This document shows, piece after piece, positions 1 through 64,000 of a stretch of DNA of 64,000 nucleotides. The notes under the pieces are model-generated. The model saw only the letters and a program-made list of their open reading frames with translations, searched no databases and was not told the origin of the DNA. Source of the DNA: Hyaloraphidium curvatum. Taxonomy: Eukaryota > Monoblepharomycota > Hyaloraphidiomycetes > Hyaloraphidiales > Hyaloraphidiaceae. The translations under genes and the position numbers were made by a program. The stretch covers positions 434,001-498,000 of the forward strand of contig JAIVFI010000028.1 in assembly GCA_025558095.1 (NCBI GenBank), in the 5' to 3' direction. How positions within the stretch are numbered: the stretch's first letter is position 1; the number at the start of each line of letters is the position of its first letter.

Positions 1-1047
1 ATCTCTGTCAAGATCCCTGCCGTTGACAAGAAGGATGAGGGTAGCTTGCCCGTGACAGTCAACAAGATGCGCATCTCTCGTGCAGACGTCACTTACACTG
101 AAGCCGACCGCCTTGGAGAAGGTGGTTTCGGCACGGTTTACCGTGGCTTGCTGCACGATACAACGATTGTAGCCATCAAGACCATCAAGGGGATTGTTGA
201 CCAGCGCGCTATCAAGCTGTTCCTGCAAGAGATCAGCATATGGGGCGGCCTAACGCAACGCAACAGTGAGTTTGTCTTTTGATGCTCAACAATTCCACCG
301 TTCTCATTCGAGCATACACTCTCCAGTCCTTCCTCTTCTTGCCTATTGCGATGACCCACCCATGATGGTATCGGAAATCGCATCGGATGGCAACATGAGG
401 GACCATATGGGTCGAATCGAGTGGGATCAAGTCAAGGGTCTCGACTATCTTCGCGGAGTTGCTGATGGCATGGCCTTTCTGCACTCTTTTAACGTTCTTC
501 ATGGAGACCTGAAGTGCATGAACGTTCTAATAGGTACGTCACTCCTCTTGGTTCCGCGCTGGGTTCAATCAGTGATGTGACTTCGTTGTTCTAGACCACG
601 GCATTGCCAAGATAGCCGACTTCGGCCTTTCTCGCATTCGTTCCATTTCAGCTGCTTCAACGAATTCCAAGACCGACTCGGTATCCGGAACCCCTTCCTT
701 CATGGCACCTGAGCTCTTCCAAGGCAAGAAGCTGCAAGCGCCTGCCGATGTCTATGCATTCGCCATGGTGATGTTTGAAGTTACGAGCAAAGGGGAGTTT
801 CCGTTAGAACATGTTCATGCGACGGTCGTAGGTTTCCACGGGCTTGCCTTGCTTTGGGCCGTCTCACATAATCGCGGCTGGTCAACAGATTCACCTCGTT
901 GTTCTAGAAGGCGGGCGTCCTGAACGCCCGGATTTGGCGACCGATGAAGCGTGGGCACTCATGCAGAGGATGTGGGAGCAGGATCCTGCCACCCGGCCAA
1001 GCTTCAGGGAGGTGCGCCTTGAGCTAGCCTCGTGGGCTTGGCAGTAG
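1..1047 (+). CDS. TKL-type protein kinase, 3' part (5' end outside window)
   Basis: The kinase domain fills the visible 287 residues; the frame is open at base 1, so the N-terminus is missing. Exons are 1-265, 327-533, 595-827 and 889-1047, and joining them restores the domain without a gap. The glycine loop GEGGFGTV and the lysine of VAIK are near the start. The catalytic loop reads HGDLKCMNVL, with Gly in place of the usual Arg of HRD, so this is a non-RD kinase. DFG and SGTPSFMAPE follow, and RPERP and RPSF lie near the end, as in tyrosine-kinase-like families. The role is probably cytoplasmic signalling; substrate unknown. It is convergent with the next gene. Family assignment is firm, the subfamily is not. 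Confidence 0.85.
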
Positions 1048-1336
1048 CGACGAGGGACTGTTGAAGATGTGGAACATCAATGCTAGGATGTGCATGATGC
1101 AGTGTATGCGTATATTACTATCGCACATTCATTACACTACAGTAGGCTGCATGCATCATGAAGGTGTGTCTTCGATGGGGCAGATCATGAGCAGACCTCG
1201 AATCCCGTGTCTATTCCACCGAAAAAAGGGCCTAACCAACATAGAAGAAGAAGTTTCAGAGCAAAGAACGAGTACCTTCATGCGTATCAGCAGCGGGCCT
1301 GTGGGCGATGGCCCGAGAACCCACATGAAGGCGAAG

Positions 1337-2270
1337 TCAGTAGGCCAGCTCCTCCACGCGCGCGGCCCAGCGGTGGTAGGCGACCAGAAGGAGCATGGCG
1401 TCGGCGAGTTCGTCCTTTTTGCCGGGCATCTCGAAGATCGCGGCCACGGTGCCGGCAACAACCATGCCGCCGAAGTTGGCGTTGCCGATCATGTGCCGCG
1501 CACGTTCGACAGCTCGGGCCTTGCGGTACTTGTAGCGGCGCTTGCTCACCGCGGTCTTCTGCTTGCTGGTCATGTTCTGGTGCGCGGTGGGAGCGCCGAC
1601 CATGAGCCCGAACTCGGCGTCAATGCGCTTGGGGTCGACCAGCAGGACCTTGAAGCCGGCGGCAGACAGCGCGGCCACCATGGTGACTTCCCAGGCCACG
1701 AACTTGTGGGTGCCCTTGCGGACCTGGAAGTTGGTGCGGCCGTCGACGACATGCTGGCGCTCGAGGACGATGGTGACCTCCACGGGGTTGATCCCGGTCT
1801 CGGCGAGGGCGGCCGAGAGCCGCTCGGTCAAGGCACGGCCCCAGAAGACGAAGCGCTCGGCGCGATACCCTTCCGTCGCGAGGGGCACGGTTTCGAGGAC
1901 GCCGACGGAGGATAGCACCCCGAGCTGGTTGTCGTGGAGGGCGTACCAGGAGCGCTTGAGGCCCGGGTCGATGGCGAGGCGGTGGCGCGTCGGATAGATC
2001 GTGAGCTCCGCCAAGCGACAGACAAGCTCGATGCGCGACTTGCCGCCGGCGCCCAGAGCCTGCGAAGACGTAGTTAGCGCCGTTGAACATTCTCGCGCTG
2101 TTTGCGATGTCCGGTCGCCCCACAGGCACAGAAGAGCGGCCGACGCTAAATGCGGGCTTCGATGATAGGCTGGCGGCGCTGCGCAAGAGCCGATTGGAGC
2201 CCGCATGGCTGGGCCGCAGCTCGCGAATTGGAAGTTGGTTTGGGCGGACTCGCGCTCTCGCCGCATGCAT
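1337..2270 (-). CDS. Mitochondrial Holliday-junction resolvase-like (Cce1/Ydc2 type)
   Basis: Proposed exons are 2270-2130 and 2059-1337 (minus strand), about 287 residues. The intron has a CTAAC branch site close to its CAG acceptor; the donor (GTGCCT at 2129 or GTGGGG at 2123) is uncertain. Exon 1 begins [10 protein letters not shown] and is rich in Arg and Ser, like a mitochondrial presequence. A short SAP-like helix (GAGGKSRIELV) follows. The RNase-H-fold acidic residues are visible: Asp in AIDPGLK, Glu in IVLERQ, and the acidic pair in KKDELADAM. In the family these cleave four-way junctions in mitochondrial DNA. The order and spacing match Cce1/Ydc2 as I remember them. Function is inferred; the fold assignment is fairly confident. 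Confidence 0.65.
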
Positions 2271-2535
2271 GGAAAGTCAATAACCCGCTAGCCGGTGGTC
2301 AAGTATAGCTTTATTACACACATCACGGGCCGGTGGGTTGACATGCAGACCAGTCCGGGTCACTGCTTTCGACACGGCATGTGGCACGAGCCGACGCGGG
2401 CGAAGCGCGAAGGCTGCTAGCGGCGCCGCGGACGCGAGCCCCGCCTGTGCCGCAGTAGTGGACACCATGGACTTCTGCGCCGCTACCGCAATCTTGCTTC
2501 GTGTTTCTCATTTGTTTCGCATTCCCAGGGACACC

Positions 2536-2982
2536 ATGGCGGCGCTCTTTACGGGCCTCCGCCGTTTCCGGCTGTCGCGACTCGCGGGAGCTCGGTTTTC
2601 AACCGACAGCCTCGTGTCCGAGAGCCCGATACAGCACTTGCAGCGAAATGCGAGAGCGTACTCTCTCCTCGCCGCGCCTTTCGGCCTTCTTTTGGCCTTT
2701 GGCCTCCGCGTTGAGGTACCACCTACGCCGTTCCCTTTTCTTCGTGGTACTCCTGACGCTGGTTCGATCCAGAGCTCGTTGAAGTCTGATATGCAGTCTA
2801 TGAAAGCGGAGATACACCGGGACATTGCCCGCGTCGAAACTGATATCGGTCGCATCGAGGTACTTTTCTTCTCGTGCCTCCGCAGTCGTTGTCTGACTGC
2901 GTGCCACCAAAAGGTCACACTGCAGCACTTGCACAAGGATGTTGGGGAACTCAAGGGCCTCCTCACCAAGAACGTGGCGTGA
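2536..2982 (+). CDS. Small mitochondrial-type membrane protein with coiled coil
   Basis: Exons 2536-2715, 2773-2859 and 2926-2982 encode about 107 residues, all joins in phase 0. The N-terminus (MAALFTGLRRFRLSRLAG) is positively charged and looks like a mitochondrial targeting sequence. One hydrophobic stretch (YSLLAAPFGLLLAFGL) could span a membrane. The rest is a charged heptad-like helix (SDMQSMKAEIHRDIARVE) that may form a coiled coil. I do not recognise the family; it recalls small inner-membrane coiled-coil proteins. The upstream part of the open frame (2338-2535) is not needed, and the ATG at 2536 is the best start because the targeting peptide begins there. Confidence 0.55.
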   Translation: MAALFTGLRRFRLSRLAGARFSTDSLVSESPIQHLQRNARAYSLLAAPFGLLLAFGLRVEVPPTPFPFLRGTPDAGSIQSSLKSDMQSMKAEIHRDIARVETDIGRIEVLFFSCLRSRCLTACHQKVTLQHLHKDVGELKGLLTKNVA

Positions 2983-3091
2983 CAGCTTCAAGGGCATCGT
3001 TGGTGGTGGACGGGACTCAGTGTGCATGGGTAGTGATTCGCAGCATGGGCGTCTGCGGCTGTGCTTTGTCGATAAGCCTCTTTGTTGTGCA

Positions 3092-3578
3092 TTAGAAGGT
3101 ACGGACGTACATAATAAGAAAGAGAGGGGAAGGAGAAGGGGAAAGAGGTGAGAAATCTTCATCCCTGCCCTCCTTTTTGGCTATCGTCAGTAGTGACTCC
3201 ATGTTGCCCGTGATGGTGTCCGCCCGCGCCACGACCGCGTCGGCGACGCGCTCTTGGACCGAGGCTCGGGCGCCAGCGCCCCGTTGCCGATCTGCACGCC
3301 CTGGCCGGAACCCCTGTAATACCCATTGCCCACGATGTGGGAGCGAATGCGAGCCCTGCATCGTCCGGTAATCCCATCACCCGCAAACGAGGGTCGTCGA
3401 CCAGGTTCTCCAGCTGTAGCACCAGGATTTGCGCATCCTCCAGGAGTCCGCGGATCTCGAGCAGGCGGGAGCCGAGCGTGGGCGGTTCCGCGTGGCCGGG
3501 GGCCCAGCTGCCGTCCAGCGACGAAGAAAAGGCAAAAAGCTCTACGGCCATGGACTCGAGAGAGCGTCCGGCGGCCAT
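3092..3578 (-). CDS. Hypothetical small helical protein
   Basis: Exons 3578-3381 and 3313-3092 join in phase 0 across a 67-bp intron to give about 139 residues. The first exon contains an amphipathic helix (GLLEDAQILVLQLENLVDD) and the second another (ASVQERVADAVVARADTI). No membrane segment or known motif is visible, and the last 20 residues are low-complexity, so the true 3' exon could differ. It starts about 100 bp from the F-box gene on the opposite strand and may share a promoter with it. Function unknown; that it is a gene at all rests on clean splicing and helix quality. Confidence 0.4.
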
Positions 3579-3686
3579 ATTGTCTGACCAGACGACGAAC
3601 CGCTGTGCGGCTTCACTCGACGCTGCCGCATGCCGCCGCGGCGGGCTGTCACCAAACAGACCGCGAATCCCGGTTCCACTGCCGCC

Positions 3687-5432
3687 ATGTGTTCGTCATT
3701 AAAACATCCTTCTGCCGAAGAAGCTGAAGAAGCCGAAGAAGGGGCAGACGTGCGTCCGGCCCCCAATCTGCACCTGCTCCCGCCCGAAATCCTCGACGCG
3801 GTCCTGCGACGTCTCCCGCCGTGGGACCTCCTCAGCGCCGCGCGCACGCATTCCCTCCTCGCCGAACCCGCGCTGCGCTGCCTCTGGTGCGAGATGCACG
3901 TGTTCGGCGGGCCGCCGCGTGCGTCGTTCGCCGGCGGAGGCTTCGCGGACTATACTTCATTCGTTCGCTCGGTCGTATCGGGGTGGTTTGCCCTCGATTC
4001 GCCGGCACTGGACGCGGTGCTGTCCCGCGTGGGCGCGAACCTCGCCAAGCTGGACCTGTGGCGCCTCCGGATCCGCGCCGAACATGCCGCCAAGGGGTCG
4101 GACGTCGCGCTCGCGTCGCACCTCTCGGACCGCTTGACCACGCTGGACATCTCGGACGTGTCGACGGGGTTGAAACGGGAGCTGATCGAGCGCCCGGGGC
4201 TTTTGTTGCAGGCTGCCGCGGCGCGGTGCACCAATCTGAGGCGACTCTATGTCCACGAGACGTGCCTCGACCCGGCGGTGCTGCTCGGGGTGCTCGAGGG
4301 CCTGCCGCGGCTGGAGGAACTGTGGATGGGGCATGGAAGCTGGGCCGCAAAGAAGCCGGGCAGGTTTATTGCGGTCCAACAGGCGCAAATCGACGGGATG
4401 GCCAAGGCCGTGTCGGGATCGCTCAAGGAGCTGGGGCTGTTCCAAATGACCATGGACGGGCGGGCCTGCCGCGTGCTGCGTCCCTTCCTGGAGCGGTGTC
4501 CGCAGCTTCACAGCCTTGTTTTCAAACGGAACGACGCTAGGCATATCTTCGGGGACATGATCGAGGCCGCGGGGAGGCCGGGCTCGGCGGCCGGCCGCGC
4601 GGTGGCGGAGACGACGTCGCTGCGCGTCAAGATCGCCGCGGCGACGGAGCTGGAACCCTTTCTGGCGCTCCTGCCATCACTCACTTCGCTGACCTTTCTC
4701 CACCTGACGCTCTACTTTGACTTTCGCGATCCGAAAGCGGAGCTGAACGGGCTCACAAGGCTGACGGCCGCGCTCGAAGCCCTCCGGCTTCCGGCGCTGG
4801 AAACCCTCCGCCTCTCGCTCGAAATCTCCTACTCGACCTCGCTGGAAGCGGGCGAACGGGACGGCCTGTTTGCTTCCCTCCTGACCCGTCTTGACGTCTC
4901 TTTCCCGTCACTCTCGCACCTCGACTTCAAGGCGGCCTTCATGGACTCTCACTCCAAACAGGTCGCCTGGGGTCCGCTGACATCTTCGGCTCTCGCTAGC
5001 GTGGCCGCCGCCAAGGTGGACCGCGGCAGCCCGCTGCGCCGCCTCTCCGCCTCGGCATGGCACCTCGCTTCCCGCTCCGATCTCGCCGCAATGCTCGCCC
5101 CCTTCAGCGGCCGACTCTCCTCCCTCGTCCTCCGCGATGCCCCGCCCTCGCTCATTGTGGAGCTCAAATCCACATTCGGCAACGACGCGTGGGAGGAGGC
5201 CTGCGCCGCCGGTGCGCCTCTAGGCGTACGCGAGGCCATGCCGTGGAGGCGGTGGGCGGGACAGGCCGAGTTCTGGAGCAGCACCGGGTGGGGGATGTTC
5301 GACAATGCCGGGGGGGAAGGTGGAGAGGACGGGGAGGAGGAGACGTACGAAACGCACTATGCGTGGTTCGGGTCGGCAGGGGCGATCGCTTTTGCGGCGT
5401 GGGCCGACGGGCAGGCCGGGGCCGCAGAGTGA
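3687..5432 (+). CDS. F-box protein with leucine-rich-repeat-like body
   Basis: A single-exon gene of 581 residues from ATG 3687; an in-frame ATG at 3630 would add 19 residues. After an acidic stretch (EEAEEAEEG) comes an F-box at about residues 30-70, beginning LHLLPPEILDAVLRRLPPW and ending at the usual Trp. The body holds irregular leucine-rich segments such as LDLWRLRI, LTTLDISDVS and LKELGLFQM, as in FBXL proteins. In the family the F-box binds Skp1 and the repeats recruit substrates to an SCF ubiquitin ligase. The C-terminus is acidic and Gly-rich. The substrate cannot be inferred. Confidence 0.75.
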   Translation: MCSSLKHPSAEEAEEAEEGADVRPAPNLHLLPPEILDAVLRRLPPWDLLSAARTHSLLAEPALRCLWCEMHVFGGPPRASFAGGGFADYTSFVRSVVSGWFALDSPALDAVLSRVGANLAKLDLWRLRIRAEHAAKGSDVALASHLSDRLTTLDISDVSTGLKRELIERPGLLLQAAAARCTNLRRLYVHETCLDPAVLLGVLEGLPRLEELWMGHGSWAAKKPGRFIAVQQAQIDGMAKAVSGSLKELGLFQMTMDGRACRVLRPFLERCPQLHSLVFKRNDARHIFGDMIEAAGRPGSAAGRAVAETTSLRVKIAAATELEPFLALLPSLTSLTFLHLTLYFDFRDPKAELNGLTRLTAALEALRLPALETLRLSLEISYSTSLEAGERDGLFASLLTRLDVSFPSLSHLDFKAAFMDSHSKQVAWGPLTSSALASVAAAKVDRGSPLRRLSASAWHLASRSDLAAMLAPFSGRLSSLVLRDAPPSLIVELKSTFGNDAWEEACAAGAPLGVREAMPWRRWAGQAEFWSSTGWGMFDNAGGEGGEDGEEETYETHYAWFGSAGAIAFAAWADGQAGAAE

Positions 5433-5700
5433 CGGGATCCTGGCCAGGTGTACTGTTCCATCCATCTTGTTTCCATGGCAGTCAAGACTTCATGCTTGTC
5501 CGACGATCGTGCCGAGGCAAGCAAGCCCGTGCGATGATTGGAGGCGCGGCCAAACAAGTCGACAAACCAATTGCCAGCACATCCGACCCGGCTCCCCGCC
5601 TATGCGATGGCGTGACGGCCGGACTGTGTTTGGACTTGCCCTTCCGGCCTTTCGATCTGCGGGTTCTCGGGGTTTCGGCGGGACAGCAGCTTCGGCGATG

Positions 5701-8549
5701 CGGTGGACGCTGCAGGTCGTCGGCGGCGGCACGGCCGGCGGGACGCCCGACGCCCCGGCTGCGGCCGCCCACGCGATCAGCGACGGAGCGGTGGGCGCGG
5801 CGGTGTTTGCGCTGCGGTTCGCGTCGCAGAGCTATCTGTTCAACGCGCCCGAGGCGGCGCAGCGCGCGCTGACGGCCCGCGGCGTGCGCGTCGCCACGAA
5901 GCTGCGCCACGTCTTCCTGTCGGGCGCGCCGGGCTGGGGCCGCTGGGGCGGGCTGCCGGGCCTGCTGCTCACCGTCGCCGACGCCGTGCCCGCGGGCCGC
6001 ACGCTGCACGTGCACGGCGGCGACGGCGTCACGCACTGCCTCGGCTCCATGCGCTGGTTCGTCTACCGCGGCTCCGTGCGCGTCGAGGTCGAGGAATACC
6101 CGCGGCACGCCCCGGCCGCCGGCAGCTTTGACTTTGAGGACGAGAACCTGCGCGTCAAGGTGGTGGCCGCTCCTCCCGGCCCGGACGCCGGCCACTTGCC
6201 GGATGCCTCGTCGGCCGACGGCGCGCTCGGAGCCCAATACGAACAAGCCCTCCTGGTTTTTGAGGAGCTGGAGAAGCAGTGCGGCTCGCTGGACGACGGC
6301 GGAGGCGTTCCCGCCGCCATGGGCTTCGTGGTCACTTCTCCGTCGGACCAACCGGGCCCCTCCCCGCCGTCGCCGGCCCCCGGCTCGAAGCGCAAAGCGC
6401 ACCCCGGTCCCTCCCCCGAGGCACACGCCTACAAGAAGCAGGTCCTCTCCTCCATGTTCTCCTCCTCCGCCTCGGACCCGCTCGCCCCCCTCCCCGACTC
6501 GGACTACGCCGGCCCCGCGCGCCGCTCCCTCGCCCGCCTCCCGCACCACGCCCCTTCCCGCCTCGCGCTGTCGTACCTGATCCTGACCCCCGGCATCCCG
6601 GGCAAGTTCGACCCGGCCAAGGCCAAGGCGCTGGGGATCAAACCGGGCCCGCTGTTTGGCCAGCTGCAGCGCGGGACGCCGGTCGAGATCGAGGGGCGCG
6701 AGGTCAGGCCGGAGGAAGTGATCGGGCCGTCGAGGCACGGCGCGGTGCTGCTGGTCGTGGACGTGCCGGACGCGGGGTACCTGCCCGGCTTCGCGGAGGA
6801 GCTCGCGCGCAAGGCGGCCGAGCTGGACGGCGCCCTGAACGGGCGGGCCGGGTGGGTGGACGGGGCCAACAGGCTCGTCATTATCCACGCTGCGCCGCGG
6901 GAGGTGGTCGAGAGCGACCGGTATTGGGATGTCATGGCTGCCGCGGCCGAAACCATCGTCGGCCGCGAAGCCAGCGATCGGGTCATGCACCTGCTCTTCC
7001 ACTCGGGGACTGCATCGGACGCTTTGGAGCCCCCTCGCGAGCCGACCGTCGAGGAAGCGGTGCGGCGCTACTCGCCAACTTTTGCAAAGGCCGCCGGGAT
7101 CGCGTATCGCTTCTCGCGGATCGACGGCACCGTCTTTCCCGACCCCGCCGAGCTGGCCCGGACGTACCCCCCCGTGCAGCCGGCCACCGCGGCGCCGAAG
7201 CGGCCTGCCGTAATCCCCGCCCTGCCCCTGCTCGAGCTCGTCGTTGAGCCGGCCCCGCCAAAGGTCGACCTCGCAAACTTGCCCGGGCCGTTCGCGGACC
7301 TTCGCAAGGAGATCGACGCCGAGGGCGCCGAGACCTGGGCTGCTGACCTGCCGGACCTGCTCCCGGGCTACTGCGGCGCGGACGACGAGCCGCCGTTCGT
7401 GGAGCCGGCCGACCCCGACTCGCAGATTGAGGTGTGGCCGCTCGGCACCGGCTCGGCGGTGCCGTCAAAGTACCGCAACGTCTCCTCCACCCTCGTCATC
7501 CTCCCCCGACCGTCGGCATACGGCCTGCTGGATCCAGACGCGCCCGATCCGCGGCCGACTGTGCTGCTGGACTGCGGCGAGTCCACCCTTGGCCAGATCC
7601 GAAGGCTGCTGCCGCACCCCGCCTCGGAATCCGCCATCCTCAACCTGCGCCTCGTGTTCCTTTCCCATCTCCACGCAGACCACCAGCTCGGCCTGGTTGG
7701 CGTTCTCCGCGAGCGATGGAGGTTGCACCGCCTCCGGGGTACCCCGCCGGAACAGGTGCCCAAGGTGCTCCTCGTCGCCCCGTGGAAGTACCGCCTCTTC
7801 CTGGACGAATACTCGGACCTCGAGGAGCCCGGCTCGGTCCGCGAGCAGGTCCTCTTCCTCGAAAGCGAGGCCCTCGTCGACCCGGCTTGCCACGGGAACG
7901 ACCCCCAGGGGGCCAACTGGCGCGGATGGCACGGCACCGCGGGCTGGGCCCCGCGCAGCGGGCATTCCCCCGCGACCATCGGCCCCCTGTTCCGCGAGCA
8001 CGGGATCCCCCTGGCCTCGTTCGCCACCGTGCCGGTGAAGCACTGCGCCGCCGCGTTCGCGGGGACTTTTGCCACCCCGCGCGGGTTCAGGGTGGGCTTT
8101 TCGGGGGACTGCAGGCCGTCGATGCTGTTTGCGGCCGTGGCGAGGGGTTGCGATGTGCTGGTGCACGAGGCGACGTTCGAGGACGGGATGGAAGACGAGG
8201 CGAAGGCAAAGAGGCACTGCACGGTGGGGGAGGCGGTGGCGATCGGGCAAGCGTGGGTTCAGGGACGGCCGTTTGCGAACAAATTGCGCTGACAACTCGC
8301 TGCCTACGAACCCACAGCATGAACGCCCGCTTCCTCCTCCTCACGCACTTCTCGCAGCGCTACCCCAAGGCCCCACCCCTCCCGCCGCCGACGCCGGGCA
8401 TGCTCGTTGCGCTGGCCTACGACGGCCTGCGGATCCGCATGGGGAGCACCGACCCGGCGCGGCTCGACAGGCTGTTCGGATCGCGCGAGGGCAGGAGGGT
8501 GCTGGACGCCATGACGGACAGGGAGGAGAGGGAGGAGGAGGCGGCGTGA
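5701..8549 (+). CDS. trz1: Long-form tRNase Z (ELAC2/Trz1 type)
   Basis: Exons 5701-8252 and 8318-8549 give about 927 residues, in the range of long tRNase Z enzymes. The family removes the 3' trailer of precursor tRNAs in the nucleus and mitochondria. The N-half is the degenerate metallo-beta-lactamase copy (LRHVFLSGAPGWGRWGGLPG). The C-half is catalytic: LGTGSAVPSKYRNVS, LDCGE, the metal site LSHLHADHQLG, VKHC and FSGDCRPS. The 65-bp intron has donor GTGGGT; the join gives GQAMNARFLLLTHFSQRYPK, the expected conserved block. A poorly conserved linker rich in Pro and Ser lies between the halves. An in-frame ATG at 5602 would add a basic leader. Confidence 0.92.
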
Positions 8550-8763
8550 GGGCGATCTCCTCGAGACGGCGGATCGGGCCGGCGGATGGACGGTGCTTTG
8601 CTGTAATGGAGCAGGGTTCCATTCATGGAGCGATTCGGCCGATCTTTGTCTTTCCGTCCTTGCCACCGACGCGCGAGGAGTTTTGGCTTTGGCCGCCCGC
8701 AACCAACTGTCTCCCTCACCTTCGCGAATACAAGTTTCCGTCACGTAGCGGCCTACTGCGACG

Positions 8764-11268
8764 ATGGAGCTGCCGGCGGAGCTTCTCTCCCAGCTGGACT
8801 TTGACCCCGTCGCGCTCCGGAAGAAGTGTGGGTGTTTTCGACCGTCCTCCGGCGACGCCGCTGAACCTCCCGCAGACGACGAGGAGCGCGACAAGCGCCT
8901 GCGTCCCGACGGCAACGAGCAGTGGATCCTGACCGACGGCGATCTCGCAAAGTACCGCGACGACCCGCACACGAAGCCGAAGCCGCGGGCGGCGGTCGAC
9001 GAGGAATGCGAGGTCGCGCTGCTCGGCGGCGGGTTCGGCACCCTCGTGGTCGGGTCCAAGCTCACCAAGGCGGGAGTTACGGGGATCAGGGTCATCGAGG
9101 AGGGCGGCGGCTTCGGCGGGACCTGTGGGTGGAGGCGCAGACCACCACGGATCGTTCTTTTAATCTCCCTCTCTCCGGGGCCTCTCGCTCTCTGTCACTC
9201 GGCGCTTCAAACCTTCACCAGGGTATTGGAACCGCTACCCGAACGCCAAGTGCGACACCGAGAGCTATGTCTGTGGGTGGAACGCCGTCGTTCCTCATTG
9301 TTCCGACAGAATGCGAACTGCCACCTCGGTGTAGACCTGCCCCTGCTTGAAGAGTCCGGCTTCATGCCGTCGACCAAGTACCCCGCGCAGAACGAAATCC
9401 TGGCGCACTGCGAATCGCTCGCTAAGCGGTTCGGCCTCTACGACAACGCCCTTCTTTCGACCCACGTCACCTCTATGGAATGGGACGACGTCGAGAAGCG
9501 CTGGCACATCAGGACCGATCGAGGCGACCACCTTCGCGCCCGCACGGTCGTGGTTTCGGTCGGGAACCTCACCAGGGCCAAGCTCCCGGGGATCGAAGGC
9601 ATCCGCCGCTTCAAGGGGCAGTCGTTCCACACGAGCCGCTGGGACTACTCCATCACCGGCGGGGATTCGACGGGAAACCTCACGAAGCTCAAGGACAAGG
9701 TGGTCGGCATCATCGGGACGGGAGGTAGGCCTTGTCCTGGTGTCTTTTCGGTCCCCATTTGATCCAGAGTCCCAACCAGCCACGGCTATCCAGTGCATCC
9801 CGGCGCTGGGCGAGCACGCCAAGCACCTCTATGTCTTCCAGAGGACGCCGTCGGCCGTCGATAGGCGAGGAGAAAAGAAGACGGATCTGGACTGGTGGAA
9901 AGAGATGACGTCGAAGCCTGGGTGGCAGCGCCGGAGGATCGAGTCGTTCAGCAACGTCACTTCGGGCATCGAGGACGAGGACCTGGTCAACGACGGATGG
10001 GGTGCGGTGATGCGCAAGATGACGACCGTCAAGCAGCGTTTCGCTGGCATGAAGATCAAGGTCGCGGACATGCTGCAGCTGGCGGACATGGAGCACATGA
10101 ACAGCATTCGGAAGCTCGTCGACGAGGTCGTCCAGGACAAAGAGACCGCCGAGAAACTCAAACCCTACTTCGGCTTCTGGTGTGCGTATCGTGCCTATCA
10201 TCTCGGCTCATGTGCAGTCCGATGGTTGAACGGCGTCCGCGAAGACTAGCTGGTTGACCTGTCCCGGCCCTCCTCCAGGCAAGCGGCCCTGCTTCTCCGA
10301 CACGTATTTGCAGACCTTCAACCGCGCAAATGTCACACTCGTGGACACGGACGGCAAGGGCGTTCAGGGCTTGACCGAAGACGGCGTCGTTGCGGTGCGT
10401 GGGTCTATGGACGCGTGCCAACCCGGAACTAAACCGCAATTCCCCCACCTCTCGTATCGACCACAGAACGGAAAGGAGTACAAGGTTGACCTCCTGATCT
10501 TCGCCACCGGCTTCGAGTACGGAGCTATCTCGCCCGGGACCTGGGAGCACCGGCTCGGAATCAAGTGCACAGGACGGAACGGCATCTCTCTCACCCAGAA
10601 GTGGAAGGACGGGGCGTCGACGTTCCACGGCATGACGGTGGGTCAAAATCGGGCGAGATTGGTCTTTCTGTTCTGATGGTCACCTGGAGTTTAGATCAGG
10701 GATTTCCCCTCACTCTTCTTCATGTCCAGCGTACAGTCGGCTCTCCCCTTCAACTGGCATCATCTCCTCTTCGAGCTGTCGGACTACATCGTCTACTGCG
10801 TCAAGCAGTACAAGGAGCGCGGCATACTGTCGATGGAGCCCACCCAGGAGGCCGAGGGTCGCTACACCGACCTGATCGTCAAGCTGGCGTCGCTACGAAG
10901 GTCGTTCTTCGAGGTGGGAACGTGCAGATGTGCGGCTGCCTGCTCCAGTTGACGCATGAGCCCGTTCCGCTCGGACCCTCGTTCGCCCGTTTACCGCACC
11001 CCCGAACACCCCCCGTGCACCTGAAACTGCCCTAATGCAAGTCTTGTATCCCGGGCTACTACAATGTATTTTTTGGTAACGCTGGGCGTTCTCTGGACTG
11101 ACCGGGGCGTCTCCCATGCAGGGCGAGGGTCAGGTCTTCCGTCGGCAGGCGCGTAACCTCCAGTACGGCGCGGGCCAGAATGCCTACTTCTCTCTCATCA
11201 GAAACTGGGCTTTGGAGGACAAGCTCGAGGGGATGGATATCGTGTACGCGCCCAAGGCGTCGCTCTGA
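8764..11268 (+). CDS. Baeyer-Villiger-type flavin monooxygenase
   Basis: Ten exons (8764-8827, 8876-9124, 9222-9272, 9335-9724, 9780-10181, 10279-10394, 10467-10637, 10695-10913, 11042-11065, 11122-11268) give about 610 residues with every phase consistent. The family uses FAD and NADPH to insert oxygen next to a ketone. The FAD site is LLGGGFGTLV and the NADPH site GIIGTGATAI. Between them sits FKGQSFHTSRWDY, which fits the Baeyer-Villiger fingerprint FxGxxxHxxxW(P/D). WYWNRYP and MPSTKY are also typical of cyclohexanone-monooxygenase relatives. Exon 9 is a 24-nt microexon encoding SCIPGYYN. No signal peptide is visible. The substrate is unknown. Confidence 0.9.
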
Positions 11269-11457
11269 GGGGATGGAGAGGTTGGAGGCTCGGCGGAGCG
11301 TTGGAAATCCTCGAGCAAGCAGGCACAACGCAGTCTTCCGTTGGAAAATGTCACGAGTTGAATCGGATTTTGATGCGAGTCGATGCGATCGAGTGGCGTC
11401 CATCGGGATGTGGCCGCGTCGGACGGGTTCGGTCGGAAGGACACAGCCTCGCGCACG

Positions 11458-11640
11458 GCTCCGCCACACATCCTCGAAAGTCCGAACGTCTCCCGGAAAT
11501 CCCCCACGCCCCGCTCCCGAAATCGGCATGGCGGTGCACTCAGCAGGAAGAATATATATGGCCGGCCGCCCTACCGGCTCCCCATCGAACTCGACAGCAA
11601 TCAGCATCCACCCGACGCACTGAACCTCCGAACAACGACA
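11458..11640 (+). promoter_or_regulatory. Promoter of family copy A (conserved cassette)
   Basis: The 372 bp between the monooxygenase stop and this gene hold no other gene. From 11458 a GC-rich block (GCTCCGCCAC, GAACGTCTCCCGGAAA, GCATGGCGG) precedes a TATA box at 11551-11559, then CCCATCGAACTCGACAGCAA at 11581-11600. The same elements in the same order occur before copies B, D, E and F. The role as a core promoter is inferred from the TATA position and conservation. Confidence 0.6.
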
Positions 11641-12595
11641 ATGATTCTCTTCGGCAGCTCTTCCCGCACCGACTCCTCCAACCCGGCCGATGCTAGCGCC
11701 ACCAACCTGCACCCCGCCGCGGCCGCCGTCGACCTGTCCAAGGTCAGCCGCCTCGTGCTCAAGGAGAAGCCGGACTGGACCGAGGCCCGCATCGACGCGG
11801 CCGTGGCCGAGTACCGCCGGTTCGCCACGCTCGCGGCCGCGGGCGTGCCGATGCCGCCCTGCCTCGACGTGGACGAGATCTGGTGCGTCGCCTTGCATCG
11901 ATCTGCCCCGACATTGTCATAACTCCTCCGTTGACAGGCACGCCCACATCCTCCACACGATCGACTACGCCGCCTTCTCCGCGGCCCTCCTCGGCCCCGG
12001 ATCCTTCCTCCACCACATCCCTGCCGACCCCGAGGACACCCCCGCGGAGCAGCGCGAGGCTATGAAGGGCGGCTACGCCGCCGGCCTCGCCGCGTACAGG
12101 GAGCGGTTCGGCGCCGAGCCGCACGCGATCTGGGGCGCCGAGATGCCCGAGGAGGCCGACGCGAACTGCGCTCCGTGCCTGTACAAGGCCGAGGAGAGCG
12201 TCGTGCCAGCGCAGGATAGCCAGGCGGCCTTTTGCTTCCCGCCGCCCTGCTTCTCCAAGGCATCGCTCGCAGAGCCCGCCGAGCGCGGCGGGGCTCTCTG
12301 CCTTCCCATCAGGGCCGCCCCCGGCGGGGCCCTCTGCATCCCCAGGGATGCCGCGCGCGAGGCCTTCTGCATGCCAAAAAACGCTCCCCGCGACGCCTTC
12401 TGCATCCCCAAGACCGCCCCCCGCGACGCCTTCTGCATCCCTAAGGCCGCCTCGCGCGACGCCTTCTGCATCCCGAAGGCCGCCTCGCGCGAGGCCTTCT
12501 GCATGCCGAAAACCGCCCCCCGCGATGCCTTCTGCATCCCAAAGGCCGCTTCCGGCCAGGCCTTCTGCATGAGCATCCACCCGGCACAGGCCTGA
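11641..12595 (+). CDS. GRDP-like dispersed family, copy A (33-bp repeat tail)
   Basis: Exons 11641-11882 and 11938-12595 encode 299 residues. The shared domain (about residues 20-165) runs from LHPAAAAVDLSKV through EYRRFATLAAAGVP, CLDVDEIW and HAHILHTIDYAAFSAALLG to FLHHIPADPED and CAPCLYKAE. This DEIWHAHILHT...FLHH pattern resembles GRDP-like (DUF1399) proteins; function unknown. The 55-bp intron splits the Trp codon of DEIW, as in the other five copies. The tail carries cysteine every 11 residues in units such as DAFCIPKAASR, ten AFC/ALC motifs in all. No signal peptide or membrane segment is visible, so it is probably intracellular. It is the longest-tailed copy here. Confidence 0.75.
12353..12583 (+). 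repeat. In-frame 33-bp coding minisatellite, seven units
   Basis: The string GCCTTCTGCAT recurs at 12362, 12395, 12428, 12461, 12494, 12527 and 12560, exactly 33 bp apart. Each unit encodes 11 residues of the form (R)(D/E)AFC(I/M)PK-A-. Units alternate between two or three variants, suggesting slippage or unequal exchange. It lies wholly inside the tail of copy A and keeps frame. Confidence 0.9.
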
Positions 12596-12706
12596 TGCGC
12601 GCACTCGTTCTGCATTGCAGGCGCGCAGAGGGCGTGAGCCGGCGTCGCGCGCGGGGGGGGGGGATGAGGGGGAGGGAATCCGGGCAAAAGCTCGTGTATG
12701 TAGTGC

Positions 12707-12740
12707 GATTCCATTTCGATATCCAGTTGATCCAAAATCA
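12707..12740 (+). promoter_or_regulatory. Conserved 3' element after copy A
   Basis: The sequence GATTCCATTTCGATATCC followed by AGTTGATCCAA lies about 110 bp after the stop. Copies B, D, E and F have a close match at a similar place. It may be a polyadenylation or termination signal. Confidence 0.4.
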
Positions 12741-12778
12741 TTCTGTTTTCCGTACGCTGATCGGCGGACCGCGTGCCG

Positions 12779-13960
12779 TCAACGGTAGATCGGCGCGTAA
12801 AAGGTCCGCATCGAGTCCAAGTCGCCAAACACGGTGCAGATGAACCGCAGCACGTCATTCTCCAGCGAGAAAACCCCCTGGAACACGAAGATGGGGTTCT
12901 CCAGGACGATCGATGCCGCGGCGGCGGTCTCCCCCCGCGACTCGACCGCCTCTGCCAGGCTCCCGAACGTGCCGGCCGATCCCGCCAGCCCCCGCGGCAG
13001 CAGCGAGGATACGAACGCCAGCGACTGCGCGTCGGGCGGCGTGTCGAGCCTGGTCTGCAGCAGGGACAGCAGCGCGCCGGCGAAGCCGCGCCTCCCGACG
13101 GCCACGTCCGTGACCGCGGCCTCCCACCGCGAGAAAGGGCCGTGGATCCTCCGCAGCAGCCTCTCCAGCCCCTCGTCCTCCCACGTTTTCACGGCGATGC
13201 GGATGTGGTGCCGCGCATGCCGGAAGGCGGGGCTGTTGCGCGGCCGCGCGTCCACGTCGACGGAGAAGCCCGCCATCCCCGCCAGCCGCACCGCAAACAG
13301 GCACGCGGGGTCAAAGTCGTACGGGCTGAGCCGGTCCTCGGGCAGGTTGATCCGGACGTACTCCGCCGCCGGGTCCGGGTGCGCGGCGCCCGCGGGGTGG
13401 ACCGCCCGCACGAGGCCCGCGTCGAGGGCGGCCAGCAGCCGCGGCGTGTCCGAGAGGTAGACCTCGCACGGGCCACCTTCACCGCGCAGGGGGTGCCCGC
13501 GCATGTCCATGCCGTCGTCGTCGCGCTGTCCCCGCACGGAAAGGACGCGCTCGATGGGCGGCGTCTCGTCCGACGGCTCCTCCAGCGACTCGGCCAGCGC
13601 GTCCAGCCCGTAGAACAACGCATCGTCCCTCAGCATCGCCCTCTCCGGCGCTCCCGGCGGCGGCAGCGGCTCCCTCCCGGGCACGGAGTACCCCCTCAGC
13701 AGCGGGTCGACGTACTTCCGGAACAGCTCGGGGTCGCGGTCCAGGAGGAACGACGACGGAGGGGTGCGGCCGGCGTTCAGCGGGTGCGAGGGGGAGAAGT
13801 GCGGGGCGAAGATGCTGTCCGGGAAGGAGGCGAGGGTCCCGCGGAGGTAGGCGAACGAGGGGCCCTGCACGAAGCGGATCGAGACGGTGTCGGGTTCCCG
13901 CGACGGGGAGGGGGCGCGGGGCGCGGGCGCCGGGAGGCCGCCATCGGCGTCGATTTCCAT
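12779..13960 (-). CDS. BTB/T1 (KCTD-like) domain protein
   Basis: A single-exon gene of 393 residues. After a Pro-rich start, a T1-type BTB domain spans about residues 25-120: SIRFVQGPSFAYLRGTLASF, then SFLLDRDPELFRKYVDPLLR, which is the hallmark FLIDRDP...F..IL..LR strand-helix of the potassium-channel-tetramerisation family. The rest has no recognisable domain. Family members without channel segments usually act as Cullin-3 adaptors or oligomerisation modules; no membrane segment is visible, which fits that role. It is convergent with copy A. Substrate unknown. Confidence 0.7.
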   Translation of the reverse strand: MEIDADGGLPAPAPRAPSPSREPDTVSIRFVQGPSFAYLRGTLASFPDSIFAPHFSPSHPLNAGRTPPSSFLLDRDPELFRKYVDPLLRGYSVPGREPLPPPGAPERAMLRDDALFYGLDALAESLEEPSDETPPIERVLSVRGQRDDDGMDMRGHPLRGEGGPCEVYLSDTPRLLAALDAGLVRAVHPAGAAHPDPAAEYVRINLPEDRLSPYDFDPACLFAVRLAGMAGFSVDVDARPRNSPAFRHARHHIRIAVKTWEDEGLERLLRRIHGPFSRWEAAVTDVAVGRRGFAGALLSLLQTRLDTPPDAQSLAFVSSLLPRGLAGSAGTFGSLAEAVESRGETAAAASIVLENPIFVFQGVFSLENDVLRFICTVFGDLDSMRTFYAPIYR

Positions 13961-14580
13961 GGTCGGGGCGCGGAACCCCGATGGCGTTGAGGTTTGGGTC
14001 GGCGGATCCTCGACGCCGTCCCGGTGGCGAAGGCCGCGCCCAACGGCACCGTCCGCCGTCGCACATCCGGGGGAAGATGATCAAGGCTGGCCGGGATGAA
14101 CAAAGTGCAGGAAACATGACAGCGCATGAAAGCCCATGTATCAAGAACAGCGTTCTCGTCTCTGGTGGACGGGCATCGGACTGGAAGGAGGCTGCCTGTT
14201 CCCTTCCGGCTACGGGCGAACCGAAACCCTCCAGAGAGGCGAAATCGAGTCAGTAGCTAAAGAGCCAAAGAGCTGCCGATCCATCTATTGTTGGTTGCGC
14301 GGTGGACCGCGGAGGACGGGAATCGCCTTGGCCACCGGGCAGGCGAGTCACCGGTGCCGGGCGGCCATCCATCCAAGGCTTCGCCCGCATCCCGGTCCCT
14401 CCGCCGAGCATTCCTCCGAAGTTATTCCCCGACCCATGAACACCGCTTTCCAGCCGTGCGGACCCACATCCGCAGGTAGGCTTCCCCCGATGGCCGTGTG
14501 CAGCTGGATCCTGGGCGCGGGCTGGTGAAGACAGATAGTGTCGGGGGTTGCCGGTGCCGCGTGACCGCTGCTCCCGGCAC
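13961..14580. other. Intergenic, divergent promoters
   Basis: This stretch separates the start of the BTB gene from that of the GATA factor. I see only short shadow frames, no RNA gene and no repeat. It presumably holds both promoters. Confidence 0.5.
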
Positions 14581-16501
14581 ATGCGGCCCGAGCTGGCGGC
14601 GCCGCGCTCGGGGTCCGCCGCGATGGACGTGCTCGCGCCGCCCGCCGCGGCGCTCGTGTCGCACCTTGCCGCGGCGCTGCCCGGCGTGTACTCCGCGCCG
14701 ACGGCCGACTCGGAGGCGACGGTCGGCGGCGCGCCCGACGCGGCGGCGCTGCTGCGCGAGTGCCTGCAGTCGCACTCGTTCTTCGCGCGCGTGGCCGCGC
14801 TGGCCGACCGCGTGCCGCTGCCGGACCTCGCGCTGCCCGCACGCCACCACACGATCGACGACCTGTTTGCGCCGCAGCCCGGCGGGCCGGCGGACCCGGC
14901 GGTGATCGACGCGGCGCTGGCGCAGCGGCTGGCGAACCTCAGCTGGCGCGCAATGGTGCTGGCCCGGGATGCGCTGCCCAGCCCAAAGGACGACCCGCTG
15001 GCGGACCACATGCTGGAGCTCGACGCCCCCTTCCTGCATCCGGAGCTGGCCCTGCTGCAGGGCTACCGGCCAGACCTCAACCCGATCCTGTCGGACGACG
15101 AGGGCCGCGAGGAGGACGAGGACGAGGGCAGCGACACCCCGACCGCCAGCAGGCCGGGCAGCTTCCAGCTCGCCAGCCCGCCCTCCTTCGGCGGGGGCGA
15201 GTTCTTCCCCACCATCGACCAGCTGGCCCTGCACGACCTGCTCTTTCCCGGCGGGCTGCCCGCCGCGGTGCCGATGCGCATGGCGGCGTCGCTGCCCGCG
15301 CACGGGTTCGCCCCGCAGGCGTTCGAGGCCGGCGCGGGCTTCCCCCTCCAAGGACTGCACTTCCCCGACTTTCAGCTCGCCAGCATCCACGAGCAGCCGC
15401 CACCTCTGGCCCCGGCGGACGACATGTTCGCCAAGAAGCCCACGCGGAGGGTCTCCCCGCCCCGGCCGGCGGACGACTCCCCCCGCCCCGCATCCCCGCG
15501 CAAACCCGCGCGCCGGTCCTCCGCCCGCGCCGATCCCGTGCCCCCGCAGCGGCCCGCATCCGCGCTGTCGAGGGCCGCCAAGGCGCAGGCACAGGCGCAG
15601 CCCAAGCAGGGCAAGTACAACACCATACCCGCCGTGGCCATCGCGCTGTGCAGCAACTGCGGCACCGAGAACTCGAGCCTGTGGCGGCGGAACCCCGCGG
15701 ATGGGGAGCCGCTGTGCAACGGTAATGCGCGTTCTGCGGAATGCGCGGTTCGCATGCTGACATCCCTGCGTCCGCTTTTCAGCCTGCGGCCTCTTCCTCA
15801 AGCTCCACGGCACCATGCGGCCCGTCTCCATGAAGACCGACGTCATCAAGAAGCGCAAGCGCGGCGGCGCAGCCTCCTCCCCCTCCTCGTCCAGCTCCCG
15901 CCGCCGCGCACCCAGCAGCCACGGCAAGCACACCCCACCCCCGGAACCCCCCGAGAGCCCCTCCCGGCGGAACCGCCCCCCGCGCCCGCGGCGCCGGCCC
16001 TCTGCCGACCCGTCCCCGCCCCCGATCGCGATGCACCACCCCGCCCCTCGCCGCCCGGACATCTTCTCCTCCTCCTCGGCCCCCACGCTGTCCCACCTCG
16101 CCATGCGGCTCTCGGCCGACGACCTCGCGCGGCACACCTCGGCCTCCCCGCTGCCTTCGTCCCCCGCATCCCCGTGGCCGCCGTTCGCACCCTCCCCCCT
16201 CTCGTCGTCCTTCTCCGGGAACGACGAGTTCCCGGGGGGCATCGACATCCCCCGCGCCTTGTCCGCCAAACGCGCACGCACCCCCGACGACGACGAGGAC
16301 CTCGAACTCCTCGCGGACGTCGACGGCACCGCGCCCACGCACGCCGACCCCCCCTCCCTCTCCGCGACCCCGGACTTCCGCGTGCCGCAGATGGACCCCG
16401 ACGCGCTGTACCGCCACCTGGGGAAGCTGATCGAGGCCGGGCGGAGGGAGGCGGAGGCGCGCGGCGGGGCGGGGGAGGCGGAGGAGGCGTGGGAGGAGTG
16501 A
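14581..16501 (+). CDS. GATA-type zinc-finger transcription factor
   Basis: Exons 14581-15721 and 15783-16501 give about 619 residues; ATG 14623 is an alternative start. One zinc finger at about residues 357-384 reads [16 protein letters not shown] and, across the intron, [13 protein letters not shown]. It is followed by the basic tail [16 protein letters not shown], which is very like fungal nitrogen regulators of the AreA/Gat1 type. The loop between cysteine pairs is 18 residues, where AreA-like fingers usually have 17. The flanks are acidic or Pro/Ser-rich and presumably hold activation regions. It likely binds HGATAR sites in the nucleus. The nitrogen role is inference. Confidence 0.88.
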
Positions 16502-17035
16502 CGGATCCACAAATGTAGGGGTTGGAGCTGCCGGTTGGGCATTGGATTACCCGGATTTGCGGATGTACAGGATAGAGAAGAGACTAGACGATTGGTTCTG
16601 CTGTGCGCGATGCATCGTTCGGCTGGTTTGGACGGTCTTGTGCATCCGACTTCGTTGACTCACCGAGACCATTTGAGGAGTTCGAGGTTCCTCGTCGTCG
16701 GACTGACGGTGCGCCGGACCGTCGCCAGAGATTTGATGCCCGACCACAGGCTTCCGCGACGGTGAGAAGTCGAGGACCCGCTCGGCGGTCGATTGGCCGT
16801 GATCAAAAGTGGCGTGGCGTCGATTGATCTCGATCGGGGGTCTGGTCGGCCCGGCGGCGGGCGGGTCAAAGACTGTCCCTATCGACCCTCGATCCAAGTC
16901 ACCCCAGGCTCCCGTGACTGCCGTCCGGGACCGTCGAACACCGCAGCGGGCGACGCAGACGCCCGCTTGCTCCCCTCCCGAGCCTTCCCCGACCGAACCC
17001 ACCGAGCGGAGGGCGAACCCGGACGCTCCCGAACG
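16502..17035. other. Intergenic
   Basis: Between two same-strand genes. Only shadow frames are present; I see no gene, repeat or RNA. It holds the 3' region of the GATA gene and the promoter of the oxidase. Confidence 0.5.
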
Positions 17036-18283
17036 ATGGCCAACACCACATCCAGCGCCGTCGTCGGCGCCATGGCCGGCATGCCGGCGCACCTCCTCGG
17101 GGACTCGCTGTGGGCCCGCATCGGCCGCGGCTTCCTGAACTTCACCAAGCCGGTGTTCGAGAAGCTCGGCGGGGTCGGCACCCACACCGCCTTCACCTTT
17201 GCCGTCTTCTGGACGAGCTACATCGCCATGTACAACTTCTACACCGCCGTGGACAAGCACAACCTCTGGGGCCTGCAGAAGTACAAGATCCACCCGGGCA
17301 AGATGGAGCCCCAGGAGCTCAACGACAAGGTCGTCGACGGGATGAAGAGCGGCTTCTGGAAGGGGGTGGGTACCTATCGGCCGCTGATCCGGGGTACCGG
17401 CTGACGGGAAATCGCCAGGCCGTGCGCATGGCGGCCGCCTACGGCGTTTTCTTCAGCTTCGGCCGCCAGCCCGTCTTCTCGTTCCCCAAGTCGCCCCTCT
17501 CGCTGCTCGGCAACCTCGTCATCGGCTACTTCATCTTCGACTTCGGCTTTTACTGGTGCGTTTTGCCCGACCTCGGTGGTGGCCGTGGTCTGACGGCGCC
17601 CGCCTCGTCTTAGGCTTCACCGCATGGAACACCTGCCCTACTTCTACAAGACCTGGCACAAGCAGCACCGTGGGTTCATCCGCGGCCCCCTTCCGCCTTG
17701 TTCTGACCGCGACGGCAGACGAGTTCAAGCTGACCAACCGCGGCGCCACCTCCTGGAACGACATGCGCGAGTCCTTCGGCATCATGGTCCTCAACGACCT
17801 CACGGCCATGGTCCTCAAGTTCGACCTGTTCACCTGGCTCTGCTGGACCGTGCTGGCCAACTACCTCGACTTCCACATCCACTGCGGTGCGTGGGCGCCC
17901 GGTCTGCGGGGCTTGTGTGGTGCTGATGGATCGTGTCATTCAGGCTACAAGTTCCCGTGGAACCCCTTCAACCTGATTGAGGACCCTCTCGTTCACGATT
18001 TCCACGTAAGTTCCTGTGCGCGGCATGCAGATCGAGTGGTCTGACGGGTCTTCCCCCCTCCGATCCCCTTTCCCACTCCGCCGCATCCGCCCACCAGCAC
18101 TACCGCAACGTCGGAAACTACGCCCTCACGCACTGGGACATGCTCTTCGGGACCAACAAGCCCTACCTGGAGTGGCAGAAGCGGCAAGCCGAGCGCAAGG
18201 CAAAGGGCCTCGAGGAGGAGGCCGAGCGGCGGGACGACCCGGACGAGGCCGAGGACGAGGCGGTGGCGGCCAAGGCGGAGTGA
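17036..18283 (+). CDS. Sterol desaturase/fatty-acid hydroxylase superfamily (methylsterol-oxidase-like)
   Basis: Six exons (17036-17365, 17419-17555, 17614-17669, 17719-17886, 17944-18005, 18098-18283) give 312 residues, all phases consistent. Splicing restores the three di-iron histidine boxes: HRMEH, HKQHH and HDFHH; the second and third are each split by an intron. Hydrophobic segments (FTFAVFWTSYIAMYNF, LGNLVIGYFIFDFGFYW and one after WNDMRES) suit an ER membrane enzyme. HCGYKFPWNPF and WDMLFGT are typical of C-4 methylsterol oxidases (ERG25). The highly charged C-terminus ends AKAE. The exact substrate is uncertain; a second, more ERG25-like gene lies at the right edge. Confidence 0.82.
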
Positions 18284-18755
18284 TGGAGGCGGTGTTGGGG
18301 CGGGCTCGCTGGACGTTCAAGGTTGACGTTCCCGGGTGTATGCGATGAGCGAAGATCATTTGCTATTGAATCTGCCGAGGTGGCGCGGATCAGGTCCAGA
18401 TGGCGCAGGGCAGCAGCAGCATCCGCTTGCCGACGAATGCACGAGCGACTCGATACAAGCACCGTCGTTCTAGAGGTGCTGACAGCCTTTAGTTAGGGAC
18501 CGCGGTGACTCGGAGGTGCCTGAGGGATGCCTGAAAGCCAAACCAAGGGCGCGTGACGCAGTCACCACAAACGTTCCAGAATTCTCGAGCCCCGCAGCCC
18601 AACAGGGCCGGCACACCGGACAAACGGTGTCCGCTTTCTTTACATTGAAGCCCGCCGAGCTCTCGGGCGGCGCCCGAGGTCTCCGACGTGCGCGGGGCAC
18701 CGCCGGCGTTGGTCCAAACATCCCGCGTCAACACCGACTGAAGCAAACTCCGGGG
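18284..18755. other. Intergenic
   Basis: Only short frames without homology are visible. The sequence holds the oxidase 3' end and the promoter of the following gene; nothing else recognised. Confidence 0.5.
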
Positions 18756-20034
18756 ATGTCCCGGACGGACGAGGCCGAGCTCCCGCCCTTGCCGACCCTC
18801 GATGAGGCGCGCGCGGGGCCTTTTGCGGCCGGCGAGGGCCGGGGCGCGCAGTTGTTGGAGCATGTGAACCTCTCGGTGGCGCTCGAGCCCGAGATGGTCC
18901 ACCAGGCGCGGCTGTTCTACGGGAAAGGCCTCGGCTGCAGACGCAACTGGACACCGCAGGCAGTCTTCGAAAGGCACGAGTCCTGGGGATTCTGGGTCGA
19001 CGGTGCGTCTTCCTGCGAGGATCAACCGGGTGTTCGTCGCTCACGTTGCCCGTTCCCCAGCTGGCTTCCAACAGTTCCATGTGCCCGTGATCCCGACGAA
19101 CTGGTGCACCAACGTCGATGCCGCTCCCCCCTCGCCCCAGCTGCTCGCCGGGACGGTCGTCATCGGCGTTGTTTCGCTGGACCGACTCGCTGCCGACCTC
19201 GCCGCCCTGCAAAGCGACCTCCGCGGGACGCTCTTTGAGTTCTCGGACGAGAGTGACATCGGCCAGATCCGGATCCGCTGCCCGTTCGGCAACCGGCTTT
19301 TGGCGAGGCAAGCAAGGCCCGTCGGGACCGCCGGCGACGGATCGGACGCCACCCGGGCGTACTGGTTGAACGCGGACCGCGACACCCCCGGGCTCCCGTG
19401 CCACCGTCTGCCCCCGCCGGCCGAGAACCGCGCCATGGAGGAGCTCTACTGGCCCGAGACAGAGAACACGGTTTCGATCATTGGCCTCGAGCTGCCCTGC
19501 CTCCCCGAAGCGATCCCCTCGCTCGCGGCGTACTGGCGCACCATGGCCCCGTGCAACGTGTCGGAAGACGGTCGGGAGCTGCGAGTGACCATCGGCACGG
19601 ACCAGAGCATCGTGTTCCGCGCGGACGAGAACTACGAGGGCGCGCCGCCCAGAAACCGCAACAACCCGCACATCTGCCTGTACCTCCCCGACCCGCTCTT
19701 CCGCGATACCTGGGAGATGCTCCGCGACAGGGGGCTCTTGTACCACTCGCACAAGCGCTACGCGACCGAGTGCCTCCCGCAGACCTGGGACCAGGTTGAG
19801 AAGACCGGGCAGTACAGGATCAGGGACGTGCCGGCGTCCATGGAGACCGGGGTCGGGACGGTCTACGAGCTCGAGATCGAGGTCAGGGGGATGAACCACA
19901 GGCTGTGTCCCTACGTGGAGCACGTCGTGGAGCATGTGCGGAAGCCGAGGATCGTGACCGAGAGGCGGGTCGACGAGGGCGTCGTCGTCGACCTCTCGCC
20001 CACTTCGAGCACTTCGTCTTCCGTTTCGACGTGA
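18756..20034 (+). CDS. Glyoxalase-fold (VOC-like) protein
   Basis: Exons 18756-19002 and 19061-20034 encode 406 residues; the join gives WVDAGFQQFHVPV. The N-half looks like a vicinal-oxygen-chelate domain: LLEHVNLSVALEP, then LFYGKGLGCR, QFHVPV and a closing GTVVIGVVSLDRL helix. A second possible copy is around NTVSIIGLELPCLPEA, NNPHICLYLPDP and FRDTWEMLRDRG. Family members bind a metal between paired beta-alpha-beta-beta-beta modules and act on small molecules, but I cannot place the metal ligands here. No targeting signal is visible. Assignment is by pattern only. Confidence 0.55.
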
Positions 20035-20191
20035 TCGTGCCTTGATGGTCCGCTGTACATACTGTGAATATCTGCTTGGGATCTAGCGGTAGAGGCCCTC
20101 TTGCGGGGATACCAGGGACATAGATATCTTGCTCGCTCTAGTCGCTGCAGCCCATCGCCGTACAACCGTGACGCCTGTCCGCCGATCGAAT

Positions 20192-21746
20192 TCACATCCC
20201 GATCGTCCCCCCGACCCCGAGCTTCACCCTCAGGATGTGGAAGGGCGCGAACTCCTTGTAGTCCAGGCCCGCCATGTCGTACTGCAGGCACGAGCACGAG
20301 ATGTAGAGGTGGTTGCCCGGGCCGAACGAGAAGCCGTCGGGCCAGCGGAGGAGCTCCGGCGAGCGCAGGAGGACGTACGGCTTGCGCTCGCCGCGGGTGG
20401 GGTAGACGTTGACCGCCGAGTTGACAAAGTCGCTCACTGGAGAACGGGCGCGGATGAGGCCGCGCAACAGCGGAGGCTCGGTCAGGGCCCACCAAAGACG
20501 TTGTCGTCGACGTCCGTCGTCAGCCCGTCGCTGCTCGTCTTCTTGGACGTCACCACGTTCACCGCGGCAGCCACCTCGTCGTTCGTGTTTGTGCCTTCGC
20601 GGACGCCGCGGAGCGCAGCGGTCGGCACCGAGTAGAGGGAGGTGTCAGCGACAGCGGAGTAGAAGAGCGTGCGGCCGTCCGTGGAGAGGGCGATCGAATC
20701 GACCGCCGGCCGGACCTATGTTGGTCGCGATGAGGATCGGAATAGCCAAAAGCAGGCCACGGGGCGAACCTTGAGCAGGCCGCCAAACAGCTGCAGGGTC
20801 TTGTTTGCCGTCGGCCCGTCCTTAAGCGCCAGCACCACGTTCAGGGCGTCGAGCGACGGGTGGGAGTGCAGCGCCACCGCCGCTTTCCTCTCCACCGTGT
20901 CCAGGACGATCAAAGCGGGGCGGCCGCGGAGCACCGAGGTGTCGGCGATGTAGATGTGGCGGCCGTCGGGCGAGATGACGAAGTCGTTGAGCATGGAGCT
21001 GGGGCCGGCTTCAGAACTCGTGAACGCGGAAGTTCTGGCAAGTGGAACCCACCCGAATCCCGCGATCCACTTGAACTCGAAGCGCCATTTGACGCTCGCC
21101 GTGGCCGTGTCCAACGCGACCATCGACGGCGTGCCCGACACGCCAAAGTCGGCGTAGTCCAGCGCGTACAGGGTGCCGTCCCGCTCGCGGACCGAGAGGA
21201 CGCTGGAAAAGATCGACTGGTCTTGAGGGAAGGGCACCCAGCGCGCGTCCGCGGGCAGCCATTCCGCGACCTTGACGGGGAAGCGGTACTGCGGGTGGAA
21301 GGTCTGGGATATAGGCGCGCCCGTTACTCGTTTCTCGGGGAGATGAGGCCGAGGACACGCACGAAGAACACGCGTCCCGCCTTGTCGACGGCGAGGTTCC
21401 CCGGCGGCGACGGGAGCGTCGCGACGACCTCGATCGCCGACTCCGGCAGCAGCGGCGCGCCCATCTGCGGGAAGTAGTCCGGAAACGGGGCGCCTCCGAC
21501 GCCCCCGTTGCTGTACACCAGCCAAGCGACGAGGGAGGCCGCGGCCGCTGCCACGGCACCGAGCGCCCAGCCGAGGACGCGCAGCACGGAGAACCCGCCC
21601 GACTTGGGCGGCGCCGCATCGCGGGCGCGCGATTGCGGCGCGGGAGGGGCGGCGGAGCCCGCCGCGGCCCGTTTGCGGAGCTCCGACATGTCGCCGCGGC
21701 CGACGCGTCTGCCAAGCCGGGCGATAGAACTCTTTCCGCACATCAC
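20192..21746 (-). CDS. Major royal jelly protein/yellow-type protein, membrane-anchored
   Basis: Exons 21746-21363, 21303-20770, 20715-20493 and 20436-20192 (minus strand); starting at the second Met (21689) gives 442 residues. A single membrane anchor (VLGWALGAVAAAAASLVAWL) follows a basic N-terminus, suggesting a secretory type II protein. Family features include GNLAVDKAGRVFFTFHPQYR, SMLNDFVISPDGRHIYIADT, VDSIALSTDGRTLFYSAVAD, and WPDGFSFGPGNHLYIS near the end. These fit the six-bladed MRJP propeller, found in insects, bacteria and fungi. Ligand and function are unknown. The start lies only 62 bp from the divergent VOC gene. Confidence 0.78.
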
Positions 21747-21808
21747 GGGGACAACTCGGCAAAAGGCTCATTCTCTCGCCGCGAGATCCATTAGACCCGC
21801 ACGCCAGT
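21747..21808. promoter_or_regulatory. Compact divergent promoter
   Basis: Only 62 bp separate the first possible start of the yellow-type gene from the ATG of the VOC gene on the other strand (119 bp if the second Met is used). Transcription signals must be shared or overlap coding DNA. Confidence 0.45.
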
Positions 21809-22828
21809 ATGTTCCGCGCTGCGGCGGCACCGAAGCGCGTCCTCGCGAAGTGTCTCCCCGTCCCGGTTCCACGCTTCGAACGCATTCGCCACTTCTCCGC
21901 GAGCGACCGCCCCGCCGTATCCCGCTTCTTCCACATCAACGTCACCGTGTCCAATATGGACCGCGCCGTATCCTTCTACTCCTCCCTCGGCTTCCGCAAG
22001 ACGGAGCTCGTCGCCCCCTCCGGCGCCTCCATCGCCCCGCACCTCGGCATCGACGTCCGCGCGCTCAAGGCATGCATCATGCTCCCCGCCGCCGCCGACG
22101 GCCCGATGCTGGACCTCGTCGAGTTCGTGGACCCGCCGGCGGGGGAAGGACCGTACCCGCACGCGGGGCACATCGGGGCGAGCAGGGTATGCCTGGAGAC
22201 GTGGGACCTGGATGCTGCAATGGGACTGCTCAAGAAGGAGGGCGCCAAGTTCGCGGGGCCGGACGTCACCTACGCGACGCCGCTGGGGGAGCACAAGCGG
22301 ACCGCGATGTTCTTCGATCCGGAAGGGACGATGCTGCAGTTCATCGCGCCAGTGGATGCCCAGCGGGCGGATGGACGCGCGCGGCGGTTCTACCACCTGA
22401 ACCTCAACGTGGCGGAAATGGACAGGTCCGTCGAATTCTACCGTGCGCTCGGGTTCGAGGTCCTGGGCGACATCGAGGTGGAGAACGAAGCGTTGGGGGT
22501 GCCGATGGGGATCAAGGCGCGGAAGTTGCGGGCCGCCTTCCTCAGGATCAGGGGAGACGACGGGGGCATGATCCTGGACCTCGTCCGCTTCGCCCCACCA
22601 TGGATTACCGAGCCGTACCGGCAAGCAAACAGCCTGGGCATATCGAGGTTTGCGCTCTGGGCTCCGGACATTGGAAGGGCGCTGGAGGTCGCGGAGGGAG
22701 CGGGCGGCAGGACGGTCGCGGACCCATTCAGGTTTCCCGGCCCCGGTGGGCAGTTGACGGACACGGTGATGGTGCGCGATCCGGACGGAATCTTTGTGCA
22801 GTTCTTCGCGGCGGCGTCGGATGCTTGA
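21809..22828 (+). CDS. Two-domain VOC (glyoxalase/dioxygenase fold) protein, likely mitochondrial
   Basis: A single-exon gene of 339 residues. The N-terminus (MFRAAAAPKRVLAKCLPVPV) resembles a mitochondrial presequence. Two VOC domains follow: FFHINVTVSNMDRAVSFYSS to FFDPEGTMLQFI, and FYHLNLNVAEMDRSVEFYRA to VRDPDGIFVQFF. The fold is secure from the repeated H-x-N-V...F-Y...DP-(E/D)-G pattern. The closing residue that is usually a metal-binding Glu (DPDGxxxE) is Gln in both copies, so classical glyoxalase I chemistry is doubtful. Substrate unknown. Confidence 0.8.
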   Translation: MFRAAAAPKRVLAKCLPVPVPRFERIRHFSASDRPAVSRFFHINVTVSNMDRAVSFYSSLGFRKTELVAPSGASIAPHLGIDVRALKACIMLPAAADGPMLDLVEFVDPPAGEGPYPHAGHIGASRVCLETWDLDAAMGLLKKEGAKFAGPDVTYATPLGEHKRTAMFFDPEGTMLQFIAPVDAQRADGRARRFYHLNLNVAEMDRSVEFYRALGFEVLGDIEVENEALGVPMGIKARKLRAAFLRIRGDDGGMILDLVRFAPPWITEPYRQANSLGISRFALWAPDIGRALEVAEGAGGRTVADPFRFPGPGGQLTDTVMVRDPDGIFVQFFAAASDA

Positions 22829-22926
22829 GTTCGTTGCTGCCGTGCCAATGCGTTGAGGCTTCTCTTGTGTGCGGCTCCACGGACTGGGGAAAGCAGCGGT
22901 TCGCGAAAGAAGTGAATGACACAGTA

Positions 22927-22957
22927 TTCATTGTATCGACTGGATATTGATGGAATC
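22927..22957 (-). promoter_or_regulatory. Conserved 3' element after copy B
   Basis: Read on the minus strand it is GATTCCATCAATATCCAG followed by TCGATACAATGA, about 45 bp beyond the stop. It matches the elements after copies A, D, E and F. Confidence 0.4.
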
Positions 22958-22966
22958 AAGAACATC

Positions 22967-23013
22967 ACAATTCGAAGCTCAGGCCTGCATCACATTCGAA
23001 GCTCAGGCCTGCA
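22967..23013. repeat. Short direct repeat over the copy B stop
   Basis: ATTCGAAGCTCAGGCCTGCA occurs twice in tandem (first copy with one extra A), so the last codons and stop of copy B are duplicated just downstream. This looks like a local slippage event. Confidence 0.7.
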
Positions 23014-23927
23014 CCGCGGGCGCCATGAAGCACAGGGCCTGGTTGCCCCGCGCCGCGGGCGCCGCGAGGCCGTAGCCGCAGAAGGCCTGCCGGGGGGCGC
23101 CCGAAATGCCGAAGCCGCAGAAAGCCTGCTTCGAGTCCGCGGGCTTGGGCTCCCCGCGGCCGGCGGCCCTGATGGGGCTGCAGAGGGCCACGCCGGTCGC
23201 GGCAGCCTGGTTGCTGAACGCAAAACAGGGCACGCATCCGGCCTTTTCGGCCTTGTAGAGACAGAGCGCCTTGCCGGAGTCCGCGGCCTTCGGTTGGAGG
23301 CAGAGCGCCATGCCCGCCTGCTCGGGCTTGGAAACCGAGAAGATGCAGATCGGCGCCCGGCCAGACGGCTCGGAGGGCCCGTCATTGTCCTCGGCCTTGT
23401 AAAGGCAGGGAGCGCACTCGGCGTCGGCCTCCTCGGGCAACTCTCCGCCCCACATGGCATGCGGCTCAGCGCCGAAGCGCTCCCGGTAGGCCGCGAGGCC
23501 GGCGGAGTAGCCATTCTTCATGGCCTCGCGCTGCTCTGCGGGGGTGTCCTCAGGGTCGGCCGGGATGTGGTGGAGGAAGGAGCCGGGCCCGAGGAGGGCG
23601 GCCGAGAAGGCGGCGTAGTCGATCGTGTGCAGGATGTGGGCGTGCCTGTCAAGAAGGAGGTTAGCGGGCAATCGGAGCAGGTCGATGCGAAGAAGCTAAC
23701 CAGATCTCGTCCACGTCGAGGCAGGGCGGCATCGGCACGCCCGCGGCCGCCAGCGTCGCGAACCGGCGGTACTCTGCCACCGCCGCGTCGACCCGCTCTT
23801 CGGTCCACTGCTTCTCCTTGAGCACGCGGCGCCGGACCTTGGACAGGTCGACGGCGGCGGCGGCGGGGTGCAGGCCCGAGGCGGCGAAGGGCGAGGGCTC
23901 GGAGGTGGTGAGGTTGAAGCAGAACAT
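23003..23927 (-). CDS. GRDP-like dispersed family, copy B
   Basis: Exons 23927-23701 and 23645-23003 (minus) encode 289 residues; the 55-bp intron splits the Trp codon of DEIW. The start MFCFNLTTSEPSPFAASG precedes the shared domain. The tail has spaced cysteines: APICIFSVSKPEQAG, MALCLQPKAADSGKALCLY, GCVPCFAF, VALCSPIRAAG, then AFCGFGISGAPRQAFCGYG and ALCFMAPAVQA. It is nearly identical to copy F (45155-), including intron sequence and upstream DNA, so the two arose by recent duplication. No targeting signal. Function unknown. Confidence 0.75.
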
Positions 23928-24444
23928 TGTCGTCTGGTTCGGGGTTCGGAGAGTCGGTTGCTGTTTGGTTGCTGTCGAGTTCGATGGGGAGGCCAGGCCC
24001 GGTGAGCATCTACATATACGCGTCGCTCCGCCATGCGGATTTCGACGCGGGGCGCAGGGTTTCCGGGGAGACGTTCCGGGCGCGTGGCGGAGCGGGGCGG
24101 AGCGCTGTGCTCCTTCCGTCGAAACCCGTCCGGCGCGGCCACCCTCCCGCTTGCAATCGCAACGACATGCCTCTAAGCGGGGCATCAAATGAACGATTAG
24201 CACCTAAACGGCCTTGTTCGAGGGCCTTTGCTGAGGATTCAGACCGCATCGCCAGCAGACGGTGCCCTTGGCTGTGAACTCCATATGCCCGCGTCCTTTC
24301 AAGCCTCTAGTTGCCCACTTTACAGTGTTTCCCAGTCCCAGGAAGAAGATGAGCCGAAGATCATGAAGACCATAGTTCGCTCTGCCCGCCGCACACGCAC
24401 TCCTCTCTCCAATTCCGACCGCACGCGTGGCATCCCCGCGATCA
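23928..24444 (-). promoter_or_regulatory. Promoter of copy B, and intergenic remainder
   Basis: Reading away from the start on the minus strand: the CATCGAACTCGACAGCAACC motif, a TATA-like GTATATG at about 24011-24018, then GCATGGCGGA and the GC-rich block up to about 24110. About 210 bp match the DNA before copy F almost base for base. Bases 24131-24444 contain no gene that I can support. Confidence 0.6.
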
Positions 24445-26034
24445 TCAGTCTCCCCGCCAGAAATCGAGCTGGCGTTGCACCGGCCTCCGGATGTCGGGCC
24501 ATTGGAAGCGGTCGGCGTAGTATAGTCTGACCCAATTGCCCCCCCAGTAGTTGCTCCCCTCGGGCGACATGATAGTCGGGTACCACGCCCGGCTCCCATC
24601 CATGCTGCCTGTGAGGGTGCGCACGGATTCCCAGTAGATCCCGTCGTCCGACGCCGAGATGTGCAGGCGGTTGTCCCCTGCGCGCATCAGGTTGAGCGAT
24701 GTACACCAGGGGACAAGCAGGCGCCGAAACCTACATCCGTTGAAGATGATGACCCATTTCTCGAGCAGGACGTTCCAGTGCAGCGAGGGGTTGGATCCGG
24801 GCACCCAATCCAGCCCCGGCGCGGGCACGTACGGCCCGTACAGCCCCGGCGAGTCGAAGCCGCCGCCGTTCCACTTGAACCAGGTGTGCGGGTATGCGTT
24901 CGGGTCGTACGAGACCGCGATGCCCATTTGGTGCTCGGCGAAGATCTGCAGAAGCAAAAAGGGGGGTCAACAACACCAGCACGTCCTTCAGCCATAGAAA
25001 GACGCACCATGAGCCACCTGTTGCTTCCCCGGTCCCATGCCACGATGTGGTTGCCCGTTCCGCCGAACATGGGGCGGTAATCCGGCGGCCGGGGCAACGG
25101 GGACGAGATGATCTGGCCATAGTCGTGCCACGTGATGCCCTGGTCCCACGAATGCACCAGGCCGATCGTCTTCCACGCCGGACCGCCCGCGGGGTGGCGC
25201 GGCCAGTACCCGTCTTCGGCGTGGTAGAAGGCCATGAAGTGCTGCGCGGGGCGCGTGGCGCGTCAGAAAGCGGATTAGGCAGCGGGAAGATGAGGCCCAC
25301 GTTTGGGTTGCCGTCGGTGGGGTGCCGGTGGACGGAAATGAGCCACTTTCCTCCGTTGTCAAAGCCGCGGTAGTCTCTGCGGCCCCCGAACTTGATCGAC
25401 GTTACTCTCAGCCCGATGTATGAAGGCATACCGGATGCTTACCCAAATGTAAGGATAAGGAGTGTAAGGCACCTGGTAGCCGGACGAGTCGAGCCAACGG
25501 TCGGTTGACACGGTGCGATAGTTCTCGCAGTTGGACCCTGGGAGGGGGTCAGACCGGGTCGCCATGCGATGCAGATACGACAAAACACGAACAGAAGGTG
25601 ATCCAGCCGCCGTCGCCTGGGATGATGGTCAGGTGCGCGTCCGGGAAGACGTGGTATGCCGGGTTCTGCTTCGTGTTCTGTCACGCGGAAGGCGGGATCC
25701 CCGGTCAGTCCCCGCCCCGCATCGCACCCAAATGCACCAGATCCACGAGATCCGGGGCCACGATGCCCACCGGCACGTCGTAGGCGCCTCCGAGCGAGAA
25801 TCCCCAGTTGCGCGACGGGGCGCGGCGGTACCGGCGGTAGGGCGAGTGCGCGAAAGACAAGTTTCCCTCCGGAACGTCGTTGTCGTGCTCCATGCCCGCC
25901 GTGATCGCGGACTGCTGCCCGAAAGAGCGGCCGAAGAGCGAGAGGGCGGCGGCGCGCGGAGCGGCCAGGAGGGCGAGCGCCACCGCGAGGAGCGCGCCGC
26001 GCCGCCGGCCGGGCGCGGAGGACACGGAGGCCAT
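24445..26034 (-). CDS. Secreted beta-propeller/glycosidase-like protein
   Basis: Seven exons (26034-25738, 25677-25593, 25537-25443, 25390-25301, 25241-25008, 24945-24735, 24677-24445) give 414 residues, all phases consistent. An N-terminal signal peptide is visible (basic residues, then ALLAVALALLAAPRAAALS). Segments such as HSWDQGITWHDYGQII, MFGGTGNHIVAWDRG and LHISASDDGIYWESV have the repeating SxDxGxxW character of sialidase, GH43-like and related propeller glycosidases. The gene therefore probably encodes an extracellular carbohydrate-active or carbohydrate-binding protein. I cannot name the family or place catalytic acids. Splice models for exons 1 and 6 are the least certain. Confidence 0.6.
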
Positions 26035-26584
26035 CGCGGGGGAGTTCTCTGGCACGGGCAGGGGGCGCGCACGCCGGAATGGAATCGGCGAGTCGACAAG
26101 CGAGTTGGTGCGCAAGGGCGATCCCCTCCCGGGCATCGGCGGCTGGGTGATCGTTGGCGTTGCGCATCCTTTTCGGCTGTGGGACTCTGCGCGGCAAGAC
26201 GCCCGCTGGAGCCCGCAATTGGCCTCGCGGTTCTCAGAGTCGGCGGAGGGCCGCAAGCACCCGTCCGTGCGCGGCGAGGGAGGGCTTGCGGAGCAACCGG
26301 CTCCTCCGACCCGCTGTCATGGCGCACCCGGCCCGGACCTCGATGTAATGCCTGACATACACAGAGACCTCCCCGGCCCCACCCTAAGAGCCAACGGCAC
26401 TTTGCAGCATCGTAACTTTACTTTCCGCTGGTTTCCGGGGCTCCTTTCGCGGGATTCGCCCCACCACGCCGCCATCCCGGAACCCGGTTTCCCCGACGCA
26501 AAACTCGCTCGATCGTCCGGATCTTCAGCTACTGTCACGGACGGTGGAAGGGAGCATCCGATGTCAATCGATCCGCTTCACAAC
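26035..26584. other. Intergenic
   Basis: This lies between the propeller-like gene start and the lipase 3' end. Long frames here are shadows of GC-rich DNA. Nothing else recognised. Confidence 0.5.
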
Positions 26585-27643
26585 TCATGCCATGATGCCT
26601 GCGAGCACTGCCGCCGCCAGCGCGGCCCATCCCCCCACCGTCGCCCTTCCCGCCCCCGCGGGCCTGGTAGTCACCACCTTCTTCCCCCACAGCTTGGCCA
26701 TCCGCTCCACCAGGAACGCGACGCTCCCGTTGACGTCGTTGTGGATCTCCCTCTCCCGCGGCATCCCCATGGGCACCGAGATGAAGGCGGAATGCACGTC
26801 GCCCCAGACCTTCCTCGACGCATTCTGCGGGATCGCGCCGTCCGGCTGCAAGCAAAGCTGGCTCGCAAGCGGGACCGACCCGTCGTGCACGAGGTAGCCG
26901 GCCCCGCCGAGCGCGTCCCCACCAAGCAGCGCGACGTCCACGCCCTGCAGCACGCCCGCCTGCTTGGCGTTCCACCCTTGCGGGCCGTTCAGGAAGGTGG
27001 TAGTCAGGCTGGCCCCCGCCCCCTCGTCCGGCTGACCCTTCAGGCCAACTGTGAGGTTGAACCCCTGCTCACCCACGAGGGCAACCACCTGTTCGTCGGT
27101 GAGCAGGCCGGCGACCCAATCGTAGGACCAGGAGCCCTGGTGCGGGGTGACGAGGGTGGTTACCGACGCCACGCGGAGGCCGGTGAGGTTGGCCTGCTGC
27201 CCCGATATGATGTCGGCCGCGGCGGCCCGCACAACCAGGCCCCCGTAGGAATAGCCGACCAAGTCGAACGTGTCCTTGCCGTGGTTGTCCCTCAGATAAC
27301 CCAGGAACCGCGCCAGCGTCGCACCGGCCTCGTCGACACCGGCCACGGAGTTGACCTCGAGGCTCTCCCCCAACGCCACGCAGTCCGCCGCCGGCACGGG
27401 GGCTGTCGAGTTCCTCCCCTTCCGCGCGGGGGCGACATAAGCACCCAGGCCCGCCCGGGCCAAGCTGGAGCGGATCGTGTCGAAGGACGAGGAGCTGCAG
27501 GAGGTCGGGGTCGAGAAGGCGTGGCTGCCGGCCCCGCCGCCGACGAGCACGATGGCGCGGCGGGAGGTGTCGGGCGCCGCGGCGGCGAGGGCTGCCAGAA
27601 AGAGGAGGAGGAAAGCGGGCAGCTGCAGAGCCCGCGGAGGCAT
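26585..27643 (-). CDS. Secreted alpha/beta-hydrolase (lipase-like), possible GPI anchor
   Basis: A single-exon gene of 352 residues from Met 27643; an upstream in-frame Met at 27748 precedes no signal. The signal peptide is MPPRALQLPAFLLLFLAALA. The hydrolase starts AIVLVGGGAGS and carries the nucleophile elbow DLVGYSYGGLV. A later VHDGSVPLASQLC resembles the catalytic Asp region of triacylglycerol lipases, and GDVHSAFI may give the His. The C-terminus is hydrophobic (WAALAAAVLAGIMA) after Ser/Gly-rich residues, as expected for a GPI-anchor signal. It probably acts on esters or lipids at the cell surface. Substrate unknown. Confidence 0.75.
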   Translation of the reverse strand: MPPRALQLPAFLLLFLAALAAAAPDTSRRAIVLVGGGAGSHAFSTPTSCSSSSFDTIRSSLARAGLGAYVAPARKGRNSTAPVPAADCVALGESLEVNSVAGVDEAGATLARFLGYLRDNHGKDTFDLVGYSYGGLVVRAAAADIISGQQANLTGLRVASVTTLVTPHQGSWSYDWVAGLLTDEQVVALVGEQGFNLTVGLKGQPDEGAGASLTTTFLNGPQGWNAKQAGVLQGVDVALLGGDALGGAGYLVHDGSVPLASQLCLQPDGAIPQNASRKVWGDVHSAFISVPMGMPREREIHNDVNGSVAFLVERMAKLWGKKVVTTRPAGAGRATVGGWAALAAAVLAGIMA

Positions 27644-28105
27644 AGTGGAGGTCGAGTTTGTGGAGGAGTGAGGGACGTGAGAGGGATCTCGAAGGGATGG
27701 AGATGCCGCCGTGGCCGTTCCCAAAGCCCTCAAAGCAGTTCGGCTCAAATTCGGTCAATGGCGTCGACAATGTCAGCCGGGCATTCCTCTGCAACGCAAC
27801 GGCGTGGTGATCCCCCCCGGATGTCCATTCGCGTTGGCTCCGCCGGACTGAGTCTGCTCCGAGCCTGCTCTCGTCCAGCCCAGCGCCCTCTGAAAGCCGT
27901 CTCTACCGGTCTGCCCAGTCAAAGATGACCTGGCTACCTCTGCTATTTCAGATGAACCATTTCGGCCCCTGGAATAGATCAGTGGGCAACTTAGGCCAAG
28001 ATCACCTGCGTGGCTGACCCTTAGATCGAAACTCTGCTCTTCCGCCGCGCTTGTGCCGAAACGGTCTTGGCGCCAGTGCTCGCGTAGGCTTGGAGCACGG
28101 ACGGC
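27644..28105. other. Intergenic, divergent promoters
   Basis: Between the starts of the lipase and of the multipass membrane protein on opposite strands. No gene, RNA or repeat seen. Confidence 0.5.
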
Positions 28106-29611
28106 ATGTCGCCACGGGAAGTTGCCCCGGAGGCAACGGCTCTGTCGCCGGAGGAATGGCTGGTCCTGTTCCCCGCCGGGATGTCTCCCTCCCCCTCGCG
28201 CCCGGTTGCGGAGCCGCCGCCCGACCCTGCTGCCGCCCGGCGCGCCGAGGATCCGCTCACGCTGGCAGCCGCCCGTGAAGCTTTTGCCTCCGCCGGCTTG
28301 CGGTGGACAGCCCGCCTGGTGCGCTTCCACGAGCGGCTGCCGTGGGTGAGGAGCTTCACCTGGTTCTTCTACCTCGTGGCCTTGGGAATCGCACCTGCCC
28401 TGGCCTGGACCGGGCTGCACGCGACAGAGAGTCCTTATGCGAGCCAGGCCACCGTTGCCGGACTTGCCGTTGCGCTGCTGGTGGCTTGGGAGAGCATGGT
28501 CTGCTTGTGTTGGGACTACTTGGCGAAGAACGGCCTGAGAAGGCCGAAACCTTTCCGTCCGTATGACAAGCTGGCTCTAGCGAGTGCGGTGAGGTGGCTG
28601 CAGCTTCGCAGCGACGTTAGCGGCAAGGCCGGGGAGTCGTCGGAAACGCCGGTTTCTGTGCTGCTGCTGCACGACGACGCCGACGCCATGTGTTCGTGCC
28701 CGCGTGGGCAGTGCGGGGGTGGACAGCTGAGGCGGGATGCCTACATCCGTTTCTTTGACTTCTGGGCCGATGTGCTCCGCACCGCCGTGGTCACTCTTCT
28801 TTTGCTTTGGACTCCCATGGTCTCCCTTGCGGGCAAAGGTTTCTGGCACTCCTGGGGCGTGACTGGTGCCATTTTTGCTCTTATCTGGACGACCCTCTTT
28901 TATCCTCTGATGGTTTCCGTGCGCGAGTACACCGTCCACACAGAAGCCAGCGCCAACATCGTGCGGAGGAATCTCCACAGGGCGCTCTCCGCATCCTTGC
29001 GCTCCTTCTTGCGGCGCTACAGGGAGTTTCTCTCGAAGTATTTGGGGGAGAATCCCGCAACAGCATCCTCGGTCGAACTGCACGCGCGCATCCTCGCCCT
29101 GCTCGAGTATGCATGGGCCTCCCAGCTGGGTTACCTGCCCCTCTACCGCCGACTCTTGGTCACATGCATCATCGCCAACCTGGTCGCCTTTATCGTGAAC
29201 CTGGCGGTCGGCCCGTGTATCACGGCATTCCAGATCGCGGACGTCGCCGGCATCATCTTCGTGGTCGCGCGGGAGCTCCTCATCACCGCGGCATATAACT
29301 CCCAGGTCGAGGATGTAGCGTCGCTGTGCGCCTCTGCCGCCGCCGCCGCCCGCAGCCTCCTCACCGAGCACGCCGGCGGCTCCCCCGACCCGCAGGCATT
29401 CGCCGCGCTCCGGGCGCACGAGCATCTCCTCGCCGGCGCCGCGGCGTCGGCGCTGGAGCGCCGCGTCAGGTTCCTAGGGCAGCCGATCGGGTTCGGGACC
29501 GCGAGGGGGCTGGCCATTACGGGGATCACGATCATATTCGCGGCGGTGGGAGCGATGAGGGGGTTCGGGGTGCGCGTGGTGCTCGGGACCGTCTGCACGC
29601 CGGGTCAGTAG
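28106..29611 (+). CDS. Multipass membrane protein, unrecognised family (paralogue 1)
   Basis: A single-exon gene of 501 residues. Hydrophobic segments include SFTWFFYLVALGIAPALAW, TVAGLAVALLVAWESMVCLC, TAVVTLLLLWTPMVSLAG, VTGAIFALIWTTLFYPLMVS, VTCIIANLVAFIVNLAVG and AITGITIIFAAVGAMRG. Before the third lies a cysteine motif, DAMCSCPRGQCGGGQLRRD, followed by FF-F-x-x-x. The gene at 33342 has the same layout with DKLCPCALPGCSGGLLRE and then FWTPTVTLAS, so the two are paralogues. I do not recognise the family. The cysteine motif may bind metal or form disulphides; this is inference. Confidence 0.65.
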   Translation: MSPREVAPEATALSPEEWLVLFPAGMSPSPSRPVAEPPPDPAAARRAEDPLTLAAAREAFASAGLRWTARLVRFHERLPWVRSFTWFFYLVALGIAPALAWTGLHATESPYASQATVAGLAVALLVAWESMVCLCWDYLAKNGLRRPKPFRPYDKLALASAVRWLQLRSDVSGKAGESSETPVSVLLLHDDADAMCSCPRGQCGGGQLRRDAYIRFFDFWADVLRTAVVTLLLLWTPMVSLAGKGFWHSWGVTGAIFALIWTTLFYPLMVSVREYTVHTEASANIVRRNLHRALSASLRSFLRRYREFLSKYLGENPATASSVELHARILALLEYAWASQLGYLPLYRRLLVTCIIANLVAFIVNLAVGPCITAFQIADVAGIIFVVARELLITAAYNSQVEDVASLCASAAAAARSLLTEHAGGSPDPQAFAALRAHEHLLAGAAASALERRVRFLGQPIGFGTARGLAITGITIIFAAVGAMRGFGVRVVLGTVCTPGQ

Positions 29612-29754
29612 GAGGGATGTCATTCATTCCCCGTTGAACATCGTCCAATAATAGAAGAGGCAATGCACTCCGAGGCATTCCTGCCATTTTTGGTGCCGAT
29701 CGGCCGGCGAGAAGTTATGGCTTGCCGATCAGATCAGGAACGGGGGTTGCACAG

Positions 29755-29992
29755 CACTGCGCCGCGCTCCGCCACGCGTCCCAAAGAACGATCGCCGCGC
29801 CCCGGCGGGGATACCCCTATTCTGGGACGATCCCCGCGCCACCGTAGAAGATTCTATCGGCGGAGCGGATTCCTGCGCGCTCCGGTGCTCCGTTCCGCTC
29901 GGCTATAAAGGCGTTGGGTGCCGGCGACCAGACCTCGCAACCAGCACGAGCAGACTTTGACCTAACCAACGCACTCGTCAATTCTCCAACCC
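29755..29992 (+). promoter_or_regulatory. Promoter of copy C
   Basis: The 381 bp from 29612 to the start hold no gene. The block GCTCCGCCACGCGTCCCAAAG at about 29766 matches the other copies, but the rest has diverged: a second GCGGAGCGGATTCC block and a classical TATAAAG at 29903-29909. The CATCGAACTCGACAG motif of the other promoters is missing. Confidence 0.5.
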
Positions 29993-30702
29993 ATGATGGC
30001 CACCATTTCCGCCGACTTCACCATCTCCGGCCTCCACCCCGCCGCGGCCGCCGTCGACCTCGCCAAGGTCCGCCGCCGCGTTCTCAAAGAGAAGCCGGAT
30101 TGGACCGAAGCCCGTGCCGACACCGCCGTCACCGAGTACCGCCGGTTCGCGACACTCGCGGCCGCGGGCGTGCCGATGCCGCCCTGCCGCGACGTGGACG
30201 AGATCTGGTGCGTTGCATCGCAGCACTTGGCATTCGATCGCTCCTCACCTCGAAGTGTGACAGGCACGCCCACATCCTCCACACGATCGACTACGCCGCC
30301 TTCTCGGCCGCCCTCCTCGGCCCCGGCTCCTTCCTGCACCACGTCCCGGCCGACCCGGAGGACACCCGTGCGGAGCAGCGCGAGGCCATGAAGAGCGGCT
30401 ACGCCGCCGGGCTCGCGGCGTACAAAGAGCGGTTCGGCAGCGAGCCGCACGCCATGTGGGGCGGGGAGCTGCCCGAGGAGGCCGACGCCGAGTGCGCGCC
30501 GTGCCTTTACAAGGCCGACGATTGCAAGGCCGATGATGAGGGTGCCACGGATGATAACCGCTGGCGATGCCTGGTCTGCGTCGCCAAACCCGCCAACCGG
30601 TCAGAGCCGGCTTTCTGTGGCTACAGGGCCCTGGATGCCGTCCCCACGGGGAAGCAGGGCGGTGCGGGAAAGGCGGCCGTTGCCAGGGTTCAGCAGGCCT
30701 GA
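29993..30702 (+). CDS. GRDP-like dispersed family, copy C (short tail)
   Basis: Exons 29993-30207 and 30264-30702 encode 217 residues; the 56-bp intron splits the same Trp codon. The shared domain is intact (LHPAAAAVDLAKV, CRDVDEIW, HAHILHTIDYAAFSAALLG, MWGGELPEEADAECAPCLY). The tail is short, about 60 residues, with few cysteines (CLVCVAK, PAFCGYRALD) and no repeat array. This is the most diverged tail and promoter of the six and may approximate the ancestral form. No targeting signal seen. Function unknown. Confidence 0.72.
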
Positions 30703-31008
30703 ACTTTGATGTAGTGCATTCACATTTCTGTCTCGTTGTCGAATCATCCATTCACGCCCAACATCGAAGGCCCATGGATGATTTAGCTTCGTGAGCGGCA
30801 AGAAGGACAGCAATCGGTCTGACACTGGTCACATTGGTCCAGTGAAGATGAGTCTTTCATCCTGTGCATCGGACAAGCAGCTGTAAGTCCGCATGGCATG
30901 GTTGGGCGAGCGCTTTTGTGGGACAGACAGGACAGGCGATGACCAGCGATGACCCGCCCGCACATTTCATCGTTCGGAAAGCTCCACGCGCTTTACCCAC
31001 CCGGAGAA
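30703..31008. other. Intergenic
   Basis: This holds the 3' region of copy C and the promoter of the thioesterase. The conserved 3' element of the other copies is not recognisable here. Nothing else seen. Confidence 0.5.
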
Positions 31009-32014
31009 ATGCCGTCGTTCGACGCGCTGACCGCCATCTCCCTCGAATCGCGCACCGACGCTGGCGCCGCGTTCCTCGCCTCCGTCGACCCCGCGTGGGC
31101 GCGCGGGCCGGGGCTCCCCGCGGCGGGGTCCCTCGCGAACGCGCTGCTCATCCGCGCCGCGTGCGAGACCCTCGGCCCGTCGTACCGGCCCGTCTCGCTG
31201 CTCGTGGACTACCTGGCGCCGATGCGGCTCGGGGCTCGGGTGCGCATCGCTGTGGAGGTCGCCAGGAAGGGGGCGACGATGGCGCATCTGAGCGCGAGGA
31301 TCAGCCCGGCGGAGGGCGGGGCGCCGCTCGTCCTCGCGCTCGCCGTGTTCGGCCGCGACTCGGCCAGCGCCGCCGAGATGGAGCGCGCGCAGCGCAGCCT
31401 GTATCGGGCACCGGCCGTCCCTCCGCCCCCCGACGCGGGCGGCTTCCACAGCGGGGCCGAGGGACAGTACCGCAGCATGTTCCGGACCGTCGAATGCGAG
31501 CCGGACGCGTCGATGCTGGATTCCCAGGGCCACCTCGTGCCCGGACCCGCGGCTTACTGGGTCAGATGGGGCCTGGACGAGAGCCCCGTGTCCTGGCCGA
31601 TGTTGGCGCTCATGGCGGACTTTGTGATGCCCACGCCGAAGCAAGTGGAGGAGTATTACATCGTCGGCGGCAACGGAGCAGGGGCCAAGCTGACTCCCGG
31701 TATGTCGATGCCTTGTTGATGGACCTTGTTGTGAACTGGTATCCGACTCGGCATCATTCAACAGCAACGGCCTCGTCTTCCGTGAACTTCATCCGACTGC
31801 CGAAAGGACCGTGGTTGCGCAGCTCGTACAACGTCGCGCTCAGGTCGTCGGATGTGATCCTCGAGTTCATGTGCGTGATGGTCGAGTTCCTGCCGGTGGC
31901 GATCACTGATGCCGACCGGCCTCCTTCACCAGCTGGTGGGACGAGCAAGGCGGTCCACCATGCGTGATGGGCAGGCAGACGTCGGTGCTCGCGGGATTTC
32001 AGTCCAAGGTTTAG
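31009..32014 (+). CDS. Acyl-CoA thioesterase-like (double hot-dog) protein
   Basis: Exons 31009-31699, 31765-31870 and 31933-32014 encode 292 residues. The N-terminal hot-dog domain includes ANALLIRAACETLGPSYRP and SLLVDYLAPMRLGARVRIAV. The second half has YWVRWGLDESPVSWPMLALM and ADFVMP. After splicing, SSSVNFIRLPKGPWLR and ILEFIWWDEQGGPPCVMGRQ match the closing strand and DExG...SRQ end of TesB-like thioesterases. These release CoA from acyl-CoA. No peroxisomal PTS1 is present, since the protein ends SKV. The substrate chain length is unknown. Confidence 0.75.
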
Positions 32015-32304
32015 TGTCGTAGACGGCTGCCACCGGCCCGGCAAGGTTTTGGTGCCGTCAAGGCCAACGGACATCGTAGACTCGAGGCGCGAAAGTGTCC
32101 GCACAGAAGTTCGCCATGGGACAGAAAATTGCATCATTCGCCCGTCTGAGCGGCCCGAAGGCGATGATCACGGCGAACGACTATCGTGGTCGAGTGGCTT
32201 GCCGGGTGGTCCACCCCACTCGACTGCCACGTCTCCCGAACAACAACTCACCAGCTGCGTTCAACCGACAGCCCGAGCAGCCCACTCTCCCCCAGCTACG
32301 AAAA

Positions 32305-33134
32305 ATGACGTCCATCGCTTCCATCGAGGACCTCACGCGTGGGGCAACTCCCTCCGCGCGCGCCGCCTCGCCCCCAAGCGTCCCCGCAGGGGCGCCCCCC
32401 CACGCTTCCGTTTTGGGGAGTTCCCGCCCGAGGTCGCCCGCGAGGTGCTCAAGTTCGCCGAGCCGCCCGAGCTGCTCGCCTGCGCGCGCGTCTCGAAGAA
32501 GCTGCGGGCGATGGTGCTCGACAAGGGCTTCTGGGACTTCTGGCTGGCCGCCCCGCCGACGCCGGACCGCCGCCTCGCGTGGGACGCCGCCAAACCGCTC
32601 GCAGCCGAGATGCTCGCCATCGAGCCTCACCTGCGCGTGCCCGTGGTGCTGCACCAGCACGCCTCCAAGGGCTGCACCTTCTGCGGCACGCAGCGGGTGC
32701 GCAAGGTCTACGCCCCCTGGGGATGGCGATGCTGCGGCCCGTGCAAGATGGCCCGCACCGTCGCCGAGTGGGAGCTGCCCCACGGGCTGGGCAAGGCGCA
32801 GCTCGCCGCCGCGTACCCGGCCGGCTGGGGGGAGAGGTACTCGCGGTATAACAGGCAGCGGGTCAGGTTCGACGTGTGGAGCAAAACAGACGTGGAGAGG
32901 GCGGCGAGGCGGCTGTGGAAGGTCGGGGAGGGGGAGGATCTCGTGGACAAGGCGGAGACAGGAAACGCGGCCCGCAAGGAGCTCGTGAGGGCCAAGCTGG
33001 TGGCCAGGAAGAAGTTGTCGATCAGGAAGAAGGCGGAGAAGGCGGTGTTTGCGGCGCTGGGCAGGCTGCCGCTCGACGCGGGTGAGGACGAGGTGGAAAA
33101 GTGCGTCGACGAGGTGATCGGCTCGCTGGTCTGA
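32305..33134 (+). CDS. F-box protein with zinc-ribbon-like cysteines
   Basis: The well-supported frame runs from about 32379 to the stop at 33134. It starts with an F-box (FRFGEFPPEVAREVLKFAEP, then KKLRAMVLDKGFWDFWLA). A four-cysteine module follows: CTFCGTQR and WRCCGPCKM, spaced like a small zinc ribbon. The C-terminal third is basic and helical (RKKLSIRKKAEKAVF). The N-terminus is unresolved: ATG 32305 is in another frame, and no canonical intron joins it correctly. An SCF substrate adaptor is likely. The target is unknown. Confidence 0.6.
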
Positions 33135-33341
33135 AGGCATCGTGGACCGATCCCGTTCTTTGAGCCATGTACGGCGATTTGCATGCTGGTGCTATGCAGT
33201 CTGGAGAGGGCTCGATCTGCGGCACGGCACCACGGACGACCCGGTTTAGGATGACCAGCCTTGGGGCTCGGACGCCCCGCGATCGCAGTGCAGTGTTTGC
33301 GCGTGTCCCCCACGACCACTCACCGAATATCTCGAGCCAAG

Positions 33342-34925
33342 ATGCCGCCGTCGAACGAAGACGACGCAGAAAAGGCGACCTTTGCGCCGGAGGGCGCCAC
33401 AGGGGCAGCGGACTTCCCCATTTCCGCCGCCGAGTACCTCGCGGCCGTCCCGCATTTTCCCGCGCTGCCGCCGTCGCTGAGGGGCGCCGCGCCGCCCGCC
33501 GACCGCGCCGCGGAACTGCGCGACGCGCGCCCGCTGGACAGCCGCGCGCTCCTCGACGGCCTGTCCGCCGCGCCGGCGCTGCGCTGGATCACCGTCGCGC
33601 AGCTCCGCGTGGCCCCGTTCGCCGCCCTCGCGCGCGAGCGCACCGTGGCATTCATCGCCACCGGGATCGTGGTCAACTCTCTCCCGTGGGCATTCGGGAG
33701 GGACCGCTTCGGCACCAAGCAGCTGGCGGTGGGCTACGCGACGTGGATCGCGCTCTGGCTGTGCCTGGGGATCGTGAACCCGCTGACGGCCGGGTTCCGG
33801 CGGGGCCTGGGGCTGAAGGGGCAATCGTCGGCCTCGAGGCCGAGCCTGGACGCCTCGCCGCTGGCGGGGTTGGTGCGTTGGAATCAACTCGTTGCCGACG
33901 GCGGCACCTCCCGACTCCTCCGGCACGACCCCGACGACAAGCTTTGCCCGTGCGCGCTCCCCGGTTGTTCCGGAGGCCTGTTGCGCGAGATAACGATCCT
34001 CCGGCTGCTGGAGTTTGCGTTCAAACTGACAACCGTACTGACGGTCTTCTTGTGCGGTTTCTGGACGCCCACCGTGACCCTGGCATCCGTCGTTTGGACT
34101 TCGCCGTGGGCCGCCACACTCGCTGCTCTCAATAGTGAGTTTCCCTACCCCTCGCGCTAGTCAGCCGCCTAACGATCCGGGAAGCATTTGTCCTGCTAGC
34201 GTACTCGTTTCCAAACGCCCTCTGCCGGTTCACAGGCAACGTCGGCATCTTCCGCCTCTCCGAGCGCGTATCTCACCGCGCGATGAAGCTGGCCCTCGAG
34301 GACCTGCTCCACCGGCTCTCGTCCGGCGCCGCGAATCCCTCAACCCCGATCTCGGACGAGCCCCACGCGCAGCTCCACGCGGTGTTCACCGCCGCGTGGC
34401 GCACCAGGGTCTCTGCTTTCCACACCTCCGGTAGCGTGCTGTTTGCGGCTGCAATCTGCGTGGTCATGGCCGGGATCAACATGGTGCGCGGCTTCCGCTC
34501 CCTCATCGGATCCTAACTGACACGTCCCTGTTTTCCAGATAAGTGGCTCCTGCGTGCCCTCGTTCTACATCGCCTACCTCCTCTACGTCCTCCTCTCCCT
34601 CTCCCTCTTCGACCTCCTCTCCCTCGCCGCCTCCAACGCCCAGGTGACCTCCCTCGTGGACCTGTACCTCGACGCGCGCCGCGAGATCCGCGAGCTCCCC
34701 CTCCCCGCCTCCCCCGCCCTCGCCGCGGACCTGCGGCGGCACGACGCCGCGCTGTCTTCGTACGCGGACGCGGCGCGGAGCAGGGGGCGGTTCCTCGGGT
34801 TCGCGGTGGACTACGGGGTGGTGAGGACGGTGTATGCCACGGCGCTGACGCTGGCGGTGGGGATTTGGAGCGTGCTGAGGGGGTTGGGGGTGGTGGCGAC
34901 GATGGACATCGCGTGCGGGGGGTGA
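33342..34925 (+). CDS. Multipass membrane protein, unrecognised family (paralogue 2)
   Basis: Exons 33342-34134, 34236-34483 and 34539-34925 encode 475 residues, phases consistent. Hydrophobic segments are around TVAFIATGIVVNSLPWAFG, ATWIALWLCLGIVNPL, LTTVLTVFLCGFWTPTVTLA, SGSVLFAAAICVVMAGIN, FYIAYLLYVLLSLSLFDLLS and VYATALTLAVGIWSVLRGLG. The cysteine motif DKLCPCALPGCSGGLLREI and the following WTPxVTLA segment match the gene at 28106. Unlike that paralogue it has two introns. I do not recognise the family. Localisation is probably an internal or plasma membrane; function unknown. Confidence 0.65.
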
Positions 34926-35285
34926 GCGGATGGTCCGGCCGGGGGGATCGGCTCGTTGCTCAACAGACATGTGCGAATCCCCCGGTCCGGGCATATTGCC
35001 GCGAACTTGTACACCTTGGAAGACTGGAAACAGTATATGCAGCGCGATCGAGCTAGCATACTGGTTTAGGGAGTGGCCGCCCCGGCGGGTTTCGATCGAA
35101 GTGCACAGCGCTCCGCCCCGCTCCGCCACACGTCCCGAACGTCTCCCGGGAAACCCTGCGCCCCGCGTCGAAATCCGCATGGCGGTGCGACGCGTATATA
35201 TAGACGCTCACCGGGCCTGGCCTCCCCATCGAACTCGACAGCAAACAAACAGCAAACGACCCTCCGAACCCCGAACCCGACGACA
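34926..35285 (+). promoter_or_regulatory. Promoter of copy D
   Basis: From about 35111 the conserved block GCTCCGCCACACGTCCCGAA, CGTCTCCCGGGAAACCC and CGAAATCCGCATGGCGG leads to a TATATATA box at 35194-35202, then CATCGAACTCGACAGCAAAC. This matches copies A, B, E and F. Bases 34926-35100 hold nothing recognised. Confidence 0.6.
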
Positions 35286-36193
35286 ATGTTCTGCTTCAAC
35301 CTCACCACCTCCGAGCCCTCGCCCTTCGCCGCCTCGGGCCTGCACCCTGCCGCCGCCGCCGTCGACCTGTCCAAGGTCCGGCGCCGCGTGCTCAAGGAGA
35401 AGCAGTGGACCGAAGAGCGGGTCGACGCGGCGGTGGCCGAGTACCGCCGTTTTGCGACGCTGGCGGCCGCGGGCGTGCCGATGCCGCCCTGCCTCGACGT
35501 GGACGAGATCTGGTGAGCTTCTTCTCATTTTCCTGCTCCTACTTCCTGCTAACCTCTCGCGGTGACAGGCACGCCCACATCCTGCACACGATCGACTACG
35601 CCGCCTTCTCGGCCGCCCTCCTCGGCCCCGGCTCCTTCCTCCACCACATCCCGGCCGACCCTGAGGACACCCCCGTGGAACAGCGCGAGGCGATGAAGAG
35701 CGGCTACTCTGCTGGTCTCACGGCCTACCGGGAGCGCTTCGGCGCCGAGCCGCACGCCATGTGGGGCGGAGAGTTGCCTGCGGAGGCGGACGCCGAGTGC
35801 GCGCCATGCCTTTACAAGGCCGAGGACAATGATGAGCCAGCCGAGCCGTCTAGCCCGGCGCCGATCTGCATCTTCTCGGTTTCCAAGCCCGAGCAGGCGG
35901 GCCAGGCGCTCTGCATCCAGCCCAAGGCCGCGGACTCCGGCAAGGCGTTCCGTCTCTACAAGGCCGAAAAGGCCGGATGCGTGCCCTGTTTCGCGTTCCG
36001 CGAGGAGGCCAAGACGGCGGACTCGAATCAGGCCTTCTGCGGCTTCGGCATTGCCGGCGCCCCCCGGCAGGCCTTCTGCGGGTACGGCATCGCCGGCGCC
36101 CCCCGGCAGGCTTTCTGCGGCTACGGCCTGGCGGCGCCCGCGGCGCGGAGCAACCAGGCCCTGTGCTTCATGGCGCGCGAGGTGCAGGCGTGA
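35286..36193 (+). CDS. GRDP-like dispersed family, copy D
   Basis: Exons 35286-35512 and 35569-36193 encode 283 residues with the shared intron position. It is close to copies B and F through the domain and first tail part (APICIFSVSKPEQAGQALCI, GCVPCFAFREEAKTADSNQ). It differs in having two tandem units of AFCG(F/Y)GIAGAPRQ before AFCGYGLAAPAARSNQALCF, where B and F have one. The array therefore varies in unit number between copies. No targeting signal. Function unknown. Confidence 0.75.
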
Positions 36194-36212
36194 TCTTGCC
36201 GCGGATGATGTA

Positions 36213-36240
36213 CGATTCCATCGATATCCATCGATGTTTT
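36213..36240 (+). promoter_or_regulatory. Conserved 3' element after copy D
   Basis: GATTCCATCGATATCCATCG lies about 20 bp after the stop and is the cleanest version of the motif found after copies A, B, E and F. Confidence 0.4.
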
Positions 36241-36455
36241 GCATACTGTGTCATTCTTGATTTCTCCGCCGCCGGACGTCCGAGGGATGGAGCTGGATGT
36301 AGAGGCAAGCAACCGTCGGAAAAGGGTGAAAGGGGCACGTCGATACCAACACGAGACGATCACCAATCAGCTTTAGCCCAGCGCATCTCCACATGAGACC
36401 CGCATCATTTGCTGCTCTTTCCGGCCCCCAAGCTGCTTCGGGCCTTGGCGGCTAG

Positions 36456-37303
36456 ATGGGAGATGAGGGCACCAGCCCACCCCGCCGCCAGCCAGCCGAC
36501 ACTGCCCTCGCGCCGCTGACCCCCCTTGGCACCGGCGCGATGGCGTCTCCCGAGCCGGGGCGGCGGGGGAGCACGGCGCGGCAGATGCTCTCGGCCCTCG
36601 CGGTACCTTTTTCGCGGCCCCGGGGCCGGTCCCCGTCACCGTCCCTCACACTGCCGCACCCGCGGACCGATGCGAGCCCCGGCCGCGGGCGCTCTCCCTC
36701 GCACGCGCCGATCGTCACGCGCAGCAACTCGGAGCCGCTGGCCGCGCTGCTCGCGCCGCCGCCGTCGCCGTCGCCGCACTCGGCTCCGCCCGCGCCCCGA
36801 AGGTCGTCGACCACGCCCTCCACGCTGGCGCCCGCGCCGTCGAGCTACCCCGCCGATCCGTCGCCGCCGGAGCGCGCGGAGCTGATCGCACACGGCCGGA
36901 GGCGCCGCAAGGCACATGTAGACATCGCGGTGATCGGCGTCGGCTCCGAGGGCACCGTGAAGCTGGCGCTGTGCACCGAAACCAACACAAAGGTGGCCAT
37001 CAAGAGCATCCCGCGCGTGCAGCTGCCCCCCAATGCGCCCGCCGCGACCCTCGAGGCGCGCGACGCCCGCGAGCGCGCGATCCGCAAGCGCGCGCTGGCC
37101 CTGCTGACCCACTGCGGGCACCCGCACCTCCCCGAGATCCACGAGGTCTTCGAGACGGAATCGAAGTTCTACGTCGTCGGAGAGTACTGTGCCGGCGGCG
37201 ACCTCGCCCGCTACCTCGCCTCGAGGGGGGGCATGCTCCCCGAGCCGGAAGCCGCCGGGATCGTGGCCACGCTGATTCGCGCCCTCTCTTATCTTCACGC
37301 GCA

Positions 37304-37339
<36 letters not shown>

Positions 37340-38253
37340 TCTCCTGCGCAGGGAAGACGACGTCGCCTCGATCTGCGTGGCCGATTTCGGCGAGGCCTTC
37401 GTCGGCGAAGCCCTCATCGGACCGGGCGATCCGCTCGCTGCGGGCTCGAGCGCCTCCCTCGCGGACTCGCAGATGAAAACCATGGCCGGCACCCCCTTCG
37501 TGGGCATCCCACGTCTCCCTCTGCTTTGCGCCGCTGACCTCCCGCCCGCAGTACCTCGCCCCCGAGATCGCACACGGCAACAGCTACACCTCCAAGGTGG
37601 ACCTCTGGTCCCTCGGCTGCATCGCGTACGAGCTCCTCGCCGGGCGCTCCCCCTTCTCGGACTCGCGCTCCATGGCGGAGCTCTTCTCCCGCATCGAATC
37701 CGCGCGGTACTCCCCGCCCGCGGGTGCCTCCCCCGCCGCGCTGGCTTTCCTCGCGCGGCTGCTGGACCCCGACCCCGCGCGCCGGCCCGACGCCGGGGAA
37801 GCCCTGGGCGACCCGTGGATCCGCGGCGGCATGTCCAAGCTCAAGAGGATGCAGAGCGGGTTGGAGGTGTTTTTCCGCAAGGGCACGGGGGAGGTGATGC
37901 CGGTGCACCACGCCGCGGGGGGGTGGGAACCGGGCGAGGACGGGGACGAGGAGGAACCGGGGGAAGCGGAGCGGGTGGAGATCACGGAGGTGCTCCTCCC
38001 CGGTGCCGAGCGGCTGGGGAGGCGGAATTCGGGGACCAGGGTGACGATCCGCGCCGGCGGGGTGGTGCCCGTCCTCGACGGGACGGCGGTGGGGACCGGC
38101 GGAAGGGCGCGGTGGACGCGGGGGAGGAAGCAGGTCCGGTTCGGGGACTCGGGGGTCGACGTGGAGGCGGCGGAGATGGGGTTCGCGGAGCTGAAGCTGG
38201 AGGCGGCGTGGGTGGCGGAGGACGACGAGGAGGGGGAGGAGGGGCGGAGTTGA
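36456..38253 (+). CDS. Serine/threonine protein kinase (CAMK-like)
   Basis: Exons 36456-37499 and 37552-38253 encode 581 residues. The first 150 are Pro/Ser-rich and probably disordered, with basophilic Ser sites such as RSNSEP and RGRSPS. The kinase domain begins IGVGSEGTVKLALC and has VAIKS, the catalytic HGIVHRDLKPANVLL and VADFGEAF. The intron interrupts the activation segment; splicing gives GTPFYLAPEIAHG, then VDLWSLGCIAYELLAG. The C-terminal region is acidic then basic, with RGRKQVRFGDSG, a candidate nuclear or docking signal. Subfamily and pathway are uncertain. Confidence 0.85.
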
Positions 38254-38444
38254 AAGGATGCGGGCGTTTGGACTCTGGCACGCAATCGTTGGATCTGATT
38301 CGCAGCTGTGGCATGGCATGGTGGGGCGGTCGTTGTTCGTTGTTCGTCGTTCTTGGGCGTTATTACATCTACATCGGCCTGCAGGCCAGGACCATGGGGC
38401 AGAGGATCCAGGTCCGAAAGATCGGGCATTGTAGGTATCACAGA

Positions 38445-38475
38445 TGTATTGGATCGAGTGGATATCGTCGGAATC
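38445..38475 (-). promoter_or_regulatory. Conserved 3' element after copy E
   Basis: On the minus strand it reads GATTCCGACGATATCC then ACTCGATCCAATACA, within 40 bp of the stop, matching the elements of copies A, B, D and F. Confidence 0.4.
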
Positions 38476-38483
38476 TCGCAGCA

Positions 38484-39364
38484 TCACACGGAAACCTGGG
38501 GAGCCTGCCAGCAGAAGGCCTGCTTCGAGTTCGCGGGCTTCTGGGAGACTGTATGGAAGCACAGGGCCTGCGCAGGGGCGTTGATGCAAAGGGCTGCTCC
38601 GCGAGCCTCGCGGGAAGAGGCATTGAAGCACAAGGCCTGCGCGGGCGCGTTGATGCAGAGGGCTCCCCCGCGGGAGGTAGCCATGGCGTCGCTGCCGGCG
38701 GCCTTGTTGTAGATGCAGAGGGCCGCAGGGGCGGTCGTCCAGTTGACGCAGCGCGCCATGCCCGCGTCCTTGCCGGCCGCGTTGATGCAGAGAGCCCTTC
38801 CGGACGGCTCGGCGGGCGCTGCACCGTCCTCGGCCTTGTAGAGGCAGGGAGCACACTCGGCGTCCGCCTCCGCGGGCAACTCTCCGCCCCACATGGCGTG
38901 CGGCTCGGCGCCGAACCGCTCCCGGTAGGCCGTGAGGCCGGCGGAGTAGCCGTTCTTCATGGCCTCGCGCTGCTCTGCGGGGGTGTCCTCGGGGTCGGCG
39001 GGAACGTGGTGAAGGAAGGAACCGGGCCCGAGGAGGGCGGCGGAGAAGGTGGAGTAGTCGATCGTGTGCAGGATGTGGGCGTGCCTGTCACCGCGAGAGG
39101 TTAGCAGGCATAAGGAGCAGGTCAGTGAGAAGAAGCTCACCAGATCTCGTCCACGTCGAGGCACGGCGGCATCGGAACTCCCGCGGCCGCTAGCGTGGCG
39201 AACCGGCGGTACTCGGCCACGGCCGCGTCGACGCGCTCTTCGGTCCAGTGCTTCTCCTTGAGCACGCGGCGCCGGACCTTGGCGAGGTCAACGGCGGCGG
39301 CGGCGGGGTGCAGGCCGGAGGCGGACATGTCGGCGGAGTCGTAGGCGTAGGCGAAGCAGAGCAT
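38484..39364 (-). CDS. GRDP-like dispersed family, copy E (distinct tail)
   Basis: Exons 39364-39141 and 39084-38484 (minus) encode 274 residues; the 56-bp intron splits the DEIW Trp codon. The start MLCFAYAYDSADMSASG differs from the other copies. The tail is its own type, with units such as RALCINAAGKDAG, AALCIYNKAAG, GALCINAPAQALCFN repeated twice, and a closing AFCWQAPQVSV. The spacing of (A/G)(L/F)C is kept while the residues between have changed. No targeting signal. Function unknown. Confidence 0.73.
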
Positions 39365-39957
39365 GGTCGTTCGGGGATGGTTTATCGGGTCGGTTGGGTG
39401 TTTGGTTGCTGTCGGGTTCGATGGGGAGGCCGGCGGGGTGACCGGTCATATATAGTCTCGCTGCTGAGCGCTCCGCCATGCGGACTTTCGGCGGGGGGGC
39501 GCGGGGTTCCGGGGGACGTTCGAGGACGAGTGGCGCAGCGGGCGGAGCGCCGGTGCCCCCCTTCCTCGAAGTCGACCGCTGCAGCCCCTCCCTCTTCCAT
39601 TGCATCGTTTGGCCAAAATCTAGTGATTCATTAACCTCAATCCCTTATTTGTCGAGCTCAGCTCAGCTCCGCCGTTTGGGGTGTGAAGGAGAGTGTCCGG
39701 GCTCCCGAAAGGAGCTGGCGCAGAGAACCAAGTTTTCCATCCCTCTCTATGACGCATTGCCATTGCAGTTGCGCGGGACGTCCGTTGCGCTACCACTGCA
39801 TTCACTTTCCCTTGGAGGCAGGCCTCAGAACCCCATCGGATGAATCAGTTGTGTGGCAAATCATGAGCGTCCCTGGGCTCCGCCACCGTCGGAGTCATCC
39901 ACAGCTCACACAGCTGCGATCCTGCGAATCGTGCCCCAAAGCACACACACCACACCA
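39365..39957 (-). promoter_or_regulatory. Promoter of copy E, and intergenic remainder
   Basis: On the minus strand: the CCCATCGAACCCGACAGCAA motif at about 39409-39428, a TATATATG box at about 39447-39454, GCATGGCGGAGCG, and the GC-rich block to about 39545. Bases 39550-39957 hold no gene that I can support and include the promoter of the next plus-strand gene. Confidence 0.55.
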
Positions 39958-40629
39958 ATGAACCCGTACCGCTACCCTGAACCCGGCCCGGCGGCAGCGC
40001 CGGCGCCTTCGGCCGCAGCGTGGCCCGCCGCCGCGCCGGCAATCCCGACCCCTGACTACGCGGAGCCTTCCCCGCCGCCTGGCTCCTCCCCACGCATGAC
40101 CTACTACTATGGCCAGCCCGGGTCCGACCTGGGTTATCCGGACGCATCGGGCTATACGTACGGCCCGCCTGCCTACCCGGCGCAGCCGGCGCTCCCGCCC
40201 CCGGCTTACCCCGCACATCCGGCCGACTACTACCCCCCGCAGTCGACGACCGTCGTCGTCTCCGACGGAACAGACGACGAGAGCGTGGCCGCTTCCAAGA
40301 CCCCGCCGACCAAGCGCAGCGGCTGGACATACCTTGGCATCGGTCTGCTCCTTACGATTGCCGGCGCCGCCCTGCTGGCCCTGTACGCGACCCAGCGTTG
40401 CGGATACCAGCGTTTCACATATACCTGCTATGTAGGGCTCCCTTGCCGGGCGAACGGAACCGCTACTTCGGACGTGCTGACCCGCGTTCTGCAGGAAATG
40501 GTGTCGTACCTCTACAGTGGCATCGTGTGCGTCATCTTCGCCGCCATCTTCATCGCGTGGGGTTCGTCGATCTTCTACCGCCTTTCCAAGACCGCGTCAA
40601 TCGCCCCGCAAGCGCACCAGACGAAGTAA
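39958..40629 (+). CDS. Pro-rich two-segment membrane protein, hypothetical
   Basis: A single-exon gene of 223 residues. The first 100 are Pro/Ala/Tyr-rich (YPAQPALPPPAYPAHPADYY), likely a disordered cytoplasmic tail with PPxY-like motifs that can bind WW domains. Two membrane segments follow: YLGIGLLLTIAGAALLALYA and YSGIVCVIFAAIFIAWG. The loop between them has three cysteines and an N-glycosylation site (ANGT), so it probably faces the lumen or outside. I do not recognise the family. Function unknown. Confidence 0.6.
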   Translation: MNPYRYPEPGPAAAPAPSAAAWPAAAPAIPTPDYAEPSPPPGSSPRMTYYYGQPGSDLGYPDASGYTYGPPAYPAQPALPPPAYPAHPADYYPPQSTTVVVSDGTDDESVAASKTPPTKRSGWTYLGIGLLLTIAGAALLALYATQRCGYQRFTYTCYVGLPCRANGTATSDVLTRVLQEMVSYLYSGIVCVIFAAIFIAWGSSIFYRLSKTASIAPQAHQTK

Positions 40630-40735
40630 CGGAGGGATGACGGGCGATCCAGTCAAAAGCCGGCGTGCCCCATCCGAGAGGTGAGGCCCCGAGAAGTGTT
40701 GACCGCCAATTCCATGCCATGTTTCGTGAGCGTTT

Positions 40736-41062
40736 TTGGCTTCTATGCCTCGCATCCGAGCTTGTTGGTACCGTGGAGTGTGGAACGAAGGTTGTACTCT
40801 CCCCGGGCGTCCGAAATGGATGCATGTAGGACGAGATGTAGTGGGACTAAGATGCTCGAGGTGCAAAACGACCGAGTACTGCTCGCCCGAGTGCCAGAAG
40901 GCACACTGGTCCGTGCACCGCCATGGTTGCAGGCCTCGAGGCACCGCCTTTGGACCTGATGACTTGTTGGGCCATTCCATGGTAGAGGTCATTGATCGGG
41001 CTACTCACCGCAACAAGGTAGTGGTTTCTCATGGACTGACCAATTCTCGCAACGGTCGATGA
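40736..41062 (+). pseudogene. Degenerate MYND zinc-finger fragment
   Basis: The frame contains the second half of a MYND finger, LRCSRCKTTEYCSPECQKAH, followed by WSVHRHGC. In a working MYND finger two more cysteines (CxxC) come about ten residues earlier. Here the candidate is CWYRG, with Arg in place of the second Cys and an extra stretch of about 20 residues. The frame ends soon after (stop at 41062) and no further domain is joined. I read it as a decayed remnant, though an unrecognised exon structure could restore it. Confidence 0.4.
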
Positions 41063-41175
41063 AGCCACGTCGTGACGATGTGCGGTAATCGATTCCTTCA
41101 ATGCGTGTTTCTCTACAAGATGCAGCGTTGGTTGCCTGGTATCCCTCCTCCTCCCCCTCCCCAGACCGAGATCCT

Positions 41176-43944
41176 TCACTTCTTCCTCCCCCCGCGCCCG
41201 CCCTTGCCCCTGCCCCGCTGGGACCCCTTCTTCCTCGGCGACTTCTGCCCGACGGAAAAGTCGCCGTCCGACATGCCCTCGTTCCCGTCCGACATCCCCA
41301 CCTCGTCGTCGCTGTCCGCGCGGATCGCCCGCCTGGCCCTGGTCGGCGTCTCGGGGGTCCTCGGCGGCGGGCGCTGCTTCTTGGACGGCGGCGTGGTGCT
41401 CGCGGGCGTCGGCTCCTGCGGCTGGTTCTTGCGCTTGACCGGCGTCGCGGGGACCGCTTGCACCGGCGCCGTCGGAGCAATGTGCACCGCGGCCGGGGTC
41501 GGCTCCTGCAGCTGATTCTTGCGCTTGACCGGCGTCGCCGGGGCCGCTTGCACCGGCGCCACGTGCACCGCGGCCGGGGTCGGCGCGGCCACCCTCGGAA
41601 CCCTGGCCTCGGCCCCGCCAAACGCCCGCCTGAACGCCTCCGAGTTCTTCTTGTGCAGCCAGTCCAGTTTCCCGTACTTCCAGCTCAGCGGGCCGCAGTT
41701 GATGTCCACGAGCAGCAGCTCGGCCTTGGACCGGGTGAGCGCGACGTACTGCCCGAAGAGGGAACATCAGCTCGCTCGGCGCGCACCGAGAGACGGTCCG
41801 ACCCACGATCAGGTTCGCCTCCTGCTCCCTCTCCCACTGCATCGCCCCCCTCTCCCCCCGGGGGAAGAACGGGCAGTCCCACGGCTGCACGATCACCACC
41901 CTCGCGCGCTCGAGCCCCTTGGCCTTGTGCACCGTCGAGAGGTGCGCCGCCCCCGCCGCTCCGGGGGAGTGCCCGGGGGACAGGGCGGGGTAGAGGCGGT
42001 GCAGCTCCTCGAACAGCGCGTGGCCGACCGCCGGTCCGGGCCCCGTGGCAGAGGCGAGCAGGCGGTCGATGATGCGCACGAGCAGTGACCCCGGATCGAG
42101 CGGCTTGTCTGTCACCTTCGCCGCCGCGATCGCCCGGAGCTCCGCCAGCGGCACCGCACTCCCCTCGTGGTACGGATCAGGGAACCGCGGAACCGCCGCC
42201 CCGTGCTTCCTCAGGAACGCCGCGAGCCTGCTCCCGACGTTGACCGCCGAGCACGTGTGCGGGATGCCCCACTCCCCTAGCTTCCAGGCGAGCAGCTTCA
42301 GGGGCTGGTTCAGGCGCGCGAGGACCAGGTCTCCCGGCCTGAAGATGGCGGCAGCAGCCTGGCCCGCATCGGGGGAGTCGATGTCCCAGATCCCGGGTCG
42401 GTATTCGAGCGCACCGCGCGCGGCACCGGGTCGGGCGTCGAGTCGCACGGGGCGTTGGAGCAGGTTGGCCATCTGCATCGTGGCTTCGACGTGGAGGGCG
42501 GGGCAGCGCCACGTGATGGGGAGGTCGAAGCGGGTGAGGGCGCCGAAAGAGTGGGGGAGGTGGTCCAGGGAGTTGGGGAGGGAGCCGGCCCTGTGAAGCA
42601 CTCGTGTCAGCCGAGTTGGACCACACCCGGATTGAACACCACCCACCATGCGTAGATCGACTGGTGGCGGTCCCCCACGGCCACGAGCCGCCCGCCCTGG
42701 TCCAGGCACCGCCGCACGAGCTCGATCCGCATCAGGGAGAGGTCCTGTGCCTCGTCCACAAAGACGAACTTGAGCCGCGGGAACTTGACACCGCGCACGA
42801 GCACGGGGAGGTAGATCAGGTCGTCGAAGTCGACGACGTGCTTCCTGCGGGGCTCCAACGCCCAGCCCACGGCGCGGCGCATGGCCATGCCGAGCACCTG
42901 GACCACCCTGCGCTCGACGGCATCCAGGGGCAGGTGGGCGAAATCCTTGTGCTCGAACTTCTTGCCGTAGAACCGGAACAGAGAGGCAAAGTCGGTCGGC
43001 GTTTCCACCGCGGGCGGGGGGAGCGGCTGCAGCAGGTCGCGGAGGTTCCTGCTGGTGTCGACGACAAGGTGCTGCACGGGGTCGAGCGGAGGTGGGATAG
43101 CGTTGCAGCGCGCGAGGGAGACGAGGTGCCGCAATCGGAAGGCCTTGTTGAGATCCGGGATCGACGGCACGGGGGGCGGGACCTTGCGCTTCATGGCGGC
43201 CTCGACCTCCTCGCCGTGCAGCGACTTGAGGATCTTGGACATCTTGGCGCCGTCGAGCCTGATGAGGTCGCCGGCCCCGCGCGATGCCGACCTCGCTTCC
43301 GCAGACCGCTCGTCGTCGCCCTCCTCCCCGTCGTCCTGCAGGTCCGCGGTCCAGTAGTCCGGGTCGTTCTCGAGGTCGTCCAGGTCGTCGTCGTCGCAGT
43401 TGAGCGACGAGTCCCACGACTCGTCGGCATCCTCCGCGTCGGGCTGCCGCGCGAGCGCCTTGACGTGGTCGAACCAGATGCGCCGGCCGAACGCGTGGAA
43501 GGTGAAGACCCTGCCCGATGGCCGCGTTAGAAGGGGAAACGCGCGTGGGACAGCTGTCACGAGCACCTGCGGCTGGCCCCGGCACCGTCCTGGATCTTTT
43601 CTCCGAGCTCTGGGGGCGGCGGCGGAGGAAGAGGGAGGCGTCAGACAAGGCAACGCGGTCGCACAGGGCGGGCGCCCACCCTCCATGATCCTTCGGTTGA
43701 ACATGAGGCACGCGACGCCCTCGTGCGGCACGTGCTGCAGCGCGTGCAGGATGGCGGTCGTCTTGCCGCTGCCGGCGCGGGCCTCGATGAAGCCGCTCCC
43801 GCGGCCGGAGCGCAGGAAGTCGGCCAGCCGGCGGAGGTTCGCGTCGCTCTCGGTGGACCCGGCTCCCGGCACCGGGCGCGGTCGGGCGGGGGCGCCGGCG
43901 GGCCCGCCCGCGCGGGGCGTCGCCGGCGGGGAGGCCGAGGCCAT
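41176..43944 (-). CDS. UvrD/Rep-type superfamily I DNA helicase
   Basis: Five exons (43944-43680, 43609-43567, 43510-42647, 42590-41807, 41748-41176) give 842 residues, all phases consistent; exon 2 is only 43 nt. The helicase motifs appear in order: Walker A ARAGSGKTT, MFNRRI, VFTFHAFG, FVFVDEAQD, GDRHQSIYAW, LSTVHKAKGLE and, after the last join, ANLIYVALTRSK. The family unwinds DNA 3' to 5' in repair and recombination. An acidic insertion (DDDDLDDLENDPDYW) follows motif Ia. The C-terminal tail has a duplicated PATPVKRKNQ block, probably a nuclear signal, and ends in RGRGKGGRGGRKK. The exact orthologue is unknown. Confidence 0.85.
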
Positions 43945-44179
43945 CGCGATGCGCCCGCGGGAGGTAGCGGCACGTGCTGGTGGGCCGGCCGGGGCTTGTT
44001 TGTTCGACGTGTTTGGTGGAGGGGGCCGCGACCTCGGCGCGACCTCGGCGCGGCCCGCTGCTTCGGACGCCTTTCTCGCCAGATCTGCAAGCTCTGCCCC
44101 GGTTTCCCGTCTTCAGAGGACGGAGGTGTGCAGAAGAATGGACCTCTCTTTGAGCCTTGGAAGTTATAACGCACAGAAT

Positions 44180-44210
44180 GTATTGTATCGATTTGGACAT
44201 CGATGGAATC
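44180..44210 (-). promoter_or_regulatory. Conserved 3' element after copy F
   Basis: On the minus strand it reads GATTCCATCGATGTCC then AAATCGATACAATACA, about 20 bp beyond the stop, matching the elements of copies A, B, D and E. Confidence 0.4.
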
Positions 44211-44230
44211 GCACGTCATCTCGGAGCAGA

Positions 44231-45155
44231 TCATGCCTGCACCGCGGGTGCCATGAAGCACAGGGCCTGGTTGCTCCGCGCCGCGGGCGCCGCCAGGCCG
44301 TAGCCGCAGAAGGCCTGCCGGGGGGCGCCGGCAATGCCGAAGCCGCAGAAGGCCTGCTTCGAGTCCGCCGTCTTGGCCTCCTCGCGGTTGACACCCCTGA
44401 TGGGGCTGCAGAGGGCCTCGCCGGTCGCGGCAGCCTGCTTGCTGAAAGCAAAACAGGGCACGCATCCGGCTTTTTCGGCCCTGTAGAGACAGAACGCCTT
44501 GCCGGAGTCCGCGGCCTTGGGCTGGATGCAGAGCGCCTGGCCCGCCTGCTCGGGCTTGGAAACCGAGAAGATGCAGATCGGCGCCGGGCTAGACGGCTCG
44601 GCTGGCTCATCATTGTCCTCGGCCTTGTAAAGGCATGGCGCGCACTCGGCGTCCGCCTCCGCAGGCAACTCTCCGCCCCACATGGCGTGCGGCTCGGCGC
44701 CGAAGCGCTCCCGGTAGGCCGTGAGACCAGCAGAGTAGCCGCTCTTCATCGCCTCGCGCTGCTCCACGGGGGTGTCCTCAGGGTCGGCCGGGATGTGGTG
44801 GAGGAAGGAGCCGGGGCCGAGGAGGGCGGCCGAGAAGGCGGCGTAGTCGATCGTGTGCAGGATGTGGGCGTGCCTATCAAGAAGGAGGTTAGCGGGCAAT
44901 CGGAGCAGGTCGATGCGAAGAAGCTAACCAGATCTCGTCAACGTCGAGGCAGGGCGGCATCGGCACGCCCGCGGCCGCCAGCGTCGCAAAACGGCGGTAC
45001 TCGGCCACGGCCGCGTCGACCCGCTCTTCGGTCCATTGCTTCTCCTTGAGCACGCGGCGCCGGACCTTGGACAGGTCAACGGCGGCGGCGGCGGGGTGCA
45101 GGCCGGAGGCGGCGATGGGCGAGGGCTCGGAGGTGGTGAGGTTGAAGCAGAACAT
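44231..45155 (-). CDS. GRDP-like dispersed family, copy F (near twin of B)
   Basis: Exons 45155-44929 and 44873-44231 (minus) encode 289 residues, the same length as copy B. The two differ at scattered positions only, for example PSPIAASG against PSPFAASG. Introns are the same length and almost identical. Tail units are AICxFS-type then QALCIQPKAADSGKAFCLY, GCVPCFAF, EALCSPIRG, AFCGFGIAGAPRQAFCGYG and ALCFMAPAVQA. Open frame and splice sites are intact, so the copy is probably expressed. Function unknown. Confidence 0.75.
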
Positions 45156-45390
45156 TGTCGTCTGGTTCGGGGTTCGGAGAGTCGGTTGCTGTTTGGTTGC
45201 TGTCGAGTTCGATGGGGAGGCCAGGCCCGGTGAGCATCTACATATACGCGTCGCTCCGCCATGCGGATTTCGACGCGGGGCGCAGGGTTTCCGGGGAGAC
45301 GTTCCGGGCGCGTGGCGGAGCGGGGCGGAGCGCTGTGCTCCTTCCGTCGAAACCCGTCCGGCGCGGCCAGCTGTTGCTTGCAATCGCACT
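45156..45390 (-). promoter_or_regulatory. Promoter of copy F
   Basis: It contains the CATCGAACTCGACAGCAACC motif, a TATA-like GTATATG at about 45239-45246, GCATGGCGGA, and the GC-rich block to about 45340. It matches the copy B promoter nearly base for base up to about 45370, where the two sequences diverge at GCGCGGCCA. Confidence 0.6.
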
Positions 45391-45506
45391 GGCTGGTCTC
45401 TAATGAGGGCATCACATAGACGAATAGAAAGTAGGATTCGTCCCCCGCTCGTTCGATGGCCGAGCATCCGTTGCTGGCGACGATTCGCGCGTTCTCCGTG
45501 CTCACT

Positions 45507-45940
45507 ACCGGAGCATCTCGACCACGTCTCGAACATGATCTTCTCCGTCAGTTCCGCAGGCAGCCGAAAGAACGTTCCGCGATCCAGAGCTTCCACCGCG
45601 CGACCTCGAACACGTCGCCCATGAGCCCGCAATACCTTGACCCCCAGTGGCACCGCGCGCTAGAGCCGCCCACCACCGGAGCGCCGCCCAGGCTTCCAGG
45701 AACTCCGCATGGTTGGCGGCGGCGGCGACTTCGGGAGCCGAGTAGATGACGACGGAGTTTGGTGCAAAACGGTGCGTGAATCGGGCGTTCCTCAGGCGCG
45801 CAGCCCGCTGTTCCCGGTCCGGGGCCCCCGCGCGCGAGCATGCGCAGGAGCGCCACGTTCCCCGTCGCCGTGGCTACGAAGACTGGTTGCACGAACTGAA
45901 AGCGCAGGACGCTCGAAATGAGGTCGCGGTCGGGGAACAT
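45507..45940 (-). pseudogene. Ankyrin-like remnant, frame broken
   Basis: On the minus strand one frame reads MFPDRDLISSVLRF then FVATATGNVALLRMLARGG, and a second frame continues FAPNSVVIYSAPEVAAAANH and EFLEAWAALRWW. Both resemble ankyrin-type helices (A-x-x-G-N-V-x-L-L-x-x-L). No acceptable intron joins the frames near 45800, so this is more likely a decayed gene than an intact one. Bases 45391-45506 hold nothing recognised. Confidence 0.3.
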
Positions 45941-46053
45941 GGGTGAAACTGGTGCACGGTGCGCTCGTCCCGCGAGTCGCCCGACCATCACCCCAACTCT
46001 CCTCGCGAAATCCACGAGCGCTGGCCCTTGCTCTCCCTTCAGAGGACGAGGAA

Positions 46054-46813
46054 ATGCCAACGAAATCTCGTCCCGTTTTGCCCTCAGAGCTCCTGGGACT
46101 GTTCGGGGCCGCACTTCCCTCCCGCCGGTTGGAGGCGCACGTTGCTCGAATTCTCCCTCGGGAACCGGGACACCTATGCCTGGGGTTCCCGCCTCCTATC
46201 TGCCAGCATCGAAGTCACGGTCACCAACGTGCATTCCCTCCTCTGTGCGGCCCTTTTGCCGAACACATGGGGCGTTGACGTGAGAAGCCCCCTGACGGTA
46301 GTGTTCCGCGGCATCAGGATCGAAGAGGTCGGATCGAGCGCCGTGTGCCGGTGCGCCAGGCTCATCGGAGATGTGGCGACGACGGTAGTTTTCGAGGACT
46401 CGGGGACCACGTCGCTGTTCTGCTACGCGGCCGTGGAGATCCTCCACCTGGTCTGCGAGTTCGGCCGCCTAAACCGGATCGTCTTTCGCATCTCGGAACC
46501 GAACTCTTGGTCCCTGTCGGAGGCGAGCAGGGTCTGGCGGACGACTATGTACGCCAAAGAGTGGCAGCTCCTGCCCGCCGTCGCCCTGCCGAGGACTGTG
46601 AGGAGGCTGAACGTCGAAATCTTGGGTAGGCCGTGCGGGGTGGAGAACTTCCTGGAGCTGGTAAGAGGACATCCCTGGCTCGAAGTGCGCATAAAGGTGG
46701 ACGAGGTGATCCTGCCGTGGCTCGCCGGGCCGTTCCGAGGGGTGGCGGGGCAGATCAGGGCCGTGGAAAGTCCTGCTGGCGACCGTGTCGTAGACATGCT
46801 CGGGCTCCAGTGA
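46054..46813 (+). CDS. F-box-like protein with a frame break near its start
   Basis: ATG 46054 begins MPTKSRPVLPSELLGLFGAA, an F-box-like opening, in one frame. From about 46140 a different frame continues for some 220 residues (LLEFSLGNRDTYAWGSRLLS, LTVVFRGIRIEEVG, LHLVCEFGRLNRIVFRIS) to the stop at 46813. That long frame has even, non-shadow composition with beta-strand-like segments. No canonical intron joins the two parts, so a one-base difference around 46125-46145 is suspected. It could be a sequencing error, a true frameshift mutation, or a start elsewhere. Function, if intact, would be an SCF adaptor. Confidence 0.45.
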
Positions 46814-46860
46814 CATAGAGACGTATCTTGTTGTTCCAAATCTGTACACGCAGCAAACGC

Positions 46861-49800
46861 CTAGCGAGGATCGCCCTTCCGCCGCCTGGAGCGAGAGTCA
46901 GTTCGCCGTCGGCGAGCAAACCCACAGCACACTCACCGGTAGACGAACACGGCCGTCGTAAAGACGTTGAACACCGTGAAGGCGAGGAGGATACCGTAGT
47001 TGCGCCACGTGTTGCCGGAACTCCAGCTCAGCTGCAGCTCCAGGTAGGCGTCGCCCGTGGCGACGGGGCAGTACAGGCAGCCCGAGGTCGCCGAGGGGTT
47101 TTCCAGGTAGCCCGGGGCCGTGGGCAGGAACCCGGCGGACCATTGCCCGCAAGTCAGCCCTGGCGGGGGGTTGTAGCTCACGAACTCGTTGGGAGCACAG
47201 GTGACAATGAGGCCGCCGAGCTGGGAGCCCAAAGCACCCTCCAAATAGTAGTGGTAAACGCTTTGCGGGATATCAGGGCGATGTAGAAGGAGGCAGGGCG
47301 TGATGAACGCACCTCAACCAGTAGATCCAACTAGACCAGAACACGGGCTGAAGAGGACATGTGTGACCAACAAACAATGATACTAAGCGAAAAAGGACGC
47401 ACCATGGCCGAGACAGGGATGGTGATACCGGCAAACAAGCTCATAATGGATGTGACGATCGGGTTGATAATGGCTGCAGGGGTTGTCCAGCCTCGTCAGC
47501 TCGACATCAAGAGGGAGGAGCGCCTTACCCACCGGCCACCTTGATGTTCGGCGAGAACGCAGCGATGCTCTGACCGAGAGTGACGCAGAAGAACGTGAAG
47601 GTGATGTAGAGGAGGAAGAAATAGGCGGCTTGGCCACCCAGAGGAAGTCCGACCTGAGGCATTTGCCCGTTAGGCCAAGCAAGAATTAGAGAGGAAGGAT
47701 CACGAACCAAGAAGTAGAACGGGATGTAGAAGCAGACGGCCGAAAGGAAAGCGAACGGAAGCTCCGCGGCCAGGATGGCGATGAAGAAGCTCCTCCAGCT
47801 GTAGAACCCGCTACCGACCTCGCGGTTGAACCACTTGCGCTCCTCGATGAGACTGGGCTGCACCTGACTGATGACGAGGGCTCCAAGCGTGCAGGTCTGG
47901 AAGAGCGCAAACATGCGGTTCTGCAGGCCAGCGTAGGTGTCGGGCACCCGGAAGAAGGTCAGGCCCAGGATGAGGCCGGTGGCGAACTGCATGACGGCGC
48001 GTCCGACGTTGTAGTTTGGTTGGCGCTGCGAATGCCCGAGTGGGTCAGCCAGAGCCCGAGCCCGTCGTCGAAGGCCACCCACGTAGTAGTTCACCAGCAT
48101 GCGCTCCGTAACTATGGCCGTTTCCTTGGGGTTCCGGCTGCCGTCCGTGACGTGTCCCGCGGCCTTCATCGTGCCGTCGTTGCCCGAGCGCAGCTTCTCG
48201 ATCTCAGCCTCGATCACACCCTTCTCCGGCGCCGCGTTCCAGGCGTCGACCCACTCGTCCTGCCCCTTCATCTTCGGAGACGCCGAGCCCTCGCGCCCGT
48301 TGATGGCGTCCAGGATGTACTCGGCCGGGTTGCCCTGCTCGTCCAGCTTCGGGCAGCCGTAGCGCTCAAAGTAGGAGAGCAGCGTGTTCGAGTGGTCGCC
48401 AATCGCGCCGAAGTAGATCGTCCGGCCGCCGCGACCGAGGAGGAGCAGGTCGTCGAAATACTCGAAGAGGACGGCAGAAGGCTGGTGGACTGGAGAGCAA
48501 AATGGTCAGCAACGCAATCGGCATAGGCAAGCAATTGACGCACTTGTGCAGATGACGGCCTGACCGCGCTTTGTCAGCTTCTTGATCAGGCGGACGATGG
48601 AGTAGGACGCGGTGGAATCCAAGCCGGACGTCGGCTCTGCAGGGAGAAGAATTCAGATTGAGGCGCAGCCACGAACAGAGAGGAGCCCACCATCGAGGAA
48701 AAGGATCTCGGGCTTCGCCACCAGCTCGACCGCGATGGTGAGCCTCTTCCGCTCCTCGACCGAAATGCCCAGGCCCGACTCGGTGGTCCCGATCATGGCG
48801 TCGCCGATGCTGCGCATTTCGAGGAGGTCGATCACCTCCTCGACCCACTTGAGCTTCTCCGCCTTGCTGATCTCGGGCGGCTGCCGCAGCTCCGCCGAAA
48901 ACACCAGCGCCTCGCGAACCGTCTGTGTCGGCATGTGCACGTCCATCTGCTCCGCGTAGCCCGTGATCTGCTTGAAGTCGGGGCCCTGCGGCGACGAGCC
49001 GAGGTAGACCTCGCCTTCGACCTTGCCAATTGTCTTGCGCTGCGCCAGCACGTCCAGGAGCGTGGTCTTGCCAGCACCGGAGCTGCCCATCAGGGCGACC
49101 ATCCTGCCGGGAACGACGTAGCCGGCCACGTTCTGCAGGAGCTGGCGCTGCCCTTTCTGCACGGGGACGAAGTAGTTGAGGTGCATCCAGGTAAAGGGCC
49201 GGCCGTGGAACATCTGGACGTCCTCGTCGGCGGCGGCGGCCTGCACGCCCTTGCCGTCGACCTGGACGACGGTGGCGGCCGGTGTGGGCACGACAGCGGC
49301 CTTCTTCTTGCGCAGCTTCTGCTTCTTGTAGACGTTGACCGAGATGCCGCCCTTGCCGTACTCGATGAGCTCGGTGCCGAGCATGGCCAGGAAGGTGAAA
49401 CCGATGAAGAAGACTGGGCGGGCGGTGAGCTTCGCTGGGCAGCGCAGGGACAAGCGGGACCTACCGGCGAGGGCCAAGACGTTGATCCACAGGTGCCCCA
49501 TGTCGCCGAACCGCGCGTTGAGGTAGTCCTGCCCCGACACGTAGTCCTGGCCCGGCACGGCGCCCGGGATGGTGCACGTCTGGTACGCGAGCGAGGCGTT
49601 CGGGTACGGGGGGATGAGCGTCGACCCGGAACAGTAGAAGTTCTGCCCGACGAATTCGTTGAGCGCCAGCGCCTTGTACCCGTAGGCCAGCGGGTTGACC
49701 CAGACGATCCACCCGAACCAGGGCGGCATCTGGTTGAACGGGATCAGATACCCGTTGTAGACGAGGAACAGGATCATGATAATGCCGGCGGCGCGGTTGG

Positions 49801-52218
49801 CGCTGTTGAGGTCCACGGAGTAGGTGCCCATCATGCGGCAGAAGGCCGCGAACGAGACGTAGGACAGGAACAGCACGAAGTAGAAGATGCCAAAGTGCAC
49901 GCCGCGGTCCGTCATGTTGAGGCCGACCATGAAGTAGAAGATGACGGTGAAGAAGAGGATCTGGACCAGCTTGATCGGGATGTCCCAGACGACCTTGGCG
50001 AAGTAGTAGATCATGGGCTGGTACAGCACGAAGCTCTTGTGCTTGTAGAGCACCTGGCGGCCGTCCATGGTCCCGGGGATCTCGGACTGCGCGGCCAGCG
50101 AGTTGAACAGGAGGGCAAAGAAGAGGACACCGCCGCGGGAGAAGGCGCCCGTGCCGGTGAAAGGCAGCTGGAAGTAGACCGAACCGACTGGTAGGAACCG
50201 TCCGTTAGTGGGAAACAGCGGACGCCCCGGCGAACCCACCGATGATGGCCATCATGGTGTTGAACACCGTCCTGAAAATCACCTCCTGCTTCCCTCCCCA
50301 CAGCAGCTGCCCCTCGCGGATGAGGCAAGCGACGAGCTGCTCCCCGTAGGTGGTCGAGTAGGTGCTCGCGACCTTGGTCTTGCCGCTCGTCTCCTTGTAG
50401 ACCCCGTACGCCTCGTCGAACTCCTTTGCCGCCGCCGCCCCCGCGGCGTCGTGCTCCGACATCTCGGACATCATCGCCGCGCACTCGGGCGACGCCAGCC
50501 AGCGGGCCTCGAACTCGGCGGGGGTCTTGGGCACCGAGCCCTCCATCCCCGGCCGGATGACCTGCTCCGCGGGGACCGTGACCCCCGTGAGGAAGTCGGG
50601 GGTGGTGGCCCGCGGCGGGCAGACGAAGCCCATGCGCTCGAAGTAGGCCTTGGCCTCCTCGGTGGGGCCGCAGTAGATGCAGCGGCCGCCGGCGATGAGG
50701 ATGACGCGGTGGAACTTTTCGTACACGGCCTCCGAGGCCTGGTAGAGCGAGGCGAAGATGGTCTTGCCGAGGTAGTCGCACGACAGCCGGAGCGCCGAGA
50801 CGAAGTCGAGCGCCGAGGCCGAGTCGAGGCCCTTGGTCGAGCCGTCGTAGAAGCCGATGGTGGAGCCCACGAGGAACTGCTCGGCGATGGAGACTCGCTT
50901 GCGCTCGCCGCCCGAGACGCCGCGCACGTAGGCGTTGCCGACGATGGTGTTGGCGGCCTTGGTGAGGCCGAGGACACGCATGACGATGTCGACGATGCGG
51001 CGGCGCACGTCGGCCGTCGTGGCGTTGTCCGTGTACGGGACACCCGACTCGCCGACTTTAATGGAAGGGGGAATCGTCAGTTGAGGAGAAGAGAAAGGCA
51101 CGCCAACGTCAACCCACTCCGACACCGAAGAGCAAAGTCAAGCGTCTGCCTGACTGTCAGCGTCGCGTAGTGGTAATCGTCCTCGCCCGAGTAGCTCAGC
51201 TGCCCCTTGTACTTGTGAAGGAAGTCCTTGAGCTCCACGCCGGCGATCTTGATCTCGCCCGTGACCGACTTGAAGAACTTGTGCTGCCCGGCCAGCGCGC
51301 GCAGGAAGGTGGAGCAGCCCGAGCCGGGCTTGCCGAGGACCAGGGCCATCTCCTGCGCGCCAACGAAGCCGGTGAAGTTCTGCAGGAGTGGCCCGGGCGG
51401 GGGGCCCTCGGGCGGTTTGAGGGCCTGGGCGATCTTGTAGCACGAGAACATGGCCTAAACGCGGGGGGAGACCGGAGATAAGCAATTCGGTGTGAAAGAC
51501 GTCGCAAATTAGTGGAACCCACATTGACGACGGTGCTGATCTCGCGCCCGCTGAGGTCGATCCCCTGGACGGCCAGCCCCTTCCAGACCACGCCGCCGCG
51601 CCGCTGCGCGTCCGTCAGCCCCACGGCCGACATGCGCTCCCTGCGCATCTGGGCCATCTTGCCCAACACGTACTCGAAGTCGAAGGCGGGGTCGGCGGGG
51701 TCGAGCCGCGCGTCGGCGTCGCCGGCGGTGCGCTCGGCCAGGGCCAGGATGTCTGCGTACGACGGGTTGCGCGAGGCGATCGCCTTCATCGAGTTGTCCT
51801 GCTGCGAGGCGAGGCCCACGGCCTGCATGGCCAGGTCGGTCAGGCCCTCGGCCACGCCCGGGGTCGGCTCGAAGTTGACGACGGTCTTCCGCCGGGTGAG
51901 CGTCTTCGCGGCGTCGGTCGGAGCCGCGGAAATTGTCGACGGGTTTGTGGCGGCGGTCGACGCGGCCTGGGCCACGGGAGGGGGCAGAGGCGTCGCGGGG
52001 GAGACGAGCCCGGAGGACGCGCCGTTGGCCAGGCCCGCCGCGGCAGCCGTCTCGGCCGGCGCCGTCGCGGCAGCCGCCGCCACGGAGGTCGCCGGCGCGG
52101 TGACGGCGCGCATCTCGATGGGCTCCGCGGCCGACCCCGCGACGACCACGCCGGGCACCCAGTCCCCCGTCGACTCGTCCCACACCTTCGGCCCCGCGTC
52201 CGCGTCTGGCTCCGCCAT
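46861..52218 (-). CDS. PDR/CDR-type full ABC transporter
   Basis: Twelve exons (52218-51523, 51454-51118, 51055-50240, 50187-49465, 49413-48691, 48636-48544, 48489-48083, 48025-47708, 47653-47533, 47473-47403, 47347-47313, 47260-46933) give 1,555 residues in phase. A GTGAGT at the last stop may instead splice to 46861, adding a basic tail. Layout is NBD1-TMD1-NBD2-TMD2. NBD1 has Walker A GKPGSGCST, with Cys for Lys, but an intact VSGGERKRVS. NBD2 has GSSGAGKTT but a degenerate ISVEERKRLT. This asymmetry is the mark of fungal pleiotropic drug-resistance pumps. The first 230 residues are an unusual Ala/Pro-rich extension. It likely exports lipids or xenobiotics at the plasma membrane. Confidence 0.93.
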
Positions 52219-52632
52219 CGCCCGCGGTGCGAAGGAAATTTCGCGTCCGGCTGGGAACGCCGCAGGCAGACGGACTGCTCGCGAGTGGAAGCGGGAAGTG
52301 AAGCCCTGCTGTCCCCGAGGCCGCCCGCAGCCGCAGTCAACGACATCCCTGAACCCTCGGCCACGCGACTTTAGGCCGTGGACAGCCACCAGCGCATCAG
52401 AATGACAGACAACGGATCGACAATCCTAAAGCAGCCCAGCTCCGGAGTGTCTTTCGCCCACATGTTATCTCCGCCCCCCCCCATTTCGCCGCTGTCACCC
52501 CGGTGGCCGCACCTCGAGCTCCGGCCCGAAACGCCCGAGAAAATCCACGCCCACCATCCAGCCAGCACATTTGATGCAGACCGAAAGTCGTCTGGCGCGT
52601 TCTGGGCTCCGCCTATCACCTATCTCCCCTCA
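52219..52632. other. Intergenic
   Basis: This holds the transporter promoter and the 3' end of the RidA gene, both on the minus strand. Frames here are shadows. Nothing else recognised. Confidence 0.5.
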
Positions 52633-53025
52633 TCAAAACCGCCGAGCGATCAGGTCCACCTCAACCAGCGCCCCCTTGGCCAATCCTGTCACCCCGATGC
52701 ACGTCCTGGCCGGCAGCTTCCCCTCGGCAAAGAAAGACTTGTAGGTCTCGTTGAAAGCAGCGTAGTCCCTGTCAAACTCTTTCAGATAGGCCCTCGCCAT
52801 CGTGACGTTCGCGAGTGTCAACCCGCCCAGCCCCGCCAGCACAATCTCCAGGTTCTTCATGACCCGCACCGTCTGTTTCTCGATGCCCTCCGGCAATGGA
52901 GCGTCCGGCTGGCCGGGGAGCGTGGGCATCTGGCCGGTGATGAAAATCCAACCGCCCGCCTCGGTGGCGTGGCTGAAAGTGGCCACGGGCTCCGGAGCGC
53001 CGGAGATCATGTAGAATTCGATCAT
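52633..53025 (-). CDS. RidA (YjgF/YER057c/UK114) family protein
   Basis: A single-exon gene of 130 residues, the normal family length. The N-terminal GAPEPVATFSHATEAGGWIF and ITGQMPT, the middle VMKNLEIVLAGLG, and LPARTCIGVTGLAKGALVEV with the key Arg of PxRT are all present. RidA deaminates reactive enamine/imine intermediates of amino-acid metabolism, mainly in mitochondria or cytosol. No presequence is visible, so this copy is probably cytosolic. It starts 211 bp from the divergent acetyltransferase gene. Confidence 0.88.
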   Translation of the reverse strand: MIEFYMISGAPEPVATFSHATEAGGWIFITGQMPTLPGQPDAPLPEGIEKQTVRVMKNLEIVLAGLGGLTLANVTMARAYLKEFDRDYAAFNETYKSFFAEGKLPARTCIGVTGLAKGALVEVDLIARRF

Positions 53026-53236
53026 ATCGACGGGAACCGGGCGATTCTAAGGCCAGCGAGGGCGAAAGCGACTCCGATAGCGCGATCGGTTCTGAGTTCG
53101 ATCGCCGACGCGCGCGCCCGTCGGGCCGACTCTTGCCCTTGCGTTTTCCTGCTGTGCCTCCGTTCCGGGCTCTTTTTCCGTCCAGCAGTGTTGCTGGACG
53201 AGCTCCGATTCGCGTCTCCCCGGGCCCCGCGGAACA

Positions 53237-54004
53237 ATGCCCTCCGAGGTCCACATCCTCCCCATCTCGACGCTCTTTCACGCCATCGCCGCGCGGCACG
53301 GCCCCGAAAGCGCGACGGAGCGGATCGCGCCCGTGCTCCGCCGGTTCGCGGCCGAGGTGCACGAGCACTGGACGGCCGAATTCTCCGGGTTCGGCCTGGA
53401 TACGCCGGAATCGCTTGCCGACGAGTACATCGGCCCTTGCTGCAAGGCGTTGCCCGCCCCAGAGTGCACGCCACAGATGTGCGCCGCCCTCCTGCTCGGC
53501 ACCGACACACCGACGAAGGACTCGATAGTGGAGCATCCCTTTCTCGCAGCAGACCTCCCCGCCTCCCTCCTGGACCTCGACCCCGCCTCGTGCACCCTGG
53601 TCGGCACCGCCCTCCTGGACGTCGAGGACCTCAGCCCCCGCCCTGGCCTCCCCCGGCCCACGCACCCTTATGAGGCGGTCTCTCCGTGGCTCAACACCGT
53701 CTACGTGTCCCCGGGGCACCGCGGGCTCGGCCTGGCGGACAGGCTGGTCCGGTACGCGTGCCGCATGGCGAGGGAGGCGATGGGGATGCGGTGGTTGTGG
53801 CTTTACACGGATGTGGACGGGGAGTTCGGGATGACGAAATTCTATGAGGGGAGGGGGTTCAAGATGGTCGAGACGTTCGAAGTGCCGTGGTTGGGCAAGG
53901 TGAAAGGGGGGGAGTGCTCGGCGGCTGCGATCATGCGGGCTGATTGGGGGTGGAACGACCCCGAGGGCGGGGACGACGAGGAGGGCATGATCAACGGGGC
54001 ATAA
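53237..54004 (+). CDS. GNAT-family N-acetyltransferase
   Basis: A single-exon gene of 255 residues. The acetyl-CoA-binding motif A is WLNTVYVSPGHRGLGLADRL, with the R-G-x-G-x-A loop. Motif B resembles WLWLYTDVDGEFGMTKFYEG then RGFKMVE, the usual L-x-T...FYxxxGF end. The N-terminal half (EVHEHWTAEFSGFGLD, a run of Cys at PCCKALPAPECTPQMC) is not familiar and may set specificity. No targeting signal is visible. Substrate unknown. Confidence 0.78.
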   Translation: MPSEVHILPISTLFHAIAARHGPESATERIAPVLRRFAAEVHEHWTAEFSGFGLDTPESLADEYIGPCCKALPAPECTPQMCAALLLGTDTPTKDSIVEHPFLAADLPASLLDLDPASCTLVGTALLDVEDLSPRPGLPRPTHPYEAVSPWLNTVYVSPGHRGLGLADRLVRYACRMAREAMGMRWLWLYTDVDGEFGMTKFYEGRGFKMVETFEVPWLGKVKGGECSAAAIMRADWGWNDPEGGDDEEGMINGA

Positions 54005-54317
54005 GCTGGGATTGGAGCGTCGGCTGGGATTGGCGCTTCGACCCGCCGGAAGGGGCGCTGGCGGGGCTTGCTGCGATGCTCGAGCCGGATACCATCATCT
54101 ACAACACGGGCTTGTGGGTCTCGTACGCCTTCAACGACGTGGTGAGGGCCTGTCGTTGGGAGCACGGACGGCGGTTGAGAAGGGACGGGTGGAAAAGCGC
54201 AAGCTCTTTTGGAACAAGCGCCATTTCATGCCCGGCGTTCATCGTGCCTTCAATGAGGTGCTCCTGAGGGAGGTAGTTGCTGCCGATTGGGGGGTCGGGC
54301 AACGTGGGGCATGTTGA
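54005..54317 (+). pseudogene. Possible PC-esterase/SGNH-like fragment
   Basis: One frame reads WDWRFDPPEGALAGLAAMLE then PDTIIYNTGLWVSYAFND; a second continues KRKLFWNKRHFMPGVHRAFN and EVLLREVVAADWGV. The order 'NTGLW ... LFWxxR ... H..N' resembles the middle of PC-esterase or related GDSL-type O-acyltransferase/esterase domains. The frames could be joined by a 41-nt intron from GTGAGG at about 54140, which would be short for this genome; otherwise a frameshift separates them. No start or upstream domain is present, so it looks like a gene remnant next to the acetyltransferase. Confidence 0.35.
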
Positions 54318-56178
<1,861 letters not shown>

Positions 56179-56335
56179 TGCGGGACATTTGGAGACCCAG
56201 GGAATCGGACAGGAATTGACTTCTGGCATTACTGTCGATTGTGGAGTACCCCTATGACGTTCTGCGCTAGATGCTAGACGTACTCTAGACTCTAGTAGAT
56301 TCTTTGCCACAAGACCAAGTTCTCATTTTCCACGC

Positions 56336-58226
56336 CTAGTGCCTGTTCGCGAAGTCGCGGTACGTCCTGATCAGGGCAACCCTTTCCTCCGGCGTCGGCG
56401 CGCCGTCCAAGGCGACAACCTCCGCGGCTGCGGCCTCGCCCCCCTCTGAGTGGAAGTTCGCCACGTAGCTGTCCCAGAGCCCGACAAGGACCCGGCAGGC
56501 ATCCGCGGCGTTGCTGCAAGGATGCGTCAGCGCCGTCAGTGGTGACAGCCCGTCGGAGAGACCCACCTTCGCAGCTGCTGGAGATTCGAGGTGTCGATGA
56601 GCTGCCGGACGTCCTGCACCGTCATCCGCGAGAAGCGGCTTGTGAACTGGCCCAGCTTCATGATTAGCTGGAACTTCATTGTCGTGCACGCGCCCAGGAC
56701 GATCCGGTGCGCCTTTTCCTGGACGCCTTTGGCGATGTCGCTAGCCGCCTGCAATCAATATCAGCTACCGCGGTGCACCCCGGGGGAGCAAGCGACGGAA
56801 GGCAACAAACCGACGGAGTGTCGCGCATCAGGGAGGCCAGCCGCGTCTCATTGACCGTTCTCTTGTTCGCCTTCTTCGCCCCCCGTGCTCGATTGAACGT
56901 TTTGCCAAGGATGGTGTTCGTCTCCTGATCCAGCTTCATGCTGAGCTCCCTTCGCAGGGTCGCAAGAGTCGTCCACGCGTTGTTTGTCCACGTGGTCCGG
57001 AGATCATCGACGAAGCGGGCTCGCTCGTCCTTCAGAATCCGCGTGGCCAGCTGCGTCTGATCCTCGTCAGCATCGTCGAGGTCCAGGTTGTCGAAGTCGT
57101 CCTTGATGATCTCGGTGATTGACGTGACGGGAGCATTGTCGGCCCGGGCCGCCCTGCTGCGTCGCGAGGACCCCGCAGGGGAGTCGTTCAGCTTCTCCGC
57201 GAGGAAAGACTCCATGACGGTGTCGAAGCGCTTCGCAATATCGTGTGCGATGCCTTCCACGAGCAGGTTCTGAAGCGGTGCAACTGAGAAGGAAGTGGCG
57301 TTGTTGGCGGCCCAACCGCCCTGCGTTGGAATTGGATCCTTGCGCAGATCCCAGCCAGCGCTTTAGAGCCCTTTTTCAGGTCTGCCAGTAGGACGATCAG
57401 GGTGAGAACACGACAAGTAGCCCTGGGACCGGCACGAAACGGACATTTCTCACGTAGGTCCTTGCACTCGGCTCCCATCATTCGGCGCTCACTGCACTCC
57501 AAGGCAATCGACTTGACGATCTCCTTGATGGAATCCGGGTTCCAAATCAAGGAGAGGTTATTCTGGACCAGCTCTGCATATTGCCGTTTGGCTTCCGGCT
57601 TGTCCCACTGACACAAATGGAGTGAGGATCCCACAATGTGGGCGCAGATCAAAGAACACGCACCCGCTGCGAAAAGTCTTTGATGTAAAAGAGAACCGCT
57701 TGGAGGGTATCCTCGGCATCCAGGCTGGCAAAACTCTGCAGCAGGCGGGCCACAGACGAGAGTTCCGTCAGGAGCCGGACTTGGTGGTTCTGAAGAAGCG
57801 GAGTTAATCTTTCAGCTGGCTTTCGGATGTTCAAGAGGTGCTTCCCACCTGAGCCTTCCTTCGCCACTGCTGAGCGGTTTCCTCGCTGACGATTTCGGCC
57901 AGCTCGGTCACAGTACGTTGCTGTGGGTTGTTCAAGAGCACATTCGCAGCCACTGGCACAATGCGCGAGACGACAGCATCTTGCCGCCGCTTCTGCTCGT
58001 CCTCCGAAAGCCTCAGAGCTCGAGACGCGACGCCGCTCCCGCTGTCCTTGACCAAAACCTCCGTGAGGAAACCCCGATGGAGGTTCACGGGTGCACGCGG
58101 GCCCAGGAAGGGACGCGGTGGCGCGCGGGGAGACGCACGGATAGGAGGCGTCCCCAACACGCTACGCCTGGAACAAGGTTCAAGAGTACCGCGGTAGGCT
58201 CTAGTGTAGATCGTCTGTCTGTCCAT
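56336..58226 (-). CDS. Hypothetical helical protein, possibly mitochondrial
   Basis: Seven exons (58226-57849, 57789-57664, 57607-57436, 57381-57317, 57269-56811, 56748-56567, 56513-56336) give 519 residues with every phase consistent, which supports a real gene. The N-terminus is rich in Arg, Ser and Pro with few acids until about residue 55 (MDRQTIYTRAYRG, RASPRAPPRPFLGP), suggesting a mitochondrial presequence. The rest is helical, with HDIAKRFDTVMESFLAEK, an acidic DNLDLDDADEDQ, and FQLIMKLGQFTSRFSRMTVQ. I recognise no domain, and there is no membrane segment or nucleotide-binding loop. Confidence 0.55.
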
Positions 58227-58269
58227 CACCGTCACCACGTTCCAGTTCCACCTCGCAAGAGCGCACGAA

Positions 58270-59769
58270 TCACAGCCACCTCGGCCTGCCCCTCGCCGCG
58301 AGCCGCACGAGGAAGAAAGCCACGAAGGTGCCCCCAGGGCCCCTAGCCAAACGCGATCCATCCGCCACGCCCAGATCCGCCGCGACCCGGGGCATCGCCA
58401 GAGCCAGGGCCGAGAGCAGCGTCAACCCGGCGACAAAGTGCGGGAACGACGAGCGGTTCTGCCGCACGGGGGCGAGCGCCGGCAGGGCGTAGAGGCCCGC
58501 CAAGGAGGTAGCGATCAGGTACAGCTGAGCCCACAACCTCGCGAGGAGCAGCGCCGCCGATGTCCAGGAAAATGAGGTGGAGGGTGCTCCGGCCGGCGGG
58601 GAGAAGCCGAGGAAGGATAGCAGCGACGCCGCCACGTGTCCCGAGAGACAGGCCCACCCTCCCAACAGGCACAGGTACACCGCCCCGCAGGCCAGGTCCC
58701 AGAGCGCGATCGGCACCCGAGCCGTGCTCTCGTTCACCAGCAGCTCGAAGTCCAGCGCCTCGATCTGCTGCTCGATGGATTCCCGGTCCAGTGGCGTGTC
58801 GTCCGCGGGCCTGGTAAGCGGGGTTTCCCACTTGTTTGGTTGCGGGGAGAGAAGGCCAGTAATCGAAACGTGGCGGGCGTAACGCCGCGTGACTTCCCGC
58901 GGGCGCGAGGCGCTCCTGGGCGTCGACAGCGACCGCGAGCGGCGGTCCGCCGCGGTGTCGGGGGAAAGCAGGTTCCCGTTGACTGCCGAATCCTGGCGGG
59001 CGAGCAGCCGGGATGCCGCCCCGTGCTTCCCCGGCGCCGGGTTCTCCAGCTGGGATCGCAGGTAGCTCCGCTCCACCTCGATGGCCTCGTTGCGCGCCTC
59101 GAGCCTCGCTCGCAGGTCCAGCGGAATCCAGGCCGAAGCCACGCGCCGGAAGCCCACTTCCGCGCCGAGAGGCGAGGCAAGGAGGCACAAAAGGTACATT
59201 GGCGCGCGCAGCACCCCGAGGAAGAGCGATCCAATCGAGGAGAAGCCCAACAGGCGGCCCGCGGCGACGAAAAGAGCGGCCACAAGGGCGTACGTGAGCA
59301 GCAACGACTTGGCCGCCTCCCGCAAACGTCTTCCGACGTTAGCGCCCGTGTCCGTCTCGAGGTACAAATACGCAGTCGGCAAAAGGCACGCGAGGCTGCC
59401 CGCAGCCACGACGTCCGCCGCCGCGCCCATTCTCGCCAGCAACCCGGGCGTCAGCCACGGTTTTCCCCAGCCCCACGACGCGCAGGCAGATCCGGCCGTG
59501 GCCAGGGGTATCATGGTAAGCTTCTGCAGCACGCCCGCGACGGCCACGGTGCAGAAGAAGAACACGAGCGACAGCGGCTCCCCGAGCGTGTCCGCCAAGA
59601 AAAGTTCAACTTCGTCGTCCTCGGCCCCGGGCCGCTCGGCCTCCAGGCGCTCCCGGGCGCGTGCGGGGCGCCGCCAGCGCGACGCGAGCGACCACGCGCC
59701 GACGACGGTGAAGGCCCAGCTCCAGCCCGCCAGCACGATGTCCTTGACGAGCTCGTGAAACTCGGCCAT
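58270..59769 (-). CDS. LMBR1-like multipass membrane protein
   Basis: A single-exon gene of about 499 residues from Met 59769; Met 59835 is an alternative start. Hydrophobic segments include LSLVFFFCTVAVAGVL, ADVVAAGSLACLLPTAYLYL, LLLTYALVAALFVAAGRLLG, APMYLLCLLASPLG, ALWDLACGAVYLCLLGGWAC, and two near the C-terminus. The AYLYLETDTGANVGRRLREA segment and the late SALALAMPRVAADLGVADGS resemble conserved blocks of LMBR1/LIMR proteins. Members of that family act as lipocalin-receptor-like or cobalamin-export proteins. The assignment rests on these two blocks and topology. Ligand unknown. Confidence 0.55.
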   Translation of the reverse strand: MAEFHELVKDIVLAGWSWAFTVVGAWSLASRWRRPARARERLEAERPGAEDDEVELFLADTLGEPLSLVFFFCTVAVAGVLQKLTMIPLATAGSACASWGWGKPWLTPGLLARMGAAADVVAAGSLACLLPTAYLYLETDTGANVGRRLREAAKSLLLTYALVAALFVAAGRLLGFSSIGSLFLGVLRAPMYLLCLLASPLGAEVGFRRVASAWIPLDLRARLEARNEAIEVERSYLRSQLENPAPGKHGAASRLLARQDSAVNGNLLSPDTAADRRSRSLSTPRSASRPREVTRRYARHVSITGLLSPQPNKWETPLTRPADDTPLDRESIEQQIEALDFELLVNESTARVPIALWDLACGAVYLCLLGGWACLSGHVAASLLSFLGFSPPAGAPSTSFSWTSAALLLARLWAQLYLIATSLAGLYALPALAPVRQNRSSFPHFVAGLTLLSALALAMPRVAADLGVADGSRLARGPGGTFVAFFLVRLAARGRPRWL

Positions 59770-60115
59770 GGGAAAGCTATCGGCAGGGAGCGCGGACCGG
59801 GGGCCCCATTCTGGCGACGGGGAAGGTGGAGGCACGTGTTTCGGGTCGCTGGTCCCCGCGCTCCTCCGGAATCTGTAAGCACTTTACCTGTGAGGCAGAG
59901 CCTGGCGAGGCACGCACGCCATGAGATCAATCCAAGTTGTCAGCTCCAGCACTAGATCTGGCTTTTGCGAGTCATGCCTGCCCACTCGGTGGACTCGGAT
60001 CCCTCTATGCCATCTCGGCGGTTTTTCCGGCCTCACCCGCTCGTTTCAACGCCGGGTCCGTACGGCTCTGGCTCTAACATACCATTGCATTCATCGAAGA
60101 CTATTGCTAAACACA
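59770..60115. other. Intergenic
   Basis: Between the LMBR1-like gene start and the 3' end of the mucin-like gene, both on the minus strand. No gene or repeat seen. Confidence 0.5.
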
Positions 60116-62554
60116 TTACGGCACAATACACTCCCCCCAGTGCGCGATTATCTTGCATCGACCCGAGAATCCATAAACCAGGTCCGGATGATTCGCGAAC
60201 TTGAGCGTCACCGTCGTCGGGGGAACGCCGTCCGGTGCGTAGATGAGGATGTGGTTATCGCCCGGCCAATACCGCGGAAGCGCGTATGTGCTGGTGCTGC
60301 CCTCGAGCAAACCCTCCGTCCACTCCGCCGCCCATCGATCCGAAGGAGTGAAGGTTAGGGTGCCTCCGGCTAACACTCCGTCACCGCTGTTCCGGATGAT
60401 AAGCGGACGGTAATTTCCCCGTCCCTCCCGGAAGTCTGCATGGCGTGACAATGTGTAAGCGGCCTGCCATCATCTTGCTGCATCCTATTGCCTACCGGTG
60501 CAGGTTCCCGGGCTCCAATCGGAGCCATTTGCAATCGTCGGACCAGTTAAGGTACATGCCAGGTCGGCCTTGTAAACCGCGGGCTTGCCGTAGATCCTGA
60601 ACACGAGGGGCGCCGTGTCCGGTGGGCTCGTCGCAGTTATGGTGACGGTGGCCTCCAGCCCTGATGCGAGGTCCGGGATGGTGCCGATTCGGAATCGGGT
60701 CCCCCACCAAAAATGCTGGGTAGCAAGCCTCATGGGGACCTGGTCGACAATCCAGGCCGATTTGTTGACGCCGGTGGGAACAGAAATGGTGGCTGTGATC
60801 CCGTCGATGAACTCGTCCCCAATATTCTTCAGGATTAGATCGTTGTATCTCCTCCCATAGGGGTCGTATGGATCAATGTTCTTGAACTCGGTGCAGGACC
60901 TCTCGATCGGTGAGTAGAACGAGTTGTTGGCGACGCGGGTCGTGTTGTGGACGGATCCGGTGGTCATGCTGTCGTCGCAGAAGAGCGCCAACCGCTCGAC
61001 GGGGACCGCAATGGTGGTCGTGGGGGTGGTAGTGAGGCTAGTGCTCGAGGTCGTGCTGGTCGTCAGGGATATCTGGACGTGCGAGCCAGTGAGTGGAAGC
61101 ATGGGACGCGCACTCTGGGAGCGGCTGCCCACAGTCGTAGATGTCCGTGTTGCGGTGCTGCTGGTCCTCGTGAAGCTGCTCGTGCTGGAAGTTCGGGTTC
61201 TCGAGCTGGTGCTGCTCGTCCTCCAGGTCTGGAATGCGTCCTTGAGACGGCAGGCCGCGAGGCAAGCAGCGGCAGAGCAGCTTACCGTCGTAGATGTCTG
61301 GGACTTCGTGCTGCTCGTTCGCGTGGCGCTGCTCGTGCTCGAAGTCCACGACCTCGAGCTGGTGCTGCTCGTTCTAGTGAAGGTGCTTGTACGGGATGTC
61401 TGGGACCTGGAACTGGTGCTGCTTGTCCGTGAGGTCTGTGATGCGTCCGTGAGGAGGCAGCAGGGGAAATAGCGGCCGAGCAGCTTACCGTCGTAGATGT
61501 CTGCGATGTGATACTGCTGGTTCGCGTGGCTCTGTTTGTGCTGGAAGTCTGGGACCTGGTGCTGGTGCTGCTGGTGATCGAGATCTGGATCGCGCATGAG
61601 CGGATGCCGGAGCAAGGAGAGGGGGCCGGCCCACAATGGTCGACGTTGAGGTGCGCGACGCCGTGCTGGTGCTTCTCGAAGAGCTCCTAGTGCTGCTCGT
61701 TTGCGTCGGGGTCGGAGAAGTGCTGCTCCGGCTCGCGGTGCGGGTCAAAGTGGTTTGGGAGCTCTGCGGAGTCTCGTGGGCGGTCGCCATGAATCAAACA
61801 TGAGGACTGACCATCGTCTGCGACGTCGTTCCGGAAAGGGAGGTGGTCGAACGTGTCTGTGACGTCGAAGAGCTGGCTGTTCGCGACTTGGTTGAGCTTG
61901 TGCGGGAGCTCTGTTCAGGAGAACGGACTCATGAGAGGATGCTCCGCCATTCCAGCAGAGCAACCGGTCCGTACCGTTGTTGGCGTTTGCGTCGCGGTCG
62001 CCGAGGTTGTCTGGGAGGGCAGGATCAGCGGGAGATCGCAGGATGGGGCCATGACGTGATCTCACCGATGTGAGGCAAGGACACGAGGCCGCGAGATCCA
62101 CAATTGCGGCTAGATTGTTCCGCATGGTAACGAAGACGGTCCTAGTCCGGGTGATCTCGGCGCACTGCGAGAGTGATCAGCACGACCCGCAGTACGGGGC
62201 ACATGTCCGGCCCACAGTCTGAAGCACGGTTTGGGTGCGGGTCCGGAAGACGGTCGCGGTGCTGCGCGGTCAGCGTTAGCCTCCTTCTCCTCCGCGGCCG
62301 CCGGCGGCTCACCAATCGGGAAGGAGGTCGCGCTCACTGTTTCTCGGCCATTCCACGGGCCCTGCCGACGCGTCCGTCGCGGAGTAGAGCACCATCGCGA
62401 CGGCACAGGCAATCCCTGCGAGTGACAACGCCGTGCGGGTGCGAATCGTCGCGTTTCTGCTGCGTGTGGGTGGTTCCCGGTTTTCGGGAACGCGGGAACC
62501 GATTCGCCAGTCCCGCATCCTGGGCGCCCGCGACGTGCCGAGAGAAGGATCCAC
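60116..62554 (-). CDS. Mucin-like secreted or anchored protein built from repeated exons
   Basis: Eleven exons (62554-62313, 62261-62216, 62164-62066, 62010-61975, 61910-61812, 61763-61635, 61584-61489, 61435-61286, 61228-61133, 61072-60496, 60435-60116) give 629 residues in phase. The N-terminus has a hydrophobic stretch, ALSLAGIACAVAMVLYSATD, as a signal peptide or anchor. Exons 3-9 are all multiples of three in phase 0 and encode Ser/Thr/Arg-rich repeats (SRTSSTKSRTASSS, TRTSSTATRTSTT), most ending (S/P)TT just before the intron. Heavy O-glycosylation is likely. Two beta-sandwich-like modules close the protein (NDLILKNIGDEFIDGITATI; RPLIIRNSGDGVLAGGTL). It is probably a cell-surface or wall protein. 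Confidence 0.7.
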
Positions 62555-63063
62555 GGGCGCGGCGAAAGCAATTCCAGTTGTCCTACTCGGTGTAGAGTCA
62601 CAGGCGAGAGGCAGCGGGAGGATAAAGTGACGGTCGGAGGGAAATCAGTCAGTCAAGTCAGCACCGCGATCGTAAAAAAAAAGGCGGCATTGCGCAGGGA
62701 TAACCCCAAGAGCAGAGCTGTGTCGACATCGGATCGCACCAAGATTAACCTCGAAAGCGACATTGTGCCAAGTATATCCAGCCACCGCCATCGTCACTCG
62801 AACCACCCAGATCGTTGTCATGGTCGTTATCTGAAGGCGATCCACGACGCAGCAAGCAAACAATATGTTCCCGACGCGTTTACCCTATTGGACGTGTGGT
62901 TGGCCGCGTCCCAGGAAAGGGTCGTTTGCCTTCGCCTATCGTCTTCTTGCCCTTGTTCGGCCACAGCCGGGACCCGTATTTCACCCGTGGCCGGACGCCT
63001 TCAATCCTCTCACCTCGCGGCGAGGGCATTTCGCTTCGAATCAGCTACAGCACCATATCAAAA
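62555..63063. other. Intergenic
   Basis: This holds the promoter of the mucin-like gene and the 3' end of the oxidase, both on the minus strand. A poly-A run lies at about 62676. No gene or RNA recognised. Confidence 0.5.
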
Positions 63064-64000
63064 TCACGCCTGCCCCTCCGTCAGATCCTTCTCCTCGGCG
63101 GTCCCCTCGGCCTTCTTCCTCATCCACTCGTTGAACACCCGATCCGTCCCGCACAGCCAATCCCAGAAGCCAGTCTGGCTAGCGTACATGCCCATGTTGA
63201 CGGAATGGTGGAACGCGTGCGCGGGCTCGTGGCGCACGACGTCGGGGAGCAGCGCCCTCACGGGACTCCAAGGGAACGTATAGCCAACGTGCTCGTCGAG
63301 CGAGACGACCATCCGCACCATGGCCCACAGGGCGACGGTGAAGATGTGCACGCGCAGCGAGGGGAAGCGGGCCGAGAGGGCCGAGAGGACGAGGGGGCCG
63401 GCGATGACCGGGATCACGTTGCCGAGGAGGAACTCGACCGGGTGGGCGTTCTCGGCGGCCAAGGTGGCGTTCTCCTTGTACTGATGATGGACCTTGTGAA
63501 TGTAGGGATACCACGAAGGGTGGTGGAGGGCGCGGTGCGACCCTGGAATGTCAACGAGGTCAGTGATCAGCACACGCTGTCAATTCCGCCGCCGAAACCC
63601 ACAATAGAAGAATGCGTCCTCGACCAGCAGCGAAAAGTAAACCTGCAGCACGATCTTGAGCGGCCCGGGGAAATCGGCCGCCTTGGCGCTGAAGGACCCC
63701 GCGGGCAACTTCGTCTCGCGCGTATCCCACATGCTCAGGCCGATTGGGTAACCGAGGGCCGCGTTGTTGAACAGCGTGAGGGCGAGTGACCTCCTGAAGA
63801 GCTTCCAGAAGGCGGCGCGCTTGGCGGGGTCCTCGGACCTCCACGGAAAGTCCTTCTTAAGGGAACGGAACCGCTCGAACCATGGATGGTTCGCGTAGTA
63901 GACCGGGAGCATGGCCAAGTTGCCGAGCAGCACGGTGCCGAAGCTCGTGACGAACACAATTCTCTGTACCGTCGCCTTTTCGCCGCCCAGGAGGTCGACG
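63064..64000 (-). CDS. C-4 methylsterol oxidase-like (ERG25 type), 5' end outside window
   Basis: Exons >64000-63603 and 63542-63064 are visible; the frame is open at the right edge, so the N-terminus is missing. Splicing gives AFFYWSHRALHHPSWYPYIH and the histidine boxes HRALHH, HKVHH and HAFHH. AAENAHPVEFLLGNVIP and DEHVGYTFPWSP are typical of ERG25, which oxidises C-4 methyl groups in sterol synthesis at the ER. Membrane segments are VFVTSFGTVLLGNLAMLPVY, LTLFNNAALGYPIGL and NVIPVIAGPLVLSAL. The final WLCGTD fits the family. It is a better ERG25 candidate than the gene at 17036. Confidence 0.88.

Follow-up and report, generated by a model that had tools for sequence, protein, structure and literature searches.

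The 64,000-nucleotide stretch of the Hyaloraphidium curvatum genome analysed here (contig JAIVFI010000028.1, positions 434,001 to 498,000; hereafter the window) contains six copies of a gene, A to F, whose protein products join a nearly constant head to a cysteine-bearing tail that changes from copy to copy, raising the question of what a protein built in this manner does. Chitin synthase matches on four contigs of the host genome point to a fungus. While the original prediction described a family of six, which holds for the window, a search of the whole host genome (31.9 Mb, 55 contigs) brought the total to eight, with the two extra copies, G and H, located on contig C46.

Spliced gene models show that the starts of all six window copies had been placed correctly. 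On the forward strand, copy A (299 aa; 11641..12595) consists of exon 1 (11641-11882), an intron (11883-11937) and exon 2 (11938-12595), with its tail, from approximately position 12164, comprising at least seven AFC(I/M)PK units of 11 residues each. Copy C (217 aa; 29993..30702; intron 30208-30263) has a shortened tail from approximately 30490 with one AFC unit, while the tail of copy D (283 aa; 35286..36193; intron 35513-35568) starts at approximately 35795 and includes two 13-residue AFCG(F/Y)GIAGAPRQ intervals. The copies on the reverse strand are B (289 aa; 23003..23927; intron 23700-23646), with a tail from approximately 23419 down to 23003, E (274 aa; 38484..39364; intron 39140-39085), with ALCINAPAQ units from approximately 38858, and F (289 aa; 44231..45155; intron 44928-44874), with a tail from approximately 44647. 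The unit types expected in A and E and the near absence of units in C were thus found as described, and the 13-residue unit ascribed to B, D and F corresponds to an AFCG..PRQ interval that occurs once in B, once in F and twice in D. The original prediction of a common intron also stood: each of the six genes contains one phase-2 intron of 55-56 nt that interrupts the Trp codon in DEIW|HAHILHT, and G and H share this splice site, with an intron of 65-66 nt. The constant head was likewise recovered, with its approximately 150 residues being ~83-99% identical among copies and ending in a conserved ADA(E/N)CAPC junction (ADADCA in G and H). The reading frames are intact in all eight copies and the upstream DNA, with its TATA-like run, is conserved, which, together with the conserved intron, rules out decayed repeats. 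A long open frame bearing a kinase (36456-39104, forward strand) overlaps the tail of copy E (38484-39364, reverse strand); the true kinase gene probably terminates before this or is spliced.

The stretch upstream of copy A (11502..11640, forward strand) holds a TATA-like TATATATA run and has counterparts before B, D, E and F (83-100% identity over ~175-200 nt), while that upstream of copy D (35103..35285, forward strand) is part of a repeat common to B and F. Both stretches may act as promoters. The DNA downstream of the copies shows no clear relationship. Copies B and F are 100% identical over the 200 nt upstream, 98% in the intron and 91% in the tails, and D and F share 99% identity in the second-exon head and 79% in the intron; these segment identities show a patchwork exchange among copies. 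On C46 (positions 22000-40000; loci L011 and L012), G and H point in opposite directions and each diverges from an SDR-like ORF, while glycosyltransferase-like ORFs that resemble one another flank the two on their outer sides (all named by eye); this arrangement is an inverted duplication.

The head had been likened to GRDP-like (DUF1399) proteins, an assignment which stands at the profile level, by way of bacterial relatives, but not at the Pfam cut-off for the four copies scanned: A, B, C and E score 14.1-17.2 bits against PF07173 (gathering cut-off 22.7; Pfam, whole protein). The part of the head profile that matches takes in WHAHIL and the residues preceding it. A bacterial relative (L092) scores 28.5 bits, above the cut-off, and alignment by hhalign of the window heads with 58 bacterial heads, whose first member exceeds it, gave a probability of 99.8% (E 1.8e-27). 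Membership of the plant GRDP1/2 proteins is marked by a glycine-rich C-terminal domain and an RNP-1-like RNA-binding motif; a glycine-rich C-terminus is found in Arabidopsis GRDP1 and GRDP2 (PMC4299439), whereas the window copies end in Ala/Cys-unit tails. Nothing was recovered for the family in PHROGs or NCBIfam, and when the head was compared with the PDB by sequence and by fold, no hit was credible (best Foldseek E 1.3). The best VIA match, a phycocyanin with Z 3.2, is likewise not credible, which does not imply a new fold.

The tails follow a simple grammar. The pattern [AGS][FYWLM]C fits 56 of the 82 tail Cys residues in the eight copies, compared to a mean of 5.3% and a maximum of 12.6% in 2,000 residue shuffles, and Ala occupies the second position before 72 of the 82. 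Lys or Arg is present in 45/48 inter-unit spacers (shuffles: mean 72%, maximum 86%), and the tails comprise 23% Ala and 8% Gly. The spacing of units ranges from 6 to 42 residues, mostly 9-17, rather than the 10-15 originally described. A flexible thiol array for metal binding (Cu, Zn, Fe-S) or redox buffering, with the number of units tuning its capacity and the head His residues (WHxH, HH) possibly adding ligands, would leave units free to turn over as long as Cys is retained. Cys is indeed the constant element of every unit, the head His residues are invariant across the bacterial homologues and window copies, and denser Cys/His tails, such as CxDHACHVPTSCACRxxGACK, occur in other subtypes. 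However, single tail Cys residues spaced 9-17 residues apart do not resemble the compact metal motifs known, each Cys is preceded by a residue just as constant, which metal binding does not require, and no metal-transport gene occurs among the neighbours examined. We consider a metal or redox function doubtful.

The predicted union of a constant head with a changing cysteine tail is supported, as the open (A)(F/L)C tails vary in both unit number and sequence. The tails of B, D and F align well (90-92% nucleotide identity), while those of A, C, E and G/H have no reliable alignment with them; even between B, D and F whole units differ, demonstrating gain and loss of whole units between near-identical copies. 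The diversifying selection proposed for the tails was, however, not borne out. Tail dN/dS is 0.40-0.49 in the reliably aligned pairs (B-F, D-F, B-D and G-H), for which the head values are 0.04-0.13, and 0.47-0.89 in the remaining pairs, where it rests on doubtful tail alignment; no pair exceeds 0.89, and this range (0.40-0.89) lends no support to positive selection on the tails. Purifying selection on the head (0.04-0.49 over all pairs) is strong, and the tails, with dN/dS values of 0.4-0.9, show relaxed constraint. Such values would suit proteins in which only the head matters and the tail, under weak constraint, is an appendage that changes length by slippage and gene conversion, as would the patchwork exchange among copies, the nearly unit-free copy C with its frame still open, and the existence of tail-less bacterial relatives. 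Pure drift is nevertheless disfavoured, since it predicts neither an A-[FYLW]-C grammar kept far above chance although the residues between change, nor the recurrence of this grammar in distant bacteria, nor the link there between tail type and neighbouring gene, and an inert tail is as such improbable.

Bacterial homologues were collected by tblastn on plasmids and a scan of GTDB genomes (80 loci). The architecture of a head plus Cys units spans several bacterial phyla and one chitin-synthase-bearing eukaryote. Within the literature searched no paper describing it was found, in agreement with the statement that such a tail had not been described for GRDP-like proteins, but the tail grammar is common among the bacterial ones. 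The unannotated AYC-repeat proteins of Cupriavidus, Trinickia, Caldimonas, Herbaspirillum and others share with the window copies a homologous head, A-(aromatic)-C units, basic spacers and a variable unit number, whereas their heads are only ~30-40% identical to the window heads and the residue before Cys is mostly Tyr, rather than the Phe/Leu of the window tails. Examples are AAYCAVSASGK in Trinickia, PAYCARMAKAEE in Cupriavidus, AAFCVREPEQ in Caldimonas and AAYCFREPKKAD in Aquabacterium, and the units AFCVRKPEQ of Caldimonas and AFCSSPGTPRK of locus L156 resemble AFCIPKAASRD of copy A and AFCGYGIAGAPRQ of copy D. Other bacterial homologues carry short SCxPQRCP ends, CHxPTxCACRxxGACK-like ends, other kinds of tail, or none. 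A Streptomyces relative aligns across the head-tail junction (EADAECAPC / EGAADCSQC). The head stands at the very start of the bacterial proteins, and AlphaFold models the Caldimonas protein as a confident helical head followed by a disordered tail. Two features mark the CHASE-linked AYC-repeat family as grouped here: a homologous head ending in A-[FYWLM]-C units, which the window copies possess, and a CHASE sensor gene alongside. Judged by their sequences, the window and bacterial proteins would belong to a two-part family with members in bacteria and, at the least, in this eukaryote. In a head tree built from few columns and largely unresolved, the window family sits apart on a long branch, no bacterial sister being well supported, and the AYC-type heads, which are not one resolved clade, do not include the window heads. 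As the latter do not nest with AYC-type heads, the window and bacterial tails may be convergent. Recent transfer from repeat-tailed bacteria was rejected on the same lack of nesting, within the limits of this tree.

The genomic neighbourhoods of the bacterial genes differ with the tail. A CHASE-domain protein is encoded alongside the AYC-type loci of Burkholderiales in 19/19 cases and alongside the other loci in 0/66. The former count takes related species as separate, and the existence of two arrangements of the genes and of two output modules indicates fewer independent cases, perhaps three to five; the viral locus L112, whose SMCDG-like units fit the loose pattern and which has no CHASE gene, was kept outside both counts. 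The partner is either a CHASE-PAS/GAF-GGDEF-EAL protein encoded directly upstream or a CHASE-(PAS)-HisKA_3-HATPase kinase encoded divergently or adjacently. Among separately drawn genomes of the same order, a CHASE gene lies beside 3/3 repeat-tailed loci and 0/2 without repeats, with a sixth locus, at a contig end, left unscored. CHASE genes are infrequent, at roughly 150 matches across 100 genomes, and we estimate the chance of one falling within 6 kb at the order of 0.5% per locus. The CHASE sensor is kept while the output module changes between the unrelated GGDEF-EAL and histidine kinase forms, a pattern that speaks for a link with the ligand being sensed.

Modules of c-di-GMP signalling often control matrix production. 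Their presence as neighbours in many bacteria, along with the repetitive, disordered and Ala-rich nature of the tail, would accord with a tail that acts as a structural or cross-linking polymer at the cell surface or in the matrix, linked via Cys or aromatic residues. However, hydropathy shows neither a signal-peptide-like N-terminus (10-residue mean of 1.07-1.38 within the first 35 residues) nor a transmembrane-like stretch in the window copies, and the bacterial homologues begin directly with the head, rendering such a polymer very improbable. Locus L160 harbors tandem head-plus-repeat genes (5742-6878 and 7311-8138) adjoining one CHASE gene and differing in their units (AYCAGPHIGK and AFCAGPH, respectively). 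On the pSym plasmid of Cupriavidus necator (L048), a head without repeats lies beside a partial EAL match, with no CHASE match, and looks like a decayed relative of a repeat-tailed locus.

Genes of the PQRCP kind lie in a conserved row with those for a SAM methyltransferase, a TauD-family dioxygenase and a UvrA-like ABC protein, while one Streptomyces CSQC homologue has a gene annotated as radical SAM ~1 kb upstream. By analogy, both settings resemble peptide-maturation loci. No obvious maturation enzyme adjoins the bacterial AYC-repeat loci. The methyltransferase/TauD/large UvrA-like row follows the SCxPQRCP head gene at L034 (5908-12184) and at L037, L043, L055, L060, L068, L071, L075 and L083, in several phyla, and resembles a biosynthetic gene row not described before, possibly one that includes self-protection. 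At L022 (4376-5707), L024 (4378-5706) and L025 (3390-4706), a head gene without a Cys tail is directly followed by one for a multi-pass membrane protein of ~440 aa, which by eye looks like a transporter.

The folded head, disordered Cys-unit tail, basic spacers, unit turnover and biosynthetic or sensory neighbours are best accommodated by a carrier joined to its own substrate. The small, all-helical GRDP-like head would act in a leader-like way, as carrier or recognition module, and the unstructured tail, with its short Ala-(Phe/Tyr/Leu/Trp)-Cys units and a basic residue in most spacers, as a multi-unit substrate. The tail Cys, perhaps with the residue before it, would be chemically modified and the units probably then released at the basic spacer residues, as in a multi-core, RiPP-like precursor, with the product acting as a signal or effector. 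We hold this reading tentatively, at somewhat less than even confidence. In its favour, we count the grammar, which lies far above chance and recurs in bacterial homologues, and the bacterial subtypes set in loci like those for peptide maturation or sensing. Against it, we count the host searches, the AYC loci without an adjoining maturation enzyme and the possible convergence of the tails. Among the window neighbours with Pfam matches (BTB-like, alpha/beta hydrolase, kinase and UvrD-like) no modifying enzyme was found, none of the eight tails contains a dibasic (KR, RR or KK) site, and the whole host genome yielded no CHASE match, although introns could hide one. UstYa also had no match in the host genome, which is uninformative since the control likewise matched nowhere. 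Since the host genome yielded neither an enzyme nor a secretion route or receptor, and the last steps are inferred, we propose for the host, with the same reserve, that the proteins work like multi-unit precursors, and do not claim RiPP identity itself.

Like the KEX2-processed repeat proteins of fungi (PMC6339444), the window proteins combine a constant part with a variable number of near-identical short units, but their tails are devoid of dibasic sites and hydropathy reveals no evident signal peptide; the former rules out a KEX2-type precursor. The precursors of fungal RiPPs such as dikaritins (ustiloxins and phomopsins; PMC6339444) likewise carry repeated variable cores behind a constant part, whereas the constant part of the window copies is a folded domain of ~130 residues, around which no enzyme cluster was found. 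The repeat-tailed design, consistently found next to a CHASE sensor in bacteria, suggests an undescribed kind of peptide-precursor-like protein, and if the tails are modified peptides, they would define a new class of precursors that have a folded leader and can be recognised by sequence alone. A narrower proposal, to which we assign a low probability, is that the tails are undescribed Cys-centred, multi-copy peptide signals and the bacterial CHASE proteins their receptors, with precursor and receptor staying together while the output module changes, and with the eukaryote keeping the precursor kind as an expanded family. To our knowledge, the bacterial ligands of CHASE domains are mostly unknown, and if the linkage joins ligand and receptor, the tails would provide candidate ligands, testable in ordinary soil bacteria.

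Further tails were observed beyond these loci. CxDHACHxPTxCACRxxGACK ends are found at L030, L035, L044, L046, L049, L051, L054, L057 and related Pseudomonas/Oceanospirillales loci, a subtype with its own conserved neighbours, which have no Pfam match. The head also occurs on viral contigs and in a phage record (L112 2929-3588, L027 1477-2091, L109-L111 and L113), with SMCDG-like or Gly/Cys-rich tails. In Azospirillum lipoferum (L020 3746-4513), the tail consists of nine near-identical ADCLREAKA units, and the gene is located downstream of one encoding a hybrid histidine kinase in which no CHASE domain was recognised.
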